A stretch of DNA of 64,000 bases from Siphonodentalium dalli (lineage: Eukaryota; Mollusca; Scaphopoda; Gadilida; Siphonodentaliidae), in assembly GCA_032622095.1 (NCBI GenBank), contig CP136067.1, positions 81,246,705-81,310,704 on the forward strand, written 5' to 3'. A program made the position numbers and the translations under genes. The notes below the pieces were generated by a model. That model searched no databases. It was not told where the DNA came from and saw only the letters and a program-made list of their open reading frames with translations. Numbering within the stretch: position 1 is the first letter of the stretch; each line of letters begins with the position of its first letter. Below are positions 1 through 64,000 of the stretch, in pieces.

Positions 1-285
1 TTGCCACGACAACGCAACACAACCAGAGCGTGAACATAATAAGTTTGATAAGATGTATGACTGTATATAGTCGCACTAAAATTGTTCAGGTCACATTAGC
101 ACGAACTTTCTAGTACTTTGATTGCTTCTTCTGTGAAACAGCTATATTATACATGTATATACTTCAACAACACATTTCCCTATATTATCATTGTGGATAT
201 TCTTGTATATGAAAATTCTTAATTCGTGATAACTGTTACCTACTGAGAAACACAAGCCTTATTGATCTCGGTAGGGAGCTTTCAG
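1..285. other. Non-coding left edge
   Basis: No supported gene. A small imperfect foldback is visible: a TTCTTAATTCG-type arm near 217 pairs with CGAATTAAGAA near 291-303. Confidence 0.4.
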
Positions 286-325
286 CTACCGCGAATTAAG
301 AAACACCAAAATATATCGGTTTCTG
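286..325 (+). CDS. Possible 40-nt upstream exon of the plus-strand gene (speculative)
   Basis: A 40-nt stretch lies between an acceptor-like GGGAGCTTTCAG and a donor-like CTG|GTATGA. It reads LPRIKKHQNISVS plus one extra base. That base would complete a GGT codon with the GT that opens the exon at 2534, so the phase fits. The exon is very short and its 3' half belongs to a small foldback, so the fit may be chance. Without it, the upstream exons of the gene lie outside the window. Confidence 0.15.
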
Positions 326-726
326 GTATGAAAATGACGCTTTCCAAATTCAAATTCATGGTGTGATATACATATTACTCAATCAGACACGTTAGTCAAG
401 TATATCAGAATTATGAATGAGATCTCGTACTCTGCTATAAGATGAATATACAATTTTATTAATCAATAATTGTGTCATATAGGGGTAAACACATTTTTCT
501 TCAATGTGCGAAAAACCCGTTGTATAGAAATGTCTACTAAGTCAGCTGACTAAGTGACGGAAGTGACGAACTTCAGCTCTAAACGGATTTCCCCTCTCGG
601 ACAATAAAACGCGTTCAGAAGTTCCTTGTCAGTCTTTTACTGATATGGCAACAATAAAGAGCGTTTACCCATTTATGTGCAAAACGTATTTACATGTACT
701 ATTAATTAAACCTTGAGTGAATGCAG
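326..726. other. Non-coding stretch with a dispersed AATAAAGAGCG motif
   Basis: No gene seen. At about 640-690 is a motif (AATAAAGAGCGTTTA, then TTATGTGCAAAACG) that recurs near 14866-14905 (reverse), 35700-35740 and, in part, near 32410 and 62470. It is probably part of an old interspersed repeat. Confidence 0.35.
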
Positions 727-2525
727 CCTTTTTAGCTCAACGTTTCTTTGTAAAGTTTGAGCTATTACCATGGCTTTGTCGTCCGTGTGTGCGTGTGTGC
801 GTAAGGCGTCGACAATACAGGCTACAGGTCGTACCTTTGATCGGATCATTATGAAATTTGTCATAGCTGTTGACATCAACATTTGTACCGGAATGATTTA
901 TTTTGGGGTCATTCGGAAAAAAATATGGCCGCCAGCGGCCATCTTAGATTTCAAAATTCAACCCATTAGCACGGGCTACTGGCCGTACTGTTCGTCTGAT
1001 CATCATGAAATTTGTCATGGATGTTAATATTGACATGTAGATGGGAACGAGTATTTTTGGGGTCATTCGGCCAAAAAACATGGCCGCCAGCTTGGATTTT
1101 ACTCTTTGTATGACTAAATCCTTTAGCACGGGCTACAGGCCGTACCTTTAGTCTGATCATCATGAAATTTGTCATGGCTGTTGAAATTGGAATGTAGATG
1201 GGAACGAGTCATTTTGAGGTCATTCGGACAAAAAACATGGCCGCAAGTGGCCATCTTTGTTTTCAAAATTCAATCCATTAGCACGGGCCACAGGTCGCAT
1301 TGTTCGTCTGATCATCATGAAATTTGTCATGGATTTTAATATTGACATGTAGATGGGAACGAGTAATTTTGTGGTCATTCGGCCCAAAAACATGGCCGCC
1401 AGCAGCCATCTTGGATTTTACTCTTTGTATGACTAAATCCTTTAGCACGGGCTACAGGTCGTACCTTTAGTCTGATCATCATACAATTTGTCATGGATGT
1501 TAAGAATGACATGTAGATTGGAACAAGTCATTTTGGGGTCATTCGGCCAAAAAACATGGCCGTCAGCAGCCGTCTTGGATTATACTCTGTGTATGACTAA
1601 ATCCTTTAGGACAGGCTACAGGTCGTACCTTTAGTCTGATCATCATAAAATTTGTCATGGCTTTTGAAATTGGAATGTAAATGGGAACGAGTCATTTTGG
1701 GGTCATTCGGGCAAAAAACATGGCCGCCAGTGGCCATCTTTGATTTCAAAATTCAATCCATTAGCACGGGCCACAGGTCGTACTGTTTATCTGATCATCA
1801 TGAAATTTGTCATGGATGTTAATATTGACATGTAGATGGGAAACGAGTCATTTTGGGGTCATTCGGCCCAAAAACATGGCCGCCAGCAGCCATCTTGAAA
1901 ATTTTACTCTTTGTATGACTAAATCCTTTAGCACGGGCCACAGGTCGTACATTTAGTCTGGTCATCATAAAATTTGTCAAGGATGTTAACAATGACATGT
2001 AGATGGGAACGAGTCATTTTGGGGTCATTCAGCCGAAAAACATGGCCGCCTGCAGCCACCTTGGATTTTACTCTTTGTATGACTAAATCCTTTAGCATGG
2101 GCTACAGGTCGTACCTTTAGTCTGATCATCATAAAATTTGTCATGGATGTTAATATTGACATGTAGATGGGAACGAGTCATTTTGGGGGTCATTCGGCCG
2201 AAAAACATGGCCGCCAGCAGCCATCTTGGATTTTACTCTTTGTATGACTAAATCCTTTAGCACGGGCTACAGGTCGTACCTTTGGTCTGATCATCATGAA
2301 ATTTGTCATCGATGTTAATAATAACATGTAGATGGGAACGAGTCAATTTGGGGTCATTTGGCCATAAAATATGGCCGCCAGCAGCCATCTTGGATTTTAC
2401 TCTGTGTGTGACTAAATTCTTTACTGCTCATTTTTACACTCCTTTTTAATCTCTCTATTCATTGCTCATCACAATTTTTTTTACTTCTTTACAAAGTTGA
2501 GCTACAGTGTCATTGACACTTTCAT
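727..2525 (+). mobile_element. Helentron/Helitron2-like non-autonomous element, copy 1, with ~160 bp core array
   Basis: The left end (CTTTTTAGCTCAAC, then TTTGAGCTATTACCATGG) and right end (GAGCTACAGTGTCATTGACACTTTCATT split by a short palindrome) recur at 7472-8564 and, reversed, at 48714-49441. Between the ends are about nine or ten tandem units of roughly 155-165 bp, recognisable by TGATCATCATGAAATTTG, CATGGCCGCC and GTAGATGGGAACGAG. Short inverted AGCTCAAC/GTTGAGCT near the ends, a near-terminal hairpin and a tandem core match non-autonomous Helentron or bivalve 'pearl'-type elements as I know them. The class is inference. No classical Helitron CTRR end is visible. Confidence 0.6.
800..2420 (+). 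repeat. Tandem array, ~160 bp unit, about 10 copies
   Basis: The landmark TGATCATCATGAAATTTG appears near 998, 1154, 1309, 1471, 1636, 1790, 1955, 2123 and 2288, a spacing of about 153-168 bp. Units alternate between forms with 'GGATTTTACTCTTTGTATGAC' and 'TTTCAAAATTCAATCCATTAG', which suggests a partly higher-order (two-unit) arrangement. Short reading frames inside are repeat artefacts. Confidence 0.8.
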
Positions 2526-2533
2526 TGTTGTAG

Positions 2534-2649
2534 GTTTTGTGTTGGCAATACAAGAGAAAGACAGCGTGGCTTTGAAGATCGTGAAACAACTTTATAGAGG
2601 GACTATAAAAAGAGGAGATGAATTGGAAAGGAAAGTTGAGCCGTATATG
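2534..2649 (+). CDS. Internal exon A of an unrecognised gene
   Basis: Exon of 116 nt bounded by acceptor TTCATTGTTGTAG| and donor ATG|GTGAGT. It starts with two bases completing a codon (phase 1) and then encodes 38 residues: FVLAIQEKDSVALKIVKQLY, then RGTIKRGDELERKVEPYM. The composition is charged and helix-like, quite unlike the surrounding repeats. It ends on a codon boundary and joins exon B in frame. I do not recognise the protein family. The acceptor lies about 9 bp beyond the end of the Helentron-like element, so part of the pyrimidine tract or branch region is transposon-derived. Earlier exons are left of the window or in its first 0.7 kb. Confidence 0.65.
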
Positions 2650-3441
2650 GTGAGTGTCCGTGACATAAGTGGCTGTACAACGTTTCTGGAAGATAATAGA
2701 CACCTTTAGCATTATGAACTATGTATGATCTAGTACTACTGATAAGAATTACGAATAAGTACCATACGTCACTAGAAATACTGTTCTTTCTACCTGTCGT
2801 CGTTTTTCCGTAGTTACGATTACGGTTCGTTTTTTTTTAAAAACAAAACCCACAAAAGAATCATATAATAATAAGTTGGAGATCGTTTCTCCGGTCCTCA
2901 GTGTGGAAGTTTAGTTGTGTCGTTAAATTGTAATCGTCATGAGGCCTTAATTTATATCTTTTAATGGCAATATTTTAGTGGCTTCTAAGAGATAAATATA
3001 ACGATCTACGTTTCTGTAATATCCCGCTATTTTATAGGCAAGCATATAATAAAATATAATATTACTCATTATAATATAGTGGCATACTTACATCGGAATT
3101 AGACTCTTCTGCTTTTCGAGGGACTTTATTATGCATCGGAAAGACTTATTCAAATAATAGAAGAAATACAATCTAGAAGAAGAAACAAAACGGACCCAGT
3201 GTTTTCTTCATAATAGAACAATACAGATGGTTAATCCTTGTTCTTTTCATGGTTTATATTTTGAACTAAAGAGCGTTTGAATTCTTTTTACTTCTGCGAA
3301 AATTTTTAAACCGTTGGGGAATTTCTTTAAATTTATAGAAAGTTCTTCAGAGTATATCTTCTGTGTATAGATAGGTATTTCTTGTATATATCGACATATC
3401 CTATCCCTCCTCCATAATATTCAATGGATGTCTCTTTACAG
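2650..3441 (+). other. Intron between exons A and B
   Basis: It has a GTGAGT donor and a TGTCTCTTTACAG acceptor. The content is AT-rich with no recognised insertion. Confidence 0.6.
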
Positions 3442-3514
3442 CTGGAAACTGAACATCTAATCAGTATGTGTCGGCGGTTTGGTGGCCTCAGTACAGAAAT
3501 CCAAGCATGTAAAG
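3442..3514 (+). CDS. Internal exon B of the unrecognised gene
   Basis: Exon of 73 nt after acceptor TGTCTCTTTACAG| with donor TGTAAAG|GTAATT. It encodes LETEHLISMCRRFGGLSTEI and QACK plus one base. That base (G) pairs with the leading GT of exon C to give a glycine codon. It continues exon A in phase 0. The splice sites, short length and open frame on both sides support a real exon. The product is not recognised. Confidence 0.65.
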
Positions 3515-4161
3515 GTAATTGTCTCCCCAACTTTGACCAATATTTTCAACATTTGTATATTTCATACCTGATATATTTTCATAGCTGTAAGTTTAAATCC
3601 AAAATTGTAAATTTCATACCTGACATATTTTCATAGTTGGAAGTTTAAATCCAAAATTTAATTTTTTTTGCTTTTAGACCAATGAAAATCAGTTGGCAAA
3701 ATAATTTGAGGCACCAACCCAATGAGGGGGTGTGTGCAAATTCAATTTCTCAGTGGGACCGTGGGGGGGGGGGGGTGCAGTTGGTCGAAATTCGAATCTG
3801 AGCGCACCCCTAACGTAGATCATCGATCCACGGCCCAGAGTGCCTGTAATCGAATGGTCTCATCGATCAATTTCGAAGAAGTGCAAGTTATGCTGTTCTA
3901 TGGGTGGTAGATCCATTTTGGGCCACACTTGAAACCCGTGTTCAGACTGATACGCAGCCCGAGCAGTCTATATGGATCAAAGCCGATTCATATAATCATT
4001 ACAATATGAGCTAGGGAGGGAATTGTTGGTTCTAAACCAGACAAGGCGAACTTGACACATGTATGAGCTGATTGATCACGTACCAGAGTAGTGAAGATTC
4101 CATTGTTTTAACTGGAAATTAACAAGCCACGAAGTCACATCCTTCATAATATCCTTTCCAG
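3515..4161 (+). other. Intron between exons B and C
   Basis: It has a GTAATT donor and an ATATCCTTTCCAG acceptor. It holds a short direct repeat near 3560-3650 (TTTCATACCTGA-TATTTTCATAG, repeated) and a poly-G run near 3764-3776. Confidence 0.55.
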
Positions 4162-4364
4162 GTAAACAATACGCTTGGAGGCGATATTCTGTTCCGGCTA
4201 TTCCTTTTTTGCGCAGATTCTCGTTACTGATCACACCGCCCACCCCAGCAACTTCGACAAAAGAACTGGATCTATCTGGTGATGACGAAGAGGACTGGCC
4301 AAGCGAAACGGAGCAATACCCATCAGAGCACCAAGATTCAGTATCATCAGCGGTGACATGGTGA
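4162..4364 (+). CDS. Terminal exon C of the unrecognised gene, with stop codon
   Basis: After acceptor ATATCCTTTCCAG| the exon completes the glycine codon from exon B. It then encodes 66 residues up to TGA at 4362-4364: a basic stretch (KQYAWRRYSVPAIPFLRRFS), a proline/threonine linker (LLITPPTPATSTKELDLSG), an acidic run (DDEEDWPSETEQ) and a serine-rich end finishing SSAVTW. The three exons give 38+24+67 residues in one continuous frame, which is strong evidence of a gene. The basic-then-acidic tail looks like a disordered C-terminus with possible phosphorylation sites. The final residues could be a PDZ-ligand-like end, but that is only a guess. An AATAAA lies at 4901-4906. Confidence 0.65.
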
Positions 4365-5086
4365 ATTCAAGTTTGGAGTTTGGGATGATACCCGGCAAGA
4401 TTTGAAAGGGTCATCGGCCCTCTCCTACAACCCACGTTTGAATGCCATGATTCCGCTGAAGAGCGTTTGTTGAGTTTGTGAGATTGATATATATGCTCAT
4501 GCACAGTAGGTTTTTGCCTGCTGTGCATGAGGTGGATGTCACCAAAGCAGGAAGCAAAGCCCCACCCCATTCCGAACCAGGAACGGTGGAGAAGACTTAC
4601 CTTGATTTCTCTGTGTGAGTTTTATGTGTTGATATGCATATATATTGTTTTGAGTTGTGAAAAGCTGTACATATTGTCCTATTTAGTGCTATTTATGAAT
4701 AGCTGCGTGAAAATTAGTTACGCGTCACTTAGTATCGGGCAACAGAATGACTGTGCCTCTTTACATTGATTTAGGCGGATTAATACTATTTCGAAAAGCC
4801 GCGCATGACACCAATACCAGACAATGCAAAATGATTGCGTTGTTCATTGAAGTTAAATTCTCGTCCAACTTCGTTGCAATAAGGAAAATAATAGACACAA
4901 AATAAAGAGGCAAATTGAGGGACTATATTTTCCATCGCCAGTCCCAGAGCGCACAATACTGTCGGATATGGTTGTAAAGCGTCTCAGCTCAGCTAACGCT
5001 GTAAATGTATGCATAGTGCAGCTTCTTTTAAGGATTTTGATTTGTTAAAAAGACCCAAAGCTCTAGTTTTTTTCATGTGATATACA
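4365..5086 (+). other. 3' flank of the plus-strand gene
   Basis: Probable 3' UTR and flank. The first clear polyadenylation hexamer is AATAAA at 4901-4906. No other gene is seen. Confidence 0.4.
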
Positions 5087-5222
5087 AGATCTTCAACTCG
5101 TGAGAGATTGTATGAAACGCGTCTGATAAATTTGATTCACAACTCATCTACGACTCGTGTGAAGCAAATTTATCATACTCGTTTCATAAAATCTTATATC
5201 CCAACATAACTCGTTGGAGATC
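5087..5222. repeat. Foldback element (AACTCGT family), copy 1
   Basis: Imperfect palindrome with arms GATCTTCAACTCGTGAGAGA and TAACTCGTTGGAGATC; internal arms AAATTTGATTCAC and GTGAAGCAAATTT also pair. It resembles the palindrome at 44191-44306, which shares the ACTCGT end motif. Confidence 0.5.
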
Positions 5223-5394
5223 GTCTATGTCTCTTATATTATATCTTACTATATCTCTATGCGACGAATTTCCTGAACAGGTTGCCATATTCCTCATATT
5301 AGCAACGCAACATAACTGTATAATATTGTAGCAGCAACTCATATAAAATTACGGCAGTGATCCCGGTGGTTACATTAACTCATTGTGTATGTAT

Positions 5395-7060
5395 ATGTAT
5401 TTTAGTCTAATTCAATGCCACAGTAGTGTGGTAATTGGGACGAAAAACTTACAATTGTATCATATTTTTTAATTGTGTGTAATAAGCATGCCAGAACGTT
5501 ATGCATGAGGGACAATAAACTTACAAAATGTACATAATGTCGGATAAATGTTTGTCTAAATGTACGATGTTCAATGAATGTCTTGCTTGAAATTTCAATT
5601 GTTTTCCCATTTGGATCCTTTGATATTATTGAAATATTCTTTTTTTCCTAACTACTAAACACCTCAAAATAGGTAAATTTCCCCCTGAAATATTGCATTG
5701 TATCTCGGTAATCCCGAGGCTGATTGTCTGGAAATTTTGCATGTATGACCAGTATTGATTTTAAATTATTGATTATGACAACATTGATGAATTGAGATAA
5801 TGTTTATTCACCCGAGTGCTTGCCAGCTTGATTGAGGAACAGTTATAGGGAGATAGTGTTCAGTTCAAAAGTCACAAAACCCAATAATTTCGTGATTTTT
5901 TTGACTCTTCCCATTCAATTTGATATTCATTCAAGTGTGTAGCCTATACATGTATCATTGGCTATACGATGTATTGGTCACGTATACGGGATTATCTTCA
6001 TCGCAATATAATTAGCATACATGAAGATATCCCGGAACATATCAGGCGGGAACTTACTTTTTGAGGTGTTTATATGTTATTCCACCATCCTATCACCTTG
6101 ACATTTTTGTTATCGAACAGTATCGCTGTACATATGCATCGTGTATTATTGTTGAGCTACGCATTCAAGTGGAAATGTTGAGGTATACTCATGTTGGGAC
6201 ATGCAACTTACAACACTGTACCATAAACTATCTCATTATTTTATACTGAATCGTGTATAACATAGAAGATGTGCACATCCTGAGAATATGCTCATCACCT
6301 GGGACATTTAACTTACAATTCTGTATAATATCTTATTAAATTTCGACTGAACCGTGTATACTGTGAATGTTATTAATATCTTGCTTCAGATGTAAACATT
6401 CTTAATTTTGGGGCACTAAACTTACAACGCTGTACATAAACAGTTTCTATTCAAATGTGTGAGTTCAAAACGTATGTATGATATCGAAATGTTGCTTTTA
6501 ATGAATAACTTTTTATTTTTTTATTTTATTGAGAAATATGTTCAGTGTGTCGCGTCACAGCAATTTAAGTTATTTCTTAATGAAGTAAAACATTTATTAC
6601 TTAATAATCTTCATTTAGCTCGACGTGCCTAATTGTTAAGGATGCGTCAAGGTTCTAGGCTAATATTTTGCGAGACATTTGTTTGCCTTTGTTTTCGTTT
6701 CTAGTATATGAAACATTGGGTAACAAGTTTCACATTAAAAGAATTTTTCGACACATTTATTTTTTATAAATTTTAATTGATTTTACATGGCACCAACAAC
6801 TACATGAATGATTATACAACAACAAACGTTTTTTTTTTTTGTAGTTATATCTCTAGATTATATGTCGCATGTGATCATCTAAATTATATTTTATTTCTAG
6901 TATGTTGCTTCAACTGGAGATCTAGAACCATGAAATACATTTTGTAAATACCAATATTTAAATGTTGGTATTGGCGACTCAAAATCTAAACTATAGTATT
7001 ACGATTGTGATATACAACTTACAAAACTGTATAAATCACTGTGTATATTAAATTTTGATA
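5395..7060 (+). repeat. Diverged ~100 bp repeat series (ACTTACAA...CTGTATA)
   Basis: A motif of the form GGACA..AACTTACAA..CTGTA(C/T)ATAA, often followed by ACTGAA(T/C)CGTGTATA, occurs near 5446, 5515, 6203, 6308, 6420 and 7014. In 6190-6480 the spacing is about 105-110 bp. It is an old, decayed tandem or clustered repeat without coding potential. A short CACACACGCACACAC tract lies near 7203-7221. Confidence 0.45.
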
Positions 7061-7471
7061 TTCCTTTTTGATTTACCTAATTAAAACCCATAAATAGATT
7101 GACACGGGAATAAATGGCAAACATGAATGTGTATCTTGGCATTAGCCATATTTGATCCAAAAGATTCTAAAGTCGACTAACATGCAACTAATTACAAACA
7201 AACCACACACACGCACACACGTTCATAATGTAAATTATACAGAGTTATCGGGCTTTGTGCAAGTTTGAAATTTCCGATCGGAATAATTTTAACGATTGTA
7301 GGCAGTGTGTGGAAACAATTGATGATTACTCAGCTGATCACCCGAAGATAATGATCGAAGCTATAAGTTATCGGATCCAAATTCGGTTATTTTGTTATTC
7401 GTCTCGGACTGTATGAATATATGTCATCTGGGCTAGATGCGCTTCCGTCAATGTGTCTTGCCTTTATGTGA

Positions 7472-8564
7472 CGTTGCATTTTTTGCTCTACTTGACAAAG
7501 TCAAGTTTGAAGTATTTCCAAGGGTTGGCGTCCGTCGTCTGAGCGTGAGTCCGTCAACAATTTACTTCACCACACCTTTCAGGCCATATTCCTCATCCGA
7601 TCGTCACCAAACCTCATATGGATCCTCGAGGTGACCTCTAGACGGGAGCTTACCATTTTTTTCTTAAATCCGTTTAAAAAATTGGTCGGCACCGGCGGCC
7701 ATCTTAGGTTTCAAATTTGAATCTTGTCAGCACACCCTGCACCCTGCATTTATGGAAGAAATGTTTTGAAAAATGTACTGGCATGTTTAAGATCATCTCT
7801 AGATGGGAGCTATTGAATTTGAATGGATTTCGTTGAAAAACAAGGCAGGCGCACCCATCTTGGATTTTCCTCTTTGCATGACTAAATCCTTTGGCACACC
7901 CTACAGACCACATCACCCTTTCGATTGTTGTCAAACTTCATATGGGATCACTTCTACATGTAGATGCGAGCTATCGAATTTGAACGATTTCTGACGAAAA
8001 ACATGGGGGGCCGGCAGCCATCTTTGATTTCAAATTTGAATCCGTCGGCACATCCTGCCGCCCACATATATCGGGGAAATGTTTTTTTTAATTATTTTGG
8101 ATTTTACTATTTGCTTTACTAAATCCGTAGGCACACACACCGTGGTGACCGCGCGGGCACACCCCAACCAATCGTCACAAAACATGATATCGGTATTCAG
8201 GGTGACTTCTAGATGGGAGCTATCGATATCTTCTGAAATTCGTTAAAAAACATAGCCACGAGTAGCCATCTTGGATGTTGCTATTTGCGTGAGTAAATTC
8301 ACAACCAACAGGTCATATCGATGATTTATCCCATCGCCACCAAACCTTATATATATCTTCGATGTGACATCTAGATGGGAGCCATCGATTTCCCCCATAT
8401 TCGATAAAACATTGACTCCAGCGGCCATCTTGGATTTCGTTTGACCTTTGATGTTGTTTAGTTATTTAAACCTTGTTTGTTCATTCCTTATCGCTCCATA
8501 AACTGTAATGTATGATATTATCCCCTCCACAAGCTGAGCTACAGTGTCGTTGACACTTTCATTT
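7472..8564 (+). mobile_element. Helentron-like element, copy 2, diverged core array
   Basis: The left end TTTTTTGCTCTACTTGACAA, followed by GGGTTGGCGTCCGTCGTC, and the right end GAGCTACAGTGTCGTTGACA with CTTTCATT match copies 1 and 3. The core has several units of about 155-165 bp marked by GATGGGAGCTATCGA, CATCTTGGAT and ATCGTCACCAAAC. The units differ from those of copy 1, so this is a sister subfamily in the same type of terminal frame. Confidence 0.55.
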
Positions 8565-9159
8565 TATATAATTATGCTGTTTCAGAGAATGAGATCGTTA
8601 AATGTGTTGCATATTGACTGTTGAGTAATCACTAACCAATTTCTCATGTTTATTGTGATCTGTAAATACTCCGATGTTTGAATGTTATGTTTCTCTACGA
8701 GTGTAAAATGACGAATAAATTATGTGTGTACAATTTGTGTTCCAAGTCTTTTTAATGTTACATGTGATGGTTGCCTCTTCAAACGACCGGGGCTACAACC
8801 GGGCTTCGACAGTGTTTTGCACACCAATATGTGGTAATTAAAGCTATGAAAAATCTTGTATTTCACTTCTCATTATCTTCATTATATATAGAATATGAGC
8901 AACTATTAAGAGACGATAAAACAATGGATTTTAATACATTTGAGAGGTTGAAAATATGTTTTTCTTTTCTTTTGGTCCCTTTCGGTACCGCTAGAATTAT
9001 TAATAATTTCATACAACACTCCCGTACCAAATAGTTCAATGTCTTGGCTCTGTGGGAGGAGGGTTCATTTTATTATAAATATTCCAACCCAATAAATACA
9101 AATGTTGATATCCAGTACGTTCCACTCAAGCAGGGGGCAATCAATTCGAATTAGGCCAC
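8565..9159. other. Non-coding stretch
   Basis: No supported gene. A short open frame around 8889-8960 (EYEQLLRDDKTMDFNTFERL) looks somewhat protein-like but has no convincing donor, so it is not called. Confidence 0.3.
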
Positions 9160-9720
9160 ATTGTTAAAAGATGTGTTGGTCCGCTTTAAGCTGGCTATGA
9201 AACCATGACCCAGAATTAATCTCAGCCAATCAACATGGCATGACATGGAACATTCTGAAATATAATTTTTGTTATGGGTAGTTGCCTTTTTAATTGAAAA
9301 TAATCATTAAATTTCATGTATGAATCAAGAAAAATAAAGTATCCACTCATGATCTTCAGATAGGATATCATGGATATATGAACTGTAATTTTGAAAAATT
9401 CTGATTTACAGAAGTTCTTGGTATCGGAAAACAGTGATAATTCAAATATTTTTCATGCCATAAAAGTAAAGTAAATGAGGTTATAATCTACAATGAGTCG
9501 ATGGTTCTTAAAGACATATTATGGACTTTTTCGGGTGCGTGGAACTGATGAATTAGTATTCAAGCGCTACGTCAACTGTGTGAATATAGCATTCTACTAC
9601 CATCGCCGAAAATCTCAAAGAAATTGACTATACCACTCCATAGATATCAAATTTTACAAAGAAATTCCTGACAGATTTTGAGAAAATCAATTATGAAATA
9701 CCCTGAACCTTTCTGTCGCC
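9160..9720. repeat. Dispersed repeat, inverted partner of 43450-43925
   Basis: Segments TGGATATATGAACTG, AAGTTCTTGGTATC, TTATGGGTAGTTGCC and GATTTTGAGAAAATC reappear as reverse complements, in the corresponding order, at 43450-43925. Its ends are not obvious. Confidence 0.5.
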
Positions 9721-9802
9721 TGCTTATATCTGAACAACCCAGTGATTTCCGAGTAATATTATCCACCCATTGTTAGTGATATTGCATATTGAAACCTGTT
9801 AC

Positions 9803-12336
9803 TAGTCCAGGCACATTAGACATGGAAGTGGAAAAGTAAGGAAATAAATCGGGGAAAGCTGATTTTTTTATATTATTTTGGCCATAACATCGCGGACGCG
9901 TCACGAAAAGTCCCCTAAAATCCGATTTGAGCTTTCTGAGTTACATCATTTTTTCCATATAATTAAACAAAACAATATTTTTCACAATGATGGAAATAAT
10001 TGGATGTTGTAACAATTTTTCAGCCGAAACGTATACAAAAAGCACTCAATATTGTTCGATATACAATTCTCGAACCAACGACACCCATTCAAAGGGAAAT
10101 ATCGAATGAATTTCGCATATATAGATATGAAATAAAACACTGAGCCAAAATACTGACGATTTTGAAGACAAACTGATGTATTCGATGTCGGATTTCTCAG
10201 GCTTCTCAAAACATAGGCGCAAGCTATCTATTTTAAAAACTGCACAGACACCACCCCGTCGCTATAATAGGCAGAACTAGCGAGTACGCACATCATAAGT
10301 TGTCAAAACTTGTAAAAACATAACCCTACCCCCGAAACTGGTTGTCAACGATCTGGTCGTATTTTGATATTCTATTTTGTCTAAGCTAGTCATATGCATT
10401 ACTAAGTTATACCAGTATATGTGAAATATGAGTACGAGAGCGAATATAGTGACACGATCAGAATACTACAAACGCGGTCATGAAATGGCTGTCAAAATGG
10501 CCGCAACCACCAAGCTAAGCCGAAATGATGGCAACTTATTATATAACCACCTAGTAGGTAAAATACGTATTAACAATATACAAGTCTGTTGTTAAATATC
10601 TTTAAAGGTACACAGTTCATTAAAACAGGCCCATGTGGAGGAATTACGTCTTTAAAATTTCGGGTTTTCTGTTTACAGTCGGGGCCAAAAATAATAATTT
10701 CGGGCATGCAACATACGAAGTAATGTTTCGCCACACAGTGTATGGTAGTTTCGTTCGGCGTGATGATAAATTATTGAATGGAACGCAGAAACTTAAGTGC
10801 ATATCCTTGCGGTATAAATAGTAGTTACATTTCCGGATTGTTCATCACTGTACATGATAATAAACCACACACGTATGTTGCAATTCTTATTATATTGCAA
10901 AGAAACCGCCACCTCTTCAAAAGATTAGCACTGCATCACACCAGATCAAATAGACAGCACATCGTACATTTGATATACGACTAATTTTCGTGCTGCTTCC
11001 AAACCGGTCTCTTAGTAAACAATTTGTTCAACTTACTTCAGTCGGCAACTTACAACTGGAATATGCTATTACGCAATGTACAATATTAGTTTTCCGTATT
11101 TTGTTGTTTGAAAATATCTTGCCAAAACCACCCATGAACTTGTGCAAAATATCAGGTGATCATCGTTTAAAGCTGTTATTTCAGCGTTGAACATTGACTC
11201 AATGTTGCTAGTTATGGTTGTTAGTTCAGCAGATATGTGTAACATTAGGGAGAAGGGATACACACGGTAATGCGGTTGCAGAAAACATAGTACCCTTCGC
11301 GTATATGTGACCTTGGTGAATATAACCAAATATTATTTCCAGGTATAAAGACAGTCTCTGTCACAGAGTATGTGGGCAATTTTGGTCAAGTTTAGATTTT
11401 TTTAAAGAAAGTATATGGTACTCCTTTGTGTTTTGATAAATTGCTTTCATAGTATACCACCATGCATTCTTGTGATAACAGCGAAATATTCGTGTTTTAT
11501 TACTTATTCTTAGGCAAAAATTACTAATATTTTAAGACACGGAGGATATAATCTACACAATTCACCCATTACTCTATGAATATCTCTCATACTGCTCTAT
11601 AGCAGTGTATTTCGAAAGGTTTGATGGTGTATATATCAAAAGAAACGATGACCGGTCACATTAGTGATACTGCTATGAGCACATATATTTCGGCTTCTAT
11701 GAAAGGTCACAGAATCAATTCTTCGCTATTAAATTTCATTTTACAGTGTAGTGTACATATATATCACACGATTCAAGATAAATAGTGCAGAAAAATTTGC
11801 CTTATTCTCCCGTCTCTTTGCGGTCAAAAAGTCCAGATTTAACCATTTTATGAGACCTTGCTTTTCGCTATATCTCTCGCGATATATATTAGAGATAATT
11901 CGCACATACCCGATAAAATGTTTCTCTTATTCTCTGCAATCATTCTTCCTCACATATTTCGAGCGTGTTGTCACTCTTATGGGACTAGCTATTCAATTAT
12001 GCATAAAATGTAAATTTCATTCTATTTTGGCCATTTTGGCGGCCATTTTGGGACTTCAATTCAACTTATATGGTTCACGGCTAAGCATTGTTTGTATGTA
12101 TGTCAATGTATTATGAATTTGGAATTAATTGATCTACACATGACTGCATTCCCATATGGCCTGATGGAGATGCTTCAGAATTTGAACCATTCCGAAAAAT
12201 CAAGATATCTCAAAAAGCTCAACTCGGATTTTAGGGGACTTTTGCCACGTTGTTCATACACATGTTCTTATTGATCCCTGAAAAAATCAGTTTTCCCCGA
12301 TTTTTTACACTAGTGAAACCTTATGTGCCTGGACTA
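9803..12336. mobile_element. 2.5 kb element with ~140 bp inverted ends
   Basis: Left arm 9803-9945 and right arm 12205-12336 are inverted copies: TAGTCCAGGCACAT at the tip, then TCGGGGAAA(G/A)CTGATTTTTT, then AAAAGTCCCCTAAAATCCGA and TTGAGCTTT. A TAC trinucleotide flanks both tips, a possible 3 bp target duplication that could be chance. The interior has only short disrupted frames (largest about 120 codons at 11751), and no transposase motif was recognised. It is probably a non-autonomous or decayed DNA transposon. Confidence 0.5.
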
Positions 12337-12530
12337 TACGCCATCATTGGATTGCGTATTTGTCGTCCCCCAAACTCTTCCAGCGTCGCTATCATTTTCG
12401 GTGCGCGAAATAATGCGTTTCTGATGGATAAACTTGCCCCTGTGAGATAAATTATTTCTGTCGACAAGAACGGAATGATAGACAAATTGAATGGATCCAC
12501 GGACCTCTTGCCTGAATTATATACTTTAAT
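12337..12530. other. Spacer between transposons
   Basis: It contains GTCCCCCAAA-CTCTTCCAGCG near 12364. An inverted counterpart (CGCTGGGAGATTTTGGGGGAC) lies near 14197. These may be remnants of the ends of an older host element. Confidence 0.25.
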
Positions 12531-12683
12531 TTAACCCTTTACCCAACAAACCGGCCAAAACCGGCCAAATAAAGCTTTAACAGCCTAAAATATCTTCGGT
12601 CTGTCTCAATAGAACCATACAAATATGGATATAATTGGAACCGGCTCCTTGACCACATTGTGATAGTTACAGTTATGCCCTGT

Positions 12684-12752
12684 GCCAATGCATTCTCTTA
12701 TATATGCGAGTCGACCATAGGTCGCCTCGCATATATAAGAGAATGCATTGGC
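12684..12752. repeat. Hairpin module H1
   Basis: Near-perfect stem: GCCAATGCATTCTCTTATAT pairs with ATATAAGAGAATGCATTGGC. The central loop region ATGCGAGTCGACC/GGTCGCCTCGCAT also pairs. Confidence 0.85.
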
Positions 12753-12831
12753 CTAAAAAAAATATTTTTTTAACACTTTTTACCATTTTTTCTTACATTC
12801 TTTAACAATTTTATAATTTTTAATGTGTTAA

Positions 12832-12900
12832 GCCAACGCATTCTCTTATATATGCGAGGCGACCTATGGTCGACTCGCATATATAAGAGAATGCATTGGC
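12832..12900. repeat. Hairpin module H2
   Basis: Same module as H1, with GCCAACGCATTC against GAATGCATTGGC (one G-T mismatch) and GAGGCGACC / GGTCGACTC near the tip. Confidence 0.85.
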
Positions 12901-13206
12901 ACAGGACCCTTCTGTTGGGTAAAGGGTTAATCACAGATTTGTAGTCATGCGCTACATGTGAAAGAAAACACCACATGCAGTGACTGATAGGCTTGTCATT
13001 TGAGCTGCGTTGAACTCCAATTCCTTCAATTTCGTGTTTATTAGGTTATGTTATTGTGGTTGTTCGCAGAGTCTGACTTTAACCCTTTCACGACGGGAGC
13101 TGAACAGGTGCAGCATTAAAGATCCTGTACCAGTGATTTATCTTATATATACGAGTCTCCCATATGGAGTCTCGCATGTTTATATGGGAGTTTACTCCTC
13201 GCATGT

Positions 13207-13734
13207 TTAAAGATGGATTATCTCTTTAAATAACAAATTTTAAATGGTTTCGTGGGTATGAAATAATAGATATGAACTGAAGACCTATGTCCGGAAAAGC
13301 TTCTATCAATTAATATTGATTTTATTTCGAATATTAAATCGGGCCCATTTATGTTACTATTTTTAGAACCGACCATTCGGATGAGACCGTATTGCGATAT
13401 AGAGCACTGGGCTGTTCCTACGGCTACACAACGAATGTCAAATGTCACAGATTGGTTGTTTGTATTGTTTTGTTCCACAGATATAAGCGATAATGAGTAT
13501 AATTAACGTTTATTTGTGACAAAATTGCACAATATAATTTCTGGTCTCTGTTAACAGTAACCACCATTGTTCGTTAGCTGAACAAACACACATCTTTAGA
13601 CCAGAACATATTCGAAATAAAATTAATATTGATCGATAGAAGCATTTCCGGACAGGAGTCTTCGATTCAAATCTAATATTTTATACCCCGGTAACTATAT
13701 AATACATATTTACAAAGAGATAATCCACCTTTAA
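13207..13734. mobile_element. TTAA-flanked MITE (AGGTGGATTATC family), copy 1, 520 bp
   Basis: Inverted ends AGATGGATTATCTCTTT / AAAGAGATAATCCACCT are bounded by TTAA on both sides. It sits inside a hairpin of the host MITE. Removing it with one TTAA restores a stem half (CGCATGTTTAAGAGAATACA) equivalent to the uninterrupted hairpins, so TTAA is a genuine target duplication. A full copy lies at 63455-63989. Confidence 0.75.
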
Positions 13735-13766
13735 GAGAATACATTGGTCTTACAATATTTAACTTT

Positions 13767-13853
13767 ACATTGTAAGCCAGTGGTTTATCTTATACATGCG
13801 AGTCACCCACCGGGAGCCTCGCATATATAAGATAATGCACTGGCTTACAATGT
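13767..13853. repeat. Hairpin module H4 with compensating arm changes
   Basis: The stem has GCCAGTGGTTTATCTTATAC against ATATAAGATAATGCACTGGC. Relative to H1, AATG/CATT has become AGTG/CACT on both arms and TCTC/GAGA has become ATC/GAT on both. The stem extends outward through TTACATTGTAA/TTACAATGTCAA. Confidence 0.7.
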
Positions 13854-13871
13854 CAAGGTAAATATTGTACG

Positions 13872-13939
13872 GCCAATGTATTCTCTTAAACATGCGAGGC
13901 TCCATATGGGAGACTCGCATATATAAGAGCATGCATTGG
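13872..13939. repeat. Hairpin module H5
   Basis: GCCAATGTATTCTCTTAAAC pairs with ATATAAGAGCATGCATTGG, and the tip GAGGCTCC/GGGAGACTC pairs. A variant of H1. Confidence 0.7.
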
Positions 13940-14236
13940 AACAAACTTTTCAAAAAATTTCAACAAACTCCAGTTTCAGGAAGGGTTAACTGTTCACAGC
14001 GATGTAGCGATAGGTGAGGGCGGAAGACAATGAACACTTTATATATTCGTTCCTGAAATAACAAATATTTATAAAATTGAGACTGAAAAACAGATTGCGA
14101 CTTTTCTTATACTATTGTTGAATATTCAACAAATAGTTCAAAGTTTGGAAACCTTTTCTACCTCTGATAAAATAGGGATAATGATGTGATAACGACGCTG
14201 GGAGATTTTGGGGGACAAATATATACTCACATTACT

Positions 14237-14612
14237 TAAGTGAACGTTCAGACAACTACGATACAATGGTAAGTGGAGGAACCGGGCCCGACGAGATCGT
14301 GGATAGTTTGTTCACACGATTGCGATATCGTCGTACATGATGATATCGTATAGGTTGTTTGTAAAGCTGACTGTGATTGACTACCCTGCGATAATTCCAG
14401 CCACGATTTTTACGCACACACGACTGCGATTACTTCGCAAGTGGAGGTATCCAACGATACGCCATGATTTCGAATCTAAAATCAAACAGTGCTTGATATT
14501 AGTTTTGACTTGCGATTCTGACGTGAGCATGCGCAGTCTAACCAACAGTTACTTCCTACGACGGAAATCCTTCCACTTACGATTGAATCGTGGTCGTCCG
14601 AACGTTCACTTA
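14237..14612. mobile_element. TA-flanked MITE, 372 bp, AGTGAACGTTC ends
   Basis: Inverted ends AGTGAACGTTC(A/G)GAC(A/G)AC(T/C)ACGAT extend for about 45 bp with several mismatches (14239 onward, and back from 14610). TA flanks both ends. A 122-codon frame inside is on a palindromic background and is not called. Confidence 0.6.
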
Positions 14613-15089
14613 GAAATGGATGTTGATTTGATTGCGTTCCATGGAGTATGGATGCAAGTTGGTCTGACATTTTGTGTGGAACGCGAAAGGTTCGTGTGTG
14701 GGTGATGACTGATTGTTCATTCTTATAGATTTTTACCCGTTGATCGTATAATCGAGTTTATAGTGGGAACATTAAAGCTTGATAATTATACGAAATACCG
14801 GTATATATACAATGTATGCTCTGAAAAGTCCTACCGAAGACTGAGGGATATTTAATGTATCGATGTTTTGCACAACGGTGAAATAAACGCTCTTTATTCA
14901 TATCATATAAGGAAAAGACGAATATTATACCCTATTTATTGTTTCCAAGTATAAATTTCAAACCGACCAATCCCTCTACCGGTGTTATATTCAGATCAAA
15001 ATCCCAAATTCTTAACAACTAATTAAATAGTTTGTATAATATATATATGACACATCCACATGTGCTGGCTTGGTCTTCTTATTTTTATG
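14613..15089. other. Non-coding stretch
   Basis: It contains the reverse form of the AATAAAGAGCGTTTA...TTGTGCAAAAC motif at about 14866-14905. No gene seen. Confidence 0.3.
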
Positions 15090-15575
15090 TTAAAGGCCCA
15101 CTTAATTTTCAAACCCCCAGATCACACATATAAAATATATGCCATATTATATACCATTTGAAAGGGGAAGCTCTAACTAAAACATTATATTATCAACTTA
15201 TCCGGTGTAATAAACTGTGAACATGTTGTTTTTGTTGAGTTGCCATCGTTGTTTTATCATCTAGATTGCAGTAAAAATCATTATTATTTTCAATGCATGG
15301 GGAATAACACTATATATTAAAGATAGAGTTATTCCCCTTCCATTGAAAAAGTTTGAATTATGTTGCATTCTGGGAGCCAAAAGGGGGGGGGAGTCATTCT
15401 ATGATTTCAGCAGTTTTCTATTTATCTATGGGCATCTTCTGAGACACAGATGTTTCAAATGGTGATGAATTATAGTATTTTAATCATATTTTATGGCATA
15501 GATTGTTATTAAAACCGTATATCAAGTCACTATAAAAAACTAATCGGTGACTCGAAAATTAAGTGGGCCTTTTAA
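15090..15575. mobile_element. TTAA-flanked MITE (GGCCCACTTAATTTTC ends), 478 bp
   Basis: TTAA-AGGCCCACTTAATTTTC at 15090 and GAAAATTAAGTGGGCCTT-TTAA at 15575 are inverted ends. The interior has a smaller stem (GGGGAATAACACTAT / ATAGAGTTATTCCCC) near 15299-15341 and a G-run near 15384. No coding capacity. Confidence 0.65.
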
Positions 15576-15984
15576 TGAATTTTTCGTGCATTCAAAATAT
15601 TTCACAGACACGAGCGCTATAATACGACTACATGTAGTACATGCAATTGTTATACACACCGCAATCGACACATTAAAACGACATTATTATAATTATGAAT
15701 CTTCCCTCACAATTAATGGTTTCATAACACACATACCATAAATTATAGTGTATTGGTTTATTGAGCTCAAAGAATTGTAATTGATGTATATTAGAGTTGT
15801 CATAATCTGTTTTCTCTGTTCTCTAAAACTGTTGTTTTAGTCGTCAATCAATCGGTTTATGAAATAAATCGTGGAATCCAATTGTCGAAAATAGTGAAAG
15901 AAATAACACACCCAACGCATTCCCATTGTCCCCTTGTCCCCGGTGAATGCGTGCATATTTAACATATGGTATAGCCGACAGTGA
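15576..15984. other. Non-coding stretch
   Basis: Nothing recognised. Confidence 0.3.
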
Positions 15985-16890
15985 TCCTTCTGCTATCTTA
16001 GCAAACATTGTTAGTCTGGTCTTGGTGATTCTCTTTTCGATGCTATCTGTGTCGTATCTGCAGGATGTAACACTTCTTTGTATTCAAACTCATCCCCATT
16101 CAACACAGTATTCAAGGTGTTTTAGATCTTTTTTTGAAAAGCTAGCTGGTCTTTGAGTCCTCTAATAGGTCGTTATAAGTGGCAATCTTGTGCGAACAGT
16201 CTGACATTTGATCTGACGCAGTCTGGACGGTCGTTTATCATGCACAAGAAAAGCAACGGTCCTAGAATAAACCTTGTGGCACTCCGGATAGTATAGGCTG
16301 GTTGGGGGGGGGGGGCTCCATTCTACTGTCACCCACATCTCTCGTTTAGTCAGGAATGTTTGCAACTATTTATGAATGTTCACTGATATGCCATAGCTTT
16401 TTTAGCTTTGCCAGTAATTTGATGTCTGGTAAAGTATTAGAAGCTTCGGAAAAATCCAAGATTTTGGATGTCTGCTTGTGGCCTTGAAGTCATGATACGG
16501 TAGCAGGTCTGTTTTGCTGTTAGTGGATGTGTAGTACACGAGTATCCTTTGCCACTAACATGATTTAGTTCTGTTAATATCGTGTTCTCTTCCAGATGTG
16601 TTAGCAGGTTGGCATGCATGTATGGTGTGTTCCACGAGCTTGCAGTTTTCTGAAGTGAGGGACACCGGACGGCAGTTTTCGGGCAGATGTACATCGCCTT
16701 TTTTGAACATTGAAGCAATGGTCGCCTTTAGCCAGTCACTTGGTATATATCCTGTTGGTCTTGACCTCTGGAAAATTTATGTTAATCCTGGAGCTACTTC
16801 ATGAACCAAAGTTTTAAGTTCCACATTTGGCATTTGGTCGAAGCCGGCAGCTTTATTGTACACTAAATCCGGCCATTTTTGGGACCATCT
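15985..16890 (-). pseudogene. CR1-like LINE reverse transcriptase remnant
   Basis: On the minus strand the conceptual reading from 16860 downward follows the reverse transcriptase order of CR1/L2-type LINEs. First comes NKAAGFDQMPN...LVHE, then SDWLKATIASMFKKGD, NCRPVSLTS, LLTHLEENTILTELNHV, TFLTKREMWVTV, and VHDKRPSRLR (normally ..FLVHINDLPSRL). The GVPQG and FADD catalytic blocks are destroyed by frame changes, and stops interrupt the frame. It retains only part of the RT domain; 5' and 3' ends are not visible. A dead copy. Confidence 0.7.
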
Positions 16891-16938
16891 CCTTTTATAC
16901 TAAACAGAATATATGTAACTAATGAATGAATTTGAGCT

Positions 16939-17102
16939 ATGGATTAGTGCAAAATACACTCATTTATCGTATGAACAATACAAACAACATGGTAATTATA
17001 ATGAAAATGAATTTATGACTGGAGTCATAGATTCATTTTCATTATAATTACCATGTTGTTTCTATCGTTTATAGAGCACATGGGTGTTTTGCACTAATCC
17101 AT
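16939..17102. repeat. Foldback element, ~160 bp
   Basis: Palindrome with outer arms ATGGATTAGTGCAAAA.ACAC / GTGTTTTGCACTAATCCAT and a perfect inner stem AACAACATGGTAATTATAAT with GAAAATGAAT. The loop is TTATGACTGGAGTCATA. Probably a MITE; no clear target duplication. Confidence 0.7.
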
Positions 17103-18179
17103 GGCGAATCGTCGCTAAACCACCCTTCCCGTTTATCTCCGTTAGATGTTTATTCTGGGGAATTTTGGGCTAAAATTTCTGGGGCGGCTTGGGGTAATAT
17201 TTGGTACATTTAATCGTAAATAGCAAATAGTGTATTTTCCGTGCAAAATAGTGGATGTTTTGTCAACAGTGCCGATATTTTCGTCATGGGTGACCATGTT
17301 CTGACTCACCTACAGCATTATATATCGTTTTCTCTGTCGTTCCATGCACCACTCATTATACTCATAACGTACTGGAAAACAACCATATTACTGGGGAAAC
17401 ATAAAACCAATAATACATACTCTCCATTTGTCCGGAATCTTTGGTTTAGTGCCGAGCTCTAAATTCCCGTCTCCACAAATTACTCAAAAACTCGGAGTGC
17501 CTCGTTGGTTGCTCGGAACGGCCTCTGATTGCTCGGAGCGGCCTTCGATTGATTCCCACGTGTGATAACAGGAAGACGGATGGATGCAAACAAACAGAAC
17601 TATATGCTAGTATTACGCCAAACGTATCAACATTTGTAGTTCTCAGCACAGATCAGGGGATAATGAAAACAACGGAGAAAACAAACCGGGCATATCAGTT
17701 TGAGAAATATAGGTATCCATTGCTCCGAACGATAGTATAATATGACGTGATGTGGTAGTCCGAAATAACGTGGGGTATTTCACCTATTCTACGAACATAA
17801 TTATAAGAGTAGAACATTCCTACCACGGTGAGATTTTGGCTTCGATATTTAGATTAACCACGTCTTTGGATGGTATCTCACGAATTTCTTAACAATGCCA
17901 AGATGCCTCATTATAGTTCCAAGGTCACTGGAATGGAAAAGAGGCAACAAACAAACTGAATTTCGTTGTTATTGACTAGAACATTATTCGACATATCGGG
18001 GGTGGATGGCCTTTTAATTGCTCCTTCTCTTCTACAATCTAACCCCAGCAAAAGCACTCCTAAAACTCAAAATAAGGACTCGGGTAATTGCTCTCTATGA
18101 TGACCTACATGGCAACATTTATATAGTGGAAAATAGTGTTGGATGCAGTGTTCTAAAATGGAGCGGGGTACTTGATAAT
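17103..18179. other. Non-coding stretch with a short internal repeat
   Basis: Around 17490-17550 the phrase TTG(C)TCGGA(A/G)CGGCCT occurs twice in tandem. No gene is recognised; open frames here are short. Confidence 0.3.
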
Positions 18180-18460
18180 GAAATGTGGTTCTAAAGCAGG
18201 CCTGACACAGAAATATAGAAAGCAGCCAACTAGATGGATTCTTCCATGCATTCAGTTATAAAAGCATAAATTGGAACGGTCTATTATTCATTTAGAGCGG
18301 TATTCAGGTAATAAAAGCAGACGACACTGGACATAACAAACAAGAGCACTTATGATTCATATTCATTGGTGGGAAATGTTCAACCGTTTGTTGAAATTAT
18401 ATCTGAATATTTCCTGAGAGAACTACTCGTCAATGAGTATATTTAGTATAGAAAGGGTTA
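18180..18460 (-). mobile_element. Remnant of TTAA/CTTTAC-type MITE, reverse copy
   Basis: Reverse-complement relative of 24993-25266. Shared blocks are ATTCAGGTAATAAAAGCAGA near 18305, CATTGGTGGGAAATGTTC near 18365, GAATATTTCC near 18405, and TTTAGTATAGAAAGGGTTA at the end. Confidence 0.5.
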
Positions 18461-19359
18461 CACGTTAAGTCATATATTTAAGTTATTTAAGTAAAAGTTA
18501 CCACGTTTCAAGACTAAACTAATGAAATTGGGTCATTCAAACTATATGTATATCTCGATGTCCATCGTTGTTAATAGTAACACACCCTGCAAATCACACG
18601 TATGGGCAACGGAACCTAACTATCACCCATCCCCGAGCGACCTCCGGAACAAATGCACTTTAAAAACATCCTTCAAGATTTTATTCAGAAATGTTTCACG
18701 AGAGATGGATATACAATTTGCACATGGACGGATTTATTGCAACGATCTCAATGCATGTACCTCCACAGGGCTATACCAATTATTCACCAGATAAAGGACA
18801 AGTGTTCGATAAGTTCGTATGAAAGCATGTTTCAACAGAAAACTTTATCTGAATGTGAAATTTTTCAATTGGTTTACGTTAAATCTATACAGTGGAAAAT
18901 GTAAATAATCATCCGCATTTTGATTTACTTCCATATTCGCCCGAACGATGATCCATGAAAACATATTTCAAAATAGAGAACGCGTTTATTAGGACTGCAT
19001 GGGTCGCATGTTTTCAGAATGTGCTGACGCAGCCTGCTCTCACGAAAATCTGTACATTATCTGCTTATAATAGAACATGTTTTAGGTTGATATAATATGC
19101 TGAGAACCGCCTCATTTTGAGTCGATAATGTGCTGAAAACTTACAATGAGGCGATTCTAAGCAGTTATGTGCGCACAACTCACCACTTTTCAGGTGTACG
19201 CTCTTTAACATATGTTTTGATTATGGCCCGGGCCATAAAACGAAATAACTCCATCATCTGCTGTTTCGGAATAAAATAATCACAGTTTGTAAGAAATTCA
19301 CTTTATAGGTCGATTATGTGATTATTTGCGCGAGGATATGTTGGCTGACGAGTACACAG
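18461..19359. other. Non-coding; segment shared with the 62.5 kb region
   Basis: The 19190-19360 part (ACGCTCTTTA...., ATAGGTCGATTATGTG.., GCGAGGATAT) has a diverged relative at 62465-62625. No gene seen. Confidence 0.4.
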
Positions 19360-19362
19360 GGT

Positions 19363-19568
19363 TTGCTAAAATGTTGCTGACGGCGACATCTGTTCTTGTT
19401 GCGTAGCAGCAACGTATGGGATTAGAGACGACGGCGCTCAGGGATTATGTTTTAAAATAACTCATTTCTTGTCGATAATTCCCGATTATGTTTTTATTTT
19501 TTCATAAATGTCATTTCGAACGATATTTCAAAACCTGAGTACCCGTCAGCACATTTTAGCAAACCACG
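19363..19568. mobile_element. Short TIR element (GGTTTGCTAAAATGTTGCTGACGG)
   Basis: Inverted ends GGTTTGCTAAAATG(T/-)TGCTGACGG and CCGTCAGCACATTTTAGCAAACC enclose about 150 bp. The target duplication is not clear. Confidence 0.5.
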
Positions 19569-20817
19569 TGTTCCCTTCAAAACATGTATATATACCCTTC
19601 AGCAATTTTAGGTGAGGCTGACACATTTAGTTAACAGTTGAAAAGATATTTTCTAAGTGTGAATAGGGACAACAAAAGGAAAATTCGGCTTTTCTGGCTC
19701 AAGTAGCAATGATAACATCTGGTATTTACAGTAGAATTGAGAAACATTCATGTATACAGAAGGTAACGCAAATTAATTCTCTCATGAGTTTATAACAAAA
19801 ATATCACAAAGCTTATCTATTCTAATAAATAAATTACTCCAAGGAAAATTAATACAAACGATTACAAAATGTTTTTCTTTTGGGTGTAAAAAAGTTCAAA
19901 GATAAGGCTGTTATTGACGGGAAGACGGGATAACGATAAAAATAACGATAAAGAAACTAAATGTGATATGCTAGTAGTAATCATTAACCGACCCATCCTC
20001 GTCGGCTATTTATGTTGATATCAATATTGGAACGTCAGGTGGGGGATTATAGTTTGAACCGACCAACTGTAAGAGCGATCAATTTCGTTAGTCTCGTGTC
20101 AAAAAGCAGGACGTTATCCCAAGAACTACAAAGATTGAAGCAGTCTTTTAGAGTCTTTTTGAAAACGTCATCTTTAGCGACGAGATTGGGTGAAAAATTG
20201 TAAACATAACTGAAGAAAATTAAAAACACCCATAATCCAAAATATTTCCGTTTTTGGCCAATGTAGGGAGATTGCGCTTGAAGATCATGGCTTGTAACTT
20301 GTAGGCATTATTTTACCATTTTTGAAAGACGACCAACGCTGTCCGTGTTTCATTATGATTGGCAGATACATCAGTATATAGTTATAATAGAAACGACCAT
20401 TACAATTCAACTACTTCAACATCTACAAGGTATTCTGCAACCATACTCAACATTATGCTGCCAAATTGTTGTTAGAAATCAGTGTAACGAAATGTTTCCT
20501 AATTGAATATATTTGTTTCTGTTTTCTCATATAGTCATAGTTGCTATGATATGCTATCATTTCCCTTACAAGCTACACGCCACAATTTACAAGCTGAACC
20601 TCTCTATTGTGTTTCGTTATTTGCACGCATAATATAGCTCCACACTACAACCTCGTTGCTGAACAAGCCAGTGCCCAATACTATAAAACTTCTACATGTG
20701 TAATTTGTAAGACGATATACAATTTCGAGTACTATCATCGACAATAATACACGTCGCATGTGTGCTCTATACTGATGTGATTCTTATCAATTAGTAATAA
20801 TTTATCTTCCGATAATA
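19569..20817. other. Non-coding stretch
   Basis: No gene or repeat with a clear partner in the window. Confidence 0.3.
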
Positions 20818-20932
20818 TTAACCCTTCCATGACTGGAGCATTGCTAATATTTTTGCGAAATATTACTGAGATGTTCCTCTGCGCGCGCTGGCTAGAACAT
20901 GATTGAATTCATCAGAACCCAACGTGTAAATT

Positions 20933-21326
20933 TTAATCCTTTCGTGATAAGATCTCGGCTGATGCAGCATTAAATGTAATGTCTAAATTTTGCCAGTCAT
21001 AGTTTAACTCTTTCACGACGGGAGCTGCGCTGAAGCAGCATTAAATATCCTGTGCCAATGCATTCTGTTATATATGCAAGTCTCCCAAGTGTAGACTCGC
21101 ATATATAAGAGAAAATATTGGCCTAACAATGTTTAGCTTGACATATTCTCTTATATATGCGACGCTCCCTATTGGACACTCGCATATATAAGAGAATGCA
21201 CAGGCATAGGATCTTTAATGTTGTACCAGCGTAGCTCCCGTCACGAAAGAGTTAAACTATGATTTGCAAAATTGATTATTTACATGTAATGCTGCACCAG
21301 CCGAGCTCCTGTCACAAAAGGGTTAA
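20933..21326. mobile_element. Middle shell, TTAA-flanked palindromic MITE
   Basis: TTAATCCTTTCGTGATAAGATCT and GATGCAGCATTA on the left mirror TAATGCTGCACCAG, GAGCTCCTGTCACAAAAGGGTTAA on the right. Its own arms meet at a TTAA (GTCATAGT-TTAA / TTAA-ACTATGAT), which is the site occupied by the inner element. Confidence 0.6.
21004..21255. mobile_element. Inner TTAA-flanked hairpin MITE, 244 bp
   Basis: TTAACTCTTTCACGACGGGAGC at 21004 and GCTCCCGTCACGAAAGAGTTAA at 21255 are inverted ends. It holds two hairpins (21054-21122 and about 21139-21204) of the same module as the 12.7 and 61.2 kb elements, despite a different TIR. Confidence 0.7.
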
Positions 21327-21470
21327 AAGTGGCACCTAGGGTTATACACCACTGACTTTCTTTAATACCGTCTTATAATTTACACGTTTGGTTTGATAAT
21401 ACCCTTCTGATGAATTCAATGCTGCTCTATCCAGCGCACGCTGCCGAGCATCTCAGTAATATCATCTTCT

Positions 21471-21918
21471 ATGGTTCTATCTGTTAGATGCGCATGTACA
21501 ACTTTACAATGCAAAATGTGATGGCATTTATAAAAAAAATACACTCAATGCTTGGTTGAATAATTGGCAGATTAACCCATTCTCATACAGAAATAATAAT
21601 CACACAACCAGTTTTGCTGTGTAGTCGTCAATAAATATCGCGTGTATTGCCTCTTGCAAGCGAAACAATGGGTATCTTACCCAATAAGAATGGGCGCATC
21701 CAATTCAATTGCAGAAAAAATCGAACATTTTGTATAATTTTTTTTCTGCATTGAAGATCAGTTCCAACGTTTTTGAAGCTTTCAGCCCGGAGTCGTCAGA
21801 TAGACGCTTATCATAACAACGTCATCGTTCACGAAACCACACAGACACTGTAGTAAACAAATTCTTCTTAATTTCGAATGAAATACGTTCCTTTCGTACG
21901 TTTGTAGTTTTTGTAGAA
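21471..21918 (-). other. Region downstream of the candidate terminal PDZ-gene exon
   Basis: If the exon at 21919-22006 is real this is its 3' UTR or flank on the minus strand. No strong AATAAA is seen close to the stop. Confidence 0.3.
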
Positions 21919-22006
21919 TCAACTCCTTTGACCGTGTTTCCATGGAGAGAATTTGACGGGACCTTTTGGCTTCAGTTTATCCAAACCCGCCGTTGAACAC
22001 TGACCC
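21919..22006 (-). CDS. Candidate alternative terminal exon of the Zasp/PDLIM-like gene
   Basis: On the minus strand an acceptor TTGTCTTATTCCAG| precedes 88 nt that join the PDZ exon at 29590 in the correct phase: CA plus G gives glutamine. The frame then stays open for 28 residues, GQCSTAGLDKLKPKGPVKFS then PWKHGQRS, and stops at TGA 21921-21919. The hydrophilic KPKGPVKFSPWK run does not look random. If used, the transcript would encode a short PDZ-only protein of about 114 residues. Against it: the exon was found by phase and acceptor only, no polyadenylation signal is near, and I cannot confirm conservation. The longer isoform would splice past it. Confidence 0.4.
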
Positions 22007-22194
22007 CTGGAATAAGACAACATTGCAATCAGTATCATGCGTCGTTACAACAAGTGTACTTTCATTTCGATTAGTACTTAAATATCAATATCAATTTAAT
22101 GAGGAACAAGTCATTGTACTTATAGTCACAAAGTGATTGCAATAAGTTAATGCAATATCACACAAAATTTAAGACGGAAATAAACGTCATATTT

Positions 22195-24055
22195 TTATAT
22201 TTGTAGATCTTGATGTTATCACGACTGTTTATACATCTGTAGTGTTTCTGTCGTAATTACCTTTTATAACTTTATATATTTGTAGTGTATTTTCTGTCTT
22301 GATGTTGTAATGGCCGTTTATATATTTGTAGTGTTTCTGTCCTGATGTTATAATGACCATTTATATATTTGTAGTGTTCTGTCTCGTTATAATGACCGTT
22401 TATATATTCGTAGTGTTTCTGTCTTATGATAATGGCCGTTTATATATTTGTAGTGTTTCAGTTTTGATGTTATAATGGCAGTTTATATGTTTGTAGTGTT
22501 TCTGTATTGATGTTGCAATAGCCGTTTATATATTTGTAGTGTTTCTGTCCTGATGTTATAATGACCATTTATATATTTGTAGTGTTTCTGTCTTGTGATA
22601 ATGGCCGTTTATATATTTGTAGTGTTTCTGTTTTTATGTTATAATGACTGTTTATATATTTGTAGTGTTTCTTTTTTATGTTATAATGACTGTTTATATA
22701 TATATATTTAGTGTTTCTGTCTTGATGTTATAATGAGTTTATATATTCGTAGTGTTTCTGTCCTGATATTATTATGACCGTTTATATATTTGTAGTGTTC
22801 TGTTTTGATGTTATAATGACCGTTTATATATTTGACTCTTTGTGGATTTTTTGGCTTGATGTCATGACAGTTTATATATTTGTAGTATTTCTGTTTTGAT
22901 GCTATGACAGTTTATCGATTTGTAGTGTTTCTGTCCTGATGTTATTATGACCGTTTATATATTTGTAGTATTTCTGTTTTGATGTTATACTGACCGTTAA
23001 TACATTTGTAATGTTTCGGTTTTGATGTTATAATGACCGTTTATTTATTTGTAGTGTTTCTGTCGTGATTTTGCATGACCGTTTATATATCTGTATATTT
23101 TTTGTCGTGATGTTGCAATGACCGTTTATATATTTGTATTGTTTTTGTCTTGATGTTATAATGGCCGTTTTTATATTTCTAGTGTTTCTGTCTTGACCGT
23201 TTATATATGTGTAGTGTTGATGTCTTGTTGTTATAATGACCGTTAATATATTTGTAGTGTTTCTGTTTTGATGTTATAATGACCGTTTATATATTTGTAG
23301 TGTATCAGTTTTGATGTTATAATGACAGTTTATATATTTGCAGTGTTTCTGTGTTGTTGTTATACTGACCGTTTATATATTTGTAGTGTTTTTGTCCTAA
23401 TATTATAATGGCGATGACCGGTTATATATTTGTAGTGTTTCTGTATTGATGTTATAATGGCCGTTTATATATGTCTAGTGTTTCTGACTTGACCGTTTAT
23501 ATATGTGTAGTGTTTCTGTCGTGATTTTGCAATGACTGTTTATATATCTGTGTTTTTGTCTTATAATGTTATAATGGCCGTTTATATATTTGTAGTGTTT
23601 CTGTCATGTTATTATAATTACCGTTAATATAGTTGTAATGTTTCTGTTTTTATGTTATAATGACCGTTTATACATTTGTAGTGTTTGTCGTGATTTTGCA
23701 ATTACCGTGTATATATTTGTAGTGTTTTTGTCTTGTTATAATGACCGTTTATATATGTGTAGGGTTTCTGGTTTGGTGTTATAATGACCGTTTATATATG
23801 TGTAGGGTTTCTGGTTTGGTGTTATAATGACCGTGTATGTATTTGTAGTGGTTTTGTATTGGTGTTATAATGGCCGTTTAGATATTTGGAGTGTTTCTGT
23901 CGTGATGTTGCGATGACAGTTTATATATTTGTATTGTTGTTATAATGTAATGGCCGTTTATATATTTGTACTGTTTCTGTCGTGATGTTGCGATGACAGT
24001 TTATATATTTGTAGTGTTTCTGTATTGATGTTATAATGGCCGTTTATTTATTTGT
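22195..24055 (+). repeat. Minisatellite, ~43 bp unit, about 43 copies
   Basis: The unit reads TTATAATGACCGTTTATATA, TTTGTAGTGTTTCTGT and CTTGATG. Copies vary by substitutions and by loss of GATGTTA-type segments, which shortens the period in places to about 30-40 bp. Two neighbouring units near 23757-23820 share a distinctive AGGGTTTCTGGTTTGGTG variant, a sign of local duplication. No spacers or repeat-spacer pattern as in CRISPR. Confidence 0.9.
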
Positions 24056-24633
24056 ATGTCTCTATAAAGTCACCGGGAAGTCTTCTGAATTGTATAGATA
24101 TCAGATTTAGTTGGCTAGTCTATATGTGGTACTGATGGTTACTCCACTTATACAGTATATGTACTTAGAATATACTGTACTCTATCAGAATGTTATAATC
24201 TTGCATTTAAAAAAAAATCATATACTAAAACAAATAATTAGTAAACATAATTACTCCTTGGGAATCGATGAGGTTATTATGTTTACTAAATTTTAATAAA
24301 ATAATTAAATTAATGAAGTTAATCTAATAGCTATTATATATAGTTTCGATGGGTGGACGGATTACCAGTATTTAGTGTGGTGCTGTTAATCCTCTTGTGA
24401 TGTGCCCTTCTGGTGTAGCAACCCTACTATCATTTTATTGTTCTGTGATTGGTTTATTGTTTTATGATGAACCACAATAGAGATGCGGGTATAATTATTA
24501 ACTAACTGCTTTTCTACCTATATCAAAAGTCGGTCAAGCCGCGAGTGTTGAAATATAAGACTTAATGTTGCAGAAAATGGTACTATCCGGATTAGCGTTT
24601 GGCAAATTCTTACTTCTATGTGGAAACTAAACG
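24056..24633. other. Non-coding stretch
   Basis: A short inverted pair AGTAAACATAATTA / TTATGTTTACTAA lies near 24240-24290. No gene seen. Confidence 0.3.
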
Positions 24634-24965
24634 CTGATAAATATATAGGGGACTCGGTGGCTCAATCGGCTAGGGGTACAACCCCAAGCCGTTTCGACCT
24701 CCAGCGCTGGCAATGAAGGTTCAAATCAACATGTTTCCATGATGGACTTTGTAACTCGAAATCATTATCTGGTGGAGTTGCCAGTTACCCTCCGATGGTC
24801 GGTGGTCTGCCGTATACATGGTCGACGAGTTTTCATCCATTGCAATCACTGTTAGATTAGCCGTAATTGTGCTGATTTCCTCCACCCCTAAAACGGGCAA
24901 TGTCGTGAAATGGCCTTAGTTGCTGAAAGGGGCATTAAACCTCAATCAATCAATCTGATAAATAT
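24634..24965 (+). mobile_element. tRNA-derived SINE with 11 bp target duplication
   Basis: The body spans 24645-24954. The head has a Pol III A box (TGGCTCAATCGG, 24658-24669) and B box (GGTTCAAATC, 24718-24727), and the tail ends CAATCAATCAAT. A perfect 11 bp duplication CTGATAAATAT flanks it at 24634-24644 and 24955-24965. The 3' region (TGCTGAAAGGGGCATTAAAC) resembles the tail of molluscan SINEs known to me. Mobilised in trans by a LINE; partner unknown. Confidence 0.8.
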
Positions 24966-24992
24966 CTATGTCATGGGTAAGTTTTTGTTAGG

Positions 24993-25266
24993 CTAACTCT
25001 TTATTTACAAAATACTCATTGGCGAGTAGTCATCCATAGGAAATGTTCAGATAATAAGTTCAACAATCGGCCATAGGTAGTTTGTTGAATTTATTACCTG
25101 ACATTTCCCACCAAAGAATGTGAATCCTTCTGTACTTTTTATTAGATTTTCGTCTGTCTGCCATCTGCCTTTATTACCTGAACATCCCTCCAAATGAACC
25201 ATAGACAATTCCAGTGTATACTTTTATAAATGAATGGGAGAATACATTTAGTAAAGAAAGGGTTAA
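24993..25266 (+). mobile_element. TTAA-type MITE (CCCTTTCTTTAC ends) with palindromic core
   Basis: The right end GTAAAGAAAGGGTTAA at 25266 mirrors the left end CTAACTCTTTATTTAC at 24993, where the left TTAA is mutated. The core GGAAATGTTCAGATAATAAG pairs with a TTATTACCTGACATTTCC segment. Related copies lie at 18180-18460 (reverse) and 48114 onward. Confidence 0.55.
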
Positions 25267-26219
25267 AATAAATCGGCATATAAATATTTCATGCATATGT
25301 CGACCTATATTATTTCTTCTCCCAAGCTACGAAACCAGAGGTTAAACTAAAGTGTATCCAGAAGTGAAAATGAGCTTTCGTTCATTTTGGCATTTGGGAC
25401 AGTGCCAATTTAAGAGCTGTTACGTTGCCTTTTTGTTTGGGTTACCTTTGCTTTAGTTTCAAACGTGACGTATCATTACCTATATATATAATTGGATATA
25501 AACGTTGAGTCGCTCCTAAAATGACGATAAAATGTGTGTCGTGAAGGTGGTTTATACATATGTCCCTGAGGTTTATTGATGGCGGGGAAATACTTGTTAA
25601 ACAAATCACTTTTGTCGAAGACGTAACGTTCGAACCAATTACGCACATCAATGGAATTCCGGGGAGTTAGATCTAATTCTCAACCACGTGTCGAGATTAG
25701 ACGAAATTTCACGAGACTCAGGTCGATCCCCGTTGCCAATAGACAGGCTAAATAGGATGTGAGGTCACATGACCTTAATGTTTATTCCAGATCGCCGTTT
25801 AATTAGAGAACTCTCGTAACAGCGATGTGCAGAAATCACGAGAATAAACCTATGTTAGCATCTAAGAGGGAATGTCGATAAACACAGGTGGTATTACGGT
25901 TATCAGAGCACAGTGCTGTTGGCGAAGAAAAAACCCGGCTATTCTCTTTAGTGCAAACGGAAGATTTTATTTTTGGCGTGAACATTGGATTGGTGGGATA
26001 GAACATTGGTATAGGTATTGACTGGCTGATATTGCGATACCGATAGAGCAAGTGGCATCGACGCGGCACAAATGTCTGGTGTAAATTGCTATTCACCTGT
26101 CCAAATTATCACATGTAAGTGGACATATGGTATAGACGATTTGATTCCAGACACGTTCATTTCGACAATTTTCGGGATCCACCACCCCCGTTTTCGACTA
26201 TTTGAATAGTGTTTATGTG
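25267..26219. other. Non-coding intronic stretch
   Basis: No exon or repeat recognised. Confidence 0.3.
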
Positions 26220-26640
26220 TACCCATACCATAGTATGGTACAGTGTCGACGTCCGGATTGACCACTCGTCGTTCGTCAGTCCGTCCGTCCGTCTAGCCGT
26301 CTGTCGACACTTTACGCATGGTGCGATAACTCAAACATTTTCTATCCAAACATAACCAAATTTTGCATATGAGTTTCTCTTCCCAAAATAGAGATCGAGT
26401 TCGAATATGGGTTTGATCCGAATTGTTTTCCAAAAATAAAATAATAATGCTTAGATTTTGGGGCATTCAATCGGTCATAACTCCGGACTGAGTTGGAGAT
26501 TGTCAACTCCGTGAAAAAAGACATCTTACATGTTTGCTGTGCTCATCAATTTGACACTAATTTCACATTATATAACTCAATTTGAAATTTTTAGTGGAAA
26601 TGCCTCCTTAAAAAAATTTAGATTGAATTCCTTGCTCAAT
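26220..26640. repeat. GTCCGTCC-containing interspersed repeat
   Basis: A GTCCGTCCGTCCGTC tract near 26278-26292 is followed by GTGCGATAACTCAAACATTTTC-like text. Similar GTCC/GGAC tracts with 'ataact' text lie at 34300-34620 and 38640-38900. Probably ends of an old element family. Confidence 0.35.
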
Positions 26641-26647
26641 TTAACCA

Positions 26648-26680
26648 AAACAAAAAACAAACAAACAAACAAACAAAAAA
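26648..26680 (+). repeat. (AAAC)n microsatellite
   Basis: Run of AAAC repeats. Confidence 0.85.
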
Positions 26681-26900
26681 TGACATGTATTAAACAAAAT
26701 TATATAAATAAATATATATATTTTTAATTTAATTTGGATTGAACTCCTTGCTCAATTTAAATTTCATGTTCTTCTATGTGATGAGGTTTATATCATTCTT
26801 GTTGATAACATCCAGGAAGAATTATCAGCGGTGCCGTGCTGATCAACCCTTCCTTAAATGTGTTGCTTCCTTTGGGGAGCATGGTATCCATTGGCATGGT

Positions 26901-27116
26901 TTAACCATTTCATGACTGGAGCTGCGCTGGTGCAGCATTACAGATCTTGTGCCAGTGTAATTCTCTCATGCTAGTCTTACTATTTTACACATAAATTATA
27001 ATAATTTGTTTATATATATGCATATTTGTCTATAATATTACATAGCAGTATACTATATAATTCAACATAAAAAAACTCCAATCATAGTAATTTATTATCG
27101 CCAAGGGATGGGTTAA
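26901..27116. mobile_element. Degenerate TTAA-flanked hairpin MITE
   Basis: The left end TTAACCATTTCATGACTGGAGC then GCAGCATTACAGATC matches the 21.0 kb family. The right end is GGGATGGGTTAA. The hairpins have decayed into AT-rich sequence. Confidence 0.5.
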
Positions 27117-27304
27117 ACATCTTCCGATCACGATCGGCCTCTCGTTACTACTTTTTACTCATTATGTTTGAAACACCACCACCCCCGAACTTTTAAAAGA
27201 ATATTCGCTAATACGTTAAAAAAGCAGATGATTTCGCTGGTTTGTAACTAATAGCAGAAACAACAAAATGTGTATGTAATGCTGAAAAGTTCGCCAGTCT
27301 CTTT

Positions 27305-27521
27305 TACAGTAATGCCCAAAGTAATTGACCACTTAACCACATCAGAATTATGGGTAATTTTTCAGGATTTAGTCGGAAATATGGCTTGTTGCCATTCATC
27401 GGAAAGCTCTCGATGAGAGCTTTCAGATAAATGGCAACAAGCCATATTTCCGACTAAATCCTGAAAAATTACCCATAATTCTGCTGTGGTTAAGTGGTCA
27501 ATTACTTTGGGCATTACTGTA
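27305..27521. mobile_element. 213 bp nearly perfect palindromic MITE, TA-flanked (mariner-like)
   Basis: Element 27307-27519, TA on each side. Ends CAGTAATGCCCAAAGTAATT / AATTACTTTGGGCATTACTG are perfectly inverted. The arms stay paired almost to the centre (GGAAAGCTCTC/GAGAGCTTTC). The TACAGT start suggests the Tc1/mariner group. A shorter relative is at 57081-57231. Confidence 0.8.
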
Positions 27522-27562
27522 GGTGCTAACGGATTATATTAGCCCTTTGTCCAGTCTCTTTG

Positions 27563-28060
27563 AAAACCCGACGAAAATCCTAACGGATGTACGTCTCTAG
27601 ATTTGTGTGATTTTAAATTAGTTTCTGTATTGACGAGATTCCATCCATTTCACAGGCGAGTAGCGCAGACTACGCGCGATATCACTGGCTAATGGCATAA
27701 CTGATCACTTCACAGATTAGAGGTCAATGACATGTTGACAAATTTTCCACGCATTGTCAAACACAACTAATATTGGTAAACTTCATACAGGCGATATATC
27801 CATAATTCATTATACTCATCGCAATATAGGTGACATATCTTCGAGTTTTTATCAGTCAACGATATTCATGGCTGATTATTCTTTCGCACCTCGTTGTATT
27901 TATATACTACGATTCTCACAAACATTTACTGCAACAGGAATGCACTCCATATTTAGAAGCGGTTTATTACGTCATGTTGAGAATGCCGCGTTGCCGTAGA
28001 CATGAACTATAATCAACAAATCTAGAGACGTACATCCGTTAGGATTTTGGTCGGCTTTTT
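27563..28060. mobile_element. TIR element with ~47 bp ends, ~500 bp
   Basis: The left end AAAACCCGACGAAAATCCTA and CGGATGTACGTCTCTAGATT are mirrored by AATCTAGAGACGTACATCCG and TTAGGATTTTGGTCGGCTTT. The interior has an 81-codon frame of no recognised family. Target duplication unclear. Confidence 0.65.
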
Positions 28061-29369
28061 AATGAGGCTGCCCTTTGCCATCCCATTTATCGTGCACCCC
28101 TGTTAGCCATTATGGTACTACTGTAGTATAATTATGTATATCAGTAATGCATGCATGCAGGGGTTGTGGAAAGCATGGTCTTTTACTATCTCCTGTATGG
28201 AAAAGTCATTGGTGACTTTCTCGATTTTGGCTAGTAGCAATCACAAATAGTGTATTCTATGACAATGTTCGATGTTGAAGCCAAACCATGCTACCGTGGG
28301 ACCACCTAAGTTATATATACATAGTTATTAATCCTTTATATTGATGTGTGTGTCTAATTCGATAACATATTTTTATGTAAAAGGCTTGAGTTAACAAAAA
28401 CTTGTTTCGCAGCTAATGGATCACCCACCACACCGGCCTACCTGTCTGTAAACAATTTATCCACCCCCTGACAAAACACAGAACCGTTCTTGAATGTTCT
28501 GTTTCCGTTCAAGAAGTGGATTCATAACTTGGTTCAGTCAGTGCTAAAGGTGACTTCAAAATGTATCAATCACTGGCACACATGTATATCACATGATTAT
28601 AAGTCAATGTAAATATGACCCCGATCTGGAAAATGTACACCGTTGCCATGGCAACCATTTTGGCGAAAACACCTGTTTTTTTGTGCCAAAATCTAGCCAT
28701 TTATTTTATGCATTGCTATTGCCTAGTAACCTCGCGGGGAAACTGTTCATTGTGCATATATTTGGATTGGACTTGCATCAGACCCAATTCAACACCGGAA
28801 TCTTGATTGGCGGTGATTAACGAGCGCTATACCGTTATGTTGTAAACAATTTGATGGCCCTTTCTAACCAAGGTTCATTAGTGGGATATCCCCGGTGTTG
28901 AGTGTTTTGCTTATCTCATAGTCTTTATGCGCTGATTGTTTCCATAACTTGGCGTGTGTTTACATAACACAGAGTACTAACTGGGCAATAACATGCAATT
29001 TTCGCGATAATTATGATTGACATAAGAACACAATTTGTCTATAATACCATATGCTTTTTGTTTATGGTGGTTTTAACGGACGTGACTATTTTGATAGCAA
29101 TACCCACCGCCAACGCTTACTGTATCCTTAATGATAATTCTTTGTCAGGGTTATTCATTTCTGAGTTCTACAAGCATTTTTACAAGCCGCGACAAACCCC
29201 TTAATCAACTCTCAGCGAAGATTTTTTGTTTTTTGTTTTGTTTTTACAAATGATAGGATACTAATAACGGAGATCGCTCCAACAATACATATTCTGACCG
29301 AGAACCAACACCATCAAGGTCAATCAAAAAAAGAAAAACCCATCGTTACTTCAAAAATACATTCAGAGA
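28061..29369. other. Non-coding intronic stretch
   Basis: Contains the symmetric GTTGCCATGGCAAC at about 28644-28657. No exon recognised. Confidence 0.3.
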
Positions 29370-29572
29370 ATCGAACCTTCGGTTTAATCGGTCTTCGGAG
29401 TATAACATCTTCGGAGTATTAGACCTTCGGACTATTGGTCCTTCTGAGTGTAATACCTTTGGACTGTTATTACTTCGGAATATCGGACCTTCGGAGTATT
29501 TAGTCTTCGGAATATAGGACCTTCTGATTATCGACCTTCGAACTATTGGGTCTTCGGAATAAAGCTTTACTA
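29370..29572 (+). repeat. Degenerate ~20 bp tandem repeat (CTTCGGA)
   Basis: About ten units of the form (A)CCTTCGGA(G/C)TATT(A/G)G. It starts about 18 bp inside the intron from the donor of the PDZ exon at 29590. Confidence 0.75.
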
Positions 29573-29589
29573 AGCTTAGAAATACTCAC

Positions 29590-29738
29590 TGCATAACTGT
29601 GAGTTGTAGGTTATTTACTGCACTTTTTATTAGCTGATGTGCCTGCATGTGTGTGAGATTCTGTGCATTTGTTCCTCCAATGGCCACGATTGCGTCCCCG
29701 TTGGTCAAATATTGGGCAGCTGGCGAACCTGACTCAAT
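29590..29738 (-). CDS. PDZ-domain exon 2 of a Zasp/PDLIM-like gene
   Basis: Exon of 149 nt on the minus strand with acceptor TTTTATTGATTTCAG| and donor ATGCA|GTGAGT. It encodes IESGSPAAQYLTNGDAIVAI, GGTNAQNLTHMQAHQLIKSA and VNNLQLTVM. This is the second half of a PDZ domain: the GSPA turn, GDxIVxI strand, THxQA helix and L.LTV last strand line up with the ZASP/LDB3 and PDLIM family. The upstream exon at 50552 ends in phase 0 and this one begins in phase 0, rebuilding a PDZ domain of usual length. In ZASP/PDLIM proteins the domain binds alpha-actinin at Z-discs or stress fibres; that role here is inferred from family. It ends two bases into a codon, so at least one exon must follow. Confidence 0.85.
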
Positions 29739-29739
29739 C

Positions 29740-30678
29740 TGAAATCAATAAAAAATTGTGATGTTACTTCAGTGTTTCAACAAATAAGTAACGTACAGTA
29801 ACGTATAATACGTAGCAACAAGCATGACGAATGACGAAATGTGCATTATAATAAATCAATATGAAAACCTCTTCTTTCCGTCCTGCAGACTGGCACACAG
29901 CCCAACTCTACGTGAACGTGATTCCTATTATAAAAGTCGTCATAGCCGAGTTGCACGATAGAGGCCTTGGACACCGACATCGCGGTCTGAAGAATATGGA
30001 GATGTCGCATGTTCCAACCAGGCGAACCAGGACATGGGCAAAAATCAGCTTCAAGTTCAAGGTTCATCTGAGTTATAATAGGGATATCACAATGTAAATG
30101 TGCCATTACGATGATACGATCGAAACATGACCATTTCCAACGTTCCATGCCCATGATAAATGGGGATTTGTTAAGGAATATGGAATCTTGATTTTCAAAT
30201 GTGTCAAACAGTGATTGAGCCAGCCCAGTCAGTAGGCCATGAGCACAAGTGTGTATAATATTGTTGTAAAGAGATAACTTCCAGTGGACATTCGTGCTTT
30301 CCTAGTCACCTGGTCCAATCTGAGGGATGATCGGTTGCTTGTATCAGACAGACTAATCTAATATAAGATAATCCATGTGTTGTGATCTGCCTGCCGTCTG
30401 GTCTGGTTGTAAGATATACATGAGATGTTTTATTGGGCCAATTTGTGACACCTTTTTACATTGAATCGGAGGAAACACAAAATTACAAAGTCTTAAAATT
30501 GGGATACGTTGGTAGTTTCGTGTACCAAAAGTATCAATTATGATGTTTTATCTAGCTTGTTTAGCAGGTAGACACACTTGGATACAGATAAAGTTTTTGT
30601 TATTTATATTTATGTTTTCGTTTTTGTTTTTGTTTAGAAATTTTGGAAATTGGAGATTCCATATCCCTTAAGAACTAG
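29740..30678. other. Intronic stretch, nothing recognised
   Basis: A 102-codon minus-strand frame at 29846-30154 overlaps a 78-codon frame on the other strand. Neither resembles a known domain or has splice signals. Confidence 0.3.
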
Positions 30679-31577
30679 CCTAACCAAATTTTGGAGTCAA
30701 ATTAAAGGATTATGTTCACTTTTATTAGTAGTCACAGCAACAAATACATGGATGCAAAATATTAAGAGTATAATTCATGGTGGATTGTGTTAGAAATACT
30801 AAATGTGAAATTTATAGAGGTTTATAAAATCTATTTTTTCGAACACAATTTCAACAAACACAAGGTTCATATCTAAGAAAAAATATGGCAATGTGTACTG
30901 AACTCTGCGAATAATGATGAACAATAAAATAATATTCATATTTATCAAGCGTGCTTTGATAAAATTACTGAGAACCCATTGTTTACAAATGGTAGAGTAA
31001 CTTGCCTAACATTGCTGGTTTGGGGTGCAGTTTAGTGTTAATATATGCGAACAGTGGTGTTTTGTGAATCTCTTGAGAAAAAAAGAATTGTGTATTCCTC
31101 AATATGGGTATACCCTGCATCCTAGAAACTAGGTCACCAAATCAGGAGATAATATTATCATGGTTCAGCACATGCTCATCATAATCCCAGCTGGATTGAG
31201 TGAACAGTAACTTGACCCATCAAATTCAGCGTCCAAACATCATTACTGAGCAATCAAATCTACCATTTGTAAACAACTGTTTCAAGCCAAAAATCAAAAG
31301 AACACTCAAGAAATGTAAGTATATTTTGATTGTTCATCATTCTTCACAGTGTTCAGTACACATACCTATATTATTTTCTTTGATATGGACTTTGTGTTTG
31401 TTCAATTTCGGTTCGAAAAAATAGATTAAAAAAACTTCTACAAATTCCACATTTGGTTATTTCTAACATAATCCACCATGAATTATACTCTGAAAATGTT
31501 ACATCAATGGGTCTGGCTTTGATTTCTAATAAAAGTGAACATAATCCTTTATTTTGACTCCATCAAATGTGGGTTGA
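30679..31577. repeat. Large ~900 bp foldback element
   Basis: Outer arms GGAGTCAAATTAAAGGATTA with TGTTCACTTTTATTAG pair with CTAATAAAAGTGAACATAAT and CCTTTATTTTGACTCC. Further matched blocks are TAATTCATGGTGGATT, TTTTTTCGAAC and TTGTTTACAAATGGTAGA / CTACCATTTGTAAACAA, so both halves pair across almost their whole length with mismatches. Confidence 0.7.
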
Positions 31578-32242
31578 AAATGTGTTAGCAAAGTCATTAA
31601 CGCACATTACGAAACAATGGACACGTCATCTTTCGGAGAATACAGAGAAACAGAGAATGCAATCTCCATGCACACATATACTACAAATCAAATACAAAGA
31701 TTTCATCCTTTAATAACGTGTCACATTTATCAGGTGAAGGCCATTCTTCAGTTACCTTCACCTCTAGAATTCCACGGTGAACTCGCTCCCCGACTCTGGA
31801 ACACATTTAGCTCCCTGTTCCTTCAGGTGCCACACGCAGTGTCGAGACAATTAAGAGCAGCATTTGGCGATTACCAGATCTATAGAATTGAATGCAGTCT
31901 AAAAGGGAGAATTAGTTGGACAAAAACCTGGCTGACAACAGTCATCATCGTTGACAAAAATCACCCATTGGCCTTGCCAAGACGTGGCGTGATATCGTGA
32001 TGCTATTATTGAGTTATCTATTTTTGCTAATAAACAATCACAGCAACAAGGACATCACTGATTGATAAGGTATCGTTAGTACTGCGAGATGTTTGATAAA
32101 AAACCATACACGAAATAAAAACAAGAATTATCATGCATACCTGATATCTGATTGTGGTGTTAGCATTCATGCTTGTTTATGATTACAGACCTGCCACGCG
32201 AAAGCCCTTGTCTTACGATGAACGGATCCGACAATTGCAGAA
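31578..32242. other. Intronic stretch with a 127-codon open frame of unclear status
   Basis: The plus-strand frame at 31617-32000 contains LEFHGELAPRLWNTF and a short inverted GGTGAAGG..CCTTCACC. No family is recognised and there is no conserved context, so it is not called as a gene. Confidence 0.25.
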
Positions 32243-32635
32243 TGATTCATATTAAAGCCACATGGCGGTTTGCGCACCCAAATACTAATATTCGCGTCTG
32301 AATTTTTCCCGGTCGATCAATATCTGAACTACCTTTCTACGAGCTTTTTGTAACCCTAAAAGAAGCATTGGAGTAATGAAAATATAACTATGAACAGCCA
32401 CTTGCACGACACGGAACAGAAAAGAGCATTTATTCCTGATATGGTAGCAATGAAGAGCGATTGTTTGACTTCTGGCGAAAAAAAACGGCTGGAACGTGGA
32501 TGTGACTTTGGCAAGTGTTTTTCAGAGCATACGAATCCTGTATATCAATATTTCGTGTATTTATCGACCTATCGTATTCGTCCCTCCAAATTTCGCCGAC
32601 AAAATTTGAATGTCCGTTTAACAATTTTATTGACG
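32243..32635 (+). repeat. Dispersed repeat, copy 1 (GCGGTTTGCG...TTTTTCAGAGCATACG)
   Basis: Shares GCGGTTTGCGC, ACTACCTTTCTACGAG, GCAAGTGTTTTTCAGAGCAT, ATCAATATTTCGTGT and following text with 34976-35885. A frame at 32390-32695 falls in the repeat. Confidence 0.6.
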
Positions 32636-33237
32636 GGAACTGTTCATAGAATTATTTCAACAAACGGCCTATGTATGTGGTCTACATGTATATAGAATAC
32701 ACACATAGTAGCCGAGAATACAAAATTTTCACCACGCGTGGAATTGTGGTTTTAACCACGAGCCTTTTGGTATTGAGAAAGTAAGAGTTGAGACCTTCAC
32801 CTAAAGTGAAGTGCATTATCAAGGAACAGATAATAACTAAGAAATATATTCCCCGCATTATGTTTTCGACTTTATAAGGTTCCATGTCAAAACTTCAAAC
32901 AGTTACCAGGTTTTGTACTGGTGGAATATGATACGGGCGTTAGCCCGAGCAGAGATTCATGTCGTGATCCCACGATGTAGATGCAGTTTGGTCTATTTGG
33001 GATTAATTGTCATTACTAGGCCATACCACGACCGTTTGTTTCACATGGAAACTACTCCACTGCACATAAAAACAACAGACCCCCGTCACGAAAACTAACT
33101 GACAAACATGCCCAGATACACGAATCCGACTAACCTCCCTGTCCATGCATCACATATCCGCGCTTATCGGAGGTTAGCATCAGGCCAGCGTTGTTGGACG
33201 GCTTAATTTGGTATAATACATAAATAATCAACTAATG
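32636..33237. other. Intronic stretch
   Basis: Short symmetric sites CCACGCGTGG and GTGGTTTTAACCAC near 32734-32758. Nothing else recognised. Confidence 0.3.
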
Positions 33238-33447
33238 TAGCTCGTACCCTGACCAACTCGTACCCTGCTGTTTTTCAGCAATCCATGGGGACAAAACGGT
33301 GGTATTTCAACTAAATAACGGACATACTATGATCAGGCACCAAGACTAAGACATATTACATCTTTAAAAAAAATTTAATCGCTTTAGTTAACTAAATAAC
33401 GGGCATTTTATAGCAGGGTACGAGTTGGTCAGGGCACGAGTTGACTC
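33238..33447. mobile_element. Short TIR element (CTCGTACCCTGACCAACTCG), ~210 bp
   Basis: CTCGTACCCTGACCAACTCG followed by TACCCTGCT is mirrored by AGCAGGGTA then CGAGTTGGTCAGGGCACGAG. The interior repeats AACTAAATAACGG(A/G)CAT directly. Confidence 0.65.
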
Positions 33448-34299
33448 GCTCCCCTATAAATGAGGCACCACTTCGACTCCACGAAGCGAACACAAATCTC
33501 AGATAAAATTTCATTTACATCTAGCTCACCGATACGTGGCTGCGTGTAATATAAATGCAATGAATGGATGCGGGGAAGATTCTCTGCTCATATATAATCA
33601 GGTATTATACTAATGTACATGTAATTGGACGCGAACTACATGCACTTATTACATAAGGGTTACCCGGCACTACACATCGTTCATCTCTGTTGCGCGTCTC
33701 AGTATAGCTTACAAACAATGAGCTAATCGGGTATTGCATGAGAGTCACAGAGGCTGTTCTATATATAAAGAAGGGGAAGAAAATAGCTGGTATAAGAGAA
33801 TGAGACGAATGGGTTATTGATGGCTCGCATAGATGTTCGGTGCATCATGGATAACAGACTCTGACAAGCGGTATACAGTATACATATATATAGACCAGAC
33901 AAATGCAATTCTGTTATTCACTAATGAAAACACGATTCTAACTCTATTTTTAAAGCGACACACGCTACTCTAGTCTCAATATAAATCCAAAATGTTTTCC
34001 AGTCACGGTTCCTGATATCACAATAGTTCAACAAACCAGCAGATAGGTTCATATTGGACCTAAATATTCACATAGTTTCATATTGAACTTATTTGATTGT
34101 GAACTAAGCCCATTGTGGACTTATACCAGTGAAAACACATTGTAAAGAGCGTATATCTGGTAAGTATGTCCATGCACACAAAGCGTAATTAAGATTAAAA
34201 TAATGCCGATATGAGATTATTTGTGTTTCTGAACTAAGTTCAGTGTGAGCTTATTTTCAGGAAAACAGGCTGCATAAATACACTTATATCTGGATCCAG
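33448..34299. other. Intronic stretch with a diverged direct repeat
   Basis: Two related ~65 bp segments, at about 34100-34160 and 34230-34292, share GAACTAAG, GTG..CTTAT, GAAAACA and TATATCTGG. Confidence 0.3.
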
Positions 34300-34620
34300 C
34301 ATTCCCTGGAGGAACTACAGATGGGCATGTCACAGGTGAGACCAATGTACACCCCCCCCCGTAATGAACTTTTTCTAAGTCGAAAAAGGGGGATAACTCT
34401 ACAAAAAAAGTCGGACAAGCCTCACAATCGCAGGTGCACAGTTTCCCATGGTACTAAATTTTCAAGAAAATTGATAAAACAAAATGTAGGAATAAAAGTT
34501 CGGACGTCCAGACGGATGGCTAGGCAGGCGGATGGACCGACAGACGGACGGCTAGACGGACGGACAAGCTGGTAACAGTATATACCCCTACAACTCGTTG
34601 CGGGGAGGGGGTATAAAAAC
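34300..34620. repeat. Interspersed repeat with GGACGGCTAGACGGACGGAC tract
   Basis: Begins with a poly-C run near 34350-34360 and ends GGGGAGGGGGTATAAAAA. The GGAC-type tract near 34545-34565 and the 'gataactct' text link it loosely to 26220-26640 and 38490-38900. Confidence 0.4.
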
Positions 34621-34975
34621 ATGTTGAAGATATAGAAAACCGTTTTCAACTTCCACAAAATGCTCTCTATTATACCTTATCAACAAAAAAATGAACAACG
34701 ATAACTTCAGAGGGATAGAACCCGAGGTGCTCAACCTCATGCGCAGACCATCTTTATTTTTACCACAAGGAAAGATCTGACAACGAACAAACTTTATTGT
34801 TAGATAGGGGTAGGAAAGAGTGTGTGTTTTCTTTGGGTGGGGGATAAATTCCATCACTCGATTAAGTCTGTTCGAGGCATATACAATCCTATACGAGTAT
34901 GTCAAGTGTTTTCTCGACCAATATATCGTGATGCTCGGAACGCGAAAAAAGCGAATAATTACTAAGTTTAATTTG

Positions 34976-35885
34976 AGGCTTAAAGCACATAGCGGTTTGC
35001 GCTCTAAAATAACCTGATAATATCAGGGGGGATTTTTTTTCCGAGCACGTATGCCGGAGTGGGTGGGTGGTCGATGGGACCAACAAACTATTTTTTTCCG
35101 CAACTCAAATGTTTTCCCTTCTTGCTTGTTCCCAAGTCTTTTTGACTGTTTTTGCAATGAGTTTGGCTTAAAACACCTTAGAATGTCAATATTAACATAA
35201 ATGAAAAAAATCATGATGATCAGACAAACAGTATAACCTGTAGCCCATGCTAATGGATTGAATTTTGAAATCCAAGATGGCCGCTGGCAGCGATGTTTTT
35301 TTTGGCCGAATGACCCCAAAATGACTAGTTCCTATTTACATGTCAATGTTAACATCCATGACAAATAGTATGCACATAAATTCATATACATTTTTTGGAC
35401 GCGGGGGGTGGGTGGGTCGCAACAAGGGTCGAAACGAAAAAATCAGCATACGTGCCTGAATTTTTTTTCCGACCCCCCCCCCCCCTGATAATATTCGCTT
35501 TTTAGTTTTTGCCGGTATCGAACTATAGGACGAATACTTGAACCACCTTTCTACGGGAGTTATATGTCACAGAAAGACGCATTGACGTCATAAACAATAC
35601 CACACTGAACGCGGTGTTTGTGTCCACAACAAACAACAGCCATGGGCACGACATGGGTCAATAAAGAGCGTTATTTATTATTATATTCTTGATATATTGT
35701 AGAAATAAAGAGCGTTATTTCACTTTTGTGCGAAAACTTGAAAACAGCAGAAAAAAATATTGTGACCATGCATGGCAAGTATTTTTCAGAGCATACGGAG
35801 CCGGTATATCAATATTTCGTGTTTGTCAACCTATATTATACCTCCTTCCAAATTACGTGGAGCAAATCTGGAAGTTCGAATGAGA
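34976..35885 (+). repeat. Dispersed repeat, copy 2, carrying an insertion
   Basis: Same order of blocks as 32243-32635. About 480 bp (roughly 35013-35495) extra lies between the GCGGTTTGCGC and TTTTTGCCGG(T) blocks, bounded by inverted GCACGTATGC(C) / GCATACGTGC motifs and G/C runs. Confidence 0.5.
35180..35371 (-). repeat. Solitary unit of the ~160 bp Helentron core repeat
   Basis: The reverse strand contains ATTTGTCATGGATGTTAACA, TGACATGTAAATAGGAAC, CATTTTGGGGTCATTCGGCC and GGCCATCTTGGATTTC in the order of the array at 800-2420, spanning about 1.2 units without element ends. Confidence 0.75.
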
Positions 35886-38492
35886 CATGTACGTTTATGT
35901 GCGCATTAATGTGTTGGCATTATATGATTTATATCGTCACACATCGTTGTTATATCAAACCTGGCGCCAATACTATAACAAAAATTATATAAGGTAAAAT
36001 GAAAGTCAGTGGTTTGTAACCATATAGGCTGGTTCTATTGATATTGTACGAAGCTAAAGTTTTACAAAATAAGAATCACATCACAAGAAAGCGCATGTGT
36101 CCTGCAGTATATTACTATAAAGTTTACTGTCTTGTAAATTACACGTGCAAAAGTTTATAGTATTGGTCCCAGATCCGCGATTGCCACGCTAAAAGGACAC
36201 GCCATGGTTTTCTTATTGGCCAACATGGGGTATTAAATATATTTTAGGATTTTTAATCAAACAAAATGTTTGAAATTATTATTATTATTATTATTATTAT
36301 TATTTATTATTATTAGATAAAATGCACGTAGACGCAGTACTCGACATGCGGATTAATTCGAAACAATTCGACGAATCTGTGTGGCCTTAGCGCACGTCAA
36401 TGGCTATGTATTTCTGCCGAAAATAAAGTTGTGTAAACAATGCATATATTACGGTCCCAACATGCATACTTGACATTATGAGAATGGAGGCATATGTTGG
36501 ATGAGTGGCAGGAACGGGTGTGTACCTCAATAGAAAGAAGTCTGTTTAGAACTCCGAGGTAATTATTATTATTCTGTCACGATGTTGAGCCACAAAAACA
36601 CCTATTTTATGTAGTCTCAAGTTTGTTCCAGTGTGGGTTTTAGAGTAGCTGTTTTATGGCTATCCATATAATAGACACCGGTTGTCGTTTTAGCTTTTTG
36701 GTCGATATATATCGGGTGGTGAGTTATTTTCATGTATTTGCCACACACACAGAAGGCAAACATTGCCAGGTATAACTTGATGTGCACATTATGTATAACA
36801 ACAGAGCATACTACTTGTATTTCAGACTAACTGCATTGTAATTCCATGGGACAGTTTCTGTCTTAATGAATATCGCTAATGGTTAATTAAGCTAACACTG
36901 ATTGTATTGATAGTTAATACATCCGACCACGTGAATTATTAAAGGGCGGGAATGACTCATATTACCGTTTCTATATGTGAACACATAATCGTTTAACGAC
37001 TGGCTGGTTTAGATAGTCTGCTGCATACGCAGATTTCCGTATACGTATGACCGATAGCTTGGCTTTGAGACGAACCGTTGCATACTCGTTGTTATACCAA
37101 GTCTTCTAGATAGACAGATTGATATGTTTATTAGCAAAGTACATATCAATCAGTAAACAAAACCGAGTGACAATTTATTAATGGTTATTATGATTGTTGT
37201 GTGTAATATATATATAATTATATATGTACTTTGCCTGGGATGGACATAGCCATGGGCCGGGCTGTCTTTCTGTCCCCCCCCCCCAGAACTATATTAATTA
37301 AAAAAATCTGACCTTGGCTGACAGGCACATGATTGTACTGCATGTATCATGTGAAATATTCATGTTGTGGGAATTTTTCACGGTGGAGTGAGCACTAATC
37401 TTTAATCCTCTGGGGCTTTTTTCTAATATAAATGATTGGTTGATTGTTTATTTGGCGAAATAGTGAAAATATATAATTATGTTTACATCAATTACATATA
37501 AGGATAGTATAACAGTATATCACCGGGGGGTGTCATAATATCGAGGAGTCTTCCTGTCAACCACTGGCGCATATGTGGTGACCAAGGCCTGATTATATTA
37601 TCAACGTATGACAACTGGAGGAATGTAACATTCTACTAACATCGATCGTACCACTCCATAGAAAACATCGTCAGAACTATTCGCACTTGTAAATATTTAC
37701 TACTCGAATCGGGACGCATCTATCTGCGATAAACTAACGAAAACTATTTCGCCATCGAGAGTCACTGCATTTAATTCATATATAAGAATGACGGTATGTG
37801 TTGTCAATTTGGATATACTATTTGTAAACAATTACTGCTTTGACAAGATTATTCTCCATTTCTATTTGATCACCATTCCGGAATGTTTCATATCACTATA
37901 AGTTATATCATTATTTGAGTTGCAGTTATCTGAGTTGATACCCTGTCTGAGACAGTTATAAACATAAATGCCACCCACGGTTATATGTGCAGGATGAGAT
38001 TCATTGTTATTTCAAGATATGGATCGGAAGAGAAGATAGGACTAGCGGTGTCGTTTTTCTGCGTTCAGAGATAATTGAGTACGGATTCGAGATTCAAATT
38101 TCATTTCGGAAGAGAAATATGGGTGAGAAGCTGTATTAAGTTTGATTTAATTAATGGTGATGCATATGTAGTCAGTGAGTACATTCCGAACAATATGGGT
38201 TATCGCAAGTCACTTGTTCTGGGTAAGAGCCAATGATTTTACTGGTTAGTTTTCGATTAAACTTTTACGAATCCCTTCCGATCGGAGTTCTTTTTTCTGA
38301 CCATCCAAAATTTAGGAAACTCAAACAAGGGTAATGATTCAAGGATTTTTATTCGAGCTATTGGTGTTTTAAATGTTTCTTTTTGGTGCCTATTACTACA
38401 GTTAAGATCAAACATGCTAATAAATACTCTGGGAATTTACCATTGTTTAATTCTAACATGAAAAGGGAAATATTGAGTTCGTGGATAACCCT
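35886..38492. other. Intronic stretch with microsatellite
   Basis: An (ATT)n run at about 36279-36316 and a poly-C run near 37276. No gene or paired repeat recognised in the rest. Confidence 0.35.
36279..36316 (+). repeat. (ATT)n microsatellite
   Basis: Uninterrupted trinucleotide run with one slipped unit. Confidence 0.9.
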
Positions 38493-38632
38493 CACTTTTA
38501 GAAATATTTTTTTTAAACAGGGGAACCGTGTAAGAGTTATATCTTTTATTAGACCCCCTTTTAACAAAGGAGTATAATAGAAGATATAACTCTCACACAG
38601 ATCCCCTGTTTAAAAAAATAAATCTAAAAGTG
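38493..38632. repeat. Foldback, ~140 bp
   Basis: CACTTTTAGA.ATATTTTTTTTAAACAGGGG pairs with CCCCTGTTTAAAAAAATAAA and TCTAAAAGTG, with AGTTATATCTT against AAGATATAACT inside. Adjacent CGTCCGTCCGTGC follows at 38650. Confidence 0.7.
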
Positions 38633-40742
38633 ATAATACTGATTTGCACCCGTCCGTCCGTGCATGCGAACGGCTCCACGCACGTCCGTCCGATGTCTTT
38701 TCATGTCATAACTTGAACAGTAGTCATGCTCGGGTCACAGTGAAATTTGATATGAATGTTCACTACTATGAGAACATTCAATCGTGGTTTCCATCGTTTT
38801 GTTCGGATTTCCATTCTAGAGTTATTCATCTTTGTTTATCTGGAAATGTTGGCTTTTTGGTCCGTCCGATGAATGTTCAGGTCATGCTGTTCCAATCAAT
38901 GATAGTTCGGCAAAAGAAACTGAACTTGTAGAAGTCGTGGTCTGGCTGCAATGGAATATATTTTTCTGGATGGTGCCCTCTGTTTTCACTTGTCTGATGA
39001 ATTATGTACTTAGGCATCGTGATTGCTGTCTTTTCGTGCTTCGCTTTGTGGAACGTGAGAAGTCTTTTTAGGATGCAAGTATGATCGCTATACCGAGGAG
39101 GCAATGGCTCATAATTATAGGACGACCCTCACCTAACAGACGATGAGACAAAGGCGTTAAGTGAGCACTTGCCAGGAATAATAACAGCATCTGCTAATCT
39201 TTAGGGGAAGGTGACTATCATAGAAACTAGGGGCAAATTGCTAGATAGTATTCTGTGCGCACGGCGACCCGATGACGCGCCAAATAATGGATCTCTTTGA
39301 GGGTGGCTGCCACCGCACAAATATTAAAGGGTGTGTATGCGTTACAGATGAGTACCTGCGAACGACAAACGTAAACAAGATGATAACATTTGGCAATTGT
39401 CTTATCTACTTACCAGGCAAAATATTTAAGTGCTACCGTTAAGCACTTCAATAAGAATTTGTACCCTCAAATTGGCTGGCCGCATGCACCTATAACTACT
39501 AGATATATAGGTCCTCCGCTTGTCTTCTACCAATGGGTGATCAAAGTTGTCTTCTCTGCTTTATAGAATGGTAATAACAAACTTTAAATATGCAAAGAAG
39601 CACAACTGCTACATGTATATTATCTTGCAAAAATGTACCGATTTCGATAGAGTAATATAAGCCTGACCCTTAAAAGTGTATACAAGGTTATTTGAGTTAC
39701 ACATTTTTCTATTTCCGGCTTATATCCTTAATTTAATTATATCTGGCATTGACAGAAACGTATGCCCTTTTCTGTAATTTCTAGCCCTTGTATTATTTTT
39801 TCTTCTGAGCGCATGCAACGAATACGACCAGAGAACATCAAGGAGACCGTTCGGACATCGAAAACTTAAGCTCACTTATGGACTATTCCGGATGCCGGAC
39901 ACGCATAAGCCGAACGCCACCGAGATGATATTTCGGATGCTACACATATAATTACCTATGTTTTCATGCAATTATATTTGGAAAATTTGATGAGTGAGGT
40001 AGGTTTCTATTTATGTAGCTGATCTTGAAAATGGGTCTCAACCTCATCGAAGGAATTCAAGGTCCTTAAATTGGCAAGATGTGTCTGATTATCGAATTAA
40101 GTGTGGACATACATGGCCTTATTATTTGTGCGTCGTGTTCATTTACCGGTACTCTATAATAAAATTATTACTAACCATACAATTGCGTCTAGATTTATAA
40201 TGACTTTTTGGCTTGATATCTGGATTCCAGGAGAGGGTATCGTTAGTAGATGACCCTCATTCGTGACTGCGGAGGGTGATGTTGGTGAACTTCGGATTTC
40301 CAATTGCATCTATCCTACAGGACTAATCTAAATACCTATTTCACATTGACCTTGACAATGTCAAATGCAATATCTCTACTTTATTATATACTACATACAT
40401 GTATACACGATTCCATAACACTATACAATGATGTAATTCAGTACAGTGATTGTCAAGGAACCATCCATTGAGCAATATATAAGTAACACGACGCTCTGAT
40501 AATCGCACAGGATATGAGAGACTGATTGGCTAAGCCGTTATATATTTGATGTTGTTCGCCAGCATACCATTATGAGGTCAGTGACTGCTCACTATCGTCT
40601 AATGGATTGAATCAATATATAACTGATACTATCACAAGCTTTTTTTTTTATTAATACGAGCGATATATTATACCATACATTATTCACGTCATGTCTGTAA
40701 CCATTAGGTCTGGGAGCAGCGTGCATGTGCGAGCTTCCTGGG
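38633..40742. other. Intronic stretch
   Basis: 38640-38900 is a GTCC-tract repeat (see 26220). No gene seen in the remainder. Confidence 0.3.
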
Positions 40743-40850
40743 CCCTGTACTATAGATTTACAATAGCCGTGTTTGAACACGCGGACAGCGTTCGTCGGTA
40801 ATTTCACAGTCTTGTAAAGCTAGACTTGTGTTCTATAGTACTTGAGCAAT
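40743..40850. repeat. Inverted repeat arm, partner at 42590-42735
   Basis: CTGTACTATAGATTTACAAT, AGCCGTGTTTGAACACG and CGGTAATTT(C/A)CA correspond to the reverse complement of 42590-42735. The 2 kb between holds a 93-codon minus-strand frame (40856-41137) of no recognised family, so this could be a decayed TIR element. Confidence 0.5.
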
Positions 40851-42589
40851 TGTATTCATGTGAATTCCTTGCATTGGATATTGGAATTTAACAATAAGCG
40901 ATTACCCTTTTTCACACCATACATCGTTGTGAACTGACTTATATAATATTCTGGGAGAGCCATTCTGAAACTGGGATTCATTTCAGCAGGAAGCTGTGGT
41001 GAATGGGGTGTCCCGATGTTGCATCCTTTTGTTATTCTATAGTACTCGAATTGTCTAACTTGGGGAAAAACAAGAACTCGCTTGACGGGCTGATACATTA
41101 CCAACTTAGGGAGTTCCATAGTACAGAAATAACACACATCGGGTAGAACACGGTGTTAACATTACAAGTATACGAGGCTGAATTAGTGGTTGTCACCACA
41201 ATGAAACGCGTGCGAATGTCGATATGTCGGATTATCGCTTTGTGTATTGCGCACTCATGCATTAACCCTTTGTCGACGTGCGAAGTTTCACGGGGTCAAT
41301 AAAATCGTAGTCATATTGGGATGATGGGTTCAAATTACGCATGGGCGTAGATAGAAATATTTTGAGATGGGGTTCATAAACAGAGACACATTGGCTTTCA
41401 TAAATAAGGGTTTCCATATAAATTATGTTGTGACAGGGGCGATACTCACCAAATTACTCAACAATTGGGAATTTCAAGCAGGGACGTGTCGATGGGTGTT
41501 GTCGCATCACCATAATCTTCGTCCCAAAGTTCGTGATGATTGATTTATGGAGTTAAATGGCAATTAGTTGAGAAGTTTCGATCGGTTGGAATTGTTTGGT
41601 TGGGGATTTCTAACAGTTGGAAATCTTGAGTAACCATTGCAGATTTTCAACCGAATGGGGTGCAAATATAGTTTTCCGGACTCGGAAATAATATCTGGTT
41701 CAGAGAGGAGGTGCACTCGGGCAGCGGAGACATTATACGTGAATGTTACCGCGATTCCATGGTAGAAAATGGCACTGAATTGAAAATTAAGGCTGGATAA
41801 TAGGTTGTAATCATTACAATGGCTACATTTTCCAGCTAATGTAACTGCAAATTATACTTTATACCACTAGTATGATGTTTTCCTACATTCAGTGTAATTT
41901 TGGTTGTTAAATCTATGTTTCTCCTTAAACAAAATGTTACACAGACCCTTTGGAAAATATACTTGAAATATATATTTTCACCCTTTTAACTTGGAAATAT
42001 TTTTATCAGTCTATTATCTCCGGCAATTCAGTTTGTTTTCAATTATATTGTACATGTATCGAAATCGTACGTATACGACAACAAGTTAAAATTGCCCTGC
42101 TCAATCTGACAATATAATCACCATGTGTATGTTTTTCTGTCGATGGGGTTTATTTGTGATCACTCTATCCGGCTCTATCCCTTTGTGTTCGTACATACAT
42201 TGTTAAATATATTTGACCATGAACCATGTAAATACAAGGAAAGTCATGAAAAGCTATATATTGTCGTCTATGATGTAGGTCAATAAACATCTATCTCTTA
42301 TTAAGAGCGTTTTCGCTTATGATATTTTGTACTCGTGTTCAGCGTAAAATGTTGTAAGCGTTTGTGTATTTTCGCGATGCTTGTGCCATTGTGATTATGG
42401 TGCTCGCAAGTGGTTTTCATGTTCCCCATTGCCTATCATAACATTGACTTTATACATCCACTAAACCACTCGCCAACTGACTCAAATATATATATATATA
42501 TATCTAGGCATTACTATCCATTTATGTATGATATTAGAGTAAGTTCCCTTTACCCATTATCAAGCGTTCGCCTCCACGCGTACCAAAAG
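40851..42589. other. Interior between inverted arms
   Basis: No transposase motif recognised. TTAACCCTTTGTCGACG near 41264 resembles a TTAA MITE end but has no partner. A (TA)n tract lies at about 42486-42503. Confidence 0.3.
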
Positions 42590-42735
42590 AAGATCCATAG
42601 TACTGGATTGTGTCTGTTCTTGTAAATGACGGGGAATCGCACACACTTGTAAATTACCGTATCCATAGTATTCGACAGTTTGTCCATGCACGTGTTCAAA
42701 CACGGCTATTGGAAATCTATAGTACAGCCCCAGAT
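42590..42735. repeat. Inverted repeat arm, partner at 40743-40850
   Basis: See partner; CGTGTTCAAACACGGCTATT and ATCTATAGTACAG are the clearest shared blocks. Confidence 0.5.
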
Positions 42736-43449
42736 TAGATTCTACAATATGTACACTAGCTGAAACAGTTTCACTACCGCACAATTTGATCGTTAGTTTG
42801 ATTTATAAAAATGTTATTTTAATTTTATTTTCAATTAAATTTTTTGTTTAGATTGAACTCCTTACACAAATTAGTTTTCTTTTCTTTATTTTAATTAAAT
42901 TTAGTTCTTTTAATAAAAGTTTTGAAGAAAACAAAACTAACGCTGTTATAACATCCGCCGGTGTATCCCGAGTCACCACACCAAATCCAAAATGCACTTT
43001 CTGTAGATGTTCGAGTTTGATCACAAGTAGATAGCACAAATAGTAGTAATACTGATATAAATAAAACAAAATAAAGAGTATTATAAAGGTTCCGTCCTGC
43101 TGCACTGTTTGGAACCTAAATGCTTTAGTCCTCCTTGAATTATGACTAGAAAGAAATATATATCGATATGAAGATTTACACCCTGTTTCTGGGTCGATTT
43201 ACGCATAATAATTTCATGTCAGTTTAACCACGGGTGTGTTTGACACGGTACAAACAAAGGAATCCAAATGTCGAAATCGAGCCATCGCTTTTCAAGGCAA
43301 GCATATACGTTCGTAAAGGGCTTCCCCGTTCGTATATGTATTATGAAATGTATAAAACAGTCCAAGCAACAATGAAAATAGTACTTAACAAACTTTGCAT
43401 CATCAAGTCAATACTCTTGAGCAAGTAATACTACTTTTGAGTACAGGAT
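42736..43449. other. Intronic stretch
   Basis: AT-rich; nothing recognised. Confidence 0.3.
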
Positions 43450-43925
43450 CCGATCCTTATTCCATTCATTAAGGGTCAGATGCACGTTTTGCCAAAAAAT
43501 CCTGGTATTTCACAATGGATTTTCTCAAAATCTGTCCGAAATTTCTTTGTGAAATTTGGTACAAGTGATTATTGTGACACAATATTTAAGATTCATCGAA
43601 TTGGATATTATAGCCTCATTTACTTCACTCTTAAGGCATGAACAATATTTAAAATATCACTGTTTTCAGATACCAAGAACTTCTATAAAATGGATTTTTT
43701 TTCAAAAGTGCAGTTCATATATCCATGATATTATATCTGAAGATCATGAGAGGAGACTTAATTATTCTTGATTCGGGAAAGTTAATGGTAAAGGGCAACT
43801 ACCCATAAATAATTTTCTATATTTGAGAGTTTTCATGTCATAACTGTTGATCAATGAAAATTTGGGCTGAGATGAGTTCCGTGTCATGGGTTCATAACCA
43901 AGTTAATCTGACCACCATAGCTCTT
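43450..43925. repeat. Dispersed repeat, inverted partner of 9160-9720
   Basis: Shares, in reverse, ATTTTCTCAAAATC, GATACCAAGAACTTCT, CAGTTCATATATCCA, GGCAACTACCCATAA and ATGGGTTCATA. Confidence 0.5.
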
Positions 43926-44190
43926 AACACTTAGCGTGTATTTACGCTACGTACGCTAAATCGATGTCTGTGACTATTGTTCATTTATTTTGAACAAATA
44001 TTTCATTAAATTTACGCCATTAAAACGTCAAAGTGTCTTATTTATCTGGGACTATTTGTTTGCGCAGACAAACAACGCATAGTATACATGAAACGTCATG
44101 GCATGCATTATAGCAGCCGCTGTTAGTTTCACGTGCGATCTATTGATTTAAGCATGTTTGATGGAGGTTTTGGATCAAGTAATAAATATA

Positions 44191-44306
44191 ATCTACAACT
44201 CGTCCCCAGTTTATAACGAAATTTATAAAACTCGTCCAGTAAATTACATGATGTAGGTCTGGACCCGTTTTGTATATTTCGCTATAAACTGGGACTCGTT
44301 GTAGAT
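44191..44306. repeat. Foldback element (AACTCGT family), copy 2
   Basis: ATCTACAACTCGTCCCCAGT and TTATAACGAAATTTATAAAA pair with TTTTGTATATTTCGCTATAA and ACTGGGACTCGTTGTAGAT. Compare 5087-5222. Confidence 0.65.
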
Positions 44307-44691
44307 CCTCTATATATTGTATATGAATTATACACCTGAATATACAAGCTACATTAAATTTAAATGTACTTTTGGTAAGTTATAAAATATATCCTTTTGA
44401 TACATTGCAATATGTTTAAAGTATAAACTGAATGGCACTGATGGGAATTCAGTCTTATTTTAGTAAACGCTCAAGTTGAATATTGAGCTTTGAAATTGTG
44501 ATTAAATTAACTCGTTTGGATTGCTCGGTTCAAAAACCGTTTCGGATGAAATGGTAGAGCTATACGATTAATATAGCATATAGATACACGTCCAAAAACA
44601 AAGAATATTCTGAGTGCGATATAATGACACACTCATAACACCAATATGTGACATCACAATGGAGGATTCGTGACACATTGCATGTAATTAA

Positions 44692-44849
44692 AAATTATTG
44701 TAGTGGATTTGTGTTATTCAGGGATACGGCGCTGTCTTAAATTCATTGGGGAACATTCAGTGTGAACCGCGCAGTTCACACTGAATGTGCACCAACGACT
44801 ACAGTGCCGAATTCCCCAATAAAGAACACACCCACTACATTATTTTCTT
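44692..44849. repeat. Foldback with a perfect central stem
   Basis: Centre ACATTCAGTGTGAAC-CGCGCA-GTTCACACTGAATGT is a perfect 15 bp stem at 44753-44788. ATTGGGGAA/TTCCCCAAT and GTAGTGG/CCACTAC extend it outward with mismatches. Confidence 0.75.
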
Positions 44850-47800
44850 ATATTTATATCGGTTTTTGATGATTATTCCCATAAACAAGCTGAATGTATT
44901 CTTATTTATTTTCACAAAATCTGCCGAGCATTTGAGACTAGTCCACACAACACTTTAAGTCAGCCCAATATAAGATTTCCAAGCACTTAGCAACGATCAC
45001 GTGGTCGATATAAATAACTGGTTTCAAATTCAGCGGAACATTTAAAAGCACGTCCAATTATTCAGCTGACCGCTTCTAGTGATTAGATCAGATTATATCA
45101 ACAATTTGTGATGTCGTGTGTGTGTTACGGTCTGTGTTATTTGGATAATTATGATCGGGTGACCCAAATGGCAATTGATCAATCACCGAACAGGATTTAG
45201 TGTAACACAGACGGGTTATGTAAATATTTGCGAATATACAGCACCCCTGCGCCTTGAACGTAGTTATAAGTGTATCCTCAACAGAAATGCAGAAGAACTG
45301 TTTACAATCAGCGTATTTCATGAAATTCTGTGAACACACGGTATACGCCATATATACATTACACGCCTACCGATAAACGCATATATTTATCATGTTAACA
45401 ATACCCTAGTGTTCGGACACTTGCCAAAGTTGTCGATCGAGCGATAAAATTCTCAGAGAAGTCTGTTAACAACTTGTTAATAGATAAGAGTTATTTAAAG
45501 CTAAAATTTCTTAGTTTTTCGTTTATCTTTCCCCAAAGGAAATACCACTTGACGGAAACAGTTGCCGGTCATTTCAAGCAAATCCCCAATGTCACAACGA
45601 TACAATATTTGATACACTATTGCGGGGATTGTTTTCGCACCTGTGTCATTAATACAATCATGACCATGACGTCACTCCTGTGTTCATCGCGTTCAGTTTA
45701 GAGGATGATGGGTTGTTATTGTTATTTTACATACAACGATCCAGTATGTAATAACGGATGATCTCAATATACAATTCAATGAACAGTTATTTCACTGTGA
45801 ACATTTCATTTTATATGACTTTCATGTATAATACCATAATATCATCTATCAAGACAACGAGTTTCAATATCGCTTTGATAGCTACAGAAACATTTCAGAA
45901 AGGATATGCGTATAGAGATGGGTGGGGCGTCTTAAATGTACTTACATGTAAATTCTAGGTATGCTGTTTCGTGTACATTTTGTACTGATTTTTATTTCAG
46001 TCATTCAATTATAATTCTTCGCCAAATCCGGAATGTGCGCATAGATTATTCAGTACAACTGCCGAAAACTTCTGAGTATATTGGTTAACTCTTCGCAGAA
46101 GGAGCTCATTGTCGGTACGTCGAGTTCACCGACGGTTGGAAAAGCAATGGGTACTGCCTGTAATCCTGTATATTAAGTTGACAATGGGTGAAGAACTTCG
46201 GATGTCACGCCATGTGTGCAGCCAATACATGGGTCAGTGGATATGGCTGACCACATGGTACAACTCAGTTGGCTTAATCCAATTCGAATTATTCTATTCT
46301 GATCAGAGGTGACGCTTTGGACTCGGTCATATTTTAAGCCGGATATTAGATTCAATTTGTACTTTTATTACCAGCATCTCCACAATGTATTAACAAAGTG
46401 TCCGATTTATTCACAGAGTTTCACCATAAAATATTTTATATATTACAGACATTAAATACACGAATGTCTGATCACAGACATTTACATATGCACATGGGAA
46501 CAAGGTGCTAATTATTGTCTTGAAAATGTGTCTTTACAGTCTCAATTGACATATGTTATTAATCAAAGTGTTTTAGCTAGTGATATTGGTGACATGCATT
46601 ATGCACGTATATATAGCTCTCGTTGTATGGACTAGTTCATATACATGTATATGTGGCAATTTCATTATCACAATACCAGAATGGCAGCAGGTTTAAAACT
46701 CGATTGCCTGATTCATCTTATTTGTCGATATGGCAAATTAATTCGAACATCATGTTGCAAGTCATGTCATTCCATTGGAATTTATAACTGCTGGATAATT
46801 ATATGCAGTCTCCATCGTTGTTTGGTTGATTTGGTCACCACCTCCACCATGACATCCGACTTCCATTATAGGGTACCTATTCCTGTTCATCTTCCACGTC
46901 GCAGCCATCCAGTAATACGGGCTCGTGGAAGTTCTGCTGATTGTGAAGTTTGGTGGCATATTCTAGAGCCGATTGTGAGTTGATTACCAAATGGTGGGCT
47001 CCTTCACAGTCACACATGTCGTACGCTGATGTTCATTCGGATTTTGTGTTGTATATCCTGAACCAACCAGATATCATTGATTCGTATGTATTACCGATTG
47101 GAACTCTTGTATTTGCTTATTTGGTAAATCTTCCAACCATCCGGTAATGTTTACCTCATCTCGATTGAAGGTGCAATCATGTTTCTTTGGATCACAAGCG
47201 TGAAGTCTGAACGTTCTGTTGTTCTTCTCTCATGAAAGTAACTGACAACTGGTGGTGATCGAAGACGAAATGGTGCATTCTAGTCGCGACCACACCTATA
47301 TATGAGATCTGCAATGCACACCCTCCCCCAGAAACTCTCCCAAAATGTGAACTTGTCATCGAATCGGTACCAGAAACGATTTTGAACACACAGATGATTA
47401 TATCCGCACACACGACCTTGGTCGTGATAGGTCAGTTACATCTACTTGTACATGCATGTTCGTGATCTTAGATCTATCAGATTATATATGTTGTACATGT
47501 ACATGTACTTCACAGCCATTTCAGTTTTCGCCTTACAGCTGAATGACGCGGTATGGACAAATCAATAGTCGTGAGTCATATGGTGTGACTTCCCATATAT
47601 ATTATGTTTCAACTGGATGTCCTAATTCTAAATGTCGCTGAGTGCGACGTACATCTGGAACTGTTGATCTTTGAAGTTTCAAGATTCTTCCAAAACAATG
47701 AATGCCGATGGGCAAAGCTCAAACACCCTTTTCATTTTAATGAACTTTAATCACGGCCCTCTAAAGTCTACCATATCGCTGATTGCATTAACATATACTA

Positions 47801-48113
47801 TAGTCATTACTGCCCCGACCACTAACACTACCAGTTGGATTGTTTTACCCGTAGAATAGAATACTAAAGTAAATGTGCCAATTGACTCCAGACTCAGTTA
47901 CAGCTCAAAGGTGCATTCCATCTCACATTTCTCTCCTGCGTGGCTGATCTTGACGTATTGGGTCAGTGGCATTAATTAGCACACCGGCACCTGTTAGCCG
48001 CGACTGACTGATGATATTCGAATGTGGCATGTTGGTGAATGATAAAGTCATGTGCACAAAACACTTGTGGTATTCATATATATACCGATCAAGTTCATCT
48101 ACATGTTGGTAAT
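44850..48113. other. Intronic stretch, 3.3 kb, nothing recognised
   Basis: Open frames (for example 112 codons at 46645) have no recognised domain. No clear inverted or tandem repeats were spotted. Confidence 0.3.
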
Positions 48114-48260
48114 TTAACCCTTTTCACCAAATACTCATGGAAGAGTAGTTAACTTGGCCAATGTTCAGATAGTAAGTTCAATAAAAAGGACACATGCCGT
48201 GTGTTGAAGTTATTATCTGAACATTTCCCAACAATGAATATGAATTAGTCTGCAGTTGTA
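48114..48260 (+). mobile_element. Partial TTAA-type MITE (related to 24993-25266)
   Basis: TTAACCCTTTTCACCAAATACTC end, then core AATGTTCAGATAGTAAGTTCA mirrored by TGAAGTTATTATCTGAACATT. The right end is not visible. Confidence 0.5.
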
Positions 48261-48713
48261 TTATATGTACCTGCAATGCCGTCAAGAAAACATAACGTTA
48301 CTAAAGGCAATTTTTCGTGGTCTTCGGTAAATCTGAATAATTTAAAACACGACAGTCATTATTTGCAGGGAGTATTTCATGCAGACCATACACTGGGCTG
48401 CATGTGTATTTAAATATAATTCAACTGTATGATTGCACGAATTATTGAAAAACAGCTATCTATGTTCTTGAATGTTCCATGCATATAAATATATATCGGT
48501 TATATTGATTCGCTGCCTCAGAAGGATGTTCATTGCTTCGACGTGTGCGAAAAAAAAATGCCATTTCTGATCGAAATGGTCACGTATCGATTGGAGTGGC
48601 ACATTCGGATGTAACTCAACTCAGAAATCGGATTGTGTGTGTAAAGCGCGCTCGTTGCATGCATGAATAAACACAAATAGAGACGATTGTGGCTATGCAT
48701 TGTACAAAAGATA

Positions 48714-49441
48714 ATGAAAGTGTCAATGACACTGTAGCTCAACTTGGAAATGGGATCATGTCATATATTCCAGTCCATAGAGCGATAGGGAACTCGGACA
48801 GTTTATATGCTTAAGTAACTAGAGGTTACCCTGAAATACATAAACAGTTTTAGATTAATCGGATGAAAACTTTGACCGTAGTTGTTGTAAAACTAAAAGA
48901 AAAGGTAAAGTCCGAGACGGCTCCCATCCAGAGGTCACACCGAAGATCCATATGAAGTTTGTTGATGACCGGATGAGGGAGTTGACCTCTCGGGTGCGCC
49001 AAGGGATTCAGTCATACAAAGTGTCATGCATTTAGTCATGCAAAGAGTAAACTCCAAGATGGCTGCCGGCGGTCATGTTTTCTTTATCTAAAATCGTTCA
49101 AATGTTATAGCTCCTATCTAGAGGTGATCCAAAACATGCTTGTAAATTTTCAAAACAATTATTCAATAAATGCGGGTTGCAGGTGCGGCGATGGATTCAA
49201 CTTTGAAATGAAAGATGGCGGCCATGTTTTTTTTAACGAATTTCGAGAATAAAACGACGGTCACCCCGATGGTCCCTATATATGAAGTTCTGATGAGGCA
49301 GGTGGTCTGTAGGGTGGGCCGAAGAATTTAGTCATCAAAGAGTTGTTGTTGACGGACACACGCACACAAAGACGTCCCGACGGATGATGGACGCCAACCC
49401 ATGGCAATAGCTCAAACATGACGTCAAGTTGAGCTAAAAAG
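48714..49441 (-). mobile_element. Helentron-like element, copy 3
   Basis: On the minus strand it runs from CTTTTTAGCTCAACTTGACG (49441) to GAGCTACAGTGTCATTGACA then CTTTCATT (48714). The 5' part has GTTGGCGTCCATCATCCGTC. The core has three to four units with ATGGCCGCC, CATCTTGGAGTTTAC and GGTCATCAACAAAC-like blocks. It gives the cleanest view of both ends. Confidence 0.6.
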
Positions 49442-49617
49442 GAATATTTTGAAAAGTTTAATTTAGATTATTATTTTTTTTTTATCAAAAATCCAACTCA
49501 TGTATACAAACTTTGGTGGCGTCTAATGAATTACAATTTGTTTGGGAAGCGTCAGTTAGCGTGGGTAATATAATTCCAGAGAAGGACACATCCCCTTTCG
49601 GATGTAAGCCACTTTAA

Positions 49618-50270
49618 TGGGGTTTGGTTTGTTTTGGGTTTATCGTCCTTTCAGCCACTAGGTCACCACGTTGTCAGTTTTATGAGTGGAGGGAACACCG
49701 AAAAGTTGGAAATCACTCCAGAAAACAGAAAGTACGCTCCCAGAAAGTAATTGACAAACTTGCCCATGTGCACCAATCATGTTACCGTCCGTTTGGTTTC
49801 AAATCAGCAACATTGATCACATTGAAGCAAATAGTTTCGCGACATCTCATAGCTTATAACTATAAAAAAAGTACTACAATGTGGAGTCATGAGCAGTCGT
49901 TCCAACTTGGTCTTGCCATTAGCCAAAGATACTTGCAAGTGTCTGGTATAGTGACCCATGTGCACACACACTCATTTCAGTGGAGACTTGGGTGGTCGGG
50001 TGTATATAATAATGATATGTCTCATGCGCCAGTTTGTGGGTATGTTTACTTTGATTGAAGTTTACTGCAAATTTGGCAATCTCCAAGTGGCCCATTATGA
50101 ATGTCTTAATTATAGATGTTGGAAAAGTTGGAAAGACAATCCGAAAAGATCAGGTCAAGGTGGGTGCAAACGAATGTTCTCAAAATTGAAATTTGAGGCT
50201 GCCATGCACCCAAGGGAGGGGCAATTGGAAATTCGAAGTTCACCTGCACTCAAACCGTGACAAACTTGGT
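49618..50270. other. Possible degenerate SINE-like repeat and unclassified open frame
   Basis: GGTTTGGTTTGTTTTGGGTT then ATCGTCC..AGCCACTAGG and GGAGGGAACACCGAAAAGTTGG resemble a common molluscan interspersed repeat (TTTAACGTCC..., GGAGGAAAGCCGGAG). The overlapping 144-codon frame (49624-50058) is not taken as a gene. Confidence 0.3.
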
Positions 50271-50551
50271 ATGTCACAACAAATATACATGCACGTTAGA
50301 ACTGTCTTATTATGTTATATTATAGCATTTATGTTTTATTATAGCAATCATGTAATCTATTAACTACATTAATTTTCTCTGTTGACTATCGTATTATTCT
50401 GGCCAAGCGGCAGTGGGAATTAATCTATATTTAAGAGGAGTTGGACATAACTAGACAAAAGGGTTTTGGATCTGTTGCTTTATATACCTCTTATATTTCG
50501 ACAGAACCGAATCGATTAGCCAGGCTGCGAGTACACATACACTGAGCCTAC

Positions 50552-50659
50552 CTTTTTCACCGATAACTGCATTCTGAAGTCCCTGCCTCCCTGAAGTCGG
50601 AAGCCCCATGGCTGCGAGGTACTGCTCCTCTGCAAGGACACTACTGTAGGGGTCATCAT
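50552..50659 (-). CDS. Start exon (exon 1) of a Zasp/PDLIM-like PDZ gene
   Basis: On the minus strand ATG at 50659 opens 36 codons ending AAAAAG|GTAGGC (donor at 50551). The product MMTPTVVSLQRSSTSQPWGF, then RLQGGRDFRMQLSVKK, has the PWGFRLQGG carboxylate-binding loop and the GGRDF turn typical of the N-terminal PDZ of LDB3/ZASP, ALP and PDLIM proteins. As in that family it sits at the very N-terminus. The exon break after the second beta strand, in phase 0, matches the exon at 29590. A second ATG follows immediately; no upstream AG acceptor occurs within about 60 nt, so this is probably the first exon with its own 5' UTR. PDZ identity is strong; the subfamily name is less sure. Confidence 0.85.
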
Positions 50660-50934
50660 ATTGAGAGCGTCACAGGTAAATTAAATCCAGGTGTGTTTAA
50701 AATAGTCCCGTCCCCTCCCCAATCAGAACAAACACGCGTCGCGTATGCACCTCTTGTCGAAATAAGACTATGGAATTATGAGAAGAACTTATCTAAAAAT
50801 AGTTCTCCCATCTCTCACAACAGTCAGCCAGATATCATGATAGCGAAATGGGTTTCCTACGCAAGAGACTTGTTTACCTCGGAAGTAAGGAATGCAAGAA
50901 TCGCTGTATTATAATCGTTAACTCTCTACCCCCA
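50660..50934 (-). promoter_or_regulatory. Putative promoter of the PDZ gene
   Basis: Reading toward the gene are an MCAT-like CATTCCT (plus-strand AGGAATG at 50889-50895), a perfect MEF2-type CTATTTTTAG (plus-strand CTAAAAATAG, 50793-50802), and a CTGATTGGGG inverted CCAAT box (about 50719-50728), all within about 240 bp of the ATG. MEF2 and MCAT sites are common in muscle promoters, which suits a Z-disc gene. Short motifs can arise by chance; no TSS evidence. Confidence 0.35.
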
Positions 50935-51540
50935 ATTATTAGGTGTTCTATCGGCGCAGGTGCTAACATTCGGGGGTGGTAACGGGTCGTACGTGAGACG
51001 TTGTTCTTGGATGGTTTTGGATCTATATGACGGCGTGTTAATCATAGCAGACTGATGTAACTTATGAACGGGAATGTCTTGTTTATAATAATCTTCGATA
51101 ATGATTTTACGTCAATGCCAGCAGCGGTGGGTATACATATACCACGATGCTTTAACTTATAGTGGTGTGAGAACAAACACACAGAGGGTTAAACTGTCAC
51201 GGTTAATTTAATCTTCCAACTTATATATAACTGATGTCTATACATATTAGTAAGGAGGATAAGATTGTGCCATAAAACACAAACACTCTGGGTCCTACTA
51301 TTAGGTGTTCCATCGGGGCGGTTCTCACACCCGGAGTGTTAATTAACGGGTCGTACGTGATACGTTGTTCTTGGATAGTTTTGGATCTATATGACGAAAG
51401 ATAACCATACCAGACTGGCGTAATTGATGCACGGGGAATGTTTAGGAGGCTTCGATATATAGCGAGTTTACGCCAATGCCAGCGGTAGACAACGATGCTT
51501 AGATTTAGTTGTGAATGAACTACCAACCAGAGAGTTAAAG
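50935..51540 (+). repeat. Tandem duplication of a ~250 bp segment
   Basis: 50935-51192 and 51293-51540 are direct copies: TATTAGGTGTTC(T/C)ATCGG, AACGGGTCGTACGTGA, GTTGTTCTTGGAT, TTTTGGATCTATATGACG, CAATGCCAGC. The identity is partial. A shorter third copy is near 52930-53010. Confidence 0.7.
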
Positions 51541-51584
51541 GTACTCAATCAGATTCGGTGGCCTCCATATCATCAGATTCCAAC

Positions 51585-51607
51585 AACAACAACAACAACA
51601 ACAACAA
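51585..51607 (+). repeat. (CAA)n microsatellite
   Basis: Run of about eight CAA units. Confidence 0.85.
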
Positions 51608-52139
51608 TTTTTGAAATGCCGATTCAGTTATCAGATCGATTAATTGCCCAAAATAATGCTAATCACAGTCAACTATAGTATAAAATTGCCCAAAACCTTG
51701 TTATTTATCAATATTTTGTTCAACGAAATTTTGCCGGTTTGTCAAATATCTGACACAAAAAAGCCACTTGATTTTAGAGTTATCCATCATTATCCGCCAT
51801 TTGGTCCGATACCGACTTCTCGTCGACTGTTTACTGGGCCACTAAACATTATCGGTGGTGAAAAATAATAGACTTAAAAAATCTATTTCTGAACACTGAG
51901 CTTTGATGGATGGGTTCCTCGACTCGAATCAAATATTTTTTTACTCCGAAGCCAACAACATATTAATTTGCGAGCGTTAATTCCGATTAAGTATCTTTAA
52001 ATGGATACGGTTAAATTGAACTATTGAACATATGGCTCAGTAGAGTGTGGAGTCTACTTAATTTGTAAGGGTGGAAAAGATTGTTAGATAAATACACGAA
52101 CTATCGGTATGTATACAGGCTTATATACAGGCCCCTGCA
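51608..52139. other. Non-coding stretch
   Basis: Nothing recognised. Confidence 0.3.
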
Positions 52140-52805
52140 CATATATATATATATATATATACTTACTAGCAGGTGACCCGACTTCGTCCGGGCTTTGACC
52201 TTGAATTTACCATTTTGAAGGCCAAGGTCAGGTCGGGGTCACGATTTGACCCGTCGAAAACACTCCCCCAATAAAAATATCCCTAGGTATAAAATTTCGT
52301 CGAAATCCGTTAATTTTTTAATTTAATTTGAGTTAATTCTGCCTTTTTAATTCTGCCTTTAAATGATGGTACCCGTCCCGTGATCGTACCCGTCCCCAAA
52401 AGAGGTACGTTTGTGGGTACCCGTTTCAAGGTGAAGATCACATCGGGCGGAAAGCCCTAAGTACGTCACACAACACGCTCATGTCTGGATAAAGTCTTAC
52501 ACGCACACGCCCAGACCCAGACGTAAGAATCACATTACACACATACGCTCCTTATCGACGACACTGCGGATACGAACGCTCTTTAACTATCAACGCGATT
52601 AAACCCACCGTGCCAATGGCGGTAAGTTTTGTGACTGGGAGTGGAGAATGGGTGCTCTGGCGTTCTCAGAAGCGGTGCGATGACACTTCATCTGGGATTT
52701 TACCCTTAGATATGAAGTTTGGGCTCAATCCGTAGGGCAGTTTTCGAGTCCATCGCGAACACACACACACACACACACAGACAGATCTTCCAAAATATAT
52801 AATAG
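52140..52805 (+). repeat. Interspersed repeat TTACTAGCAGGTGACCCG...(AC)n
   Basis: Begins after a (TA)n tract with TTACTAGCAGGTGACCCGAC and CGTCCGGG, and closes with TCGAGTCCATCGCGAACACA, (AC)n and AATATATAATAGATC. This begin-and-end pattern is common to an invertebrate repeat whose class I cannot assign. Confidence 0.45.
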
Positions 52806-53064
52806 ATCAAAGTCATCACAATTTTCTAGTTATTTTAATATTTCGCATACAAGTATGATAACAACTTTTCATTTTTACCATGTCAGGATTTATTAACAAG
52901 AGACGCCCTTTATCGTTCCATGCCGAAGTAAACTGGGGGCCCTACTATTGGGTGGTCTACCATCGCAGGTGTGATATACATATATGCGTTAACGTATACC
53001 TTAGACGTTCTTCTTGAAGCGAATGAACTACTGTAAAGTTACATACATGTAAAACTATATAAGT
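52806..53064. other. Spacer; third copy of the 50.9 kb segment
   Basis: CCCTACTATTGGGTGGTCTA near 52940 relates to the duplicated segment at 51.3 kb. Confidence 0.4.
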
Positions 53065-53146
53065 TACAGTCAATCTATCAAACCAGTCATTTGGCCAAAT
53101 GACTAACATTTCTAGTCATTTGTCCAAGTGACCGTCAGTTATTTGG

Positions 53147-53214
53147 TGAATTGCCTAAATTTGCCAGTCCTTTTGCAGAAATGACTGAATTTTAGTGCCA
53201 GTCATTTGGCCATA
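53147..53214 (+). repeat. 68 bp direct repeat, left copy (LINE target duplication)
   Basis: Identical over 68 bp to 54675-54742, starting TGAATTGCCTAAATTTGCC and ending AGTCATTTGGCCATA. The two copies directly bound the LINE. Confidence 0.9.
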
Positions 53215-54674
53215 GGATAGGATAGGATAGGATAATTTTAGTTACAATATACACACATGGAAAGTACAATTACAAATAAATATAATATTGATAGACTATA
53301 CATGTATATTGCTAGGGGTGATATAGTCATGACTGACTGTCTTCCTATCACCCCTGGGTGTGGTGACAGATTATATGATGAAGATGGCCGAATTAATTTT
53401 ATTGTTTTTAGGTTACGTTTATCGTGTGCAGACTGGTTTTTTTGTATATATAGGCGTTGTTAGGGCGATGGTACGAAAAGTGGTTCATATGTATGGGCAC
53501 CTACTTGGTCGATATACTGAATGAATACTATGAATATTCATGTGTGAGTGGAACCGAGTAGGAATAATGTGAGTGAGGTTTTGGGAATGTTTTTTGTTTT
53601 TGTTATCAGAAAATTATATATCGTTTGTGCAATCAGGGCATCTTCGGTTTTTGCATCGCACGCTAGCTGGATAGGTATTAATAATATCCGTTTTCAAACG
53701 TTTTCGGAACACATGTCTTGATTGTTTAGAGGTATATTTACTTTCAAGGGAATTCCACATAAAGGGGAATGAATGGTATGGGAGAACTTTAGAAAAAGAG
53801 ATGGTCCTGAATTTTTTTTTGTACTATAGGATTAAGTTGTCGTCTATTTGGTTCCGCTCTCTTGTCATACATACCATAAAAAGACACTGGTAAGCGATCG
53901 TAGTACCAATCATGCATGAAAATGGATGCATGTAATTTATGTAAATCATTTATTTTTAAAATGTTTTCTTGTTTGAAAAGAGGATCGGTGTGACTTCTAT
54001 ATTTTTTGTTACATATAATTCTCATGGCTCGTTTTTGTAATAAATATAGTTTCTTCACTGCTGGCACATGTCCCCATATTTGGATGCCATAAACTAAGTG
54101 GCTTTGAATTAGGGCGAAGTATAATGTTTTGAGAGCCTTGCTCGGGAGAAAATGTTTAACTTTATTAATGCAATAAATTGCATGTGCCATTTTTGAGCAT
54201 ACAATAGAAATGTGTTTATTAAAGGTCAGGTTTTCATCTATATGGATACCTAAAAATTTGGCAGACGATTCGCTCCGCATGTTCCCTATCCGTAGAAGTT
54301 CGGCTCCATTGAGATATATTTTAATTGTATTCCATTTTTTGTCATTGTTTTGTGGATGCAAGAGCATATAATTGCTTTTGTTAGCATTGATGGCTAGTTT
54401 GTTGCAGCAACACCAGTCAGATAGATTTCTTAATTCGTTATTGACATAACTTTGGATTAACGCTTCATTTTGTCCACTGGCCATAAGGGTTGTATCGTCG
54501 GCATATGATAAGAGATCCATAGTAGTTGCATTTGACATATCGTTCACGTAGAGGAGAAAAATTATGGGCCCGAGTAAGGAGCCCTGAGGAACACCACATG
54601 ATGTTTTTAGGAGATTTGACTTGCTTCCATTGAATTCTACGTATTGTCGTCTCTCATTGAGATCGCTTATTTGT
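53215..54674 (-). mobile_element. 5'-truncated Jockey/CR1-type LINE, 1460 bp
   Basis: It starts mid-RT at the right-hand duplication, carries an intact C-terminal RT frame and a ~570 bp 3' UTR. It ends at the left copy with a pentanucleotide tail (plus-strand GGATA repeated four times, i.e. TATCC on the element strand). Truncation, simple-repeat tail and target duplication identify target-primed reverse transcription. The clean frame suggests a young insertion. Confidence 0.85.
53789..54673 (-). pseudogene. LINE reverse transcriptase, C-terminal ~294 residues
   Basis: The frame is open from the truncation point through GVPQGSLLGP (residues ~27-36) and the catalytic YADD (~57-60), then LSDWCCCNKLAINANKS, SAKFLGIHIDENLTFNKHI and a C-terminal LQKRAMRII region. 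This order (RT palm, thumb and connection) is that of Jockey/CR1/L2-type LINEs, where the enzyme copies LINE RNA at the nicked target. The fingers and the upstream endonuclease are missing, so it cannot act by itself. There are no internal stops. GTG at 54547 is not a real start; the frame continues upstream to the duplication. Confidence 0.85.
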
Positions 54675-55472
54675 TGAATTGCCTAAATTTGCCAGTCCTT
54701 TTGCAGAAATGACTGAATTTTAGTGCCAGTCATTTGGCCATATGCCTGTTTTGTGATAATTTAGGGATTAGAATATAAATTTTTTATGAAATGTTATTTA
54801 TTTAACATATAGTGTAACACAGAATACACAATGATATGTGGTAATTATTAAATACATCTCATTTACTTGAACATTTCGTACTTAAGTGGCATCTACTGTT
54901 ACACAACGCATTTTTTATAGCAAAGACATCGCCTTTGTCTTGCATCTCTTAGGTCCATAGCAATTTCATGTTAGAAATCCCTGACCACCGTGCTGAGACT
55001 CAGTTTTGTTGATGTGGCGAAGAGACATACGGCTGCCTTCGTTTATGTCACATTCACTTAGCAGTTTATGTGGACACACATCAAATTGGTGACGGCTATA
55101 TTTCACTTTAAGCACAACAGAAGGGCAGCCGATCGTATATTGTCCGTTTCCCACACCCAATAGAACTCCTTTATCATTCGATCACGACCACCGTGGCCAG
55201 TGGCTATGTGAGAACGTTTGATAACATCAACGTCGCCTCGTATGAACGACGCCTTTATTGGAATATATGACATCTTCATAGGATGTTATTTGACTGTTTG
55301 CCTGCATGGAATCATAGTTCCTGGCTGTTTGCCTGGAATCATAATTCCACAGGCAATATGTCAAAGTCAGGACACTAAATTTCAGTCATTTGTCCGAAAT
55401 ACTTAACAATTTGGCATTTCACCAAATGAATGACGTTCACGATCATTTAGTCAAATGACTTGTTTGACTGTA

Positions 55473-57080
55473 TAACACAATAGAAACGATGTTTAGTTTG
55501 TTCAGTTGTGAGAGTATTTTTTTTAGATTATTTAATGGCAATGATATATATCTATACAATTTATACAAAGTTGACAAATGTATACATATTGAAATAGCAA
55601 TGTAAATAATTTTGGATGGAAAAGCGGTCGACATTAACATATCTCTGTGAGCTCACTATCTAGATGTATATAATCAAAACAAGATTTAACCAATAAAGTT
55701 TTAAGATGGTTAGTCGGTGGTATTAATATTAATAAATTTTATTATTAATACTGGTCAGCCTCTATAATTAAATATATCATTACCAGGGATAACACATAAA
55801 GAAGGTCAAAAAAATCCCTCTTAATTCCATAGTGGTCCCCAATACTTATGATAGGTTCAATTACGAAGACTGTCCAGTCTTAAAAGGATATGGCCAGTTG
55901 GAGATAATCAGAAACATATATTAGGTACACATATATATGTATCACATTACTATGAAAATGTGTGTGCTTTATAGGACAATACCGTGGTGTGATAATTCGG
56001 AATAGTGATTCACCAACGAAGAATTGTCCAATGACGCCAGCGTGGACCACGATGCGATTTATGATAAACACAATTTCCCAAATATTTTGTTGGCTTTGCT
56101 GTTTCCTGGATGTATTACCGAGAAAAAGCGTAATCGTTGTAAGCAGTTTACATAACTGCAAAGTGTGAGACATGAGTGTGCGATACAGACGATATCATAT
56201 AATGGCAAGCGCATTAATTTGTCGGGAATCAACATATTATAAGGAACGATTAACAACGATGACAAAGAGATGTCAGAGATGTGACTATATATTTAGAAAC
56301 ATGTGCGTAACTGGTCCCGCTATAATTGTATGGTGTTGGTGGGTCCTGTCAAGTTAACTATCGTGTTCGAATATAGTGGGACAAAGATATGCTAATATAA
56401 TGACACACAGTATCGACTCGTATACCATGCGTTATATAGCAACTACATGTATATGACCAGCTAGGTCAATGCCATGTTTAATTTTTTTATTTCACTTGAG
56501 TGTATGGTGATCGGGAGAGAAGTAGCATATAAGTGGCCCGCACTTGTTCTTCAATCCCGTTGCCGACTGTGTGTATTTATATGCATATATGGCGAATAAA
56601 TATGTTTAAACCAGCTAGGTCGACCAGACCGATAAAGTTCCCGTTGCATCTAGCCTCCATATAGTGGCGTTGATAGGATCAATGTCGCAATCTGCATCCG
56701 TATATATTGCAGTGCATGAACCTTTCGGCTAAAGACGCACTGGTCCATGTGCTACCACGACCGAGTAACTTTATAACCCTGCATGTGGTAACTCAAGTAG
56801 CTTTCTTTAACGTGCACACATCGAGGCGTGTACACATATCAGCCATTAATGTCCGCGCCCGACCGAACTGCGTATTGCAACCACGATAACATACCTGGAC
56901 AAATCATCACAAATGTTGTAATTGGGGAAGTCGGCATTTTGACTTCGGATCTTTATTCAGTGATCTCGAATGAGACTTTTCAGCCTGAAAAACTTGGTAT
57001 CTGACGTAGTTCCGATTTTATCAGAATACCCTGACCAGGTATAGCTATCCCCGGTCCGCTAGCACGAGAGATCAGTGTGC
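55473..57080. other. Non-coding stretch
   Basis: A small inverted pair around 55720-55760 (GGTATTAATATTAATAAATT / TTATTATTAATACTGG). No gene recognised. Confidence 0.3.
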
Positions 57081-57231
57081 TACAGTAATGCTCTAAGTAA
57101 TCGACTCCTTAAACACAGCAGAATTATGGGTAACTTTTCAGGATTTAGTCGGAAATATGGCTTGTTGCCATTCATCGGAAAGCTCTCCACGTGCTGTGTT
57201 TCGGAGTCGATTACTTAGGGGCATTACTGTA
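57081..57231. mobile_element. TA-flanked mariner-like MITE, 147 bp, one arm shortened
   Basis: CAGTAATGCTCTAAGTAATC and GGATTTAGTCGGAAATATGG match the palindrome at 27305-27521. Here the second arm retains only the outer ~40 bp (TTACTTAGGGGCATTACTG), so the large stem is lost. Confidence 0.7.
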
Positions 57232-57391
57232 CCTCTCACCTACCAACTTCAATGCATCGATCAGATTCGGAGCCAGCTATTAGCCGATGATCACATTCGT
57301 AGATGTTTATATTCTCACACAGAAATAGATTAGAACGAGCAAACGGAATAAAACGATTAGAACAGATTTCCACAGCTTATAGACGTCAAGT

Positions 57392-57594
57392 CAATGTCGC
57401 GGAAATGGAAAATTGATGTATCCTTGCTCGAATATTACTCCTATAACTGTAAGAACTATATTGGATGACCTATATGCGCTTCATATTCCGCATATCTCGC
57501 GACAAACAACGAGATTCGAAAAGCTAGCTCTACACGAATGTGATCGATGGCGAAATACTGGTTACAATGACAGTTTTGAAGAGTTGGCTGTGAA
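57392..57594 (+). CDS. Candidate exon, unrecognised
   Basis: After CCACAGCTTATAG| an open frame runs TSSQCRGNGKLMYPCSNITP, then ILDDLYALHIPHISRQTTRF and EKLALHECDRWRNTGYNDSF, to a strong donor GTGAAA|GTAAGT. It has a protein-like composition. There is no recognised domain and no partner exon was located, so it may be spurious or part of a transposon. Confidence 0.2.
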
Positions 57595-57686
57595 AGTAAG
57601 TGTTCGATGCTTTGTGTCAATGAACCCAAGCAAGGCGTTGTCTGGAACCTAAATATATTGGGACTTGGAAAGTGGTCTGGCTATAC

Positions 57687-58447
57687 TTAGAGGATAAACA
57701 TGCGGTCTAATGTGATTTTGGGTCGTTTATCGGTGGTTGTATAATGCAGTTTACGGAATGTTCCCAGAAGTACTATCTTTTGAATTTCAGTCAAGTATAC
57801 GTTTCCTGGTATTTTCTCAACATTGTATTCCATCTTCGGTTTGATGAGTCCCAATGCCCCGATGACTATGGGCACAATAGTTGTCTTCATATCCCACATT
57901 TTCTTGACTTCATATTGGAGATATGTGTATTTTGACAGCTTTTCAGACTCCTTCACAATAACAATCTTTTCTGATGGGACAGTCATATCAAGTAAGTAAC
58001 TTGTCCTTATTATATCGGGCCGGTTCACCTTGTTTTCTTTATCAATGTACACTGGCATATCCCACAAAACGGTGACTCTGTCATTCTGAGATACAGTTTT
58101 TGGCTGATGGTTATTCCAATTTTGACATGTGTAAACGTTGTAATGTTTCAGTATAGTGCACATAACCAGCTGCCATGTTGTGTCTATGCATGTCCTCTGT
58201 TTTAGCCAGTGCTGGGCATCATTAAATCAGATGGTCGATAGTTTCTTCAATCTGGACACAAATCCTGCATTTGGAGTCGATTGGTTTGTGTAAAAATTAT
58301 ACTGTCAATTGTCTGCGCTTCGATGTACTCCAATTTCGACGGAGTGACATCGTTTGGATTTCTCATGCTTGTACACTAATTTCAAAAGACTGTCACTGGT
58401 CTGTTTCAGTAAAGTATCAAGGCCGATGGTGGATGTTTTGTAAGCGA
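57687..58447 (-). pseudogene. R2-like C-terminal region: CCHC knuckle and restriction-like endonuclease
   Basis: Starts with EFAYKTSTIGLDTLLKQ. A CCHC motif follows (CRIC...DHLI then two stop codons then C), and then the intact 158-codon frame with VTVLWDMPVY, RPDI, DMTVPSEKI and EKLSKYTYLQ. The endonuclease of R2-type elements has PD-X(12-14)-D; here only about eight residues separate PD from the next D, so the catalytic spacing appears deleted. This domain nicks the insertion target in active elements. Confidence 0.75.
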
Positions 58448-59223
58448 ATTCAAGTCACAGGCCCCTGGGGAAAAATAATAGTATACCAATATATACTATA
58501 CCGGTGACAAGATTCTCAAGGTCCGATTGTTGGGAAATCACACCATATATCATATTCATCATAGATTCTCAAAATCGTTCATCTCAGTCACATTATAGTT
58601 CAAGGTGTCTTATTGGCAATGACATTTCCTTTCCTTTGATGTATAATTCGATAATATCAAACGAAGGGAAGTCGAGATAAAATCTACTGAAAATTTGGTT
58701 GTAAAATGCGTCGTCAGTGTCCCTGTCCGCCTATACTATCCTCAATAATTCTAAAAAAATTATCAACTCAGCCAAATGCTGCCCCAATGTATGTTATCGG
58801 GCATAACATTTCCTTTCATTTGACACATAACTTGACGGAGTGAATTGAACCGAAGTCGACATACCGAACGGGGAATTTGCAAGTTTGGAAATTGTGATCG
58901 TAATAATTGAATTGGTATCCGTGTATAATTATTATACTTACCGGACAAGGAAGCTGACGACCGCTTTTTGTCGGTAGGTTTCGCTAGTTTGCGATACGAT
59001 ATATCGACTTCCCTTCATTTGATACTATCAAGTTATACATCAAAAGAAAGGAAATTTCATGGCAAATAAGACACATATTAAAACTGAGATCAGCGATTTT
59101 GTGAATCTATGAGGAATATGATAGATGGTGTGTTTTTCCCAAAATCGGATTTGTGAACCCTGTCACTGGTATATTATATATTGGTATATCTGGTATTTTT
59201 CCCCAGGGGCCTGTGATTTAAGC
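58448..59223. mobile_element. hAT-like foldback MITE, 760 bp, inside the R2-like relic
   Basis: Element 58456-59215. Ends CACAGGCCCCTGGGGAAAAA / TTTTTCCCCAGGGGCCTGTG, flanked by ATTCAAGT and ATTTAAGC (6 of 8 matching, an aged 8 bp duplication). Inner arms TCTCA(A/C)AATCG, GTGTCTTATT.GC.ATGA(C/A)ATTTCC and TTTGATGTATAA also pair. Removing it restores the LIQL-FAYK junction of the host protein, though the host needs a frame change there. Confidence 0.75.
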
Positions 59224-59888
59224 TGGATGAGACTCCACCTCCGGAATATCTACGTAAGTATATTCGATCTATATCAGCTTTGGGATGATACGTTCTCCCA
59301 ACAGTAAATGTTACTCTTGTTTTAGAATCCAGCTTTCTTAGTTCAGTAACGGTCCAATTGATGATGTTAACGGTGTATGTTAAGACTGGAACTGCAATGG
59401 AATGCATGGCTTTTACTTTGCTGGCTGCATTAAGATCACTATCGATCAACAAATGCACTATATGCGATATGCAGTGCCTCTTTCGTAATTTTGTGTCCAA
59501 TGCCGTTCTTCGCACGAACACCTGAATTGTTCTATGCTTCCTCCTGATATAATTACCTTATGATAGTATCGGGACCTGATACTACACTGGTTGTTTTCAC
59601 TAATGTCCCTTCGCAAAACTTCTTAACAGTTTTGGCCATGCCTTCTAAAGCATCACAATTTTTAGCATACAGTTTCAAGTCATCCATATACACGTACAGC
59701 AGATGGTTGAATGTTGATCATCTATTACGAAACAATAGCCTGTGTTGTTCAAATGCTGGAATAAGACCCACGCAGAATAACAGAGGAGATAATGAATCTC
59801 TTTGGGAGATTCCTCTGTGGATATTCAATTCTCTAGACTGGATAGATCCATATAAGTGAGTCAATGACATCGATGTCTTCCATTTGGT
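59224..59888 (-). pseudogene. R2-like reverse transcriptase palm and thumb segment
   Basis: The conceptual frame from 59888 gives MTKWKTSMSLTHLYG, IHRGISQRDSLSPLLFC and the catalytic YMDDLKLYAKN (after an internal stop). A separate 115-codon frame at 59174-59521 follows with AMHSIAVPVLTYTVNIINWT then VTELRKLD and YHPKADIDRIYL. This matches R2-type RT followed by thumb. At least one stop and frameshifts are present. Confidence 0.75.
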
Positions 59889-60496
59889 CATGATAGCAGG
59901 GTCCGCGCTGGACTGAAATTTACTTTTGCCAAATTATTTGCCAAATGAAATATTTTTTGCCATATTCTTTTTGAATTTGCCAAATTTTATCCCCGATAGT
60001 ATCATTTTCAGCAACATTGATTGGATGTTATGTATCGACACTCACGGTTTGATGACGTTTGGTATCAATACGAAAGTTCGTTAATAATTATACTCGCATC
60101 TCTATTATGGTTTACCATACAACAAAAACAAATCACCGAACAATAAAGTGGTAGAAGGATTGCTTCATCAAAAGGGCACACCACAAGAGGATTAGCGATG
60201 TAAACACAACCATCACACTAAATACGGGTAATCCCTCCACCCAATCGATATTAATGCTATCAGACTTAATGGAGGTGTTAACTTTTCCGAAACCAAGTAA
60301 AACACCACTAATATAATTCTATTGTATTCTCCTCAAATGAAAATGGTATTGAATGACCGATATTTTTCAACTTTATTGAGGAATTAATAAGTGACTTGCC
60401 AAAACGTTTGCCAAATGAAAATATTTTTTTGCCAAACGTGAATTATTTTTGTCATTGGCAAATTTGCCAAGTGGCAGCGCGAACCCTGCATGATAG
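59889..60496. mobile_element. hAT-like MITE, 592 bp, perfect 8 bp duplication
   Basis: Element 59897-60488. CATGATAG is directly repeated at 59889-59896 and 60489-60496. Ends CAGGGTCCGCGCTG / CAGCGCGAACCCTG are inverted with one mismatch. Subterminal blocks TTTGCCAAA and TTTGCCAAATGAAA(T)ATTTTT occur several times in both ends, as expected of transposase-binding sites. An 8 bp duplication with CAGGG-type ends points to the hAT superfamily. Confidence 0.85.
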
Positions 60497-60990
60497 TTTT
60501 AAGAAAGTTGATTATATTGGGGAGAGATTATGCATTTGCATGACTTCAATGATCCAGCTATGGGGTATACTGTCAATCCTTTGGTAGTATATCCAGATTA
60601 CTATCATGTTACGATTTATTTTCTTAGCATCTCAATAATCATCATGCATGCTGATCACAAGTTTGTATTTACATCCACATGACCCCCGTCTGCACCATTT
60701 CTGTTCATAAGGCCATATGTTATTGCGATCTAAGAAGAGCTACAATCGTTCTGACACTATGGATATAATCAGTTTTTATGTGGTGGTAAACGTATTATTG
60801 GTATTATCACGTTGCATCACTTTTAGTAAGAAGGTAAGTAACTTCACATATAAGCCAGTCAGGTGCCTTCTCTTGGGTGTCAATGAGATATGTGAACTCT
60901 CTCACTAAATCTTGGTTTGAATCACTCAATGATGTCAACCAAAAATTGGGCAACTTATCCTAACCTGGTGATTTCCAGCTCTGACACTTT
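60497..60990 (-). pseudogene. R2-like reverse transcriptase N-terminal segment
   Basis: Conceptual frames give SWKSPG(stop)DKLPNFWL, FTYLIDTQEKAPDWL, TYLLTKSDAT, PYEQKWCRRGSCGCKYKL and IDSIPHSWIIEVM in order. These are equivalents of the family's WKAPGPD, LPKS, C-RRGS-GCKDQL and FDSVPHSW blocks. Several stops and frame changes. Confidence 0.7.
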
Positions 60991-60993
60991 TAA

Positions 60994-61393
60994 TTAACCC
61001 TTTACCCAACAAACCGGCCAAAACCGGCCAAATAAAGCTTCAACAGCCTAAAATATCTTCGGTCTGTCTCAATAGAACCATACAAATATGGATATCATTG
61101 GAACCGTCTCCTTGACCACATTGTGATAGTTACAGTTATGCCCTGTGCCAATGCATTCTCTTATATATGCGAGTCGACCATAGGTCGTCTCGCATATATA
61201 AGAGAATGCATTGGCCTAAAAAAAATATTTTTTTAACACTTTTTACCATTTTTTCTTACATTCTTTAACAATTTTATAATTTTTAATGTGTTAAGCCAAT
61301 GCATTCTCTTATATATGCGAGGCGACCTATGGTCGACTCGCATATATAAGAGAATGCATTGGCACAGGGCCCTTCTGTTGGGTAAAGGGTTAA
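60994..61393. mobile_element. TTAA-flanked hairpin MITE (piggyBac-like), copy 2, 392 bp
   Basis: TTAA at 60994-60997 and 61390-61393. The ends and the two hairpins (61147-61215 and 61295-61363) are as in the 12531 copy, with about six substitutions. It is inserted in the R2-like relic just upstream of the SWKSPG block. Confidence 0.85.
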
Positions 61394-61730
61394 GCGCTAC
61401 TGTTACTTCATGCATGTGGTGTTATAATGTCCCACTCTTGTACAGGTGTGTTTTCAATTTCAGTTCTATAATCAGCGATCCATTCTATACAGACGCTCCG
61501 TGTTTCTTCTATCCTCCAAGATATTACCACAGAATGTCTCCATTTCATCTTGTGACTGATGTTTTTCAACTATATTCTGTTGTATATCAAGCTCTCGACA
61601 CAATCTCTTTACGTCATGTCACATTAGCCAATTCTGTCGATACTGCTTAACTCTTTTATCGTATCTGCGGATTCATTTTGCTTGGCGTATTTGTTTTTGT
61701 TTTAGCGTTTCTATAGTTGTCACCATTTCA
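61394..61730 (-). pseudogene. R2-like N-terminal linker segment
   Basis: The minus-strand reading gives TLKQKQIRQAK(stop)IRRYDKRVKQYRQNWLM, DVKRLCREL, FCGNILEDRRNTERL and WIADYRTEIENTPVQEW. These match the region that precedes the RT in R2-like elements (IRRY-KR--QY-QN block). The plus-strand 120-codon frame over 61288-61650 is its antisense shadow. Confidence 0.6.
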
Positions 61731-62200
61731 TCTTCACTTCTTATTTTGTTACTTATTTTTTATACCAATTTTTACAATGAAAATAAAATAGAATTAATTA
61801 TTCTGTAATCTAATGACCATGACATCAATAAAATGTGTGTTGCAGGGGTTCATTCAAAGTACATGAACAAGAGAGAATTTATAAGAAGTTAACAACATAA
61901 GATATGATCTGAAAGGGAATTGGACACACAGATAGACGATAATATAGTCTTCTTTTTGTTTGAATATCAGGTTTTACTTTCTGGAGTGTGGTTACATTTT
62001 AGGGGTTATTTGAACGAACTCGACATGCTCTAATAGTAATATATTTTACAGTTTACCTCTCATCACTTAATTTTGATTTATGGGGGGGGGGGGGAGGTTC
62101 TTATAGCCTGCCTATTATATTTCTCTAAAATTTCAATTTATAATTATAATAAGGTGAAACCAGCAGTAAATAATTATGATGAAATTGTAATTGCCCACGC
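61731..62200. other. Non-coding stretch
   Basis: A G-run lies near 62080-62093. No further part of the R2-like element recognised. Confidence 0.3.
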
Positions 62201-62212
62201 ACTTTAAGGATA

Positions 62213-62368
62213 TTAAGTTAACTTTAGTAGTTTAAAATATTAAGTTAGCTTTAGTAGTTTAAAATATTAAGTTAAATTTAGTAGTTTAAAATATTAAGTT
62301 AGCTTTAGTAGTTTAAAATATTAAGTTAACTTTAGTAGTTTAAAATATTAAGTTAACTTTAGTAATTT
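62213..62368 (+). repeat. Tandem repeat, 27 bp unit, about six copies
   Basis: Unit TTAAGTTAACTTTAGTAG TTTAAAATA, with AACTTT/AGCTTT/AAATTT variants. Confidence 0.9.
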
Positions 62369-63454
62369 TGTCACAATAAATAAACAGTATTTATATCATT
62401 ATAAACATGTGTTAGCACAGTTAATCAACCTATTCTCACGACATTAAGCCAACTCACGACTTTTCATGTTTACGCTCTTTAGCAGGTATTTTCACTGTGA
62501 AATAACTGGTAATAGTCAATATTTATTTATTATCTGCTTACCTCAGAGTCAAATAATCATATAATGTACCTATTTCACATAATAGGTCGATTATGTGCGT
62601 ATTTCCGCGAGGATATATTGATTGAATATATTAGCATAAACCATAACCCATTGATTGTACATTCCAGTACTTCTCTAGACTACTCTGAAACCCAATAAGT
62701 CTCTTCCTGTACTACCTTATCTCTGCAAACACTACAATATTTACTAATTTGGTTTATCTTTCATGTTTATATTCACTCAAATTCATACACAATTATTATT
62801 ATTATCTATAACCTGACGAAACTGGCTTATCCCATCTCGCGAAAAACCAGAAATACAATATACGATAATTAAATAATCATTGCTTGATGCAGAAATTTCT
62901 AATCACATAAACATAAAAATCGACGATGTAGAAGGACAATACAATACATGCACTAACAATCCCACCACAGGTATGAAATATAGACAAAACTAGATTTGAC
63001 GTGTCGTGTGTTGCTTGAACGCCTCATGCATGGTAGGGTAGACGGCAAGACTAGTTACTATGTCGATTTCACGTTATTTTTTTCTCGCCGGGTGGGGTGC
63101 TGCATGTAATGTTCTCGGAAATGACCAATATAAACACAATGCTTAATGTCGAATCCGCTCCATGGCAACATGATTGTTTGTATTATTTGCTATATCTCAC
63201 ATATTGTAATAGCTAATACATTAACAGGATCTCAAGTAATTTGACTACATGTACCGTGTTTTCTTCCTAATTTCATCTCCAAGTTGTTTAAACGGCCAAA
63301 TGTTATCACCATTTATTATCTAACATACCTCAAATGGACCACCCGGACCACCCGGTGTCCAAAACAGTAAGCTACAAAGGTCTATTGACAATCTAATTAT
63401 CATTAAATATGTTTCATTTTTTTTTCATTTTTGTCCTTCGTTTCTGTTAGATTG
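62369..63454. other. Non-coding; contains a relative of 19190-19360
   Basis: The 62465-62625 segment shares ACGCTCTTTA, AGGTCGATTATGTG and CGCGAGGATAT with 19190-19360. No gene seen. Confidence 0.4.
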
Positions 63455-63989
63455 TTAAAGGTGGATTATCTCTTTAAATAACAAATTTGAAATAGTTGCG
63501 TGGGTATAACATAATAGTTATGAATTGAAGACCCCTGTCTGGAAAGGCTTCTATCAATTAATATTGATTTTATTTGAATATTTTATTGATTAATTGGGAC
63601 ACCTTATTTGTCTATTTTTAGAACAGACCATTCGGCGATACCATATAGCGATAGAGAGCATTAGGTTGCTCCTATAGCTACGTACCAAACGACCAATGTC
63701 CCAGATTGATTGATTGTATTATTTATGGCATAGCTATAAACAATAATGAGTCTAATTTACGTTTATTTGTGACAAAATTACGCAATAAAATTTCTGGTCT
63801 CTGTTAACAGTAACCGCTATTGTTCGTTAGCTAAACAATCACACCTTTAATCCAGAAAATATATGAAATAAAATCAATATTAATATATAGATAGAAGCAT
63901 TTCCGGACAGGAGTCTTCGATTCATATCTAATATTTTATACCCCGGTAACTATATAATACATGTTTACAAAGAGATAATCCACCTTTAA
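63455..63989. mobile_element. TTAA-flanked MITE (AGGTGGATTATC family), copy 2, 527 bp
   Basis: Ends AGGTGGATTATCTCTTT / AAAGAGATAATCCACCT, TTAA on both sides. It aligns along its length with the copy at 13207-13734 (shared TTTCTGGTCTCTGTTAACAG, TTCCGGACAGGAGTCTTCGA, ACCCCGGTAACTATATAATA). Confidence 0.8.
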
Positions 63990-64000
63990 TTGTCACATAT

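Follow-up and report, generated by a model that had tools for sequence, protein, structure and literature searches.

The nine near-palindromes of about 69 bp described here probably form the interior of non-autonomous piggyBac/TTAA-type DNA transposons (MITEs). Their half-sites would have increased in number through template switching or fold-back (inverted) duplication, and the symmetry of their arms would stem from the copying of one arm to the other and not from selection for pairing. The elements that carry them are real, if somewhat unusual, MITEs of a known kind. All counts given below are from the window alone, that is, the whole stretch of 64,000 nt that was analysed (Siphonodentalium dalli, CP136067.1). 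The window has a G+C content of 37%, tandem arrays, many inverted-repeat elements and a frame for a LINE-like reverse transcriptase (PF00078, E 8.2e-15); by these features it looks eukaryotic.

The near-palindromes lie in four elements, each with TTAA at both ends and C[C/T]CTT termini, which bears out the TTAA flanks claimed in an earlier note on this DNA; a further site in the window has a single arm. E1 (12531–12930, +) is a TTAA-flanked MITE of 400 bp with a 14-bp TIR, CCCTTTACCCAACA, at both ends, and carries two hairpins inverted to each other, H1 (12684–12752, +; 32 of 33 pairs) and H2 (12832–12900, −; 31 of 33 pairs), H2 being an inverted copy of H1 down to its asymmetric mismatch. A second copy, E1′ (60994–61393, +), with H8 (61147–61215, +) and H9 (61295–61363, −), differs from E1 at 6 positions in 400 bp; two of the four elements are recent copies of one family. 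That E1 and E1′ lie in different flanks supports reading the TTAA as the target site of a mobile element; for none of the four elements was an empty allele observed. E2 (21004–21255, +; 252 bp) has TIR2 ends and contains H6 (21054–21122, +) and H7 (21137–21205, −), in which the outer 8 pairs have decayed. It sits in the central TTAA of E3 (20933–21326, +), a TIR2-type MITE that lacks the module and, without E2, is a near-perfect palindrome of 146 bp. E4 (13079–13989, +; 911 bp including a 524-bp insertion) has TTAA ends, TIR2 on the left and a right end that is different or strongly diverged. It holds three hairpins, H3, H4 (13776–13844, +) and H5 (13872–13940, −), of which H3 is split by the insertion: its outer arm, loop and an internal duplication occupy 13129–13206 (+), and its inner arm continues past the insertion at 13731–13748 (+). 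The inserted sequence (13207–13730, +) is itself a TTAA-flanked element with ends AGRTGGATTATCTC and has a second copy at about 63455–63989. The single-arm site, X (26901–26975, +), is a degenerate end consisting of TIR2 and one outer arm with AGTG.

Assignment of these elements to the piggyBac/TTAA class follows from TTAA at their ends, termini of the form C[C/T]CTT and bodies that are small and non-coding, and is a fit rather than a proof. MITEs of this class are described, in the accessible part of that account, as having TIRs of 12–19 bp with a CC[C/T]T terminal motif (PMC2872659). The TIR of E1 fits this motif; E4 ends in CCCTT on both sides with little match beyond, the terminus of E2, CTCTT, is one base off, and X ends in CCATT. 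The link to piggyBac rests on ends and target site, since no transposase gene, only a reverse transcriptase, was found among the 36 longest of 93 frames (at least 75 aa). Pfam gave no match for the frames 61237–61647 and 13221–13502, the two scanned frames that overlap the hairpin elements.

The presence of nine hairpin copies, proposed earlier, was confirmed both by matches to the arm core and by DNA folding. With up to 3 mismatches allowed, an 18-base arm core matched 17 times in the window against 0.06 expected. DNA folding energies of the eight 69-base hairpins ranged from −16.7 to −37.8 kcal/mol, with z from −7.1 to −16.0, whereas the H3 fragment at 13129–13206, the 3′ part of which lies beyond the insertion, reached a z of −2.7. 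No 69-bp stem with at least 26 of 33 pairs occurred in 200 shuffled windows in which composition was kept in 200-bp blocks. The window itself has 9 such starts, 7 of them module hairpins and 2 (27379 and 38529) parts of other palindromes; H3 (20 of 33 pairs) and H7 (21 of 33) fall under this limit. A profile search of the window gave no further full copy and added X at 26901, with an E of 0.0065 for its decayed outer arm and of 2.5e-17 for its end, although X was itself in the end profile. Of the positions given earlier, three need correction: the copies placed at 13767 and 21139 run from 13776 to 13844 and from 21137 to 21205, and the one at 13129 is interrupted by the 524-bp element, so that its 3′ arm continues only from 13731.

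The description of the hairpins as pairs holds for E1, E1′ and E2, with two each, but not for E4 with its three. Within each of E1, E1′ and E2 one hairpin repeats the other in inverted orientation, and what had been called a pair is therefore a single long inverted repeat that has a palindrome in either arm. We call the arm that faces the element tip outer and the arm that faces the spacer inner; the layout is then one of four half-sites, each about 33 bp long, in the order outer, inner, spacer, inner, outer. Arm position 28 is T in the outer arm of all 8 hairpins in which an outer arm is defined, and the inner arm has G there in 6 of 8 cases, the exceptions being H8 with A and H6 with T; in H4 the left arm has T and the right one G. 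The position is mismatched in 8 of the 9 hairpins, in both families (T.C type in 7, T.T in H8), and is paired in H6. The mismatch gives the module a polarity. It also suggests that arm-to-arm copying has spared position 28 since the families split, H6 perhaps excepted. The mismatch lies near the loop.

The terminal repeats of the elements with the module fall into two types, which agrees with the earlier claim that the hairpin persists while the terminal repeats differ. The core is joined to TIR1 in E1 and to TIR2 in other elements, two end types only; TIR2 occurs with the core in E2, E4 and X and without it in E3. These combinations point to an exchange of cores and ends, and recombination between MITEs may have joined the core to its two sets of ends.

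Two of the six differences between E1 and E1′ fall within the 138 hairpin bases, against 2.07 expected. The one at 12837 breaks a pair in H2, and since that at 12725 falls on the already mismatched position 28, only 12837 bears on compensation; neither change favors a hairpin kept for its structure. In three comparisons among the ends of E2 and E4 the outer arms were 18–24% different and the 50-bp ends 14–20%, and we found no sign of an extra constraint on the hairpins relative to the ends. The comparable decay of arms and ends in E2 and E4 is what would be expected if the palindromes were mere by-products of MITE formation, made by fold-back duplication of a transposon end, having no present function and decaying copy by copy. 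The loss of arm parts in H7 and X, the further inverted duplication in E4 and the occurrence within the window of E3, a palindromic MITE that lacks the module, are also in line with this possibility. However, E1 and E2 can be aligned over their hairpins but not over their ends, and E1 moved recently with its hairpins nearly intact. On balance we consider the by-product explanation rather unlikely, if still a serious one.

It is also conceivable that the two-hairpin unit (227 bp in E1) is a former independent element that inserted into the middle of other TTAA MITEs. The insertion of E2 at the center of E3 illustrates how a palindromic MITE can gain a symmetric core, and the existence of TIR2 elements with and without the core would be accounted for. 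Yet no target-site duplication was seen by eye at the CCTGTG border of the unit, and the flanks are inverted rather than direct, which leads us to think this origin improbable.

An argument for copying comes from the changes that had been cited as compensatory, AATG/CATT to AGTG/CACT and TCTC/GAGA to ATC/GAT. Both arms carry AGTG/CACT and ATC/GAT in only one of the nine hairpins, H4, and in the split H3 the variants are found on one arm only. When H3 is put back in register, its outer arm has G5 and A12 and its inner arm A5 and C12, that is, variants without compensation; X, for which no second arm was found in the window, has G at position 5 with no partner. H4 lies at the center of a 161-bp palindrome (13730–13890, +) made up of the inner arm of H3, a spacer, H4, a spacer and the inner arm of H5, and thus crossing both spacers. 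Between the inner arms of H3 and H5 a single column out of 27 is different, and both contain variants absent from the other arms. A comparison of the two H4 arms gives 3 differences in 27 columns, and either arm has 4 against the outer arm of H3. The both-arm variants of H4 are best explained by a single inverted duplication of the segment comprising an inner arm, a spacer and half of H4; H4 would be symmetric because this duplication made both its arms from one. The cited changes fit this one event, which tells against compensation for the sake of a structure, and H4 offers a clear example of how both-arm changes in a stem that look compensatory can arise from one inverted duplication. In RNA genes, one template switch can create or mend a stem or give a multi-base block of seemingly compensatory changes, according to the accessible text of PMC8794818. 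We propose the same here for H4 and for positions 30–31, a both-arm block close to the loop (see below), with the differences that our case concerns MITEs and that H4 requires a longer inverted duplication.

Covariation over the hairpins as a whole was counted in 8 of the 9 copies, H3 being left out, and compared with 500 column shuffles. The number of pairs with a change on both sides was 4, the shuffled mean being 4.0, and 323 of the 500 shuffles reached as many. The other measures lean towards covariation, as weak signs: 88.6% of cells were paired (86.8% in shuffles; reached in 49 of 500), 8 cells had both sides changed (5.7; reached in 65 of 500), and the covariation score was 0.110 (0.081; reached in only 29 of 500). 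The structure also beat its slid versions on cells paired and on score. Six of the 8 both-side cells, however, are at positions 30–31, a contiguous block at which both arms differ between E1, with its four near-identical hairpins, and most of the hairpins of E2 and E4. This block speaks for pairing, but it can be the outcome of a single template switch.

For H1, H3, H5, H6 and H7 the arm differences within hairpins summed to 26 over 27 columns, against 27.6 when outer and inner arms were paired at random (28 of 120 permutations as low), and to 40 against 42.4 over 33 columns (25 of 120). Adding H4 gave 102 of 720 permutations over 27 columns and 92 of 720 over 33. With H2, H8 and H9 added and H4 taken out (8 hairpins), the corresponding figures were 3480 and 816 of 40320, but here the near-duplicate hairpins of E1 and E1′ enter as independent rows. 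Over 27 columns, outer arms were on average 4.5 apart from one another and inner arms 5.3; an outer and an inner arm were 5.6 apart when taken from different hairpins and 5.2 when they shared one. Arms that share a hairpin thus resemble each other hardly more than arms that do not. The hairpins are few and the power is low, and a weak covariation effect may still be compatible with these values. On this small sample covariation is not clearly above control, with both-side pairs at the shuffled mean and a pairing permutation of 28 in 120. Nor is there support for the module persisting as a structure rather than as a sequence, given a mean column identity of 87% over 8 hairpins and both-side pairs at shuffle level. 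Compensatory evolution was rejected on the 161-bp palindrome, the shuffle counts and the arm-pairing permutations.

No hairpin matched Rfam at gathering score, and a role as a source of dsRNA is not supported by anything beyond the stem itself. Although the stems are strong, with z down to −16, we regard it as very unlikely that the hairpin is kept as a structure, either as cruciform DNA or as a transcribed hairpin giving dsRNA or small RNA, with compensatory changes in its arms; the mismatch at position 28 in 8 of the 9 copies also tells against it.

The inner part of a TTAA MITE being better conserved than its ends has a precedent in the CMITEs of Acropora corals. These are small TTAA elements, most families of which have CCCTTT ends; from family to family their TIRs are less well conserved than the inner region, and a new element was formed when one CMITE inserted at an inner TTAA of another. 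Their authors call the origin of the core unclear and suggest a role in transposition (all in the accessible part of PMC2872659). The likeness lies in a core better conserved than the TIRs, seen here between E1 and E2 over the hairpins and with two end types only, and our elements are a further case of TTAA MITEs with a common core and different ends. A CMITE measures about 100 bp, of which the core takes up about 75 bp, and that part of the source mentions no pair of palindromes, whereas the core of ours is two inverted palindromes of 69 bp. Comparing the published CMITE core of 60 bases with the window gave nothing convincing, the best match covering 13 bases at an E of 0.10.

If the half-sites have a function, the most natural one, and a plausible one by analogy, would be that of sites at which a piggyBac-type transposase, acting in trans, binds double-stranded DNA, and not that of a folded structure, because the transposases of piggyBac and piggyBat bind palindromic sites near the tips through two cysteine-rich domains of the transposase dimer (PMC11707139, in its accessible portion). 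According to the same text, the 19-bp palindromes of piggyBac are identical and stand at asymmetric distances from the tips, as do the palindromes of E1 (149 and 26 bp). It is a doubtful suggestion that, in recognizing and pairing the ends, a piggyBac-type transposase relies mainly on the paired 69-bp palindrome with its polarity mismatch. In that case the terminal repeats would be replaceable, and one core could be mobilized with different ends. The four-half-site layout offers a defined test of subterminal palindromes against TIRs in the recognition of piggyBac-type ends.

Further observations run against the main reading of the hairpins as inner parts of piggyBac/TTAA MITEs. The palindromes described for piggyBac and piggyBat in the text available are 14–19 bp long, not about 69 bp, and the likeness to them is one of layout. 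The distances from palindrome to tip, asymmetric in E1, are 46 and 46 bp in E2; more precisely, 45–46 bp separate the start of the arm from the tip in each of the four E2 and E4 ends and, by coordinates, 46 bp in X.

Neither the 18-base arm core nor the TIR2 pattern had a match in viral contigs. The arm core had 4 matches in bacterial genome contigs, which were dropped; about 7 would occur by chance in 257 billion bases, by our own estimate. Neither the arm core nor any of four TIR strings turned up in a text search of the open-licence literature, and in the accessible portions of that literature a search for published accounts of TTAA MITEs with paired palindromes led only to the relatives compared here, namely CMITEs, piggyBac/piggyBat, the template-switch cases and Kolobok/T2-MITE. 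The last of these have TTAA targets and ends starting with AG, as stated in the accessible part of PMC6004289. In both respects they resemble the 524-bp element inserted in H3, while the hairpin elements differ from them in starting with C[C/T]CTT and not with AG.

The TTAA elements between 20818 and 21500 form a nest of three levels, in which E2, the miniature element carrying hairpins H6 and H7 (21004-21255), lies within E3 (20933-21326) and E3 in turn within an older inverted-repeat element with arms of 58 bp (20860-20917 and 21405-21462). The insertion point of E2 is the central TTAA of E3, and E3 without E2 is a near-perfect palindrome of 146 bp, tip to tip.

The 524-bp TTAA element is present in two copies in the window (13207-13730 and 63455-63989), and its ends start with AG (AGRTGGATTATCTC), as described for Kolobok/T2-MITEs. 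Within H3, the hairpin whose inner arm this element splits, a duplication was seen by eye at 13160-13206.

We also found a palindrome of 217 bp at 27305-27521, with arms matching at 96%, and a related arm at 57081-57187. Two further inverted-repeat elements (38492-38633 and 16936-17105; arm identity, 84%) showed, as far as could be seen, no kinship with the ~69-bp hairpin module. Tandem arrays occupy 820-2423 (unit, 164 bp) and 22208-24063 (unit, 43 bp), and a LINE-like element is represented at 53789-54682 by its reverse transcriptase frame (PF00078).
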